From Lepidurus packardi (taxonomy: Eukaryota; Arthropoda; Branchiopoda; Notostraca; Triopsidae), in the NCBI GenBank assembly GCA_023053545.1, contig JAKZAN010000001.1:10932565-10996564 (forward strand): a stretch of 64,000 nt of DNA, given 5' to 3'. A program made the position numbers and the translations under genes. This document shows, piece after piece, positions 1-64,000 of this stretch (positions within the stretch are counted from its first letter, which is position 1; each line of letters begins with the position of its first letter). The notes below the pieces were generated by a model. The model saw nothing but the letters and a program-made list of their open reading frames with translations, did not search any database and had not been told where the DNA came from.

Positions 1-529
1 TATTTTTCCTTTTTGCATCGCGGCATTGCATAAGAGGGGAGAGCAAAGTTCCCAGCACCTCCAAAACGTACAGAAAGGACCCAAAAAACCTTTGTAAAAA
101 AGGAAGCTCATTTTTACCTGAAACGTGGAAGACTAGGGACCCCCAAAACGCGTGAAAACGTCCCCATTTTGGTGCACTAAGGAGACGAAGGGGAGACTAC
201 ACATCCACACAACACAAGAGAACGGAATATAAAAAAATACTGCGGCTGAAGAAGCTGCTCGAAAGGCTGGGAAAGTTTTTTGGGGCTCTTTTTTTATATA
301 TATATATCGTATTTTAGGAATTAACATACAACATACCCGCACCTTCTTAGTGCATCATACCAAGGGTTAAATGCATGACTTACCTTTTAACACCTAGAAA
401 TTTTTATTTTTTGTGTACCTTTCAGTTAATTCGGATTTTTTCCCACGATTTGGGGAAGTGGAGGTTAAATAAGTAGAAAAAGGCATGAAGGTATAACTGC
501 AATGAAAGGAACCTCATTTTATATTCTGG
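1..529. other. AT-rich noncoding stretch at window start
   Basis: Short A and T runs and a TATATATATA tract near 295-306. No gene or repeat copy recognised. Confidence 0.4.
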
Positions 530-745
530 TTTTTCGGCAACGCGACACAAGGACGCCAGGCCCCGACAGAAGGACATCAGGTCCATGGTCTTTTAAGGGT
601 CCAATAGAATTTTGAGTTTAAGAAGTTTCCGCTCATTGGTAAAGCACCAACGAGATTAGGAAGTGCTTAATACGTACTAAAAAGTACGTCACAAGATTAA
701 GCGCCCTTGTGTCGAGCCGTCCTTGTGTCAACTTCCCGATTTTTC
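530..745 (+). repeat. Dispersed repeat C, copy 1
   Basis: This segment matches the reverse complement of about 21735-21965 over roughly 200 bp with scattered mismatches and small indels. Shared landmarks include GCGACACAAGGAC-like, GAGTTTA(A/G)GAAGT and GTCACAAG. No coding capacity seen. The family is unidentified. Confidence 0.7.
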
Positions 746-2170
746 ATTGGTATTTTTATTTTATTTTTGATGAAGTTGTTCCCGTGTCTTCCACAGGTGA
801 TCTTGGTGTTTGCATGTCGGAGAGCTTGGAGAATTGAGTTCTCGGTACAACGGCGCGAGGCGGAGCTATCTTGCCTTTCTTCATGGCCCGCCTGGCCCAC
901 GCTCCGCCCGTCCTTCACCACGGTCCCGGTCAGCAGCAGCAGGAACAACGGCGCAGGGCTTCCGGCTGGCCCAAAAGGTATTTCGCTTTTCGTTTTTGGC
1001 CCATTCCAAATAAAAACAATATTCCGTCCCCTTTTTATATATTTCGGATGATTACTTTTGTATGCGGAAGGTCTGTGTGAAAAAAAAGAGAAATTAGGGG
1101 GCGAAAAGAAATAACTTTTCAAATTTGAGAGGCAAATTTCAGGTACTGGTGACACCCACCACCGCTTATTAAGACCCCCCTTCTTCGCAACATCAGGTTC
1201 TGGGCTCTTTATAATAACTTATTAGTTAGAGCTACCTTAGCCACCCGAAAGTTTTAGGTTAACCTATCCGCGAAGAATCGTGGATATAGCTTTTTTGGCT
1301 GTGCGGGAAATGAAGTAGTAGACTAATTGTACAGTCCCAGATGTTGCATAGGAACCTTTTTTAACTTTTTTTTTGGTAATAAAAAAAATGGCTAATGAGA
1401 GCTCTTCGTCCTGTAGGGTACAAAAAAGGTTTCATTTTTTTAAAATTGCGTCAATGTAGGCGTGGTCAAGCACCATAGATGTAAAAACCGAGGAAAGGAG
1501 TAATGCATATCCTGAAACCAAAAAAAAGAAAAAAAAATGGGTTGCAACCAATTATGAAACGGGAGCCAAAATGCGCATCCTGTCAGTCCATTATGATTGC
1601 CATTCCGTTTTTATTTGCGAGTTGTGTGCAATTTGTGACCTTTCTTGGCACTGTACTACTGCTAACTGAAAGGAGCAATAAGATATATTCACTGTTGGCA
1701 TATGCAAATCTTAAATAGATTCTTGGCGAGCTGTGTATATAGATTCCCCGTACAAAATTCACCAGTTTTTATTTTATTTTTTGGCTCTCGGGACTCGTTA
1801 GACAGTACAAGACTATGCTATACGTTACCTCCTGTGGATTGTGTCTACGCATGAACGAAAGCGATATGTATAGGCAATATGTAGGTTCTTTTGGCATTGT
1901 CCAAATCCATTGCTGGAGTTTTCTTCGATTAGTATGTAAATCAGGGTTTGCCATTGCCAACTTTCTGATGGGCACACCTGGCAGGGGGGGTCATTCTTCT
2001 TCGCTTTTCTTCGGTTCCTGCCCCCCCCCCCCCCTTGAAGAAAGGGGGTTTCTCCCTTCCTTCTTGAAACTTTGGGAGGCGGAGAGAAGTGTTTCTTATT
2101 GAAAACCTTCGAAGAGTATTTGGATCCCTTTTACCCACCTTTTGTAATGCTCGTTCTAGATTACCCAAGT
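746..2170. other. Noncoding stretch
   Basis: Contains short homopolymers and a C-run near 2020-2034. Open frames near 700-1150 exist on both strands but show no family features. No supportable gene. Confidence 0.4.
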
Positions 2171-2171
2171 T

Positions 2172-2480
2172 TTAACTCCTCCCAAACTCAAGTGCACGTA
2201 TTTCAACAATGAGTTTGAAAATGAACGTCCTTTTTCTCTGTCTGTGCTGAGGCTTCGGTTCCAATGCCCTAATGTAAAAATTTTCACTGTTGGGTGAGCT
2301 ATGTCTGAGTTGAGGTAAACGCAAATGTTGGCCAAATTTTCTAACTCCTCCCACACTCGAGTACATGCATTTCACAATGAAATCGAAAATGGGAGTCCTT
2401 TTTCTTTCCATGCTTAGGCTTTGGTACCAGTGCTCTAATGTAACAATTTTCACTGTTGCGTGAGCTATTTCTGAGATGCT
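2172..2480. repeat. Tandem duplication, unit about 165 bp, two copies
   Basis: Unit 1 (about 2174-2340) and unit 2 (about 2341-2480) share AACTCCTCCCA, GTCCTTTTTCT, CTAATGTAA and TTTTCACTGTTG blocks in the same order. Each unit carries the CAACAGTGAA core on the minus strand (2283-2292 and 2449-2458), plus a related CAACAATGA or CACAATGA string on the plus strand. Confidence 0.8.
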
Positions 2481-5400
2481 AACGAAGTTCTAGCAGGGGG
2501 TGAAGGCGGTTGAGGAAGACTGCATTGTATTCAAAATAGAAAGCCAGTCGCATGGGCTTGACTAGTAGAAGTGAAGTTTGAAGCTCCCCCGAAAAGCAAA
2601 AAGCTTCTGTTATGCTGAACCACCGGCGAACTAAGCTCATGGTTAGTCATAAGTCTTTTTACAAACATGCATACATAATGAAGCCTCTGCTCAAGAAAAC
2701 TTTTTAAGACTGGTGCTGTTTCTATTACCACCGTTGTCGATGTTGGCTTGCATAACTAATATCAGAGCATTCCTTACAAAAAATCCATTTTTGCGTTTCG
2801 AAAATTGGGGAAAAAAGGTAAAGCAACTTCATGAGGTATTCATTACAAGGATTTCTTTTGAACCCTCTCAGTTTGGCTTCCTTAAGTTATGCATAAAATG
2901 TCCAACGAATTCCAATTTCCGTCTAGTAGTTTTTCCCCGTTTCACAGATTTTCAGTATTAAAAAGAGGCTAACAACCTTTACTCTTGGCAAAATTTGAAT
3001 AGACTTGATTTAGTTTAGAAGATTTGAATAAATTTAGCTTTAGGAAAACCACTGACGTGCTGATCAATGCAGAGTTATAAGCGAGGCACGTGCTGGAAGC
3101 CATACAACAATGTATACACTTGGAAGTTGGCAAAATATTTGCAAGTTTCAAACTCCAATACCTCTCGTGCCGTGCTATGGGCCGCCTGTGTCGTTGTGCC
3201 GATTTTCGGTGAATAAATCATCAACTCGGTAAACAAGCTTCTATTTTACCAAAGTCACGTGCTGCTTGCCCATATTCTTCTTCCTAAATTAAACTTATAA
3301 ATTACTTCCTTTCCCTTTTCTAATTTTTTCTTCGTTTTGCAACCGAGAGCAAAATGTAAGCAAATTAAAAAAGATTTTTTTGTATTCTATTTTATGTTTG
3401 TTTGACTTTGATTTTTTGGCTTGATTTGGGAAACGCCAACGTCTCGGTTTTGGTACGGTTTGGGTACAAACCAAAACAGTAATACAGTATATCTGGGGGG
3501 GGGGGGGGGGGTAATGGGCTGGGCTGCGATGGAGCAGAAACTCGTGCCCCGAGTCTAATAACTTTGGTAGCTGAGAGAAAAGATCCACTTAAGAGGAACG
3601 TCTTTTAATGAGTAAGAAAGGGAAATGGGAGCTTTTTGGGGGGTAGGTTCATTCGTTCCTTATAAGCTCCATGAAACGTTGACTGTGTATGAGTTTTATA
3701 TAGGGGGACCTTTGAATTATTGTGGACTAATGTTCTCTCTGCACGTCCACAGTTGGCTTAATAGTTGCCATCCCCTTTTAAGATTGCCCAGCTTTTTCTT
3801 TGAACGCCGACAATCTTAGAAGGGGGGAGGGGCCATATAGCTCTAAAGTAAGACGGGCTATGTGTGTGTATATAATATATCAGATACATCTTATGTAGCA
3901 ATATGACTTGTGTGTGTTGCGTGGCGGCATTACCAGAAACAGAAACAAGGCGAGAAAACCCTATATTGGTTCTCAGACTTGGGGGGTAAGACTGTTTATG
4001 TGGTCGCCTAAGGGATCTAATGAAGGGGAAAGCGGTCAGAAACTAAAACCCTATACACCCATGATAGACGCACTCATTTGAAGCCTACAGAAGTCTTTTA
4101 AATGATCTTTTCGTTTCATTCGAACAGACCCGGATCTGTAAAAGCAGGGCGAGTCGAGATAAAAGTAAAGGTTTTCGTAACAAATGTCCACCTCGCGTCA
4201 TCTCCCAAGTATCGTTTTGGCTAACTGTGGCAGCTCGTCTTGACTTATGAAATGGCAATGGCGATGAGGGGAAAAGGCCATATAATAAGAGCACACACAG
4301 GGCAAGAAGGCTAAAGCACGGCTAAAAGGGCAAACAGCAGCCCTGGAAAGATAAACGGGCCCCCATCTTTGGCCCCCGCACCCACAATAACGTATAACAG
4401 GCGAGGGAAGCTGTGTGAAAAGCTTCCTTAGCATCTCTTAGGCTTTCGTATTCGCTTTTTGATAATACATATATCTTACATTATTATTAGTATTATTAAT
4501 AATATTATTATTTATAAATATTATAATATTTTTTTATTGCATACCAGTTTAGGCCGAAGCCTGTTACTGATAATATAATATTAATATTGTTATATTATTA
4601 TCATATATTCTTATATTTTGCAGTACGTCTTATAAGACAGACAAGTCACCGTATGATGGTAGGCATATAAGTGTGCATGTAAGTGCGGTTTTACGCTCCT
4701 ACTTGCTATCTTGTTCATACTGAGAACGTGTGTACACACTAAAACTAACCTTAAAAAAAGGAATTTGATCTTGTATAGAGGAGATCGTTTATTATTAGCC
4801 TGTAAACATGCGACTGCTTCTAAGCCTTATTTTAAGGAAATATGTTCTTTTTTAAACTGTTAAAGGAGGGGAACTAGCGGATCCTTTTGAAAAGAAAAGA
4901 AAAACGTGAAAAGGATGGAGAATCACGGAATCGTGACTATTGGTGGAGCCGGTGAAACGACCTTTAACCTGGGGAGCACCACACTTACGTCACAGCGGGG
5001 GTCGCCCGGCATTGGCATGGCTCCCAACAAACAGCTTTGACTTCCTTTATGGCAAGGAAGCTTTTACAAGGGAATATGGACGCATTGCGAAATTGGCGAC
5101 ATATTAGTTCGGTGTTAGCCGAGCCAAAAGGAGAGTATGAAAGTATAAAAACCCACCCCCCAGGGAAGCTTGAGATCAATATGAACTATTATTGCTGTTG
5201 GGGTTGGGGGATATCAGCGCCTAATCGACGGGTACTATACCTTATATACCACCTTGATGCCGGCACCAAAACCACATGAAACCCACAATGAAACTTACAA
5301 TGTCCTTCTTACAGAATAACAAAACTACATAACTGCATTCCGGATTCATTACAGAATTCAGTTTTATTCAGCATTAAAGCTTGGTAGGAAAGTACGGCGC

Positions 5401-6741
5401 TATAATTAAGGAAAAGTGTACTTAAAATTAAATCGAATTAGGTGTAAATTACGGGAATTTTTCCATTTTCATCTTACATACGTAATGAAGTTAAAATGGA
5501 AAGAAAATGAAAAAACTGATGAATAGAATGAAAAAAAATCGTTTTAATGAAACAAAGCACATAGTGAGTTTTCCTTTTGTCTTGGGCCAATTGATTTGCA
5601 ATGCATGGGCAGAAGTTCAGAAGTTGGAAGGTGGTATCTTAAGCCTGCATGCATAATGCATGGTTATTATGAAGGCTCTCCATGCAAAAAGGGCATGACA
5701 AGAGCGAGAGACCCCCTACCTTCTCTGATATCAATAACTTGTTGATTTTTCGTTCCTTTTTTTGGGATACGCGTCATAGCAGTAGGTCTACCTAACGCAG
5801 GGAATAAGGTTATGTAGGAGCACAAGAAAGATTGGTTATGCAGAACGTGTGATAGTGACGGATGGACTCTGATAATAAGAAGACTCCCCCCTTACCTCCA
5901 AATTCGCCTTCCTCCCAAATTCACCTTCCTCCCACCAAACACAGGAAATGGAAATCGAAATCTTTTGCCTCAACTATGCCGGTTCAATAAAATGGTTTTC
6001 AATTTCTTTACTATATAAGCGAGGAGATTAATGAAGGTCTTGGGGCCGAAACATCTTTTAGAATGAAAGATTCCACCTCCGCTGATAGGGATGATTCAGC
6101 AGATTTCGGACTCTTTCTGAGCCAAAGTCTTATAACCTGTGTGAATTGGGGGGAAAGGCGAGTTTGTAAGATTCCTAATAGTATTAAGAGAAGGAGGAGG
6201 AGAGGGGGTTTAAAGTCAGGGAGCTAAGAGGAGGGAGGCGGAGACTGGGAACATTAAGTTCTGAGAAAAGGGAGCAAATTTTGCATGCTGCTGACGAGGA
6301 GCCAGCAGTTTGGAGGGGGGGGGGGGATGGAAACCGTTGTGTTGGATGTGCAAGTCGTAGGTTAATGATATGCCGGAGTGATCATTAGCTGTGATGCATG
6401 GTAAAATTTACATTTACCTGCCGCTGTGACTTCCAAGAGCTAGGCTTCCAAAAGTTGGGTTATTATATTACTTGCTGCAGGATTTAACAAAGCGTGCATG
6501 CATGTAGGGATGTAGTGTAGGTACTGGCCACTTTTAGGCTGACGAAGTAGACGAAGAACATCCATTTGTTAATGGGGTTAATCGTAATGCTGTCGAACGG
6601 TGCTTATTAAGACCCTTTATTCTCTTACACATTGCGGAGGGATCATCATCATCATCATTACCATCATTTTCGGAATGTTTCCGTTGGATGGAATAGAAGA
6701 GCTTCCCGTGCAGATCATAACACACCTGTTGTTATTATTAT

Positions 6742-6778
<37 letters not shown>

Positions 6779-6881
6779 AACCCGTACGCAAAATCCTTTG
6801 AAAATATTCGAACATTTTGGAACACTTTGGGACAATTTAGTGCAAGCCTTAAGGGAATAGTGAAGGCTACTATTTGGCCGT
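2481..6881. other. Noncoding stretch with AT-rich and trinucleotide tracts
   Basis: Holds a G-run near 3496-3511, an AT-rich ATT/TAA tract at about 4475-4620, a short tandem of CCAAATTC(G/A)CCTTCCTCC near 5897-5935, a G-run near 6316-6327, an ATC tract near 6641-6668 and a TTA microsatellite at about 6731-6778. Open frames here mostly translate these tracts. No gene recognised. Confidence 0.5.
6731..6778. repeat. (TTA)n microsatellite
   Basis: Near-perfect TTA/ATT trinucleotide run with one interruption (ATTATGTATT) near its start. Confidence 0.9.
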
Positions 6882-7340
6882 GGACAACCCAATTCAGGAC
6901 TGGCTGGGAAAAACGGTAGCTAGCGAAAACGAAAAGCGAGGCGATAAAGATGAATCCATAGAGGAATCATTGAGGTTCTTGATCAAAATCAAGACTGTAT
7001 TTCACTGTGTGATTGTACAGCAATGAAATTTTGCGAGCTTAGGAACAAACCGACAGAGCGAGGACGGGGAAAGAATCTGCCTGCTTGTGTCTGCAGGCTA
7101 GCTTACTAGACGGGAAGATTCACTAGTGGGTAACAGTGAAATTTGGCGTTGCGGGCTAGGTAGGACTTGAATTCGTTCTTGTCAACAAAGAAATCATGGG
7201 CATTTGACAAATATTCCAATTAATCAATTTATTTCACTATTGCCCAATAATGAGTGTTCCACATTGCGGATTACGTAGGACTTAAATTTACTAAAAAAAA
7301 AAAAAAATCTTTTCATGTCTACTACGGAACATCGCCAGCC
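6882..7340 (+). repeat. Dispersed repeat A, copy 1 (longest)
   Basis: Aligns by eye with 18325-18640 and 19637-19925. Shared landmarks in order: CTGGCTGGG(A/G)AAAACGGT, GATTGTACAGCAATGAAATT, GCGAGCTTAGGAAC, CTTAC(T/C)(A/G)GACGGGAA, CTAGGTAGGACTTGAATTC and a terminal TCT..TAC.GAACA. No ORF. It probably represents a non-autonomous mobile element of unknown class. Confidence 0.8.
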
Positions 7341-10300
7341 CCGTTACTAGTCACAGTAACATTGGAGTGGCTCTAAATAAAAATAATACTGAAAGCGGAG
7401 AGCGTGAAAGGAGCAATTAAGCATTTACCACGTATAAAAGTACTGTACCTCCGTAAGAAAAGTCAAGTTTGACAAAGAAATGGTTGGAGAGACACATAGC
7501 AGCGTATAGGTTCTTATTTTGTGTGGGAAATGGTATCATTCTTGGAATGCGTGTTGCGTTCTGCCCTTTCAGAGATGTGAAACTGGGAGAAGATGGGAAC
7601 TGCCTTTTTTAGTTCATTTTATTTTATTTTTATGAAAGGGGCAATATTTGGCAGTGTCATAGGAGAAGGAAGGTGTGATGTGGGAAAAACAGACCGCGTT
7701 TTTCCTTTAATTGTGCATGCGACATTCCTAATCCGTTTGGCATTCTTGCCCATTTCCGGGCAAACCTTAATTTTCTCCTAAGAAAAGAAGGAAAAGAGAG
7801 TACTCAACGCTTTAATTCGAGGGAACTGCAAAGGGAAAAGGAAATCCCTGCAATCCCTGGGATTCACAGTTTATTTTGATTTAATTTTTTTTTCAACGCA
7901 TTTTTCATGAATTCTCTTCCAAAAATCGAGGGAAAAAATACCAGCGTAGTTTTTCGGCGATTTTTTTAAAGGGAAGGGTACTAATACCGAGTGGTGATAG
8001 ATGAAAGGAATTGTAATTGTTTGAAGCAAAGTCTTGAAGAATTCAGAAGCGTTAAAGGTTCTTTTAGGCTTTTGCATTTTCCCATCGAACATCAGGGGGG
8101 TGTAATTTATTTGAAAATTACCGCAAGTGTAAGAGTGTGAAAGTTTATAGTTGCAAAGGGAAGTCGCGTCAATTGGCGTCCATTGTCCCAACATTGGTTC
8201 CGCTTCCCAAGTCGCGCTCATCTTGTAGCAAGGCTTGAAGAACTCCCATGGTCTCAGCGTTTCCATTGTCTTACATATCGGTCCCACATGGTGTTTTCTT
8301 TACCCTGTTTTCCAGCCCTTACCGGCCGTTTTTAATCGTAAAAGCGTAGTATACGCTTCCCGTTCCATCGCTTTTGGCTTTCTCAACTTCCAGGTGATAA
8401 ACAGGAAATTTACACATTTACATCCATCGATTCCTTCGCTCCGCATTTAGCCATCGTTTGTCATCGCCGCGGAGGGGGAATACCTCAGTACTTCACGTTT
8501 CTGTTTTGCTAGAAGCATTTGAACTTAATAGTCATATCCGAAAACCTTTAGGATAGTTTCCAAAGTACTATCTAAAAGCAAATTGGCACGGCATGGCAGT
8601 CACAGCTGGTAGCACCTATAGAAGTCTATAGACCGCCAATGGCCAAATTAGAAAAATGTATTAATGTGCAGAAACTAGCTGGACAATGTATTCTTTCTTA
8701 GACAATTGGTCATGCAGAGTCATATTTTTTTAAAAAATAAAGAAAACAATTGGAAGTTTCCCGTGATGGGAGGTCATGCTGGAATGTACCTCATGTACCT
8801 CTTTATGGAGCTTTTAATAAGGCCAATTGGTCCTAGTCTACATATTGCAGTGACAGAAAAGGCGAATTGGCGCGAAGGGAAAAATATGCATTAGAACGAT
8901 TTATTGCTACGATTAAGCGGCGCATGAAACGAACGGGCTTGTTTAAACCAAAGAAACCAAGCATCGTCGAGTTTTTGACACTTTCCCACACGTTCCCTTA
9001 TCCTATATTCACTACCCACTGTTGTTTATTTCGGAACAATTTTTCAACAGTTTCGATAGAGATGATTGAGGAATTCCTAACTTAAAGGCCAATCTTTTCA
9101 GTTGAACTTGTAAGTTTCAACGAGCCGCAACTTCTCGTTTACATTTAAACCAACTCTTTTCTTATTCGCCGCCATGTTTTTCTAACCACGCATCTCAAAC
9201 ACAAGAACACTGCGCCTTCGAAGCCTACTCCTACGCTAGGTTTCAACACGAAATCCCTTCTCATTTTCCCGGTCAATTAAAGGAATAGGTCATTCAACCG
9301 AATAACCTGCTCATTTAATGGACTGGGCAGTTTAGAAGGATTTCCCCTAAGGATAGTAGTAGGCTGAAAGTGCCAGGATTGGTCAAAACGACGTAAAAGT
9401 AATGTTGTTGGTCAATATGCAAAGTCCATGTAGGATTAGCGTAGGTTCGTTAATTGATTCGTTCCGTGAACATTGAAACTAATATCCGAAAGTGCGATTC
9501 CAATGCACTGAATTGGATCATTGGAATCGGTTCTTTAAAGTTTGATTCTATAGAGTGGCTGATTCGAATAACGGAGGAGCCTAAAAGAGATCAGAATAAG
9601 CGGCATCTACGGTAAATCTTTGTATTCGACAACTTTGGAACGGCTTAAATGAAATGTTATGTTTGAGTAACAAATTAAAAAGAAAAAAGTAGAGTAGAGT
9701 CTTGGAGTCTTGTTCGTTTGCTTCGAAAAAGAAAAAAAGAGATTAATAGGATGAGAAAGCTGATGAAATTGGCCTTAGATGACCTCTCGTCTCTTGGCTT
9801 TTGCGCTGGCTTCGATAAGTTCTCCTTGTTCCATGCCCAAAAAGGTACCCAGACAAGGCTTTGTTGCTATAAGCTGGAGCTAATGAAGGCGTGGGAGCGT
9901 GTCTTGCATGATTAAACGTTTGGACCCAAAGTAGGCGCTTGAATCCACACTTGGGCAGCGCATACACAAGTTAGAGCGAAAAAAAGGCCCCTTCTGTAGC
10001 AGTAGAGTATTAGTACTATTATAGACATAGCAGCTTCTTCCGTTTCTCTGTTGTATAAGAACGTTACTGCCATCATTTCACATCCCGGTTTGTATAGATA
10101 TAATAACTTTTTCTTTTATTTATTTCGTTTATTGTTGATAAAACCTAAGTTGCTGTGGCAAGCAATTCAAGGGGAGTAGAAGGGGTGAGGGTGGGGAAAA
10201 GGAGATGATGCAGCCTTTAAGGATTTTCTTAAAACAAGCAAAAAGAAATAAAAAAAAGGAAAAAGGAGTCAATGCAGCATATCTAGCAGAAGCAGAGGAA

Positions 10301-11555
10301 AGCATCGTTTCCCGAGGAATATAAGGCCTTAGATATATAATGCAACGTGTCATAAATGTCGCGCCCACTTATATGAAAAGCTTCGACGCCTTCGTTTTTC
10401 TTCCTTTTCTTTGTGCTGCTTTTAGCCCCGTTAGGTCTACGCCTTCCACTGTGTGTATATATATGTATGCTGGGGCCGGAAAGCATCTCTTTACTTTTAT
10501 TGGAGATCACTTGTGCTCATATCTCGGATGCTCCGGGTGAAAAACATTCTCTTTCCCGGCCGCGCGCGGTGTGGCTGCTGCTGACGTAGTAACGGTGCTG
10601 TCCGGTCGCGGGGCACCGGCAGCAGACATCGATTTTTAAAGGAATCGGCTTGTCTATGGACTTTAGCCATTATATATAGAAAATTTATATAGAGAGACAA
10701 AAAACGCCCCAAACCTTGTATAATTCAGTTTTGAAGTCAGCTTGCCTATTTCTTCATAATCGAGAGGTAGGACGTATGCAATGCGCGATGCTGATTTATT
10801 AGGCCTAAAAGGTGACCTAATGAACTCCTCGTTGAAATGCAAGAGGAGGAGGTATATATACACATGCTTATCAGGCCAAAGGTGTTTTTGTGCATGGAAA
10901 CGAAGGAAAACGGAGCAGGAGTGCGTGTCCCGCCTATGAGATGAAGTTTTTCAGGGTAATCTCCTAAAGAACATCTCGTGTATGTGCGGGTATGGGGCTG
11001 TAGGAGGTTTTAAGCAAAAACAAAGGAGAAGCATCTTATTAGGCATACGCCCTCATTAAGGTTTAGCAAGCGAGCCCAAAGGTCACTAATGAAGACAAGC
11101 TCACTTCGGATCTGCCAAAGAGCAAAAACACTGAACAGATAACAACAGAGGAAAGCTTCATTATTTGCATACTGAATAACACCTAGGGCGGTGTTTAGTT
11201 TTCTAATTGGAAAAAGCGTACGCGCCCGGAATTATAATTTTTGTTTGGGTCGTATTTCTGGTGGGTGGGTTTTGCTTGGGCGATTTGGCGCCGCCAATAA
11301 GAAAATAAAAAGAAATGAAAAAGAAACAAAAATTAGAAGAAAACATTGGTGCAAGGAAAATTAGGCTAAGGTGGGTTTGTTAGCTTAGCGTGTTCGGCTT
11401 TCCATGCGAAACGAATGAGTTTGACCGTGATTTTCCCAGAAAAAAAAACGGTATCATCGGCCAACCGAATGTTAGTAATACGAAAGAAAGGAGTGAAACT
11501 TTGGAATTGGGAGGTGGAAAGGGCGATTATTCTTTTTTTTTGGCAGCGTGTATAT
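7341..11555. other. Noncoding stretch
   Basis: No gene recognised. The longest open frame (about 138 codons, minus, 8287-7871) lacks domain features and has no convincing splice partners. An 11-bp inverted repeat lies at 9495-9529. Confidence 0.4.
9495..9529. other. Perfect 11-bp inverted repeat (stem-loop)
   Basis: CGATTCCAATG at 9495-9505 pairs perfectly with CATTGGAATCG at 9519-9529 across a 13-nt loop. Confidence 0.7.
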
Positions 11556-11800
11556 GAGCCGCGTTCGTTTCAAAGGAAGTTAACTTGAAAGTCTACCAAG
11601 TTCACTTGGTAGGAAAGCATAGGCAACGCGTTGACTTGGAAAGGTCTGGACTCGAGCTCAACAATGAAAGCTTTTGTCCTCAAAGATAGCTTTCTGTGCG
11701 TTACTGTATAGGACTAGAAGCGTTTTAAATTCGTTTGAAAACGGGGCGAATGCGCGTTCGTTTTGACGGAAGTTAACTTGAAATTCGACTTCAAGAAATA
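11556..11800. repeat. Degenerate tandem duplication with internal hairpin
   Basis: GCGTTCGTTT(C/T)(A/G)A..GGAAGTTAACTTGAAA occurs near 11562-11591 and again near 11754-11783. Between them lie a perfect 8-bp hairpin, CTACCAAG/CTTGGTAG (11593-11600 and 11605-11612), and CAACAATGAA at 11659-11668. Confidence 0.65.
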
Positions 11801-13334
11801 GATCATTGTTTGTCGTATCCATGACAGCAAGTTTGTTCGACTGCGCGTTCAGTGAGTAAACGTTCGCTGTTCAGTGCTCGACAACGCTTTCAATGAGTAA
11901 ATGGGCAGACGTCATGTCAGGTGCGTGACGTCACGAGCCTTTTTGTGTACGCAGTTTATAAATGAATGGAACAAGTGTTTCCTTTCTGGCGCGACAAGAA
12001 ATAAGTTGGTTCATTTGCATGGCGTTAACAACGAAGATTGAGGAGTGGGAAGGGGAAAGGGGCGGGGTTTACTGTAGACCCATAATTTGGTCCATTTTGT
12101 AAATTTTGTATCAAGGAGGGACTCTTTGTAAAAGGTAGCAAAACTTTTTTTTTTCTAAAGAAATTGCTGTTGGCTGTGGGGTTGCAAGACTGGTAGTATG
12201 CTTTGGTTTGGGGAATTAAGGGGTTCATCATCATTATCGTCCCTTATCTGCATGTCATGTCTGCAGGGGAAAATTAGCCCCCCTTTCCCCAAAAAATCTC
12301 GGGTGTTTTGGTAACCCCGTGTACTACTATAGAGGAGAGTTAAAATGAACGTTTTTCTCACGGACTTTGTTTGCGGGTTCCCATCAGCGAAATAAAGGTC
12401 TTACCAACCTACCACGACCAGATACACTCATTATAACCAATGTAATTTAGGCTGCAAGAGGGACAGATCACTCGTTTTCGGTGCCTTTCTTTTGCCCTCG
12501 AGCTGCCAAATCCAAGCTCCGTTATAATAAACACTCAAAGAAAATCTTTTTTTTGGTGTGAGGGGTTGTTAAAATGTCAACGTTTAAATCGAATTCCGTA
12601 TTGAGAGAAATTGTCTCGGGTGCTACAAATAAAAATTACAAAAAATTGCCATTGGGACCTAATTCTTGTGGTCAAGTTTTTATTTGATTTATTTTTTAAA
12701 TTTTTATTTAGCTTTGATTTAATGGACAAATTGGGAGAGTGCAGACCCCCTTTTTTCTTTAGAGAATGCTGATTCTAAAGGAAAAAAGGAGGGGGGTAAT
12801 GGGGTGTTGAATTTTAAAAGGTAAATAAAAACCGCATTCTTGGATTTTATCTAAGCATAAGTGACTCGAGTAAAATAATATATGTATTAATATATAGATA
12901 TAGATGAAAGGTTTCGAGGAAGGTCAATAAGCATGAAGCTCATTATGTTCCGTCGATTATGCAGGCTTGTCTGGTAATGGGGCAATCTGTTTTCCCAATG
13001 CTGCAGGTCGATTCCCTTTATTTTCTTCACCCACTGTGCAAAAAAAAAGACTCCTGTTACAGTCGGAAAGGCAAAGAGCCGAAGCGATTCAAAGGTAATA
13101 AGTATAGAAAGAGACGGAGAGATAGATAAGTGGTCGAAGATTCCTTGGCTGGCAGGAGGTGTTAATGGTCCAAATAACAGCGGGAGGGCATTTCCTGTTC
13201 CATTGCCTTTTTTTGCTTCATGGCTGCTTTCCACCCGCACGGGTTTTTCTTGCTTGCTTCCTCAAAAGCGCCCAAACGCCCTCAAAAGCTTGCTCAAAAG
13301 TTCGTTTCAATGTCTTGGAGCCAGGGGCGCGCAA
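11801..13334. other. Noncoding stretch
   Basis: AT-rich, with homopolymers. No gene or repeat family recognised. Confidence 0.4.
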
Positions 13335-13612
13335 TTGCGTTCGGTTTTGCCTGTTTTGTAATTGGTTTAAGCCCAATCCCGTGCAGAAGCTCTATACATG
13401 CTCTTTACAGGCATGGAACTTCCAAGCGTTCGTTGTTTTGACAATGAAATTTTCAGTGTGTGTGAGTCCCAACAGTGAAAACTAAACCGTTCGCTTTTGG
13501 CTGTTTCGTGATTGGTTTAAGCCAAACCCCTTGCAGAAGCTCTATGCGTTCTCTGTACAGACTTGGAACTTGCAAGCATGGTTTTGACAATGAAATTTCC
13601 GAGTCCCAACAA
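13335..13612 (+). repeat. Dispersed repeat B, two tandem units
   Basis: Unit 1 (about 13335-13480) and unit 2 (about 13484-13612) share ATTGGTTTAAGCC(C/A)AA, GCAGAAGCTCTAT, TACAG.C.TGGAACTT and GACAATGAAATTT. CAACAGTGAA is at 13470-13479. An inverted copy lies at about 15740-15905. Confidence 0.85.
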
Positions 13613-15739
13613 AATAAATAAAAAGAACTCGTTTTTCTTTTTATAAACCTATGTAAAGACTTTGTCACTCCGCGCGTGACTAGCCCTATACAGTAAAAAA
13701 AAGAAAGGTAATAGACGTAATCTCTAGTTTTGATAGATAATTAGTTAACCATAAAGAAAAGGGTGTGGGCTAAGCCAAGTTTATTAATAGTACAGTTGGG
13801 GTATATCTTATTTCGTGCACCTTCATGGCCTCATAGAGGTGCACTAGATTCCCAGCCAAGCGACTTTTTTAATTTTATTTTTTGAAAGGAACTGATGGGT
13901 AGTGAAGCTTGAACAGCGTAAGGAGAGAGAGACTACTTTTAAGGGGTTCCCTGAAAGAAAAATCAGTCCAGATTCAGTCGAGAGAAACGAAATTAGTTTA
14001 ATTTCTAGAACGAGCTGTCCCCCCAACCCCCCAAAAGGAAAATAAGCGCAATCTTTGTTTCTGTTTCAAGGTGTAGGAAACGTAGCAAGGGTATTAACTT
14101 TTTTTGGGAAGGGTACTCTCTGATTCCTTATGGGAAGCGTGGAGTTATGGAGTATGAGAAAATGAGTTCGCAGTTGGCTTTTTTTTTTGGCAGCAGGCGA
14201 GAATATTAGGCGAGAACCTTTTTATGTATACCTAATATTTATCAGGTAAAAAGTGCCGCCAAAAAGGTTCCAATGTGCGAGAGCCAGCTGTCGCGCGCGC
14301 GGGAAAGCGAGAAGAGTAGCGCAGAGCAAAGTATGCAAGCTGAAAATCTAGGCCCCTCGCGCCGTCTCACCCCCAAAAGAAATAGGGGAAAAGGTCTGGT
14401 GTTCTCTACGCCAGAATGGCAGGAAAAACCGGAGCAAAGAGGAGAAATAAGTAGATTTCTGCCGCCGTGCTAATCCATCTTCCTGCCGCACTTCCTAATC
14501 GATTCCCTGAATTTACGGTCTTTGAATAAAAAAATAAATTGTAGGCAAGATTCAGCGTAGCTTTGTTTCAAACAGCTTTTTTGTATTTTTCTTTCATAAA
14601 AAAAAGATAAAATAAAAAAATGCAATGAAACTGGAGCGCACACACGCGAACCCAAGACGTGATCTATGGCGTTTTAATCTGGGGAGCCATTATTATAGCA
14701 TAGCTTTTTTAGGTGGAGTCAAACTTAGCAAAAGAGGCTATATAATCTTCTAATAAAATTTATCTTTTTTCTTTCCTTCAACTTCAACGCCTTCTTTGAT
14801 AATGCCGGCCAGCTCAAGCAGAAACCAGCGTCAACGGCCTAATTGTGTACTCGGGTTTTTTAGTTAACTTAGGTAACATCAAAAGCACTTTTTACGGGGG
14901 TTTTCTTTACCATGGCGTGCCTTATGTGCGAAGCTCTATATTTTATATGGGAAAAATTGATTCTGGTACTTTATACAAGCCTTTCTTTTCTTTTTTGAAT
15001 AAAAAGAGGTTAGATCTGTCGCTTTGCGGATTTACCTTATGTGCAAGAAGAAAAAAGAAGTAAATACTAAAAAAAAAGGTTAAAACGAGGTAGATTCCTG
15101 TGAGGAGGTGGAAAAAGTACCTCTTTTTAAGATCCCGGTCCGTGGGAAGAAAAAAAATCTGAATTCTGTTTCGGTTTTCGGTGCCAAAGACGTCTTCCTT
15201 TGGGAAACCTCAGCTTTTATGTATATGTACCTGCGGTACCTGACGCCTTGCTGTAATGTGTGTGTACGTATGCATGTATGGATGTGGTTTCTTGTTCAGG
15301 GGGAGGAGGTTTACAGCCCATGGCCTGTTGTATGCTTGAAATGTCTGCGGTCATGTCAGGACAAGGCCTGGGTTATAATCATAGGCATTTTACCTTCATT
15401 AAGCACATAGTCTAGTCTCTCACTAAGAGACGGACAAGGGATAGAGAGCTTTTCAAACTTTTGGGCACACAAATCTTCATTGAACAAGCTGAAAATGCAC
15501 CCCTGTTATTCCTTTAGAAAGGCAAATGGAAAAGCGTTTTGCGTGTCCTTTTTAATGAGGAATGGATGGCAGCGACCTGATAGCAGGCTTGGCTTAGCTT
15601 TTCGGTAAGTCACCTCGCGCTCTCATTATGCTTTATGCATAAGTACGGTGGCATCGCCTAGCTTCCTCTGGGTATACTTGTCGTGACCCCTTAGTACCTC
15701 CCAGTACCGGATTGTTCCACCGAGAAGCGCGTTTACACA
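13613..15739. other. Noncoding stretch between repeat B copies
   Basis: No gene recognised. Open frames up to about 100 codons have no domain features. Confidence 0.4.
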
Positions 15740-15905
15740 CACAGGTAACGCGCTGGGACTCGAAAATTTCATTGTTAAAACAGTGTAAGTGCACTGCTGG
15801 GACTTGGACAATTTCACTGTTAAAACAACGAACGCTTGGAAGTTCATGCCCTGTATAGCGCACGCTTAGAGCTTCTGCGCGGGGTTTGGCTTAAACCAAC
15901 ACTAA
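15740..15905 (-). repeat. Dispersed repeat B, inverted copy
   Basis: The reverse complement reproduces unit 1 of 13335-13480 in order (GGTTTAAGCC, GCAGAAGCTCTA, GGAACTTCCAAGCGTTCGTTG, then AATGAAATTTTC.GAGTCCCA). Has an extra internal sub-unit with a second GTGAAATT. Confidence 0.85.
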
Positions 15906-18324
15906 TGCTATTCTAAATAGTCTCTTGTTGAATAGACTTACTTTTGCTGATGTTGTGTGTGCTTGGCGACCACTTTTCGACGAATCATGAAGCGTAATTG
16001 CTGTACCGTGAGGGTTTTTAGTAATAGTAGGTCCATCCAGTGAGTGATTGGAAAGGGGGGAGTCTTGTTGTAAAGCTGACCTTAACGAAAAATAAACAAA
16101 GGAAATTAAAAGAAAGACCGTTTTTAGGACTTTTTTTCTTAAGATGTGTGGTTATGTGAGACGTTAGACGCAGAAATACGAAAACGTGCTTGTGAGACGT
16201 TGATACGCAAAATAAAGAAAAAGCGCGAAAAAGGGTAAAAACTAGAAAGCGGTGTGGTCGGTTTTATTAAAGCCAGAGCGTAGCAATATGATAATGAAGT
16301 GCGTACAAGGCATGAAGGTGCGTTCTAACACAGCTACTTTGTATACATAAGTGGCCATGGCATAATGAGTTCCTTTTTAATTTTTTTTTATGTTTTATTA
16401 TTCCGACTTGGCTCCCTAATGCGCACCACAACGCTCTTATAACCCCACGTCGACCTGCCAGGGAGAGCCCCAGCACCTGTCGTCTTTGCATATGTTTTCC
16501 TCGGCAGGGCCGAAACTCGGAAACAAGCCTAGCTGGCGCGAAAGGGTGAAAAGTAAAAAAAAAAAAAAAAAACTTTTGTATGCATATAGCCCCCCTTACA
16601 TGGGTCCAATGTGCCCAGAGGACACGCGTTAAACAAATTAGTTGCAGTCATTTACATCCCTTTAAATAGCATCAGATTTCCAGCACGGTAATGTGCTGCG
16701 GAACTGCGGGAGGAAGTCATAATTTGTGTTGCGATTAAAATAATGAGCCTTGAGCCCTGGGTTTTCAGTTGGTTGGTGTGTGTCAAGCCTGCTAACAATG
16801 GTCCGGCTCTTTTGGCGCCAGGTCAAGTGTTGCAAATTTGGATATGGTTCCTAGAACTGACCAATGCGAGAGCTTTACCTCATATTTCACGATTTTTTAG
16901 ATGGGGAAGGAGAAACTCCCTTTGCGTTTCCGTTCGTTGCATGAAGGGATTTATGAGTTCAGATGAAGGATTTTTCTTTTTTTTACGTTCATATTGGTTT
17001 AATTTGAAACAGAATGCGCGGGTGGGTTGTGCCTGTTCTGGTTCCACATGGCTCCTTTTACCTTCGTTTTAGTATTCCGAGTCAGCCAGTCAAATATCTC
17101 GGTTTTTATTATTTTTTTATTCCGAGTTTTTATAGGTTAATATATGCTTAAACCCAAAGCTTGTATAGAGCTTCCTGTACACCTTATTTAGGTGGGATAA
17201 GCGTTTGTTAACATTTTAGAACAAATTCTTGGGCTTGAGACCAATTTTTTTGTCCTTTTCTGGCTGAGTAATTGCTCTAATGTGACGCGAGGGTCAGTGG
17301 GGCGCTTTGTTTGATTATTACTGTAAAAGACACGAGAAAGAAAAGAAAAAGAGGCTGGCTAGAACAGCGTACGATAAGATAGGATAGGAGGTTTGAATTT
17401 CTTCAGTGACTGGGCCAGAAATTATGAAGGTCGCACGGAAGAAGCGCAGATCCGGTAGTTAATAATCACACTATAGACGTTGCGAAGTTAAAAGTTAATA
17501 GCGCCAGGTCGGTTCTGCTCCTCGTCAGGGAGGCTTTTTTCTGTTTTCCGGATAAAGCCAAAGCCATTAAAACGACGCTCAGCTTTTCTTATTATGTGAA
17601 GTTATGTCGGTTTTTCGGGGATTTTTGTAGTGAACGTCTGCATTTGATGTGTTTTATACCTGAACGATAAAAAAGCAACGAATTAATAGTGTTCCCTGCT
17701 GCGCTTGAATCTTGCTCATGGATTGGTGACAATGCCATCGGGTGTGACGAATGCATGACAATGAGCACAGTGGCTCTTTGCGTGGCAAGTCAGCCATTGC
17801 TGGCTGAGGAAACTGTCATGTAGAGTATCAAACCAGAAAGTAGAAAATTCCTGTCTCCCACGTGCTAGACACAAGTACCTATATATATGTATGTACACAT
17901 TGTCTATAGGCTCGAGACGCCTCCTTTTTCTGTTGATTGTAAAGCAAGGAAGTTCTCATTGAGGTGGATTCCGGGAAGGTGTGGTTTGGTCATGCTTTAA
18001 TCGGATTCCAACTCTAATTTATACCTCCCCAAGCTTCAGTGCGTTGCCTTACGTACTTTGACGCAGAATTTTTTTTTAAATAGACACCGACAATAAAACA
18101 CATTTTTTTTGACATAGTTATGTTTCTTCTTCAAAAGAGAACGAGTTGTTTCTTATTACCGCGTTTTGCCTTGATTGCATGGGAATATTTTCAAATACAC
18201 GTCGCAGAGGAAGTAAATTAAGAATAAAAAAAACGCTTATTGTTCCTCCTTGACAAAACAAGAGAGCTGGTTGAAGGAGTAATGAAGTCATTGCAGGTTA
18301 GCCGATTGGAAACGCTGTGCTTAG
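15906..18324. other. Noncoding stretch
   Basis: A-run near 16556-16572. No gene recognised. Confidence 0.4.
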
Positions 18325-18640
18325 GCTCTTAAGCCAAATCAAGATTATATTTCGTTGTGCGATTGTACAGCAATGAAATTTGGCGAGCTTAGGAACGGGC
18401 CGAGGACGGCGAACGAATCTGCCTGCTTGGGTCGGCAGGCCCGCTTACCAGACGGGAACATTCATTCTTGGGCAACAGTGAATTTTCCCGTTGCCGTTCT
18501 CTCGGCTAGGTAGGACTTGAATTCATTCTTGTCAACAATAAAATCACGGGCATTTAACAAATATTCCAATTCATTAGTTTATTCTTCACACAAAACATCC
18601 TTTCCATATCTAGTACCGAACATGTAATAACAAGGAAGAA
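18325..18640 (+). repeat. Dispersed repeat A, copy 2
   Basis: Highly similar to copy 1 from GATTGTACAGCAATGAAATT to the terminal CTAGTACCGAACATG. The 5' portion seen in copies 1 and 3 is absent or too diverged to recognise. Contains CAACAGTGAA at 18473-18482. Confidence 0.8.
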
Positions 18641-19636
18641 AGAGTATTAAAACGCCAAACCTTGGAAATATACGTATATATGTTAAGATGTTAAGCGCTG
18701 GTATGAGCCGACCTTCCCATTGGAAGTCATGAAGATGATTTGCGATGTGTAGCATTTTGGCAAAAGCCACAATGGGACCGCCACACGCAACCCAAAGCGT
18801 CGTATTACATTTGGCTGCGGGTACTTAAACGTCCCTATTTCTGTTTTTCTTTTTGGTGTTCGGTGTTTACGTGGCTAAAGTTCCTAATTGACCATCATTA
18901 TGGTCGGAAGGTCTTGCACACACTTTGCAGACAACTACATTACATACATGTACATATGTATGGATGACAGGAAACTGAAGGACATTGAAATTTCCCAGTT
19001 TCTTTTTTTAAATTTTATTTTAAATCAAGTATACGTGGTTGGGTTTCGAGCTGAATTCTGAATTATGCAATGGTGTAAGTTGGATCATTAGGAAGAGCAG
19101 AAACATGAAAATTGGGCGGATTATGCTAACGAGTTTCTGGTCAATAAAAAGTGCGGGTGAGCAATCTTTCTTTGAAACTTAGGCACGTTTTCGGCTTTCC
19201 CGAGATGATGATGAAGAAGAGAAGAAATTTAACAAGCAAAAGCCATCAAGGGGCTTTGGCATCCTGTTTGTCTCATTAACTTGGCGCTCCGTACTCTTTG
19301 ATGGGGAAAGGCATTTGAATATCAGGCGTCGCAATCTGCATACGCCCCAAGTCATCCATACTAATGGGGTTAAGCTTATTAGAACCTGGCCGATCTTCTA
19401 CCACCTATTTTCTTTTCTTTCAACTTAATTTCTACTTAGTTTCGCACATACAGAGAAGTGTATATTGTTTGGCATTTTTTATTATATTTTTTTCAATTAG
19501 CGGACGTGGCCAAATTTATTTATTTGTCAATCATTTATATGACTTAGTCTAAGAAGCGTCTTTTTGAAGAATTTTCCGTGTTTTCAGCTTCACTTAGTAG
19601 CGAATTGGGAGATGGATGTAGATAAGGACAGGAGGT
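18641..19636. other. Noncoding stretch between repeat A copies 2 and 3
   Basis: Short AT tracts only. No gene recognised. Confidence 0.4.
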
Positions 19637-19925
19637 GGACACCCAAATTCGGTGCTGGCTGGGGAAAACGGTTGGAAATCACTCACGATTTATATAAAAA
19701 AAAAGACTATTTTTCGTTGTGTGAAGGTACTACAACAAAGAAATTTTGCGAACTTGTCAAACACCGACTAGCGGTTATCGAGGACGGAGGCCGAATGTGC
19801 GGTTAGCGAGGTTGGCTTACCGGACGGGCACATTTCACTGTTGCCCAAGAATGAATTATGTAGGGCTTAAATTTATACACGAAAAATAGACTTTCCGTAT
19901 CTGGTACGGAACAGGAGGTATGTAC
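19637..19925 (+). repeat. Dispersed repeat A, copy 3 (diverged)
   Basis: Matches copy 1 at both ends (GGACACCCAAATTCGG.GCTGGCTGGGG; terminal CTGGTACGGAACAG), with central deletions. Carries TTCACTGTTG at 19834-19843. A frame of 80 codons at 19564-19806 overlaps it and is judged fortuitous. Confidence 0.75.
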
Positions 19926-20888
19926 AGTATTGAGTAAGTGTTGGCATATCTTTGTCGCTGGATCAGCCAGGATGTGAGGAAGAGAGTAGGCAAACGGTTA
20001 GGTTAGCGGTGTCGGCGGATTTCATTAACGGACGAGTTCAAAAAGTCAACAAATTGGAAAGAGACTTCCCAACACGGTCTTCCAATAACATTACGCCTGG
20101 GTCCCTAAACTTCCTTCTTCCCTCTGTATCTCTCTGGCTCACTCGTTCGCTTCAAGAGCAAGCCACAAAAGATGTTCTTCAATTTCTGTTTGATTGTCTG
20201 GTCCGTTTGGCCTCCCGAAAACCTATCGAAGGTTTCTCATAGAGCAGTTTTAGGAAAACCCTTTTTTTAGCCCCTGGTTGTATAGTCATGTGCTATGGTT
20301 CGAGCAGAACCGCAGGACCAAACAAAAAAGAAAAATCGGAGCAGAAGCTGGAAAACGTGTTTGTCTAGGTTGTAACACCGTATATGGGAGAATCGTGTTG
20401 GGGGAGAGACTCGGATCCCGGTGGTGATTTGGCGGCTATCCGGAATAGTACTATAAGACATGATTTCTTTATGATCTATTGTAAAAGAAGGGCTATGTTG
20501 GATATGCACAGTGCTATACACAGTATAGACAGTTGTATATACTGTACACAGTTCCGTAGCGTCCCGTCATTTTCATTGTTGCTGTCGTTGGACGCGGCGG
20601 CCACCCGAATACCAAAGTCCCTTATTCCTATCAACCAGCAGACGGTATAAAATACTCTAAGAGCGTGGCTTGTAAGAAAAGAATCGATGCTCTAGAGAAA
20701 AGTCTGTAAATGTTGTGCCTTCTTTAAAGCGAGAAAGAAAGCACGCAATTGCATAGAAACGACCTATGGCGTTGAACGAAGGCTTTTTGATAAGGGGGAG
20801 GCGCATTTAGGGTTGTCAACTCCCCGCGGAAGTCGTTTTAGAGCAGGATTGTGCGCATGGGGTTTGCATTTTCAATGAGCTTTTAAAT

Positions 20889-20923
<35 letters not shown>

Positions 20924-21734
20924 GGAATAAACGGCCCCTGGCTGGCACGCATGCATGGAGAAGGGGGGGGGGGGAGGCTGGAACAAAAAAAAAAAGAAAA
21001 AAAGGCCAGTGAGCCCGTAGCGGGACTGGTCCGTTTATTGATTTAAATCGTGAATCCCGGTGCCGGATCTGAGACGCGGTTGCCCAGCCAATCCCGCCCC
21101 AAGTTGTGGCTTTCAAAAAAAGAAAAAACTATGCTCCCGGCCACACCCACCTATTCTGCGTATAGAAAGGGACGCCATGCCGTTCTGTGCATGACAACGA
21201 AGGCGGGGGCATAGCAGCGTCGCCAGAGGAACCTTCCTTTGCAAGACGCCTGCGATTTAAAAAAAAATTAATATGCCTCCCTCAGGAAGGATGGAACAAC
21301 CAAATAAAGTGGCCATCTTCTTATTCTTGTTCTTTGAACAAGAAATAAAAAAAAATTAAAGCTTCTCCTTGCCTGAAATGAGAAAGAAGGAGAGAAAGAG
21401 AGCCGCGGCGTGATCCCGCCAAGATCCGCATTTTAGACTAGTAGCATCTCTTTTGGGCCGTCCCTGGAGGAAATGTTACTTTATATGACAGGGATTTGGG
21501 ATGGAGACGCAAGGCCTTCGTCCGCGCCAAGGAAAATGAGATTCTTTCGAGAGCTCAGTAATTCACCCGAACCTATAACATTTTTTTTCCTTTTCTTGGA
21601 GGCCGTACTTCTGTTTGTGTGTGTATGTGTTATGTAAGAAAAGATAAATTTCCTGGAGGCTTTTTTTGTTACGTAAAAAAATTCAAAAATTATATTAAAG
21701 ATGTTTTGTGGAAATTAGATTCTACTTTTTGGTG
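19926..21734. other. Noncoding stretch
   Basis: Contains a 28-nt A-run (20894-20921) and a G-run near 20964-20973. An 8-bp inverted repeat ACAGTATA/TATACTGT lies at 20520-20545. A 96-codon frame at 19952-20242 has no family features. Confidence 0.4.
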
Positions 21735-22335
21735 ATTTCAAGACAGACGTTACCGTCTTGGACGTAGACGCAAGGACGACGGTGTACCCGACTGAAGGAC
21801 TGCGAACTCCTAACCTAGTCCTAACCTTGTGACGTTCTTTTTAAACACTTTCGAATGTCGTTGGCGCGTTACCAGTGAGCAGAGACTTCCTAAACTCGAA
21901 ATTATATCGGTCCCTTAACCGATTATGGACCTGGAGTCCTTGTGTCGGGGTCCGACGTTGCCAACTAGCCTAGCCTAGTCCTTAAGTCGGGTACACCGTA
22001 CTCCTAGTGTCGAGCCGTTCTTGTGTCGCGTTGCCACTGTCCCCATCCCGACTTAAGGAGTGGCAATGCGACATAAGAATTTACATTCAGATTGATCCAA
22101 TGTAACTAGGGTCGACTATAGTCTATTTCACTATAGCAAAATCTATATCATCTTCGCATGATACTAAGGTCCACTTCCCTAGTTATTCCATAGGAAATTC
22201 GCCTTTAGTGACATTTGATTTTCCGTAAAGATGAATTTGGACTACAAACCCCTAACCTAGTGCTTAAGTCGGGGTTCGTAGTTCCCGTGTCAAGTCGTCC
22301 TTGTGTCGCGTTGCCAGTGTCTTCCGCAGAACATT
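21735..22335 (-). repeat. Dispersed repeat C, copy 2 plus internal sub-repeats
   Basis: About 21735-21965 is an inverted copy of 530-745. The rest, to about 22335, contains at least two further partial units built from CTTAAGTCGGG and TTGTGTCGCGTTGCCA(C/G)TGTC (ends near 22041 and 22322). The internal sub-repeat structure suggests a nested or tandemly expanded element. No ORF of note. Confidence 0.7.
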
Positions 22336-23098
22336 GGACATGGAAAGGCGAAAAAGCCAGAGAGAGAAAAAGCAATGCGAAGCACAAGAAAGAAAGGCGA
22401 AGGTGGTATGGTCATAGTGTATATATAGGTGGGAAGAAGACTAAGGAGAAACCCAAGCAAGCGTTTGGCCATTTGGCCCCGATAAGGTGGGAAACCTGTC
22501 GCCTTTAACGACCATCAGATTGATGGTTGCTGGTTATTTGAAACGCCAAAAGCTCGGAGACTGTAGGATGCCTCTTTTTTTACTTGTATTTTTTTTATTT
22601 TTTTTGGGGGGGTAGGGGGGGCAGAGAAAAAGTACAACACACTCTCAGTTGCCTTGCTCAAGTATAATGGTACATTAGGACATTTCCCGTTGCCTCTACT
22701 TTACAAGAAGCGGAAAGTCCAAGACCTGGTATTGCTTCTCGCCACCCCCTTTATTTATTACAAAGTCTTCTCTTTAATTTCTTCTTTTTTTCCTTCTTTT
22801 TCTTTCTTTGGTTTCCGAACCACGTCCAGAATGACTCTTAACTGAATGTTAGTGGGTTCGTTTGTGTTGTGCATTAGGTAAAACATTAGCTGCGTGCTTG
22901 GTGTCCGTCAAGTTTTCTTTTGCGTTTTTCGATAGTAGAGCCAGAGACTTTTGGGACTCAATATAGTGAGGGCTGTAGAGTATACATTACAATACAAGGC
23001 CAGGCCATAAGAAAACCCCAACTCGATTTTCGTAAATTGGACGAATTAAGGAAACTCGCCCAATAGACGTATGGCATGTTAATTGACCATCTCAACGT

Positions 23099-23133
<35 letters not shown>

Positions 23134-24660
23134 AGTTTTTCGTTCGCTTGAGGGAGTTGATAGAGCTGAACCAAACTCGGGCGAGATCCAGGAGGGGTAC
23201 GGGGCAAAATGGACGTTAATTGCATACATTACAGTCCCCGCGTCGTGTTGTGTATTTGGCGTCGCGGGAGAGCAAAAAGGGCCAAAAAAAAGAATGGAAA
23301 CGGGAGGGGGGAAATTTCCTAAAAAAAAAAATTAAAAAATTGGTGTTTGTATATATGTGTTGTGCGTAAAATGCGATATAGATTAAAGGTGGTCCGAACT
23401 TTTGGCAACATATTGGCCCTTCTCGGGCCTACCTAGGAACCGGCATGATCGGGGTTGGGGTGGTGAAGGAATGAAGGAAAGGCGTCCTGCTGGGCCCAAC
23501 TCGATCTTCCTGCGTTCAAAAAAAATAAGCCAGCACTCTTAACTTCTCCGGACGCAAACACTTGCTACCTTTAGGAAAGAATTATAGGGATGCCTACTAC
23601 TGTGCATGCCAGAATTAACTTCCGCTATGGGTTTTACAAGATGCGGCCACCTTAGCCGTTTTTACAACCCCCCCCCCCCCTAGAGCTAGCTTGTCGGAAG
23701 CAAGTTCTACTTGAAGCCAATTATAATCTTGAGAGGGAAATATAATTCAGTTTTTGCAAAGAAATAGCATTGCCTTAGAAAATCGAGCCAAGAAATCTAC
23801 TTTCTAGTGCTTTACTGCTTACGCTAATGCGTTAAAGTAGTAGTTAAGCTACTAAATGAAAGAAATGTCGGGAATAACAAGCTAACATTAATTTCTAAGG
23901 TCAGATACATAACAGTATTCATCTACCTTCACTGTTTTTTTTAGAATATGTGCGAAATATGGCGTTAAAACAGTAAACTGGTAACGAGCTGACCTAAATC
24001 GCGTCCTAGCACCTCTGTGACGTCATGGCGATGATCTGTTGAAGGCCAGAAAACGCAATGAACAGCTTCTAAAGAGGGAAAAAAGCAGAAACTCAAGTTT
24101 ATTATTCTTAAAATAATTGTAAACGACAAGCCTTAATCTAAATTCGTGGTTTTTGGTGGATATGCGTGATTGTATTTGGTTAATAACAAGTTTAGCGCCA
24201 TAACGAGGACAGTACAATAGGTGTGCAAAATGGCACTGAGAAATAGAGGGGAAAAGATCGTTTCCTGGACGGCACAATGGGAAGCAATACGAAGAACTAT
24301 GTGCAAAGTGATTGCTGAAGATGTAGAAACAATAGTCTAGCCTATTCAAATAAGGATTTTTATTTTATTTTTTTAGCGGGGAGCTGAAAGCGAAAGCTAT
24401 GATGTTTTGTTTTATGCTCTGGGTGCGCTTCATTATGGGTCTTTCATCACGCTGAAGGGGCGGCTGTGTAAGACGCTAAGTGCTACTCGAAAAAGGTATA
24501 CGAGAGCCCGCCAGAAATTACGCCAAGAAAAATAAAAAATAAAGTTATAAAAAATACCGCATAGGAAGCATAGACCACAGCTTCTGTGTGCCATTTATTT
24601 TTGCTTAGTTTAGAATTGGTAGTTTAGTTGTTGACCGTTTAAGCTTCTTATGATTTGTTA
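22336..24660. other. Noncoding stretch with poly(T)
   Basis: A 28-nt T-run lies at 23103-23130 and a C-run near 23671-23680. A 108-codon minus frame at 24349-24023 shows no domain. No gene recognised. Confidence 0.4.
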
Positions 24661-24958
24661 GTGGAGTTGAGTACATCAACAATGAAAATCTTCAGAGGTC
24701 CTTTAAGCTCTTTCAAAAGGAGGTCCCTAAACTGCACTAGTCAGGCGTGCGAACGTTTTCTGTGTTGTGCGGATGGACGGGGTGGGAGTAAGGAGGTGAG
24801 GTGGATATTAATGGGAGACAGCAACAATGAAAGTCTTGATGGGTCTTTAAGGGCTTTAAAAAGGAGGTCCCTAAACTGCACTAGTGCGAACGTTCTCTGG
24901 TAGTGCGGATACGGGGAGGGGGGAGAGGGTGGGAGTGAGGTGGACATTAATAGGAGCG
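24661..24958 (+). repeat. Tandem duplication, unit about 145 bp, two copies
   Basis: Units at about 24674-24815 and 24820-24955 share CAACAATGAAA (24677 and 24822), AGGAGGTCCCTAAACTGCAC, GCGAACGTT and GTGAGGTGGA.ATTAAT in order. The first unit carries extra sequence between blocks. Confidence 0.85.
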
Positions 24959-25869
24959 GGAAGTTGAAATGTGTACCCGTTTGGACTGCCATGGTAAGGT
25001 GTGAGGTCTTGTCCTAACGGCTTGAATGGGCGTGTAATGAAGCGCCGCTGCTGCAGTCTTTGTTGTATGTGCAGGCAGGCCATAGAAGACGTTGATCACA
25101 GTGCACTGCAAGAGAGAGTCCGACAAATTTTAGCGTGCCAACTTCGCATCTTGCACCAACAAACACAGTGCTATAGGTCCCCAGGTGCTGTGTGATTCCA
25201 GGAGTCGGATTCATTCTTTCACCCCCCCCCCCCCACAAAAAATATAAAAGGCCAAAAAGGTAGTAGAAAATTCATCCCCACCAGAAAAGACAAAAAATCT
25301 TAAAATACGAGGCTAAATGCATGTGTAATCATAGGAAACAATGTAAGTCCCCGCTTATTCATTCACGACAAAAGCCGCGCTTCTTATCCGTCCAAAGTAC
25401 CCATTTTTTATTTGTACTATTTTTATTTTTATATTTTTTTTTGTTCCCTACCAACAAGAAGGTGCAAACCCCCCTTTTTTATTGCATGAGTTGAGTTGGC
25501 ACAGACACTTTTTAATTTCTGAGCTGTAAGCCATCAGATGATACAAATGGTCCGTTTCAAAACGTCGGAAAAAGGCAACTCGGTAAGTTGTTTTGTCCCA
25601 GGAGCGCTAGGGGCTATGCAATTTATCTGGACTGCCTTCCCCACAGCAAAGTCAGAAGGCATAATTTGGGGGCGAATAGAGATTATTCATTTTTGGTGTC
25701 AACAACAGCTTCTCTTCTTTTTAAATTTTTTCCTCATTTTTTTGCGTCTTGAGAAAAGTCATGAACTCTCAATTTACCCAAGTTGGAAACCCCAGTGGGG
25801 TAAAAAAAAAGGAACAATTGAAAGCCGAAGAATAGAAAAATGGCATCCTTTTTGTTCGATCTCCTAATG
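24959..25869. other. Noncoding stretch
   Basis: C-run near 25221-25234. No gene recognised. Confidence 0.4.
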
Positions 25870-26830
25870 AGTTCATTCACAGGGGCCACCCCAAACCCAA
25901 ACCGTGCAATGCTCGCACATGAAAAAGAAGGGAAAAAAAGATGATATGCCTGGACTCGGCTGGCGATTCTTTCTTTCTTTGGCCCGGAGTGGACCATTAA
26001 AATCAATACGACTGCCTCTAACGAAGAGGCGCGAGAGTTCGGGCCGGCCCAGCTTCCCGCGTATGTATCCCTTCGTTGACTTGGCACCCACTTGCTCGGT
26101 TCTCCATAGTGCCCATAGTGCGCGGCTGTCGTCGTCTATAGAGCGCGCGGACCAAGTTAGCACGCCTTTGCGAAGCCTCGAGGGGGACAACGGCACCATC
26201 GGCAAAGGCAGAAGACGTCGTAGGGTGGCAAGACATTTGCCTTGCAAGTTGGCAACCTCCACAACTTTTCCCAATGCCCCATGGGAGGTTGGTACTGCGG
26301 CTGCTGCTCGGGATCCAGAAGCGAACAAAAAAGGGGTGGGAGCACGGGTGCTAAAACTCGGCGGGCGGGGAGGGAGGGAAGGTTCAAAAGGCATGCGTCG
26401 TTGATTGTTGAAAAATCGAACGTTAGGCCAGCCGTAGCCTTCACGTCTCGCTCTCTGTATGTATATATGGATGTATGCACCTCGCCTGCATCCTCTGAAG
26501 CTTCGCGCTGCCGCGAATATCGAATCCAAGCCGAGAATATAGAACAGGGTGGGTTTCGGAAGGTTTTACCGGCATCCGTGGGGTTTGGGAGCAAGTCTCC
26601 CGCCAAAGGAGAAACTTGCAGGCTTGCAGCGCCATTAAGAAGATGAAGGAATACGAGCTGGGCAGAGTGGGGTAGTGGGAGACAAGACAGGAAGGGAAGG
26701 TTTACTAAAAAAAGGAAGAAAAAGAAAAAAACGGGTCGTCGTCGACGTCGGTCCCCGCCTTCCCTCTTGACGCCGTGCCAGACTATTGGACGCTTGCGAC
26801 GCCCCGAGGCTTGGAAAAGCATTTTAAAAT
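25870..26830. other. GC-rich island about 3 kb upstream of nubbin exon 1
   Basis: This stretch is clearly more GC-rich than its flanks and has many undepleted CpG dinucleotides. It is open in several overlapping frames on both strands: minus 26822-26157 (221 codons), minus 26529-25873 and plus 25904-26404. None has recognisable domains or a consistent splice pattern, and overlapping open frames are expected where stop codons are rare. It may be a CpG-type promoter, enhancer or noncoding first exon for nubbin. I do not call a protein here. Confidence 0.4.
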
Positions 26831-27845
26831 GCCAACCACCCTCGTCGGTTGGGTTTCAACCCCTCCACACATGGTGCATAACACCTTCCTACTTTGCATT
26901 TTGATGCGACGGCAAACCGGCGACAACGTGTCTTTCTATTGGAATATTCAAGCACTTGCGCACTTTTGAAAACTTATGTAAAGCATTCAAATGCAGCGAT
27001 TTTTCGTCCAGCTCACCCAACATTTGAGGCACTTGGTGATATTCCATCTTTTCTATATATTTTCCAATTCAATTTACATTTTAATAAATCAATCAATTTC
27101 TTTTAGATATGATGAATAAAATAAAATAGATGTACATTAATATATAATTAACAGTCAAATTTCTTCTTCTGGAAGCAAGTCAAGGTTCAGTAAACTGTTG
27201 AAAAGGTGAAAAATGGCGCAGAAATAGTTTCGAGGAAATGCTGCGCCGTTACATTGCTGCAGTAAATACTGTAAGTAATGGAAATAATGCTACTTTTTAT
27301 TGTAAATAGAGTTTGCCGACTTGGGTCGTTCATGGATTCACGGATGGCATGGTGCTAATGGCAGGGGGCTCTCGTATATATTTTAAGCAAAAGCAGGCCT
27401 AAACAGGGTCGATGGCTTATCATTTGCCAGCGTGAGAAAAGCGAAGAAGCGATGGATAGATGGGGTGCGAGGGTGGCAGCAATTTTGTCTGACTGGCTCA
27501 GTCCATGTCGTTATATTTATATTATATCTATAATATCTCTATATCGCTCTCGATATCTGCCTCCCACAATGCAAATCATACTCACCCCCATTATCCTCCG
27601 TTTTGCCTTTACCTTTTATTTCCCTTCTCTTTATCTCTCTCTTTCTTTGCGTTTTCCCTCTATTTCTCTTTCTATTTGGTTTCTCCCTCTATACGTATCT
27701 AACTGCGTGGGCCTTCGGTTCTTTTATTCCAATTCCCCTGACCGTAGGGCTAACTTATTCGTTGTATGCGTAGTATATAGTACGGTTTTAGGTTAGGTAT
27801 AGTTGACAGGAAGAAAAGGTAGACTTTCTTTTGCGTTTTCCCTAT

Positions 27846-27849
<4 letters not shown>

Positions 27850-27887
<38 letters not shown>

Positions 27888-27896
27888 CTGGTCTTT
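27850..27896. repeat. Poly(G) run, 47 nt
   Basis: Uninterrupted G on the plus strand as given. It could form G-quadruplexes. Exact length is likely unreliable because such runs slip in sequencing and assembly. Confidence 0.8.
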
Positions 27897-28968
27897 TTTA
27901 GCCCTTTTTCTTGCTATTTCTGTTCCTTCTCTACAGTACCTCTACTGTACTTGTACTTTAGATTGGTATAGCGTACTATACTCGGTGTTCTAGACGAAAA
28001 GCGCACAATCAGAGCTCAGAACTGTCTGTTCAGTTCCATTGAATGCATAAAAGCGCTTGTGTAGGGCCGATCCGGGCTATTTTGGCTCGAGTGGACTTGC
28101 ACCAATTCTTTTCTCCCGTTTAGCCAACGGCCACACGGTTGTCGCTGGGCGCGCTCGGTTGGTTTCCACCAGTGTCAGCTCAGACTCTCGCAACACCGTC
28201 GAGTTTCGTTGCGTGGAGCAGTTTCAACGCTTGTTTTGTTTTACTTTTTAAGAAACAAGCGGTTGCTAAATGGGGAGCTGGTATAAACTACACCACTTTA
28301 AACAGCCAGTGGACTTGGGTGTACCCACTTATAGTGCTACAAGTGAATAAACTGGCGTAGGAGAGTCGCCAAAAAGGTATTCTAAAACAGTTTCCCACTT
28401 TTCGACACAGCGAAGAAGCGTGCTGTGCTGTCACACGGTGGAAAGCTTGTCACTCGGGGATTTTCAGTGTTGTGCAAAATTTACGTACTCGGGGATCCGG
28501 AATTTTCATTGTTGCATCGAGTGTCTTATCACTCCTCCAAGAAATATTCCGAGGCAGTTGATGATTGTGCGTCACTTTTTAGCTCTGCGGTTCGATTTTG
28601 TTGAGAAAAAGTTGGGCTTTTTAAATTTATTTATATTTTGACCGGCGTATTGCGTGCTAAACTTGCACAAACGCAGACTTCGGAGAAAGTATTCCGAAAA
28701 GGTAGCAACAATGAAAACCTATTCTGAAAAGCAAGCAATAGTGAATCTTTCAACAGTGAATCTTGCGCTTAAATCTTCTTATCCTTACCTTAGAGAAGTT
28801 ATTCATTACAAGTGACATAACGCGCATAGAATCAGATAGGCGTGGCTAACGCAAAAAAGCAAGAAAAAGAGGGCGGGTTAGTTTAGGCGTGAAGAGGGGA
28901 AAGGAGGCGGAGCGTACATGCATATATGTGTGTGTATATTGTACATGATTTTCTGTTGCCTTGGCGCT

Positions 28969-28996
28969 TATATAGAACAGATATAAGGCGTCATCC
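28969..28996 (+). promoter_or_regulatory. Candidate TATA box and initiator-like site upstream of nubbin exon 1
   Basis: TATATAG at 28969-28975 is followed by TCATCC at 28991-28996, roughly an arthropod initiator. The spacing of about 24 nt is shorter than the usual 28-32. It lies about 0.7 kb before the nubbin ATG, which would imply a 5' UTR of about 670 nt if transcription starts here. TATA-like strings are common in this AT-rich region, so this is only a candidate. Confidence 0.25.
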
Positions 28997-29263
28997 TGCC
29001 CCGAAAGGGGGCGCGCACACGACCGAAACCCATCACATCTCAGCCTCTCTTTTCCCTTGCCTAGCCCAGCACACCTCAGGTCATACGTGTCTCGCCTGCC
29101 GGCCAGGTAGCAAGCTAGCCAACTTTGGTCTCCTTATCCTTTTTACGTTGTGCTTGGGCTCTGTCGGCGTTTAGTCACTGAAGTTGAAGAGAAGCAGCAA
29201 GTCGGGGAGACAAAGTTTGTGCTAAGACAAGACTCTGAGACTCAGTTCCTAAACTGGCAAAGA

Positions 29264-29362
29264 GAAGAGTCCCCCCCCCCCCCCCTTTGCACATTTCAAA
29301 CTTAGCAAACAGAAGAGTCCCCTCTCTGTTCATTGTTGAAACTCGCAAAGTGAAGAGTCCCC
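29264..29362 (+). repeat. Three spaced copies of GAAGAGTCCCC upstream of nubbin
   Basis: The 11-mer occurs at 29264-29274, 29312-29322 and 29352-29362. Each copy is preceded by a similar AAACT(T)NGCAAA-like segment, giving a degenerate tandem unit of about 40-48 bp. The first copy runs into a poly(C) tract. The array sits 300-400 bp before the nubbin ATG, in the probable promoter or 5' UTR. Confidence 0.7.
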
Positions 29363-29668
29363 ACTTATGCTAGTTTTGCGCAACACTGAAAATCATCAAA
29401 AGTGACAAGCTTTTCTTTCTTGTGAGCAATTAAAGCTAATTAACAATACTTTCTGGATTAGTTTAAAAGAACAAATTCTACCCCGAAGTCGTTTCTTGTG
29501 TGGTGTTCTTGGAATATTTGGCAGCCAGTGGATTTGATGTGATGTAGTTTTGTATCAGAAAGCCGAACAAAAACTTGTTACGAAGTTCAGTGCAAGGGGT
29601 TGTATAGATTGCTCGTAAGGACGTACGTGTTAAAGTAAAAAGAAAAAAAAGGAAAGAAAAAAGTTCGA

Positions 29669-32600
29669 ATGCAAAACATCATGAAAAAGTTAGAGCATTA
29701 CGAGACCCATCACCACGCGTCTGGGTTGCAGGCCTTGCCGTTGAACACTCGTGGTAGTATGCCGGTGCCGAGCATGCAGATGCACGCCCACGCCGCTGCC
29801 GCAGCCGCTTTGCGGAACATGAACATGAATATGAACATGAACGTAGGGTTGCCGCATCCGAGCATGTTACCGGCCGCATTTAACGCGATGATGCCCATGT
29901 CCTTAGCCATGGCGAGCATCCCGGCGTTACAAGCGACTACCCACACCAGCAGTAGTAGTAATAACAGTCGGTACATTACCACGACGAGCTCGCAGACGAC
30001 GACGACCAACACCACTTCAAACCCAACTACCAATAACACCACGGCCTCCGTCGGGAGCTTTTCCGCTTCCGAGTCCGAAGACGAGCTCGACGATGATTGC
30101 AACAGCACGACCCTCTTGCATCGAACGATTCCCTCACCCATGGGTCCCCGCCAAGTCAAAGAATTCCAGCAACAACAGCTGCACTTGCAGCAGCGAATAA
30201 GTATAGAACGCGAACGAGAACGCATCTTGGATTTAGCTTCTTCTTATGGTGAGTCATTCTACGAATGAAATGTGTCTTCGAATCTTCTTTCAGGTCTTTT
30301 TTCGCTGGTTTCTTTGGTTTTCTTCGGTGTCGCATCGCTCTTTAAACTAAAGAAGTTGGAAAGAAGCAATTTCTTTGAGATTCTTGGGGGTTTCTTGAGG
30401 GGAAAGGGAAGAAGGCGTCCACACGAGTAGGGATTAACTATTCAAACAGATTAAGCGCCTTTTCGTAAGGACTATCATTGGTTTTATCGATCGTGGACTA
30501 TTGCAGACGTTCTCTGGTTTCAAATCACTCCGGTGATGGTAATAAAGGGAATTTGTATTCTGGTTCTTTACCGCGTCGCAGAGTTAAAGAAGAGGAGGGT
30601 ACAGTGGTGAGACCTTCCAAAAGTGACCGATTCTCACCTGCAACAGGTGCTACGCCTTGAACACCTCCGAAAATTCCTTGAATGTCTCCTATCGGCGTTT
30701 GAGGGTTTAATTAGGCACGGGGAAACGCATGCAAAAAGGGTTGCTACCCTTTTTCGGAAAAGAAAATTTTATTTAAGAGACAAAAATTATACAAAAATTA
30801 ACGATTTTGTCGGGGAAGGAGAGGGGAGCTTTGGATTTGTATACGACTTGGAAGGATATGCATGCTGGGTATTATATAGCCTGTAAATGGCCTGATTTAT
30901 TGCTGCTATTGAGTCACGCCATCATCTCGGGAAACAAAACCTTGTTGCCTGTGTGTGGTATCGAGAGCACACGCGAGTGCAATGCAGTCCAGGCGGCTTT
31001 TTATTGGGTCCACACAAAAAAGTTTATCCATATCACTCGGAAGTCCATCTAAGAACAGGAAATAGGGATTTTTGTTTATTTTCTTCATTATTTATTTATT
31101 TTTCTTATTTTCTTCCTCCAAATTTCTATTGTTTTTTCGTTATGGAGAATAAGGACTTCAGACAGTCATGAGGAATAGGACTATGGAGTCGTCACGTGGT
31201 AGGAGACAATGTGATGTGTGTTAATGGAGTCTTGGTTAGGTTAGCAGGCTTTTTTAAAGCGCGAGATTTTTTTATTTTTTTTTTGCCTGAAATATAGGCG
31301 GGTTGCATTATCCGAGTGCGGAATTATTGGCCCGTGTCATTGGTTCGTGATATGAGACCGTGTAGTGTTGTACAGGGATGTGTCGGTGCCATGGTCCAGT
31401 ATTTTTTCATTAATTTTTACGGTATCCCAAATTTCTTTTTTTTTCTTTTGTTATACCCACTTTCTTTCGCCTTTTCTTTTTTTTTCTTTGACGGGCTGGC
31501 CTTTGAACCGCGTATTCCTAAGTCAGTCGGCAACCACATTTCTAATGAAAGACTGATGGGTTTTGTTCTTCTAACGTTTCACTGTTTTTTGGTGGAGGGG
31601 ATGCCCTTTCCTGTTATTTGCCCCCAAACCAGCCTTACTGAAAGAAAAAAATAGAGAAGAAGAGGTGTGAAGTTGTACCTGAAAAGGAGGGCAAAAACAC
31701 GTATATTGCCTGTCATTTGCTGACTACCGGCTTTCGTCAAGATGGCAACTCGTGTTGACTTTTCAACTTGAGCTATTGTGCTGGTCCTATACTCACTATC
31801 GGCAAAGGGTCAATTGCGTTTTTAAGTGCAGTAGTGGTAAAGGAATCAAGTTTTTTGGGGGGCTTGCGAAATAATTCAAAGAAATCCAAACGAGTTTTCG
31901 ATGGGAAGTTAATGGAAAACCTATTGATGATAGGTGATCGACTATTAACAAAAGAAAAGAAACACTCGTCAGGGCTATAACGTTTAATGTGGAACAAAAG
32001 ACATCAGAAAGTCTTCTATTTCTGACACTTCGCAAATCGCCTTCCGTTAAGTATGATTGCTTTCTTAAGCGTAAGAATAACGTATTTGTAATGGTTAAAT
32101 AGCGAAGAGAAGAGTCTAAAGTAAGATTACTGCCATAAGATGCCAACAGTTTGATAAACTTAAAGCAAAGTTTGGAGTTTGAGTGCTTTTTAGAGCGTTA
32201 GATTAACGAAGAGAATAGTACTTTAAAGAAATGTGTTAAAACGAAAATGTGTTAAAAAATTGTGTTAAAACGCTGAGAATAGTCTTTGGAGTAGTATCAC
32301 TGCCATAATATGCAAATAGTTTTATAAACTTAAAGCAAAGTTTGGAGTTTGAGTGCTTTTTAAGCGTTAGATTAACGAAGGTCTTTAAAGTACTATTACT
32401 GCCAGAATGTGTATTGCTGGCTTGGAGCTAAATTTGGAGTGGGTTCTTTAAGTTTAAGTTGGAGTTGAGTTGGAGTCTCGAGTCGAGTTTGGGCATGAAA
32501 CGTTTGGTTTTCGATTTTCCTCCACTTTGGGTTGCAGTTTTACGGAATATGGACAACTCTTTGCAGGGAACTATAGAACATGACACGAGTACAAGAATTT

Positions 32601-35600
32601 TGGAAATAAAATGCCACTTGTAGCCTGGTTTACCTCACTTTGTGTCGTGCAAGTTGTTGGGTTGTGTTTTTGGCTGAAAAGAGATAGTTTCCAAATGCTT
32701 GTACAGTATCTTGTATGTGTATACATCCCTTTGGTGGCATTTCCCTTCCCCGATTTTCAATCCATGTTTGATCTTCTTTGGTGGCTGACGCGTACAAGTT
32801 TGCAGCTTAAGTTCCCATAACTTTGGCTAGAAAAGATCGGTTCACTTTGCTTTTCATCCTGAATCTCATCCCTGTGCCGTTTCGGTTCTCTCTTGACTGT
32901 ATAAACTGTGTAATGTGACGACTTGGTCTGCTTAATTTGAACTGAACGTTATCACCAGTGTCTGTTAGTGTGGAACGCCAGGGAGCTCCATCTCTTTCAT
33001 GGTTGGAGTGAGCAAGGAGAAGCCTTTCATTCTTGCAAGCCACCGCAAAGCGCGGCATTCGAACAAATTTTGAGTTAACGAACACTGCAATCGGATGCTT
33101 AATGTGTAGAGAGCGTTATCACCAGTTTGGTTAGCGCTATTTTTCATTGTTGGAGCAAGGAGAAACATTTCATTTTTGCAAGCGAACGCAAAGGGTGGCA
33201 AGCGAACAAATTTGAGTTAGCGAACAAAATGGGACGTTTGGTGGGAAAATAGAATAGAAGCATGCGTGAAACATGAAGTGATCATAAGCGAATGAACTGT
33301 ATTGTATATGGCACAGGATTTGCTATGGCGGTTACAACTTTGGACTTGTTTTCTACTGCACCGTTTGCATATTCTGCATATTCATAGCCACGAAACTCTT
33401 GAGTTTGAAGCCCTTGTTTCTTTGAAGCATGCAACCTGAGCCGAAATAGTTTTTCAGGGGGGAGGGATAGCGTTAGGAAAGTCCTGGATATAACGGAAAA
33501 GAAACAAGTCAAGTCGAGTTTTTCTTCTTTTACCGAGAGGGATGAGAGCTCACGAGCTATACTCCTGGCTTCCCGCAATTAACGGAGGGCACATTCAAAA
33601 GACACGTCTTGTTTTAATTTTGGGGCCACAGCGCATAACAATTGAGTGACGGGAGCCGAGTTTTCAAGTTTTGTGTTATAACTCTCATGGATTACTCTTT
33701 CAAGCGTCTGGCACGGTTAGCAGGTAAACAAATCCATTCCCGGAGCTTTTGAAAGTTTTCATTCTTGTGCGTCAATGGCGAACGTTTTTCGAGAAGCCGT
33801 TGGGTACGACCAAACTAAACCTTTTAGAAGGGTTGCTAAAACGTTCGATTCTCCCTTTCTACCTTGTTTCTGTGGTTGGGCGCCGTCACTGTATGGTGAT
33901 CCGAACCGACTACACCAGTTTCGTCCAGGACGCTCAATTTTTTTCACTGTTGAAGCTTTTCATTCTTGCAAGCCAACCAACCAGCGTTCAAGATTTTCCT
34001 TTGCTGGAGCAACAATAGCACGAGTTTTGTTAGATCCATTCAGCCAATGCTGCGCTAACAAGTTTTGGAGCGCGTTGAATATCTTATTTTTTATTTTTAA
34101 AAAACTCAAAAGAAAAAGGGGGAGGGTGTTACGGCACGCGCCTTTGAAATCGCTGACATTGTCATGTAGAAACTTTTTATTCCTTTTTTTAAGTCATGCG
34201 CTGGCTGGCCGTGCTAAATTGTCACGCCACGCTATGGAGATTGCCAGCTGCCTTCAGTAAAGATTTTTTTTATCCCTTCGCCCTGGGTAACGGGTTATTC
34301 AAAAGGGGTGTCATAGACACGTGGAAGGGGTTATTCCCGTTTTCAATCACAGCCTCTTTACATGCCCAGATCACCCTCCGTATAAACTACCCCTTTCATA
34401 GAGCATCAGGCCAGTATAAAAAAAATACCTTTAATCTGTCGTGTTCAACATTGTAACCGATAAATGATTATATCACATCTACACGTATAGTACCAGTAGC
34501 AGGAGCGCGGCATTAAGTCAACCCCTTTTGCGTGGTTAAGGGTAACGTGCTCCCTCGGATCAGGCTGAAAAGGGGTTAAGTCACATGCACATAACAATCA
34601 CAGCGCGGCATCCCCACACGTCACCCCTTTCTCTCGTTTTTGGGCCTTGACCCCAGCCACTTTGGCATTTTGTATACTCAATAACCCTGTCGCATCTTGT
34701 CTCACCCCTTTTAGGAGGGGTTTTGTATTCAACCCCTACTGTTTTGGGTGTTACAGTATGTATGTACAGTATGCAAAGGGATGAATAATCGTAAAAAAAG
34801 AAAGAAAAAAAACAGATTGACTGGCAAATTCGCTGTGAAGGGGAAGGAAACCGAAAGGGGTTGCGTCAACAGAGCTTGCATAGTGACCTCATTATGATGT
34901 GATTACATGGTTAAGCTGAGAAGGCAAAAAAAGGATGCTCTAGTCAAGAGGGTTGGGAAAAAATGAATAGAAGAGAAAAAAATTGTTTGGGGAGTCTTTT
35001 ACTTGCTCATTTGGTGGTAGCGGACCTTCTCCTCATTTCCATAATTTGAAGGGGTAGATATTTTGGCGCGCTAATGAAGCAACGGGTAAATGAAGTAAAT
35101 AATGAGTCGAACTTTGAAACGTACCGCTTTGTGTATACCCCCTGTTGCATTGCGTGGCTGGTGGTTTTGGAAAAAAACACGAAAACTTGTGGATTGTGTG
35201 CAAGTGTACTTTGGGGAAAGAAGTAATGGGGTTCATTAGCTGTTAGTTTCCTAGACTAGCAATGACGCTATCAGCATTTTTTATTATTTTTTTTTATTAC
35301 GAAAAGTCGCACTTTTTTGGTCTTCGCCCTACATTGCTTTGGCAAGAGGTAAAAAGTCAACAAGAAACCCAAATTCGGAGAACTTAACGAAGTTAGAACG
35401 TTTCTATGGCCACGCGCTTGTCCTTAAGACCGGACATGGGCCTCAAACACGATCAACTAGCCTGATGCTGTGGGTTAGTTAAGTTGAAACAAGAAAACTA
35501 AGGGGGAGAAAAGACTTTTCTTTTCTCTTTTTTTTTAGAGGCCTTTGGTCGACAATTGAATTGGTGTTCCAGGTATTGGATTCTGGGCTCTATGTTCTCC

Positions 35601-38600
35601 TAATCCAACGCACTTGTCTGTGGGGTAGGCAAGATTAAGAAAATATAAAGGCTTTTCACGCAAGTTGTAAGTTAGGGAAGGTGGACTGGACTGTTGGGGA
35701 ATGAATGAATGTGCGTGTGTGTTAGTAGACTGATAAGCACAAGTCATAGTTTCAGGACAAGGCAGGGGGTACAAGGATGGGCGAGAAGAGAATGTACGCG
35801 TCGTCTCTGTTGTAATGGACGTAGATTGACCAGTTTCCCCTTTTTGCTTATAAGATTGAATAGGTCAATTCGTTTTGGTTGTGTTGGCCGAAGCGAGATA
35901 ACATCCAGCCTCGCACCAACGCGTCCAGGTCGATGTAGGGGAATATGATAAAGACCTCTCTCTGGTCAAGCTCAGCCTTCTTGCGTTTACCCCACTCTTT
36001 CTTTCTCCATTAACCTTATTATCTTATGGGCGGCGAGAACAAACTATGCAAGGCAGCATTTATCTTTGATAGGGCTTACGCAACGTAATATGTATCTTGC
36101 GAGGTGAAGGAGCTAGCTTCATTCTCCAGAAGAGTGAAGCTACCAGCGTTTTCCCTAAAGGTCAGTCAAGGGACCCCTAGCCTTACTTGGGCCTGCTTGC
36201 GAATGGAGCCTAAAGTATTGCAACAATGAATAGTTAACATTACTTAACATGGGACCCCAGCCTATTCGCGTTCCCAAACCGCGACTCGCCGTGTTCACTC
36301 CAGTTTGGTGTTACTTTCCTGGTTAAGCCTTCTTTCGGAACCGAATAGTAACTTGTATTTACGGTTACGTTGAACGATCAGCTGAGCCGAATGTGTAATG
36401 CAAACGGAGCTTACAAAATTGCAACAATGAATAGTTACCATGGGACTCGTAGCGTTTCTTCGGCCTGCATGCGGGTGGAGCCCACAATATTGCAACAGTG
36501 AATAGTTAGCATCCCTAGCATATTTACGTTCCTAAACCGCGACTCGTCGTGTTACTCCGGTTTGATGTTACTTCGCTCGGTTAAGCGTTTTTTTGGGACC
36601 GCCGAGTAGACTGCGTTCAGTTGGGTCCGAACGAATTTTGTGTTGAACGATCAGCCGAGCCGAAAGTTTGATAGGAAATGTGAATATTGGCATGTTTGCA
36701 CAGATGGGCAGGGAGAAATTTCCATCTCGTGTGCATGGTGAGGCGAAAAAGATAGACTTTTATGACATTTGCTTTGGTTTTGGATGCATTCTTAGCCTGG
36801 AGCGAAGGCAAAGCACAGCAACCAGTGCTTAATTTAGGATTCCGTGGAGTTTCAAGAGTAAACGGATGAGGGAGCAGCATAGGGAATAAAGCTCTATGGG
36901 ATGGGTGCATAACTTTGTTTGAAGTTTTTCTTTTTTATCTGAAAGTGGGGCTTGGAAGGAAAGCAAGATATCTAGTCGACTGACCACGATGCTCATCTTT
37001 TTATGCCCCAAACCCTTCGAAAAGCAACTCTTAAAAACGATAAGAGCCAGACGATTTGTTCTGATCGCCCCTTTCTTCTTTTCCCCTCTTTTTTCGCTCT
37101 CCGTGCTCCTAAAGTTGGGGGCATTTCAATTATATTGGTCAGGAAAGCTTTCAGGCATGCATTAAGTTTGCATAATTCGTTTTGAGGTACCATGCGGCAA
37201 TTTCCCAGAAGAATTTTTGGACAAGAAATCGTTTAGGGGAACATGGAAGGGACGAGTCTGTCTAAATTAATAAAGGAATATGGAATATAGAGAACTCTTT
37301 CTGGCAATTAGGCTTAACCGATCTAGTAAGGTTAAATCCAACAAATTTAGCACCTGTGCATACAGGTCAATAATAAGCGTTGGAATCGCCCTGTCGCATT
37401 TACGGTCTTCTTCCCTGTCATGTTTCTGTGGCTTTGTATAAGCGAGGAAGAGAGACAGAGAGAGACACTTGTGTATATACTTGACTAAATATTAATTAAG
37501 CCTTCGTGACCGACCCCATGCATCAGGTTCTTGTGGAGACGTAAAATTCAACTTGAACGGTGGCGAGAGAGAACAGAGAGATAAAAGCGCTGTCATAAAA
37601 AGACTGTATAGATGTGGCGAGCTATAAACTGCATGGCTTGCGGAGAAGCAAAGGCGACGAGATTAGTGCGTTGTTATTTATGTCTGGTATGCAATTATGC
37701 TCAATGAGTTCGGCGTCGTCCTTGATGTTGCATTTCCTCCTTCTATTGTCTCCATCCTCTTTGATTCAGATATCACACAATGGCCCCAATCCTGTGCCTT
37801 TTCATTTTTCCAAGACTGGCCCTTACTTCACTTTGCCCTATCTAGCCGCTTAATTCAGTCCTTTTTCTTCTTTTTTTCTTTTATTTTTCTTGGCTCTCAA
37901 TTTAATTAACATAAAACTGGGTACAGTAACTTGGTACAATAAGAAAGAAGTTCACTCCAAAGAACTTCAATAAGAAAGAAGGGAAAGCATATATTTGAGA
38001 AAAAAAAAACATATTTATACGTTTAAGACAGATATGCCAAGTGTTGAATGACCAGCAGTCCTTTGGGGAATTACAGTTATGGCTATTTTCTTTATCTCGT
38101 TGTGAGGCGAAAAGCTACTGGGTAACATACGTACAGTGGAGTCACAAACATACACATGCACTCAGCGTGAGGAAAGTTCACGTGCTTGTGGGCCATAAAA
38201 TGAGGAAGCCAGGATAACCTGGGCTTGCGGCTTGTTTGGCTGTATTGTATTCGGTGGCAACCTTACGATTCTAACTCAATTGTGGAAACCTGGGATCTTA
38301 TAGTGCAATCCCAATCCAAGGTTTCTGCTTTTTTTTTTGCTTTTTTGTTCTTCCCCTATGGTTCAGAACAGGCCACAAAGACAGCTTTGGCTGATGGGGA
38401 ATAAACGGTGAAACGAGAAGAAGGAAAGAAATGTAGCCTTATTGGTGCTTGTAAGTGCGTGGTAGTTTGTGAAGTTGCCAGGTTCGTCATGCAATCTCAC
38501 GAGACATAGTTCTCAAAGCTTTCTTTCCACATAGATATGCTACCGAAGTATCGTATAAAGATCGTCTTGAAATATTTGGTATCGCTATGTGCTAGAGAAA

Positions 38601-41600
38601 CTCTAGTAAATGTTTGAACATATCCCCAGCTTTCGTATGTATTAATTAAAGCTTTTTTTGTTTTTTCTTTCTCTTTTTGATCCTACAGCTGACCCTGTGG
38701 TACGAGAGATGGACAGAGAAGAGCGATGCTCCCCGTCTTCAGCCAAAGGTACTGGTGTATGGCTTTTTTTGTCAATCCGGCGAGGCACCTCGTTTCCCAG
38801 AAACAAAAAGAAAAAGTCTTAATGGCATGGGTTTTATGCAAGTATGGCATGTTAACTGGTTTACTTTGTGGGTTATCCCAAATGCGCGTTATTGGTAGAC
38901 ATTAAGTCGGCTTCCTTCACTCTAGAGCTCTTGTGTATGCTCGTTGACCAGTAATGACTAACCCATGGCAACAATGAATTTTCCTTTTTTCGTTTTTTAT
39001 TTTCTTATTCAGCTATCCGGCTACGCCATGTACCAGGCAACAATGAATATTGCAAAAATGAATTTGTCTTTTTTCGGGCTTTATTTTCTTATGCAGCTCT
39101 CGGTGCTGTGCAAAAGTCAAGGGAGGAATCTATCTTGTAAAAGGGGAAAAAAATTCGGTAATATGGATACGCGGTAGGGAATGAGTTGCATAAATGATGC
39201 AGCAATGCCGACATGCTAACCCGCCACTTTTGAAACTTTATAGGCCCATGTTTTCGCATCATGTCTTACTCATGAACCCCGACAAAGAACCCAGTTAGGT
39301 ATGCAAGACTTTCAAAATAGAAAATTCATGGGATGACTTGATTCTCTTTGTCCTCGGCCCCAACAATCGTTCGTTGCGGTGTGTAGTTGCTTCGCGTCGA
39401 GATTGTTTCTCGGTAAAGTCGCGTTTCAGATAAATTTTTGAGTAAGGGTTCAGGTTTTATAGATACGGAAAACACGTCACGGGCCTTCCAACAATAGCCG
39501 AGATTTAATAACGCGACGAAGAAGAAGAGCCAAGAAGCTGGTACCTTTAACATACATGTACAGAAAAGAATGGGAGAAGCAGTCACAAGGAAAGCGACTA
39601 CGGCATGAGGGGGAGATTCGGGGTGGGAGGGGATGCTCTTGATTATCTTTTGAAGTGGCCTAATCAGTGCAAGGGCGTGTGCCGAGAACCCGGGCCGCGG
39701 GGCCAGGCACCGAGCCATTATTGATCTCACTAGGACGTCTGGACGCTGGAGACGCCGCTGAGGCGGACGAGAGCCGGCGAGAGCGAACGTTTTACACATA
39801 GATACATGTCCAGTTCTCCTTTCCATGTACAGGAGAGGATAGGGAAGAAGGAAAGTATATAGAACGCCGCCGAAAAGTAATTGCAAAGGCCTATTGAGTA
39901 ACAATCATATAAAAAGCTCGGCCTTTTATTTTACAAATAGTTTTTTTTTTTTTTTTTGGAACAAGGGGGAAGTCTTTTTTAGCTTTACGGTCATACCCCT
40001 CTTTGCATTCTAAATTGCCTTTCTGGCTTATTTACCATGTTTTTTATGTTTTTTAGTGGTTTAGTTTAGTTTTGTGTGTTTTTTAAGGGAAAGAGGGGGT
40101 AAAGGTGGAAGATTTTTTTTTTTTTTTTTTTTGGCTTTTGCATTACGCGCTTGGCTGATTTTGGAATTAGGAAATGTCTTGGGTAAGGTGATGTATGTTA
40201 GGGTTTTTCGTTTACTTTTGTCTGTAGACATTGCGGGGTGGGTGGGTGGGTCGTATGCCTGTTAATAGGGTCGAATTGTTGAGGAGGAAAAAGGGGGGTT
40301 GAATTGTACCCCAACTGGGGATTTATGGTCTTGCATGCTTGGCAAGTCTAATAGGAAATGTAGTTGTATGCGGGAGGCCCCGAGAAAAAGAAAGAAAGGT
40401 TGTATTTGGGCAGTAGTGGTCACTCGGAGATTTCCACGAGGTTTGAGCGAGAGGTAAAGGGAGGGAAAGAGAGCGAACGAGAGAAAGAGAGAGGGGGTGG
40501 CATCGTCAATCAATATTTCATCAATAAAAGACGGGGAGGCCAGAGAAAAGAAGAGGGAGGATGGTGACCGTGACACATGGAGGTGGACATTGGGTTGCTA
40601 ACGTCATCACTAATCAGTGTGTGTGTTGGAGACGAAGCTGGAGACCGTTTGCTTGCTTTTTGTATAGGACTCGGCCTATTGCATCTATATACTGTATAAA
40701 AGAGCGGGAAAAAGAAAATCGAAGGCTAGGGAATGTGTATTCCAGGGCGAGGTATTGCGAAAGGGGTTTTTCCATACTTTTTTTTCTCTCAAGAATGAGA
40801 CTTGTGTGAGCGAATAAGGGAAGAGAATTAAAACTTTGGGGTATCAAGTTCTTGATTTAAAAAAAAATTGAGGATAAGATTTGTGGAAAAAACGAAGTAA
40901 ATGGACATTTGGGCAACTAAGTTTGTTCTTTCATTTGGTTTTGTCAGATTCCAGTGCGTTATTTGCGTTGCCCAATGGAGGGAGTTTGCGATTACAGGGA
41001 TTACAGAGCCACGCCCACCAAGTGAAGATGGAGCGCGAGAGAATGAAGGAAGAAAGCGATATTTGGGCCGCCCACCACAAAGCGTCTTCACCCGACTGGG
41101 AACGCATGCAAGCGTACGCCAAGAGTCTGGGTTATTCCGTGTTGGCCAGCCGGGCCTCGGCTGGTGTAGAAAATGGCGGCGGAGGCGGTCGTCACGGCGA
41201 AGAAACACGCCCTGCATTGAGTCCGCCTCCTATTATTACCAGTTCCAGTCGTGCTGCATCCACTGTCCGCTCTGTTCCTCAACCTAGCCCTAGTCCAGCG
41301 TTGGAAGATGAAAGTCTTTTGGATTCCCCGATGGGAGAAACCCAGTCTGACGTGGAGGATTCCATGGACTCTGACGGAGAAGCTTTAAACTTGGTAAGAA
41401 AGCAAACAAAAAACGCTAGTAATAGTCCAAAACAGAAAAATTTTTGGTGTGTAACCATAATTTCTGTGTTTTTTCTCATGGCAGGCCCGGGAATCTCAAC
41501 GTTCGCACAATGGAAACGGCCACGGGAACGAAACCAGTCATTTGAACGGTGCTTTGGCGGCTTTGAGTGCACCTGCTGCAGCCGCCGTCAACCTGCAGGC

Positions 41601-43597
41601 TGCCTTGGCCACCTTACAAGCGGGCCATTTGTCTTTGGGACAGGTAAAGCTAAGCTTCTGTTTAAGGCAAAGTCACTTATTGATGATTAACCGTAACCTC
41701 ATTAGTTAATGACGCTGGGAGCGCAAGCCCAGAACCCAAATCTGTTGATGCAAAACCCGTTAACCGCTGCTGCCCAGTTACCCGTGTCGTCTGCTTTACC
41801 TACGTTAGGTAACCTCACACCTCAGGATATACAGGTATTTCTACTTTCTATTTTTTATATTTTCTTCCAAGAAATTTCTAAAAAGTTTCTAAAAAACGGA
41901 CTTTTGTGGTTTTGGTGCAGACCCTGCAACAATCTCTTCAGCTCCAAATGGCGTTGATGCAACAAGGCGCCAATCCGGCGCTTAATCAGCAAACCCAGTT
42001 ATTTTTCCAAAGTCAAGTGCAGCAAGCCATCGTTCAAGCTGCGCAGCAATTTCAGCAATTGCAAAAGCAGCAACAGCATCACCGCAGCAGCAGCATCCCC
42101 ACCAGTGTGCCCACTTCGGCAGCCACAGCTGCAGGCAATTTCGGCGACCTCCCACCCCATAGTCAACCGCCCCGTTCGCCCGCTCATCTCAACCCTCATC
42201 ATCACCCACACATCGTTCGCACTCCTTCCTCATCCTCCTCAGCCTCCTCGGCATCCACCCATCCGCTAGGAACAACGCCCTCTTTGGCCTCTCATGGCGG
42301 ACATAACCATTCCCAAGCCCCCTTGTATGATATGCCACCCGAGGAAACCACCGACTTGGAAGAATTGGAGCAGTTTGCCAAAACTTTCAAACAAAGGCGA
42401 ATCAAGCTAGGTATTTTTTTTTTAAAATAAACTTTTATCTTTCTATCAAATCCTCGTTTCCTGTTCACACTTGAACAGCTTTTAAAGAAATACTGATTTT
42501 TTTCTGATTTTACCTTGTAAGAAAAAGATGGAAATCGTGAAATGAATTAATGAATTATTTTTTGCCTTTTGTAACATCTTTAGGGTTCACGCAAGGCGAT
42601 GTAGGTTTGGCAATGGGCAAGTTGTATGGCAACGACTTTTCGCAAACCACCATCTCGCGCTTCGAGGCGTTGAATCTGTCCTTCAAGAACATGTGCAAGC
42701 TGAAGCCCTTATTGCAGAAATGGCTGGAAGACGCCGACGCATCGCTGTGCGGTAACGGCGGCCATATGGGCGGCGGCGGCTTTGGTCCTGCTGGCAACGG
42801 AGGTGGCAGCGGTGGCGGTGGATCGGGCGGCGGCGGCAGCAACATGGGTGGCTCCAGCAACGGCGGGATGTGTTCGCCGCTAGGTGGCGGCGGTGGCAAT
42901 GACGCTTTGGGGCGTCGTCGCAAGAAGCGGACGAGTATCGAAACCAGTGTGCGTGTCGCGTTGGAGAAAGCGTTCCTCTCCAATCCCAAGCCCACCAGCG
43001 AAGAGATCACCATGTTGGCCGACGGGCTGTGTATGGAGAAGGAAGTGGTGCGAGTGTGGTTCTGCAATCGGTAAGAATTATAACTTTTTTTGGTTGATTT
43101 TCGGTATGGAGTGCAAAATTAATGTATGTTATTTGCTCTTTGTGATTGCCATGTATTGAAGGCGCCAAAAGGAGAAACGGATCAACCCGCCCAGCGCCGC
43201 TGTAGGCAGTCCATCCATGGGTCTCCTGCCGCCGTCGTCTCTGTCACCTTCCAACGGCCACGGTCATAGCCAAAGCAATAGCAACCCGTGTACACCTACG
43301 CCGACTGTCATGTTCTCCTCCATTGCGTCGATCACGCCGCCAGCGTCACTGCCGGGCCTCAATTCCTCGCCCTTGTCGCCCGACCCTTCCATGGGTCCGC
43401 TGCCGCTCTCTTTGGTCACCACCACCCATCCCCTCACTGGTCATAGTGGACATTATGGCCAAGTGTTGCGTCAGTCCCCTCGTTCGTCATCGCCCCTCCC
43501 CTTGTCGCTCACGTACAATGCAGCTACCACGACCAGCGCCCGGTTGACGAGTGGTGTTCAGTTACCTGCTGGGATCATGGCCGTTAAAACGGAATAA
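29669..43597 (+). CDS. nub: Nubbin/Pdm-type (POU class 2) transcription factor, eight exons
   Basis: Nuclear DNA-binding regulator. Exons: 29669-30248, 38689-38748, 40948-41393, 41485-41643, 41706-41834, 41921-42410, 42584-43070, 43162-43597. The spliced frame is 2787 nt (928 aa), with GT-AG at each junction. An in-frame TAA at 29636-29638 lies 11 codons before the ATG and supports this start. The N-terminal half is low-complexity, rich in Met/Ala/Ser/Thr/Asn. Residues about 365-520 are Gln/Ala/Leu-rich, typical of an activation region. The POU-specific domain is at about 599-673 (contains [20 protein letters not shown]). The POU homeodomain is at about 732-791 ([10 protein letters not shown] at its start, RVWFCNRRQKEKR in the recognition helix). 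Class 2 (Oct1/nub/pdm2) membership follows from these signatures. A Gly-rich linker of about 55 residues is unusually long. The C-terminus is Ser/Pro-rich and ends near AVKTE. Exon 2 (60 nt) is the least certain exon, but it preserves frame and splice consensus. Alternative 5' exons are possible. Confidence 0.95.
32145..32415 (+). repeat. Tandem duplication in nubbin intron 1, unit about 180 bp
   Basis: AAACTTAAAGCAAAGTTTGG, AGTTTGAGTGCTTTTTA and GCGTTAGATTAACGAAG occur in both units (from about 32155 and 32325). Between them are three short copies of GTGTTAAAA (about 32232-32271). Confidence 0.85.
32945..33225 (-). repeat. Tandem duplication in nubbin intron 1, unit about 160 bp
   Basis: GTTATCACCAGT, GAGCAAGGAGAA, TTCATT.TTGCAAGC and CGAACAAATTT.GAGTTA recur in order. 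TTCATTGTTG is at 33143-33152. A related fragment (TTCACTGTTGAAGC, CATTCTTGCAAGCC) recurs at about 33940-33980. Confidence 0.8.
36195..36670 (+). repeat. Tandem array in nubbin intron 1, unit about 270 bp
   Basis: TTGCAACARTGAATAGTTA occurs at about 36219, 36420 and 36491. AAACCGCGACTCG(C/T)CGTGTT, TTGATGTTACTT-like blocks and TTGAACGATCAGC(T/C)GAGCCGAA each occur twice in the same order, giving two long units plus one short unit. Confidence 0.85.
38749..40947 (+). other. Nubbin intron 2 (2.2 kb)
   Basis: Begins GTACTG and ends TTTTGTCAG. Contains CAACAATGAA at 38969 and 39038 within a short duplicated stretch, a T-run near 40111-40132, and a GC-rich block at 39.6-39.8 kb with an open antisense frame. 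Confidence 0.7.
39326..39826 (-). other. Antisense open frame of 166 codons inside nubbin intron 2, function unknown
   Basis: Counting from the first ATG (39826), the frame stays open to a stop at 39326; upstream it is open to 39904. The predicted product is Arg/Pro-rich at first, has a hydrophobic stretch around residues 75-110, and ends in charged sequence. No known domain is recognisable. The GC-rich block at 39660-39780 makes long open frames likelier, so chance is a serious alternative. A transcribed antisense RNA or nested gene cannot be excluded. Confidence 0.2.
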
Positions 43598-45485
43598 AAC
43601 GCGCGAAAAGACAGGATTCCCCATCTTTTTGAATCAAGAAAACCCTCAAAATCTCGTAGTGAAACTACTACCTCAATTGATTAGCGTTCGCCACGCCCAA
43701 ATCGTCACCAAACGAGAAAGGAAAGCGCAAAACTTTCTCCATCCTCATCACTATATATAGAAGAAAAAGAAATCAGTCCTTTTCAAGTATTTGCGAGTCA
43801 TAAAGCACGTTTTTAGTTGCGTTTCTGTTGCGTGTTTCGATTGGAGTTTCCTTTGACCTTTTTTTGTTAAAATTGAACAACAAAGCGTTCGAAAGCAAGT
43901 TTTTTTTGGCCCTTTTTGTGATAGAATCAAGTATTTGGCGTGGATTGCAGTGCATAGGGACAAAAGAGACCGCTAGGTGGCATCCCGGATGAGTTACGCT
44001 TGTATTATAAGATATTTTTTGTGTGATGGACTGTGATTTGTTTCGAGAATTGGCGTTTAGTTGGGAGAAGGGAGAAGTAAATAGCCCTCTCCTATTTTTA
44101 GTTCCTGCCAGTTGAAACGCTAAGAAAATATCCAGTGCACCTTCGCTTTTCAACAAAACAAGATGGCGTCGTGGAATGTCACGTGGTTGTTTGGGTGCGT
44201 TTGCGATGGGACAACGAAGAAAAGCTGTAGTGAAGCTGCCTGACCTGGGGCAAATGTTATGAGGCAAAAGTGCGTGCTTTGTGAGTTATATTTGATTGGA
44301 TGGACAGATTATATAACTCAGCATTTACCTCACTGTTGAAAAAAAAAAGATATTTTTTCATGGGTTCCTGGAGTATTATGTGCAGAAGGGGCGTTATCCC
44401 TCTAATCCTTACAATTTCACACAAAAGTTCCTCACACAAACCTTAGACCTTGGCAAAGGGCTTGTTGACCTGCTATTTTCCCAAGACTGTCAGTGTTTAT
44501 TACTTTCTTGATTGCCTGTCTTTAAGTTGACGCGGATTCCTGGTTATTTGACCCAACAAAACGACAGTTAAACCAAAACGGAGTCAGTCCTTCATAAGCT
44601 CACTCTGTTTTTTTTTTCCTTTTTTTTAAGCGGCATTTATTACCTCGTTTTGGGGATGTCTGGGATGATTCTTTGAGTTTGGAAATGATCTCCCCCTGTA
44701 AAAAAGTTTAACAATTCTGGCTTTCTATGTTTTTTTTTTGTTTTGTTTTTTTGTTTCTTTTTTCTTTTTTTTTTTTTATTAAAGAAAGAAAGAAAAATCT
44801 AGATGTTCAGGTATAATTACCTCCCTTGATTGTTGGCTCCGGAATCCCGTATAATCAAGAAGAAAACTTCGTTTGGACTATCCTAATCGAAAAACATAAA
44901 AAAAAAATCCTTCCTTTTAAAGTCAAGGCGATTAAACGATTCTTGATATGGTTGGTGTCATGTAAAGATTAACGCAAAGTTCCTGTTCCAAGCCCTTATA
45001 GTTAATAATGGTAGCCTTAACGGAAAGCATTGAGGTCCATGTGTTTTTTGCTTGAAAATAATGTTTTGGTTATTTGGATCATGTGAATGTTGCTGAAATG
45101 AACATATCTAAAGTATGCTTCTTTGAAATGCATTATTTTGATTTGCTTCTCCCTTTTTAATCGTTTTATTGGATTTTCAGTTCATTTTCAGTTGGCATGG
45201 CTTTTTTAAAAAATTCCTTCTTTGCTCAGAGCTGAGGTGGGTCCATGGCAATAGCACAAAAGCCAATTTGTAAAGCAGCGTGATCCGTTCTTGTGAAAAA
45301 CTGAGCGTCCATTAAGTTACCTGCCCAGCTACCTAAAGGTAACCTACCCCACAATCAGATTGGCACAATTCATTGCAAGGCGACATTTTGCTAGTTTGGC
45401 AAGAACTTTCTGTTCATATCGCTTCCAAAGCGCTAAAAATTCGGGCCTATAGATATTCAAACAACTTCAACCTGGCGCTCTTATT

Positions 45486-45520
<35 letters not shown>

Positions 45521-46390
45521 TCTTTTTAAAAAAATCAACCCTTTTGACTAATTGAAATACTAAACGTTAATTATCCCAGTGACGCGATGCTGTCCAATAT
45601 TACCTTCTTTATGTAAAAAAAAACGTACTAACTGTCTATTGTCCATTCGTGTGCGAGTCTATGTCGTCTTTACGTTTGCGAGAGAAATGGCGTCTAAGCG
45701 TGTACATGTTAAGGGCGACACTCGTGTATATACCGTGCAACCTTAGGCCTTACTTACACCCACTAAATGTTCCTATACAACCCTGGTTCCTGCTGTGACC
45801 GTGGCAAGCAAGTCTGTGTTCCCTCTCAAGAGTTCCTATATTTGTGTAGGATATGTAACCCGTTTTTCACTGTCGTCACTTGTTCCATGATCAAAATACC
45901 ATGTCTAGTGGACCGATGATTAAGACAGAGAAAAAAAGGGGAAGCCATTTGTTGAGCTCTTTTTTATGCCTTTTTTTAAGGCTTAAGGTAACTCAATGAC
46001 AAGCTTTTATTTTGGCAAAGCATGGCATTATCACACAGCAAGAGAAGGGAGAAAACGGTCTACTGCCCGGGTCTTAAAAAAATCAAAAAAACCTTTGTAT
46101 TCATTGAGCGTTTGTATAAAAAAAAACATATTTGAAACCCACCATATTCAACTCTTTCCACTCAATTCACCCTTCACTCCCTTGTCGGTAAACCTCGTAG
46201 CTAAGATTCTTGTATGATTCTTGAACGGAAGAATGGGAGTGTAGTTGTAGGCATAACTATGATTCGTGTATGACGCGCAGGTACAACCAAATGTTAAATG
46301 ATGGGTCCTGAATGAAGCTCCCCCTGCCGAACCCCTTGTACAGGAAACCGATCGACTGTAAATCAGTTTGCAGTTACATTGCAAATAAAA
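43598..46390 (+). other. Probable nubbin 3' UTR and following intergenic DNA
   Basis: AT-rich, with poly(T) and poly(A) runs (27-nt A-run at 45490-45516). Candidate poly(A) hexamers: ATTAAA at 44778-44783 and 44931-44936, AATAAA at 46384-46389. Which is used cannot be told. No gene recognised. Confidence 0.4.
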
Positions 46391-47486
46391 ATTATAGGCG
46401 TATTTCTTTTTTATATTTCTCTGAAGATTTTACGTTATTTTTTCATTCATCCTTTACACATCCACTACTGAAATTAGGCTGCAGTTTTATTGAAGTCAGG
46501 CTTTTTCATCTTTCATCAATTATGGAAGAAATTTAAGAATCCAAAAAATTATCCCTCTCTAATATTGCTCTAGTGCACAGTTTTCTGAATCTGTTAACAT
46601 TTTTGTCTTAAGTGCGGTAGTTCATTTCAAACGTTTGGTTTGGCCATTTAGACGTTTTATTATGTTATAAATTTAGGCTAAACAAGTTGGAACAGGATGC
46701 CGCTAGTCTGTGTCATATTTGTCTAGTCTAGTTTCGCAATTATTGTTAGTTTTAGTAATTTTTTAGGAGAGACGTCTTGAATTTTTCGCCTAATCTTGTG
46801 TTTGCTTGGTATACAAAGTTGAGTCAAAACGTGGCGTGCTACGTGACCTTCTTAACGTGACGCGTGACCTTCTTAACACATGGCTTAATTACAGAGACTA
46901 AAAGGTACCTAATGCTGTTTTACTTTGGCGTCAAATGGATCTACTACTCTCTGCGTAGCGTTCTAGAGGAGTTACAGCAGAACCTGGATCGCAAAAAAGT
47001 GTTGCAATGGATCTCAAGTCTCCTTGAAGTACGACAGAGAAACGCTCCGTGGATTTATCCTCACTCCGAGAAAAAAATTTGACTACTTTAGGAAGCTACT
47101 TACGATTTAACTTAACTTAAATTAAATTTACGGCTTAACTTACGTCATTCCAGTAACTTACGTTGGAATTGACTTGATTTACTTCGTTACACGCATGCTT
47201 GCATTATAAACAAACCATTTGTCGTAGTAAAAAGTGAATGGCGAAGGCCAATAGCGGAGCACTAGTGACGCCTAATCGTCCTCTTTTCTTAACCAACCAA
47301 GAAACGCCCGACGTGAAAACATTGGACGTTTAGGCATATCAGACCAAATTTTTCAGTTTTCTAGAAGTTGAACGAGGAGCGCTAGAGTCGAAACTAGTTT
47401 CAGACTTTTCTGTGGAATGTCTACTCCATGCTAGATGGTCCTTTCCACTTTGACAGGACTTGTTGTTTCTCAAAGGTAAACATAAA
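46391..47486 (+). other. Upstream region of the STK16-like gene
   Basis: AT-rich, with no coding features. Contains two close copies of CGTGACCTTCTTAAC (about 46839-46853 and 46862-46876). It must hold the promoter and 5' UTR of the kinase, but no core element stands out. Confidence 0.4.
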
Positions 47487-48694
47487 ATGGGATGCATTTG
47501 CTCTAAAGAAAAACTGGATATCCAAGGGAAAAGATTTTACGTCAAAAGTCACTTAGGAGTAGGGTAAGCGTAACATTCTTTTTACCTGTATAGACTTTAT
47601 CAGTATTATTTTGTATCTATTTCATAGAGGTTTTAGCACTGTGGACATAGTAGAAGATGACTCAGGCCGCTTGTTTGCCTTAAAAAAGATTACCTGTCAC
47701 AGTCCGGAAGATGAAAGAAATGCGCAGACTGAAATTTCCTATCACAAGGCACTGTGCCATCCCAATGTCATCGAGTGTCTGGGTTCGTCCATCAAAGGCA
47801 AGGCTGACATGACCAACAATGAAACAAGTACTGTCTGTCTCCTACTCCCATATTATAAGGTATGTTGCTGGACTAAACAGTAAATTATAACCTATTTAAA
47901 CATTATCATAGCAAGGAACTCTGCAAATATTGTTAGACAGCAGGGCCAAGATGCGGAATTTCTTTACTGAAGAACAAATTCTCCTTTATTTCCAACAAAT
48001 TTGCGAGGGCGTGAAAGTAATCCACGATATCGGTGCAGCACACAGAGATCTCAAGACGGCCAATATATTAATAACTGGCAACAAGGTCGTTGTCATGGAC
48101 TTAGGTTAGTCACTAATTGGCTTTTCAGTGAATCTAACTTGACCTTCGCGCACAGGATCTATGGCGTTGGCTAAAGTAGAAGTAAAAAACTATTCAGACG
48201 CTCAAAAACTACAAGATGTAGCAGCTGAGAGAAGCTCGATGACCTACAGGGCACCCGAATTATTCCATGTTGAGCACCCTTCCATAATTGATGAACGAAC
48301 CGATATCTGGGTAACAGTTTTCTTTTTCTTTCCACCAATTAATTTTGCATAATTCCACCAGTCATTGGGTTGTATCCTCTACGCCCTCTGCTTCTTCAGA
48401 TCGCCTTACGATGAAGTGTATGAACGCGGAGATAGCGTAGCATTGGCTGTTGTTAGCGGCAATACCCACATTCCATCGTTTTCACCTTTTAGTGAGGTGA
48501 GGTTTCAATTTGATTTGACCATATATTCTGCCTTAACTATACGTATTTTCGTCTAGGCCATGCACGAGCTCATTCGTAAACTACTGACCGTGGATCCTGC
48601 AAATAGGCCATACATTGCGGAAGTCTTAGCCGATAGCGAAGCCTTGAAAACAACCAAGCAGTTATCACGAAGTCCTATTCATGTAAATACTTGA
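47487..48694 (+). CDS. STK16: STK16/MPSK1-type myristoylated serine/threonine kinase, six exons
   Basis: Member of the NAK kinase family. In other animals STK16 is a Golgi- and membrane-associated kinase linked to secretory traffic. Exons: 47487-47563, 47628-47859, 47912-48104, 48156-48310, 48362-48496, 48557-48694. The frame is 930 nt (309 aa), close to the usual length of about 305 aa. The N-terminus MGCICSK offers Gly2 for myristoylation and Cys3/Cys5 for palmitoylation. Visible kinase motifs are the glycine loop LGVGGFSTV (23-31), ATP lysine K45 in ALKK, a likely helix-C Glu61, catalytic HRDLKTAN (147-154), metal-binding DLG (166-168, the STK16-style replacement of DFG), and YRAPELF. The segments DERTDIWSLGCILYA and GDSVALAV are also characteristic of STK16. 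All introns are short (52-64 bp). The gene converges on the CUB/LDLa gene, with 50 bp between stop codons. A variant poly(A) hexamer, AATACA, lies at 48730-48735. Confidence 0.95.
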
Positions 48695-48729
48695 ACTTCT
48701 GGTGACGAGGACGCAATTTTACGTATCTG

Positions 48730-48735
48730 AATACA
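48730..48735 (+). terminator. Candidate poly(A) signal of the STK16-like gene (AATACA)
   Basis: AATACA is a known weaker variant of the AATAAA hexamer and lies 36 nt after the kinase stop codon. No AATAAA was seen nearby. Cleavage 10-30 nt downstream would fall inside the last codons of the opposing CUB/LDLa gene. Confidence 0.35.
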
Positions 48736-48744
48736 AACAACCTT

Positions 48745-51700
48745 TTACAAACAATAACTGCGGCTTTTGCTAATTATGGTCTCGGGTTGATCCGTCTGCA
48801 AGTACTCCAACGCCGAATCGCTACACACCCGATGGTTACGTCGCTCATCCACACTGAGACTCGACAAACGATCCAGCCGCTTTTGCAATTCTTCGGTACG
48901 AATTGGTTCGGGATTGCTTATTACATGGATCTCTAACCTGGGTTCGTCATGCAGACTCAGACCTGAGTTGACGTCTGTCTGCGAGAAAAAGATATCCAAG
49001 GACCGATTCTTTAGGACCCCAATACCGGGCATCGAGAGCCCTCTTACATTCCTTTCGGGGTTCTTGAGAGGACGTGTTTGGAATTCCACCTCTATCTGAA
49101 CTGTGTCAACGGGGTTCTCCTCTTGGACCTTTTTGGCCCATGTCGAACAACCGCATGCACCCGGACAGTCACAAGTGAACGCTTCTGGTTCGCTTACCCT
49201 CTCTTGCCGGGTAAAAGCAGCTCTACGTTCTTCCGTGCTCTGCCGTACGTGTCCAAAAGACAAGGCGCCTACTCCATTTGGAGACAACAACTCGGTCTCG
49301 GGTACGAGTTCCACGTCTGAAGCTTCTTCGGTGCCTTCCATCTCCACTTCCAAGGTTGCACGACTGATTTGAGGCGTCGGTGGATACGATGCGTCGTAAG
49401 AAGGCGGCGGGGAATCCGGGAGACGGCGGTTTGAGGAGACACTGCTACATCGACTCACGGGTTGACTGTTACTGCAACGACTGGAAGGACGATCAACGCG
49501 TCCTCGCCCGGGACGGGGGCCTCGACCTCGACCTCTACGAGGACGGGGCGTGCCAGAAGTGGAGGGTACATTCAGTAAAGGGGTCCCCAGGAGAGGCGTT
49601 TCCGAGATGTGATGAAGTTCTGGTTCGGTGGATTCTTCCACGACTGCAAGACTCGGATCTGGACTAGGAGGAATTTGAAGCTGAGTCTGTTGAAATCGGC
49701 TTCCCATTAATTGGATATTAGTAGCGTTGGCTAGGACGACCTTGAGGATCTCAGAATAGTCCGGAGGAGATTCGTAAGTAGGGGGAGGCTCTTCCGGTTG
49801 CACTGGGCTATCCAATCCAGCTGTAAAGTAGAAAAATTAGCATGATTTAAAAAGATTCTACACTACCGTACCAATTTGTCCCCGCAAGAAGTCGAGGCGA
49901 GCTTGACGTTCTCGCAAAAGGCGAGTATGGGAACTCATTCGGTATAGTAAAGCCACAAGGCTGCCAATGAAGATGAGTACACCTAATGTTGCCACCATGA
50001 GGATTACGGTTGTTACGCCCATGCCAGCCAAGTCCACCGACTTGGGGAAGTAGTAATTCGGCGTGTGTGCATACCACCAGTTAGGGTCTTCGGGTGTACC
50101 AGAAAATCCTAAAAGAACAATCAATATGAGTGCCTTTCTCCTTTATGCTAACAGTCGACTTAATAGAAGCTCATTAGCTGATGGTTTACCAAGGTTACAT
50201 GCGGGTGTTTCATCACTGCCATCCCCACAGTGATCAAAACCATCACAGCGCAACTCGGCACGAATGCAACGACGGTTTTGGCACATGAAATCCGCAAACG
50301 AAAAGCACTCTATTCCGAACATAAGACGTTAATGATTGTCGAAGGAAAAATACTTTTCAATGTAACCTTTGTTGCTGTAGCTTGTGTATATAATAGCTAA
50401 CTTGAAGGAGTCGTCAAGCATACCACGTAGACGTACATAGAATCCGACGTCGTAGCTAGACATGAGTTCTTTGGTTTCCCGAAAATCTCCCATTGAAATG
50501 GTATCAAGCAAGGGCGCAATCGAAGTAAAGCCTTGTCTAATTTCCAGCTCAGTTCCACTGTTATTATCTAAGAGAAACAAAAGGAGAATGTGTAAGTTAA
50601 AACGCTATAATTTAGCAAAAAATCCACTTTCCCCCGAAATTCCAGCCCAAAAACTCACTGGAGGTGAATTGCACAATGCGTAGCGACAAAATCGGCTTGG
50701 ACTGGAAGTTTAGTTGGGGTTTGACCAACCAAACGCAATCGTAAGGCAGTGAACTAGCGGGCGGGGCCATTTTCATCATGGTAATAGCTCCTCCAACGTT
50801 ATCTACCCATCCCCCGCAATCTAAACACACAAAAAAAGAATATTTTTGTAATAAAAACTTTCAAACGTCAGTTAAATCGTGACTTCGAAAGCATACCCAG
50901 TATAGGCTTTTGCTTCACCCCGTCGGCAGATCCTAAAAATAATCCAATTTGTAATTCCAAAAGTTATTACAAAACAAAAGGTTCTTAATTTAGAATTTCC
51001 AGCTTACCATTTACGAACGAATACAGTACCCTGTACCCTGGACCTCGGCCGCCATTTGCGTAGAATTTTAAAGTTATCGAAGACGTTGTCGAAACAATGA
51101 GTTGGGGGCGAAACAAAGATCCACTTAGTACTTCAATACGCATACCTTTGGAGTCAAACACCTAAAGTAAAGTAAAGTTCAACTATGAACACTAACGAAG
51201 GGCGAGATTTTAAGGCGTAATTTACCTCTATAAACGACCACGGTGTTAATTGAAAGTCCTCGAATATAAGCTGTACGCAGCCATTCGCATCTTCGTTGAG
51301 TAAAGTCACTTCATTGCTGAAATCCCGCGGATAGTTCGAAGGAAAATGGGGAGAAGTTAAAACCCCCGTACTATTCTGCGCCACTGATCCACTAACGACT
51401 TTTTTGTTTTCTAAAATACCATTTTCATTGTTGGAAGTTTTACGAGGGGGCTTTTAACTTACTGATGGCTGTGTAATGAACAGAGAAGGCGTTCTCGTAG
51501 CCAACAGAGAAAATAAACTCGACCAATACGCTGCGAGATAGCGACTCGTACGTCATGTTTGCATTCGAGTCGTTGCAGAAGATGGTAAATACCTCGTATA
51601 AACTTTCCTTCACCAGGAAATGGTCGGCTCTAACATACAACAGATTACAATAAATCACAAGATAAACTGAACAAATACTAACTTTTCAGAGGAGCAAGGT

Positions 51701-52011
51701 ATGTTGACATAGTCAACTTCCAATTTCAAGTGGCAGGAAGGACAAGTCGATAATTCCACCACACATCGCCTCAGTTGTTTGCTGCTGTTTCTATGATCCC
51801 GGACCATGAACCCTGTCCGAGGATGGACGTTCTCAGCGATTAAGGTGCCTGTATCTCCCTCATCGAGCAGAAACTTCTGGCCGCCTACATAGCTTAAGCT
51901 GCAGAGATCATTCACGCGTTCCGAATCCGAGGCGGTCACTGTGGATGCACTTTGGACTCTCCATCCCCATAAGAGGATCCCCAAAAGGCCATAGCCAATA
52001 CCTGGACCCAT
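48745..52011 (-). CDS. CUB/LDLa single-pass membrane protein with PPxY-containing cytoplasmic tail, ten exons
   Basis: Exons, 5' to 3' on the minus strand: 52011-51683, 51629-51463, 51410-51226, 51161-51008, 50932-50897, 50820-50659, 50567-50367, 50309-50190, 50108-49872, 49820-48745. Together 2667 nt (888 aa), in frame throughout. The ATG at 52011 follows an in-frame TAA ten codons upstream. Domains: hydrophobic signal peptide (about 1-22); three CUB-like segments at about 37-165, 170-279 (contains [14 protein letters not shown]) and 291-411 (starts DCGGW); LDLa at 413-449 with six Cys and DGSDE; transmembrane helix about 483-507; then a cytoplasmic tail of about 380 residues. The tail has PPTY and PPDY (543-552), PPSY (669-672), an RGRG-rich patch (about 623-638) and a Cys-rich CDCPGACGC. 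The ectodomain plan resembles Neto and LEV-10 type CUB/LDLa proteins, but the long tail differs and orthology is not established. PPxY motifs usually bind WW domains of HECT ligases or Hippo-pathway proteins. CUB1 and CUB3 are divergent calls. Confidence 0.88.
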
Positions 52012-52909
52012 AAAACACACATATAATTGACTCAAGTCTTAATTGTGAATCAAGATATATACTTTTGGGAATTATGTAGGTCGCCGTCGCGAAGATTTGC
52101 TAGATCACTTGGTTTTACAAAGCACAAATAACGAACGATAGATCTCAAGCTCTCACAGTCCAATGACAACCCCACGAGCGTTACTTGAGATTCCCAGGCT
52201 GCCTTAATTGGGTTAAAGGCTTTAAAAAGAAGCCATTTTAAGTACCAAAAGAGCACCTTAAAAATAGACGAAAAAGGAAGAAGCGAAAAGGAATTTAAGC
52301 CGATTTGTCACTGCTGCAATGTGAATACGCAACCAATACAATAAAGATGAACAAATCGTCCGTGCCTGGCTTTTTTACGATACAAAAATTGGGTTTATTT
52401 CGGCACTGTAAAGGGAAGTCGATAACAAAGATACGGGCTTTGAATAGGCAATAAAAGGAAGTTGGCACCCTGACACTTCCCCTTTTGCATTCTTCTATCC
52501 AACATGATCTTTCGGAGTTCCCTTCAAAACTAGTTCGCATGGACGGCTCTTCATGTAATATAAGTAAGTAAGAAAGTAAGTAAAAAAGAAAAACGCTTCT
52601 TTCAATCCTACTCAACTGCACAATTATTGCATAAAACTGTCCTCTCTCTCGTTCCTAATAAAATCCGTGTCGTGTCATCACCGTTTTTCTTTTTGAATAC
52701 CAAATCATAATAAAATTAGATTTTGGCGGGACAACAACTTCAAACTGAATCAAGTTGTTCCCCAACTTAAGAATGTGCAACTATACCTATTACCGGCACA
52801 CGTTAAGAGAGGAGAAAGAGGACCCAGAGGCTTTATATGTGTTTCTGTCGATTTGAAGTACTAATTGCAAATGTCGTTGAGGTGAGGTTGAGTTCAATAA
52901 AAACACGGG
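52012..52909 (-). other. Intergenic region between the Mcr-like and CUB/LDLa genes
   Basis: Must hold the Mcr-like 3' UTR and the promoter and 5' UTR of the CUB/LDLa gene. A minus-strand AATAAA is at 52399-52394. A minus-strand frame of about 108 codons (52621-52295) has no recognisable domain. Confidence 0.45.
52394..52399 (-). terminator. Candidate poly(A) signal of the Mcr-like gene (AATAAA on minus strand)
   Basis: TTTATT on the plus strand reads AATAAA on the minus strand, about 510 nt after the Mcr-like stop and about 380 nt before the start of the downstream CUB/LDLa gene. It is the only canonical minus-strand hexamer noticed in that interval. Confidence 0.35.
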
Positions 52910-55900
52910 CTACAGATTCAGATCTCGAGTCCAAAACGCGGTTAACGCTGCCACTAACAATACCAGCACAGAAGAGGCGTGCACCGCTAGTGTCCTGTTA
53001 TAGGTTGGGCAGTATGGACACTGGTAACTGCCACACACTTGGCAGATGTTCAACACATACATTTGGAACGCATCGAAAATCGTCTCCTTGAAGCGCTCTG
53101 TATACGTACATATAAAAGGCCGCATTAGTTTCTCGTCCAAAATCAATAAGCTCGACCAAAAAAATAAATAATTTTTCTTCTGTTTCTTTACCTGGAGCAT
53201 AGTAATCATAGACACGAATCGGCAAAAACTTGGTCATGTTGGCCACTGGGTACCATCTTTCTATCGTGAACTCGACGCACGTATCTCGGTTGTCCAACTG
53301 AAGATTAAACAAACCCATTTTAGCGAACGTTCTGACTGCAGCATCAGTCTTTCAACCAACGCTGCGTGAAACAGTTTAATACAGAAACAGAAAGGAGCAC
53401 TTACGTAGTCAAAGTAGAAGAAAACTTTCTTCTCAGTGTAACGAGCGCGTTTCAAATTTCGCACTTGGTTGGAAAGTGTGTACGAGTCTAAAACTTGCTG
53501 CTGAATGATGTACCCGGTAGGGATGCTGACTTCCAGCACTGCCATTCCAGATCGATTGCTTTCAATGGTCCGTGTCCACCTATTCGAAAATCCGTGAAAT
53601 CTGATTTAAGGCTCCCCTATACCAAAACAAAACGCTTTACCTTTGACATGATGTGAAGCGAATATGTGACGAATTCCTGCCAAAAAAGTGCGCATCTGTC
53701 TTCAAAGCGAAAGCAGGAACAGGAGGCTCCGTAACAAAACCTTCGACGTCCACGTTGTACTGCAAGGACAGCTGCATAATTGCGTAGCCAGCCCCTTTGG
53801 CTTGCACTTTTACATGTCCCCATGCGTTGGGAATCTGTAGACGAAAAATGAATAAAAATGTCAATTTAATACACTTAAAACCGAATAAAGTTCAAAACCT
53901 CAACGTTATATAAGCTTACATCAAACGATTGCGGCTGAGCTAGATTGCCCTCATTGATGTAGAAGGTTTTTTGCAGATTGGGATCAGAGGAAGCTTCCAC
54001 GTGAAGGGTTAGGGCGGAAACGTCCCGGATCCGGCCCCTTACTGTGTACTCGATCAGCCCTTGCATTGCAATGATTGTGTCTTGCGTGGACGCCCAGCCA
54101 CTGTCGGTCAAACGTTGTGTATTAAGCCATTTAACGATGGGGTCCACGTTGAATTCTTGCCGGCCGACATAGGTGAGTAAAGCGTACGCCGTGGTTTCGA
54201 TGTTGGTGGCGTCGTTGGCATGCGGTAAACGCGGAAGCAGGAAGGGCTTTTGATTTTCCATTCGAGATTCCGGCAAAGGGACTGGTGTCCTGCCCCAGTA
54301 TGTAAAGCCCCCTTCCATACGAGCGTGCTGAAGGAGAATGCCAAAAGCGGCTTCGGCTGAGGTAGATTTGGCCAACATCAACGCGTAAGCGACGATGGCT
54401 ACTTCATACGGATCGCCTCGTTTCTCCAGCAAGTTGATATTTCGCTCTAACCATCCCATCGCTTTATTTCTGGTAGTTGCTGTGATGGATCCGAGCTCCT
54501 ACAACAACCAAAAAGGAAAAAAGAAGAAAAAAAGGTTTAAGAATGGGGTTGAATCAGCAACAGAGTTCTGTTCTTACGCCTGGCAAGTCACGGACAGTCG
54601 TTAAAGCGATCACCACATGAGCTGTCAAGGAGATGTTCCTAAATCGGATGATATCTTGAGGACCCCAGGAAGTCGTTCCATTCATCTTGCGATCAGCATA
54701 CGACGATACTTCATAGAAAGCGCCTTCGGGCGATTGATGGCGGACCAGCCACCCTACCGCATGAGAAATTACTGCAGGGTCGATGTATAAGTAATTTTCC
54801 CATTCATTGAAATTGGCATCGGTGAAGATTCGCACACAAAACGCGGTTAACCAGACACTCGGCTCGGAATTGTTCCTAAGCGCCAATTTATTTATTAAAT
54901 TTGATTTCTCTTTCGATTATAATGAATCTTTGAGTATAAGTGTAATGAATCTTTACCAGTCGCTTCTGAAGTAACTGAAATAACCTTCGCTCGACTGGAA
55001 AGACAATTGGCGCTGATAGGCGATGTTCATATAATGGAAAGCTTGTCGGTCAGTTTCCCTGCGGCGTTGTGTGGTCAGACGCATGTACTTGATGGTGTAC
55101 AGGTTCATCGCAAAGCTAAACATATTTTGCTCGCCACAATCCTATTCAAATAAAATCAAACAAATTAGGAAATTATATTTTAAGAAATGTTGTCGCAAAC
55201 AAAACAAAATAAAAACAAAAAATATTTTTTTAAGCATAGTTTTTTTTTAATGTAGAAAAAAATTATACCATAGGTAGATTGAGGGCTGAAGTGGCGTTGA
55301 TTGGCATGGTGGCAAAGGCTGGGCCTACCACATCTCCCACCACTGTAACTTTGGCATGGTTGGATCCGTAGACGTAGTAACGGTCTTTGACGTACGAGAT
55401 CAGAGGGGATTGCGTCACGTTAATGTAGATGTACTGGAAAAACCACGCCCGGTTGCTCAGATCCAACATGACTGATGTGTGCCGGAACTGTGGTAAACCA
55501 TCTGCTTCCACGTACACGCGTCTGGTGATTTGATCCTTGCGAACGAGAGCTTTCGCTTGGATGGTTATAAAGATTTCCCCGAGTTTGGTAGGAACCACAG
55601 GAATGTAAACAACGATGGAATCTTGAGCGGGGATATGGATCAAGTGATGGTGCTCGCCATGTGATGTACGCGGATCATACGATTTTACCTTTTTAAAAAA
55701 AAAAAAAAGAATACATCGAAGAAATCCATACTAAATTTATCCATACCTCTCCCACATCATCAACGTGAATGAACTTGTAATCGGGGGAATTGGCCAGAAT
55801 CACCAAAGCCTCCAGACGATCCGTCATGTAATTGAAGAGCGTAACTCGGATTCCTATTTGTTCCCCTTGGCGACATGCACTGGGCATCTCGACATTCATA

Positions 55901-58900
55901 TAGAACGGCTTAAACGCGGCGAACTGGCGGGAAAAAAAAGTAACAAATTATGATGCCTTTCATTAAAAAAAAAAAAAAAAAAAAATAAAAAACGGTACGT
56001 ACTTCTTGACCAGTCCTGGTTAGCCCGAACCCAAGTTTGGGGCTAACACTAAAAGCAGAGACTATCCAACTTGTCGGAATATCCGGAATAGGTATGCTAA
56101 AGATGTAATGACCATGCGGACCAATGTTGATGTCTTTCCAAAGCCAGGAATTTTCGTACATTCTTAAAAGGCGGTTGATACGATGCAATCGGTAGTCCAT
56201 AATCTCTTTACGGGCTGCTGTAGACGGACCTATTCACGCCACAGAAAGAAGAGCAATTAACTCATCCAACAATTGAACGTTTTTATATAATATTTCTTAC
56301 ATCCAGCCTCATCTGATTTATCTGTGCAATCAAAGACGCCATCGCAACGCCTTTCGACTCGGTAACAGCCTAAATTCATGCAAGTGGCAAATCCTAAGCT
56401 TATATTGCAGTTGTCTTGTCGCCTGATGACATTAGCGTCAGTGAAAACCACCAAATTCACAAACCTTTAAAGAAAAAATATTAATTCAATACTTTCAAAG
56501 GCTATTTTCTTTAGAATCTTACTCAAAGGTCTGATTAGCATCCATGCCATAAGTTGAAGAGGGGAAATGTACTATCTCATCCGGATTGCCCTCTCTGGTA
56601 GTCCAGAAATGTGTCAAAGTACCGTTGGTATTTTCATCAAACTCTGCCATCTTCCGCAGCACTTCCGTGTAGGATAAGCTATTGCCGGCTTGCATGGAAT
56701 AGAAGCTCTTATCTACTGCTGAAATGCCGACGTAGGATCCTGGCTCGCCCAGAATGACCACCTCTACTGTATCCCCTGTTTTATCCTTCATGGGATTCAA
56801 ACTCAACGTGAACTAAAAGAATTTTTTTTTTAGTCAAACTACTGATAATAATCATAATTATAATGAAATCAGAGTAAAAGGATCTGATATCCAAGCCAAA
56901 TGAGCTCGTACATTCGAGATGTAAAACTCACATTATTCCTCGATATGCCATTCACGGGGAAGGTCAAACTGTCGGCGACCACTTCGCCGTATCTACCGAC
57001 ATGGTACACCACGATCGTGGCCACTGGAGCCATGTCTGCACTCAACGTGATAGCCAAGGTATGCACAGTCTGGGACATGAGGTCCTGACCGGCCAGCAAG
57101 ATAATGCCTTTAGCCAGTACAACATAACTGAACGTTTCCACGTAATAATTCGCTCGAATATGCAGAATTATATATTCTCCCACCTATAACAAAAGCAAAC
57201 TAAGTCAATCCCCTTTCTCTGGCATGCAAAAAAAAAAAAATAATAAATAAATAAAAAATACTTTAGGATGTCGAGTCGAGGTTTGAACACGAATGTGCTT
57301 ATCCCCAGGCGAATACTGCGTCAATACCGTCAAGTCACCAGTGGCTGTTTCACCCACTTCTCCATATACTCCTCGCTTTTCTGTATAAATGGCATTCAAG
57401 CGTAGCTCTGTCACATCATTGACTGAGTCTCTGTTTTTATCAGCTGCTATGCCGCTCCCTGAAGAAGCTAGACATGGTAGGCACATTTTTTTTATTAATC
57501 TCACTTCTTTTTCAACCTTTTGTGAAAAATAATGAAAAAATAATTGTAAATAATAAAAAAATTTAAAGATAGCCAGCAATAGGCGGAAGCCTACATTGGC
57601 ATTAATATATTTTAAATAATAATAATAATAAATAATTTTAAAAAATAATAATTTTTCTTCTTACTATGTAACATATAACAAAATAATAAAAAGATAATAA
57701 AGAAGTAATGCAAAATAATAATAAAAATAAGATAAAAAATAATAACAAAAATAACTGTTTACCAAACTCGGCACGTAAATCGATGCTGAATTCATAAACA
57801 CCCGGCTGACCCTCCACGGCTGTAGCATTCTTGAGATTAATATTCCTGGACCCTCCGCTTCGCCTTATGGCCGTGAGCCGGATTTCCACCGAGGAGTTCT
57901 GTAGGCGATCCAAAGGGAGGGGCGAACCATCAAAGAATGACACGGCCAACTAAGAAAAACGATACTTTGAGGGCGCCCGAACCAGCAAACTCCACCAAAA
58001 TTATTGACTTACGTAGCAGGTGAAAGGCATGGAAGGTTTGAATACTTGAGGCGTCCCACCCAAAAAGCTAAGTTTGAGAGACGTGTTGAAAATGCGAGCA
58101 GTGGAAAAGCCTTCGTAATATTCATTTAAGAATCGATCTCCCACAATGGCCGTAATCTGGATTTCCATGCCATCCAATTTGCCGACCCCAGCAATCCGCT
58201 CCAGATCAGCCATGGGATAATGGAAGTCGTATATTCCCCGGAACTAAAATAATAATAATTTAATATAAGAAGAAGAAGAAGAACAACTCATAGCAATTAT
58301 CGTAATAAAACCTATTTAATTGGGTGTGGCCACTTACATATTGAAGAACCTCGGATCCTCCTCGAGTCGCGGGTGAAAACCATCCACCGTATTTCTCTGT
58401 AAAGGTCAAGTTTCGTTCCGTGACGGGTTCGCGCAATCTGGTGCGCGGATTGGGTCGAACAGGGCGGATGGTCGCTTTCAACGTCAAGTTGCCCACAACC
58501 GGCGCTCCGCTAGTGTAATTCGCCATTACAGCACCGTGTATAAACTCATCCTTGTCGAAGAAGAAGGCCGGCATGGAAACATTGACCTCAAACCGGTTTT
58601 GATAGTACTCTTCAACGTGGAAAGACTCCTCTTCTGTCTGCCCTTGTGCTAACACGCGAATCGTCCACTTGCCGAACGTCGGCTGGTCCGACAAGGCGTA
58701 CTCCAAGCTGACGGCTCCAAAGTTGGACTGTGCAAAAAATAAAAATAAATAAGAAAAAAAGCACACGTTAAAAATGAATCAAAATTCAATGCATTTTGCA
58801 ATAAAGGTTTAGCGCATGTAAACATACCTGTCTTGAGAGCCATCGGCGAACTACAAAGCCTCTTGGGTCCAGCATGTACACATCGATGGCATCATCGAAG

Positions 58901-59659
58901 GCGCGGAGTTCGGTGTTAATAGGAATGATCCGAAGCTTGACTGCTTGGCTTTGGTGGTAAACGGGTTTCTCCGTTTGGATGAAAATGGTCATAGAACGTT
59001 GCGAAAACGTTAACAAGGTTTCATTCAAGAACGCAGTACCGCCCAGGGCGCGATCAGTATTGCCTTCCACACGCAATCTGTACTGCCCTCGCACGCTGGT
59101 AGGCGGAACCTATTTATACGTACAGTAATGAGTTTCCCAGTTTCACACATTGGCTTGGACACCCCTTGTCACTGCCAAAACAACCTCTCGTTTGCTCTTG
59201 CTATTTTTTTAAAAAAAGAAAAAAAAATTACTTTGATCAATAGTGTCTCCGGGATCCCTGGACGGCATTCTTGACTGGCAGATCCAATATCCACTCCATT
59301 TCTCAAAATGGAAGCGCGCACGCTTAAGGGAAACTGTGAATTAAGGATTGTAGCTGCTATCCGGTACAGCTGACCGGGTCGCAACACTCGACTGGCCACT
59401 ACAAAGTACGACCTTTGTTTGAAGCAAAAAAGAAAGAAAAAAAAATTACTCAAAATATTCACTTTTCATCTCCCGTGACTTACGGTTCATTGATCAAGAT
59501 ATTGTTGGTATCTGTTTTCCGCCCCAATAGATCGAACGTGTTAAAATCGAGCGAGTTGGGCGAACTTTGTCGGGTTGTTTGTTCCCATGTGGGCGCTATA
59601 CAAAACGTGGCGAGAACTGCTAAAAGCGTCCCCAATCTGGACGTAATCAAAGGCGCCAT
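52910..59659 (-). CDS. Mcr: Mcr/Tep6-like alpha-2-macroglobulin family protein with LDLa insert, 20 exons
   Basis: Exons on the minus strand: 59659-59484, 59412-59232, 59109-58828, 58727-58338, 58243-58013, 57949-57763, 57467-57262, 57183-56932, 56812-56523, 56464-56301, 56229-56003, 55923-55747, 55688-55269, 55141-54957, 54875-54578, 54498-53920, 53834-53641, 53579-53405, 53297-53192, 53097-52910. Total 4908 nt (1635 aa), in frame at all 19 junctions. Features: signal peptide about 1-23; macroglobulin domains; LDLa at about 751-787 (six Cys, DKSDE) near the bait position, as in insect Mcr; thioester-type motif DCGEQNM at 1062-1068; thioester domain containing [10 protein letters not shown]; receptor-binding region (about 1420-1570); C-terminal hydrophobic segment (about 1613-1628) followed by a short tail, suggesting a transmembrane or GPI anchor. 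In Drosophila, Mcr acts at septate junctions and in immunity. The ATG has a good context (A at -3, G at +4). A CD109-like or generic TEP assignment is the alternative; the LDLa favours Mcr. Confidence 0.92.
57606..57760. repeat. AATAAT/AAATAA microsatellite inside Mcr-like intron 6
   Basis: Almost pure A/T with AAT and AAATAA repeats. It makes this intron (57468-57762, 295 bp) by far the longest of the gene, while the other introns are 58-127 bp. Confidence 0.8.
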
Positions 59660-59673
59660 TCTTCCCACAGCAT
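59647..59673 (-). promoter_or_regulatory. Possible 8-codon upstream ORF overlapping the Mcr-like start codon
   Basis: An ATG at 59673 opens eight codons and stops at 59647, out of frame with and overlapping the main ATG at 59659. A pyrimidine-rich tract ending in a likely acceptor AG (59678-59677) lies just upstream, so a 5' UTR exon would begin at 59676 and include this ATG. If so, the upstream ORF could damp translation. The noncoding first exon was not located. Confidence 0.35.
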
Positions 59674-62600
59674 CACCTAGGGGAGGGTGAAAGAACCAAA
59701 ATATTAAAAAATATACAAAATCGTATACAAAACCTATTGTTAATAGTTTCCCCTTGTCTTCTATGAAACTGTACTGTGCTGTACACAACAAATGAAGTAA
59801 AAGATAACAAGCCACATCATAACAACTCGTCTCCAGTTACCATTCCAAGTAGGCCCTATGGATTCTATCTCGATCTATAGAATAGGTGATTCAGTTTCTT
59901 GTTCTTGTATTCTCCCCCTCATGACAACAGGAATTTGGGGTAACAAATGCGGTGGAAACTACTTAGCTTAGCTTAGCCTAGCCCAGGAGATCAGGTAAGG
60001 CCTATTATCCATGATCTCTTTTCGACTCTGCTCCCACTTCCTGGGGGTGGATAGCTTAGCAGACTCCCCGCACCCCCTAAAAACCAAATTTCCCTTTGAT
60101 AATCGCAATCTTCCTGACATCCCCCAGATCTAATGGTGATACTCGACACCCTTTCGGTGCCCATGAGAAGCCCTCACAGCCCTCATGTAACATCCTTAAC
60201 CCCTATATGATGTGGATTTCATGTACGTTATACGCACTGTACCGCTGTTACGTCCCGCGAACCAGAGACATGATTTGGGGAACATATGCATTATCAGAAG
60301 CTCGTGTCTCAAAACGACACGGTTCGCTGCGGTTCTATACGCTGATACAAGGGTGAGAATCGGGCAACTTTTATGGAGGGGGTCATGTTTTATCGCAGCA
60401 TCTCTGCTTGCAACGAACGTATAGTAGAGGTACTGTACTCATTTTTGGGGTTTAGGGCGAAAATTGCCGTTTGCTAGCAGCGGATGGATCATCCCGGTCA
60501 TAAAAGTTCCCAAAGGGGCGATAATAGCCATTCAAGCAATTGTGCCCTTTGAGGGACCATTTTTTCCAGAATTTGTACTCAACGCATCGTCCCAATGTGC
60601 TCTCAATGATTCATCTACAGTCCCATTAAATACCCTAGTATCGTGCGACATGACAAACACAATTCGCCGCAATGACTTGTCATACAGAGAAGAAGAGGGG
60701 AGTCCATACTAGTCGGGATCGTGCCGAACGTTTAACAGACAACAAAAACCAGACCGGCAAAGACCATATGGCCTGTTTCTATACTTGTACCCGATACCCC
60801 TACGCCACTTGATTTCAAGTGTTGTCCAAGTTCAACGCTCAACTTTACATCGCAATCCAACTTGGCTTTCGCTAAACATAAGTACAATTTCTTCTCCCTG
60901 CACAGCCAAAGCGTTCCTCAAAAGAACCTCTTCAAGACGCACAATTAAACGCCAGGAAACGGAGACCTTCCTTGGATTAGGATTCGCAATCACATGGGCA
61001 CGTGACGCTTTTTACATACATAAAGCATTCCCACCCCACCAAAGTCAATGGTAAAGCTCTCCCCTTTTCGTTTTCAAACTTTGGCACCAGCACCATACAG
61101 ATTGTTATGGAGAACAGGACAAAAGCCAATGTCCGAAAACTTCTTGGTCCGATAGGCGTCTACACCGCAGCTGGCGCTCTTTTCATTTCAACTATGAAAT
61201 TTCGCCCCTCTCTGCGTATATAGTCCATCTCCTTTTCCTTATTCCTCTAAGGGAGTTCAGTCAAGTTTGGACCACGTACTGTACCATACTATACGGTACT
61301 TGTGTTAAGCAACGATGCGGCTTCGTAAGGATTGTATGACTTGCATAGTTTCCATCTGGGTTGCTTCTTCTTATAACTGTCTTGTCTTGTCTTTGTCGGT
61401 TACGTTAGGTTAGGCCAGACCAGGATGCCCTTTTGTTGTTTGCACGTGGCTCACATGGGTCGAAGATAGCTTTCTAGAGGTTTTTTCTCCCTTTTTTCTT
61501 TTTAAACTTTTTTTTTTACTTTTTAAGGGGAAAAGTAAACTCTTCCTGGGGAACATGGTGCAGGGGCAATGACAGACACGCTGTTTATAATAGCAATACG
61601 TAACAGGCCTAAATCCGTCTTCTAATTACTTCGTCAGTCGGTTTGGAGAGAGCTGTTGCACGGTACGGCTTATTGGGTGAACGTTGGTGCGTTAAAGCTT
61701 AAAGTTAAGCAAATAACCAAAGGGAGGGGTAGGGTACAGTAGTCGTAGGAGTAGTATGGGATGCTATATAGTGCCATTTTTCCCACCGCTCTTTTATCAA
61801 CAATGCGAGTTTCAGCTGCTCTCGTCGCGTATACGTCCCCTACAGCTTCCAAGCCCTATTTTTTATCCCCCCCCCCCTCGACAAACGTCAATCTGCCGTA
61901 TAAGCATTATTGGCTCCCATGCTTCTTTACTTTACACTGATGTAAGCGCGCACAAGCTTATGTGTAAATACAAGAAGAGAATTGGAGTTTGGCCCAATGG
62001 CGTGTTCGAAACTCATTCAGAAGTTTCGGAGACAGATTAGGACTTTTTTCCATGCACATGATTCCGAGTCAAGCCGAGCAGAGCCGCCCCTCCTTCAATC
62101 ATCACCACTGCTCGCCTATATAACTCATACATCAGCGCTGAATGGATCAATAAAAAAGGAAGCTCGAATTCACCTGTCATGCCTATCACGACCCTCTTTA
62201 ATACAATTCATCAGGATAAACGCCCCCATGACCTCCGCAATACAATTACTCACATGCTAATCTCAATCTAAACTTTCATACCTTAAAGCAATTGTAATCA
62301 ACCAAACAGGCGCAAAACCTGCCTTAATACAGTAAACTTAAAACAAAAATAAAACAAAAAATTGCGATATTTTCATCATATTGCCAAAACTACATCTACT
62401 TTACATTTTTATAAAACTTACTAATAAAGTTACTAGTAAAAGATACTAATAAAGATATTATATAAGGTATTAATAAAGTTCTACTATTTATACTACAACA
62501 AGGTTCGGCAAACACTAAAAAAAACTTTACAAAATTCAGTTTCATTTCCCCCCATTCAGCGTGCTTTCAGAGTGAGTTCAGGGTGAATGGGAGAAAACGA

Positions 62601-64000
62601 AACGAAGCTGAGTTTATTTAGAGAAAGAAGGGGGTGAATTAAAAAAGGTTCAAAAGGGGATGTCAATGATTCAATTTAAAAAAGTGTCGTGTGTTAGGTC
62701 GGGCTAAACCTTTGAAAAAAATTTATGTCGATCAGTGACCCTAGAAGCATTTTTTTTGGCTAGTCCAATAAAGCCATGTAGAAGGGGGGAAGCCTATATA
62801 TAATACTCTCACGAACGGCCGAAACCGTTCAAAGGGCTTCGTCGATCAGTTTAGGCGAAGTAGTTCAAGGCACGTTATCGGGATAGGATTACACACACAA
62901 GTATATACCTTTAACGTGCGATTCATTTCATTGTACCTAAGAAAAAGACACAGCTTGCATGCCATGCATGAAATTAATTGTTACCTTATGAGCCTGCAAC
63001 AAAATTCGAACGTTTTGGAATGCTTCCGACCGCTAAGCTATGACAGGCAAATCAAAGCCAAGTGCTCGTAACAAGAGCCGAACGCACAGCACAATACAGT
63101 GTCAATTAAGTCGCCCCTTCCACGTTCCGTCGTTAAAAACATAAACGTCGCAACACGAAGCTTCCCAACTTAACGGCAAGAATGCGTTGCTGCACACAGG
63201 GAAGTAATGAGGCAGACTCACGAAGTCAAATAGTTAGGAATCCTGGTACAGATGTGCTCCGGATTTTCAGTGTGTGCATGTTGGGTTCACACATGCATTC
63301 AGGACGAACAAAAAGAACAAAAATAGAGATTTGTTTACTCACGCAGGTGGCCTGCTTTGGTAATGGATGGCGTAGTGCTACGTACAAATCCCAATGAGTC
63401 TTTTGCACGGAATCAGAATCTGTTTGTAAGGGCAAAGACGGGGAAAACTTAAAAGAACACGGCTCTTACAGCTCAACAATGAATTCTTCCCCTACACAAC
63501 ACAAGCACCCGTCAACTTCCGTACCCAGAGTATAACTGGCTACACACTCCAGGGAAGCGTCGAAAGAAATAAGGGGACGCCCGTCCCAGGCTAAAGCGCG
63601 TCTGGTGCTTGTCCTTAGGCTTGGGCTTTCGCGTGGGCTCTACGCGAAGTGGATATGTTGAATTTGGCACTCGCAGCGCACACTAAAAGTGAAGGCTACA
63701 GTAACCTGAACTGTGAACCTGACCCGGCCATGACTAACGACCATTTTTCTTTTCAACTCATTCATATTTCTTCACTCTTTTCGCCCTTGGCAGTTGCCAA
63801 AGCTTACATAAACGTCTGCCACACTATCATCTTTTCAACCCTTCCGTCCAAAAGAAACCTTAATTGCTAAAAAGAAACTGAGATAAAGCCATTGAGCCTC
63901 CCAAAGAAGAAGAAAAAATCTGTTCCCACCATTCATTCAGTGTTTTCAGAATAGATCGAATCGGTTGAAAAAGATTAAGATAGTTGCTAGTAAGTATGTA
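59660..64000. other. Upstream region of the Mcr-like gene; no further gene recognised
   Basis: Likely contains the noncoding first exon and promoter of the Mcr-like gene. A short degenerate tandem of ACTAATAAAG(A/T)T-like units lies at about 62417-62485. CTTAGCTTAGCTTAGCC lies near 59963-59979, a C-run near 61867-61876 and CAACAATGAA at 63474-63483. Open frames up to 94 codons lack domain features. Confidence 0.45.

Follow-up and report, generated by a model that had tools for sequence, protein, structure and literature searches.

The stretch of Lepidurus packardi DNA analysed here (64,000 bases, hereafter the window) lies on a contig of 14.05 Mb in a genome of 108.56 Mb and 344 contigs. It contains a POU-homeobox exon at 42541–43074 (Pou, 1.2e-27), TEP-like exons and a kinase-like open frame around 47814, the Pkinase match of which (E 2.8e-5, 24.1 bits) is below the Pfam cut-off of 31.7. 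The window was without an Rfam match at the gathering threshold. Exact copies of the 10-base core CAACARTGAA were found at 24 positions, 14 on the plus and 10 on the minus strand, as follows.

1688..1697, minus strand, exact core CAACAGTGAA, overlooked by the sequence-only reading
2283..2292, minus strand, core CAACAGTGAA, inside the tandem duplication 2165–2478
2449..2458, minus strand, core CAACAGTGAA, second copy in 2165–2478
11659..11668, plus strand, core CAACAATGAA, single
13470..13479, plus strand, core CAACAGTGAA, between two copies of a 150-bp repeat (13338–13598)
18473..18482, plus strand, core CAACAGTGAA, head-to-head with a one-mismatch TTCATTCTTG at 18461
19834..19843, minus strand, core CAACAGTGAA, one-mismatch CAAGAATGAA adjoining at 19846
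20572..20581, minus strand, core CAACAATGAA, likewise overlooked
24677..24686, plus strand, core CAACAATGAA, first copy in the tandem duplication 24673–24956
24822..24831, plus strand, core CAACAATGAA, second copy in 24673–24956
28505..28514, minus strand, core CAACAATGAA, in the stretch 28420–28860
28706..28715, plus strand, core CAACAATGAA, same stretch
28751..28760, plus strand, core CAACAGTGAA, same stretch, with a one-mismatch copy at 28736
29329..29338, minus strand, core CAACAATGAA
33143..33152, minus strand, core CAACAATGAA, in the tandem duplication 32995–33226, its counterpart at 32996 having one mismatch
33943..33952, minus strand, core CAACAGTGAA, with a one-mismatch copy 16 bp off at 33959
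36221..36230, plus strand, core CAACAATGAA, in the local repeat 36167–36601
36422..36431, plus strand, core CAACAATGAA, same local repeat
36493..36502, plus strand, core CAACAGTGAA, same local repeat
38969..38978, plus strand, core CAACAATGAA
39038..39047, plus strand, core CAACAATGAA, with a one-mismatch CAAAAATGAA at 39053
47814..47823, plus strand, core CAACAATGAA, within the kinase-like open frame
51424..51433, minus strand, core CAACAATGAA
63474..63483, plus strand, core CAACAATGAA

The 22 copies counted by the sequence-only reading were all correct in position and strand. Its assignment of one copy, 47814, to coding sequence agrees with the kinase-like open frame, 47814 being the copy looked at in this respect; the core there is perhaps a chance coding match. 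The repeat of about 260 bp that carries the core at 18473 recurs at 6973–7233.

In 100 dinucleotide shuffles of the window the exact core was expected 0.50 times on average, with a maximum of 3. Under a second-order Markov model, CAACAATGAA was present 15 times against 0.22 expected and CAACAGTGAA 9 times against 0.14, and the two ranked first and second in enrichment among 10-mers seen at least six times in the window, low-complexity words being excluded. Copies with at most one mismatch numbered 61, compared with 7 for the reversed word. The whole genome held 4,728 exact copies versus 538 of the reversed word, an excess of about 9-fold divided nearly equally between the strands (2,301 and 2,427), and the 14-mer CAACARTGAAAATT was found 71 times compared with 2 for its control. 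The over-representation proposed from the window (24 copies versus 0.50 by shuffles) is thus confirmed, and the genome-wide count is far above its control and not near random expectation. Exact and one-mismatch copies together amounted to 28,080 in the genome versus 15,834 for the control, and one-mismatch copies alone to 23,352 versus 15,296; the one-mismatch excess is 1.9 times the exact-copy excess, a ratio that a per-site decay of about 16 % would also yield. A literature search with CAACAATGAA returned nothing on this subject among the matches listed, and longer words were found in no paper. The genome contained no fourfold TTAGGC, no GATGGGTTTT-type telomere repeats, no SL1 and no cuticle-collagen N-domain, the control genomes also being without a match for either of the last two.

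The density of the core in the window was 8.6 times that of the genome, and 21 of the 24 copies lay within the first 40 kb. Seven unselected loci (63 kb) held only 5 exact or one-mismatch copies, compared with 11 for the control; core density is therefore regional. Six large contigs (C1–C6, 10.7–14.0 Mb each, together 77.2 of 108.6 Mb) carried all 71 copies of CAACARTGAAAATT, which occupied 61 separate places, 51 of them with a neighbour within 500 kb versus 32.6 by chance on the same contigs. As mapped with the 14-mer, these places mostly form several regions per chromosome. Megabase-long runs of the core on a single strand were rejected: the strands were unevenly represented among the matches listed for genome-wide core positions, and a minus-strand copy at C1:1536705 (locus L023) was absent among them. 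All of these observations concern one genome, and most of the 52 loci studied were selected for containing the motif.

The sequences around the cores were compared over 100 bp on each side with the core masked. It was found that 133 sites fell into 52 flank groups, only three of which span more than one locus (the overlapping loci L002, L007, L008, L029, L034 and L036 were dropped). Outside the core, the only positions from −20 to +34 that passed the threshold were +10 (A or T, G=38.5) and +13 (T, G=21.5). In an earlier comparison of 68 sites, which formed 39 groups (loci L002, L007 and L008 dropped) and were examined from −40 to +69, +10 was above the 0.35-bit cut-off and +13 just under it (0.34). 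The extended consensus of the sequence-only reading is thus retained only as W at +10 and T at +13, and is softer than it had been written. The stretch 28420–28860, with its three exact copies, was the one part of the window used as a genome query, and it matched nowhere else at E values up to 0.001. The copies of CAACARTGAA are not the remains of one repeat, as had been proposed from their differing flanks.

Local tandem duplications multiply the sites, as an association: 8 of the 24 window copies are within local duplications, which make up 2.8 % of the sequence, and 16 are outside. The core was present in five of seven tandem arrays in the window and in 20 of the 42 arrays from all loci in the set at that stage, many of which loci had been selected for containing the motif, and it is common to dissimilar tandem units of about 30, 33, 35 and 40 bp. 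The core was rejected as a duplication boundary; its offsets had at first looked one-sided, but across 20 arrays they proved to be scattered. Conservation of the core relative to its flanks was assessed in 130 aligned pairs of duplicates from 15 loci, with copies more than 95 % alike or shorter than 40 bp excluded and one copy required to be exact; in 75 pairs the core was exact in both. Averaged over loci, the difference was 5.5 % in the core and 18.2 % in the flanks; pooled over pairs, it was 9.2 and 16.8 % respectively. As every pair had to include an exact copy, neutrality is fairly represented by half the flank value (9.1 and 8.4 %), and by this standard the locus average favours conservation of the core and the pooled figure does not. 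This split is due to loci L035, L040 and L041, some copies of which have lost the core or carry it at a shifted position. Among the duplicates of the window itself (six pairs), 2 of 60 core bases differed, compared with 21.7 % in the flanks. The suggestion that the core survives while repeats decay is accordingly favoured by one average and not by the other, in what is a weak test.

Pairs of cores with 0–30 bp between them were counted by relative orientation, giving 180 direct, 59 head-to-head and 21 tail-to-tail pairs versus 3, 0 and 0 respectively for the control. Head-to-head spacers of 0, 1 and 2 bp were found 6, 23 and 7 times (36 among the 50 of 59 pairs listed), the spacers of all 21 tail-to-tail pairs were scattered, and those of the direct pairs peaked at 6, 20, 23 and 30 bp among the 100 of 180 listed, peaks that partly reflect repeated arrays. 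Several head-to-head pairs come from one fold-back family (L035, L038, L042 and L046), and those of L023, L031, L039 and L041 are in other flank groups. Judged from its layout, a head-to-head pair at 0–2 bp would constitute a dimer-like palindrome. Among 38 spaced sites from loci not chosen for head-to-head pairs, four had a mate (head-to-head, 0–2 bp, at most three mismatches) versus 0.9 expected. An obligate palindrome was rejected, as 34 of the 38 were without such a mate, and most of these sites are therefore single. Target-site duplications of at least 3 bp were found beside none of 19 head-to-head pairs, several of which came from one locus.

Exact cores were also found ahead of the gag-like frame of two elements (L016 and L019, on contigs C7 and C10) with leaders 71 % alike. 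The gag-like frames of both match zinc knuckles. The frames behind the L019 leader match aspartyl protease and reverse transcriptase (2.5e-32) above the Pfam cut-offs; those of L016 match both below the cut-offs, the reverse transcriptase being cut by the end of the locus. A protease directly before the reverse transcriptase, an order we take to be Ty3/gypsy- or BEL-like rather than Ty1/copia, suggests a Ty3/gypsy- or BEL-like element, and the core-carrying elements are LTR-type, probably Ty3/gypsy-like, retroelements. An integrase match in L019 was rejected as part of the element, since it is located 5′ of the leader in the same orientation and thus has another source.

When 431 bases around the L016 leader were used as a genome query, 36 matches were obtained, comprising six near-identical leaders (L016 included), seven at 70–71 %, one short piece and 22 matches from 11 elements that resemble the query only at its first ~45 and last ~35 bases. 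The leaders of L016, L019 and L052 (the last two from the 70–71 % set) and of L047–L051 (five of the 11 end-only elements) were read, and all eight carried two to five exact or one-mismatch sites ahead of gag. Four sites were found in L016, five in L019, four in L052, five each in L047, L048 and L051, three in L050 and two in L049; those of L047, L048 and L051 are all in one orientation and 30–50 bp apart. The reversed-word control occurred once in L016 and in none of the other seven leaders. The ends of the L047–L051 leaders align with L016 but their middles do not, and the eight leaders represent two non-alignable types (L016/L019/L052 and L047–L051), not eight events. In L016 all four sites precede the ATG at 7395, which is the first in the gag frame; the 5′ limit of the site rows, towards the LTR, is inferred.

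The dissimilar flanks, near-equal strands, palindromic spacing and rows of sites in leaders that do not align speak for a protein-binding site, which among the options raised by the sequence-only reading is the best supported on these sequence-based grounds. We put at roughly 0.5 the probability that CAACARTGAA is recognized, in this animal, by a sequence-specific DNA-binding protein. Such a putative protein would recognize the extended site CAACARTGAA-W-NN-T, standing singly and in local clusters in mainly noncoding DNA, and local tandem duplications, as an association, multiply the sites. A minor class of sites, the palindrome TTCAYTGTTG-N(0–2)-CAACARTGAA, may be occupied by a dimer or by two cooperating molecules. 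LTR-type, probably Ty3/gypsy-like, retroelements carry rows of the site ahead of gag and, by analogy with the gypsy/Su(Hw) insulator, may use the sites or be recognized through them.

The core could instead be a terminal or subterminal repeat bound by a transposase, with single copies as relics of non-autonomous elements with differing interiors. Head-to-head pairs do resemble terminal inverted repeats, and a fold-back family centred on the palindrome is present at several loci. This explanation nevertheless appears unlikely given how few flank groups are shared between loci and the presence of the core in retroelement leaders. The absence of target-site duplications beside the 19 pairs and of a second match to 28420–28860 likewise tells against it, and on these two grounds the mobile-element-superfamily terminus envisaged earlier is disfavoured. 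Rated slightly lower is a duplication or recombination hotspot, in which short tandem duplications arise where the core is nicked or broken or stalls replication, so that unrelated minisatellites end up sharing it. The concentration of a third of the window copies in duplications, the frequency of the core in arrays both in the window and overall, and its presence in dissimilar units all agree with this idea, which the sequence-only reading had also raised. Array boundaries are not reliably at the core, however, single copies and palindromic spacing are left unexplained, and many loci were chosen for containing the motif.

A developmental transcription-factor site enriched near regulatory genes is improbable, the candidate being SOX-like because the core contains AACAATG, which we take to be a SOX-like word. 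The sites are clustered, with most window copies upstream of the POU-homeobox exon in the one gene neighbourhood considered, but AACAGTG, presumably not a SOX-type site, accounts for 9 of the 24, and thousands of copies and rows in retroelements fit less well. Neutral decay of old, now unrecognizable repeats, with the core persisting by chance, would accommodate both the 1.9-fold ratio of the one-mismatch excess and a pooled core difference of about half the flank value. If decay was so mild that the core stayed exact, however, the flanks should also have stayed alignable, and between loci they mostly are not, making this explanation very improbable.

Several known systems resemble this motif in part. 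Tandem repeats that are otherwise dissimilar share one short core in the Jeffreys minisatellites, as dissimilar tandem repeats here have CAACARTGAA in common, but CAACARTGAA is not G-rich, shows palindromic spacing and has 16 of 24 window copies outside local duplications. The pairing-centre motifs of C. elegans, bound by the HIM-8/ZIM zinc-finger proteins, are likewise many short-core copies with regional concentration; one region per chromosome would be expected of such a motif, and here the 14-mer is in several regions on most chromosomes. En/Spm-type subterminal transposase-binding motifs are 10–12 bp long and in both orientations, as is CAACARTGAA; in contrast to these, the 19 pairs here have no target duplications beside them and no element ends were recognized. 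The upstream (Ruby) motif of nematode piRNAs has a fixed downstream start position; here, −40 to +69 is conserved only at +10 and nearly at +13 (39 groups), a comparison that loose spacing would escape.

The arrangement drawn on for the preferred reading is that of the gypsy insulator, with 12 Su(Hw) sites in 340 bp of the 5′ untranslated leader, isolated Su(Hw) sites elsewhere in the Drosophila genome and the consensus YRYTGCATAYYY (PMC2374998). In both systems an LTR element has short sites lined up in its leader, and further sites stand isolated in the genome. They differ in that CAACARTGAA does not match YRYTGCATAYYY by eye, that each leader read has two to five exact or one-mismatch sites rather than 12 in 340 bp, and that sites here are also in local tandem repeats and a head-to-head palindrome. 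By this analogy the protein would be architectural or repressor-like, perhaps a multi-zinc-finger protein or a domesticated transposase. A fuller proposal, which we regard as possible but doubtful, is that an undescribed protein, architectural or acting in genome defence, has about 4,000 sites in the genome and can bind as a head-to-head pair, that retroelement lineages separately built rows of its site in dissimilar leaders, and that the system is a second, independently evolved counterpart of gypsy/Su(Hw).

If the motif instead breeds tandem duplications, it would bear on why dissimilar minisatellites share cores. To our knowledge, detailed knowledge of insulator and genome-defence proteins is limited to few animals. 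A motif in nearly 9-fold excess and arrayed in leaders with non-aligning middles offers a direct way to isolate the putative protein, and would show whether the arrangement of the gypsy insulator evolves repeatedly.

The features annotated in the window, with coordinates for the POU-homeobox exon and the TED/MG3 stretches that mark Pfam domain matches rather than gene limits, were as follows.

27850-27886: run of 37 G
42541-43074, plus strand: POU-homeobox exon (Pfam)
53875-54498 and 58260-58778, minus strand: thioester-protein gene of the alpha-2-macroglobulin-like kind, with TED and MG3 domains (Pfam)

Over the whole window, the palindrome-like 8-mer TACTGTAC/GTACAGTA was, like CAACARTGAA, in excess, with 11 copies against 1.16 expected under a second-order Markov model. 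Under the same model, GAGCAAGGGT was found 27 times against 0.22 expected in the pooled loci L009, L014 and L016-L028 from this genome; it and the overlapping words, also heavily repeated, probably represent a tandem repeat.

At the ends of the large contigs, a 20-bp satellite, AGTCCGTAAGGAATTAATTC, entirely filled the 10-kb end of C1 (L010) and the 10-kb start of C2 (L011). The starts of C3, C4 and C6 resembled AT-rich arrays when inspected by eye, and the first 10 kb of C5 (L014) contained 5,000 N.

The leader ahead of gag in L016, within the stretch 6990-7420, was compared with those of the related LTR-type retroelements at L047-L051. The leader ends were common to these elements and the leader middles were entirely different, a sequence pattern that looks as if the leader had been swapped like a module.
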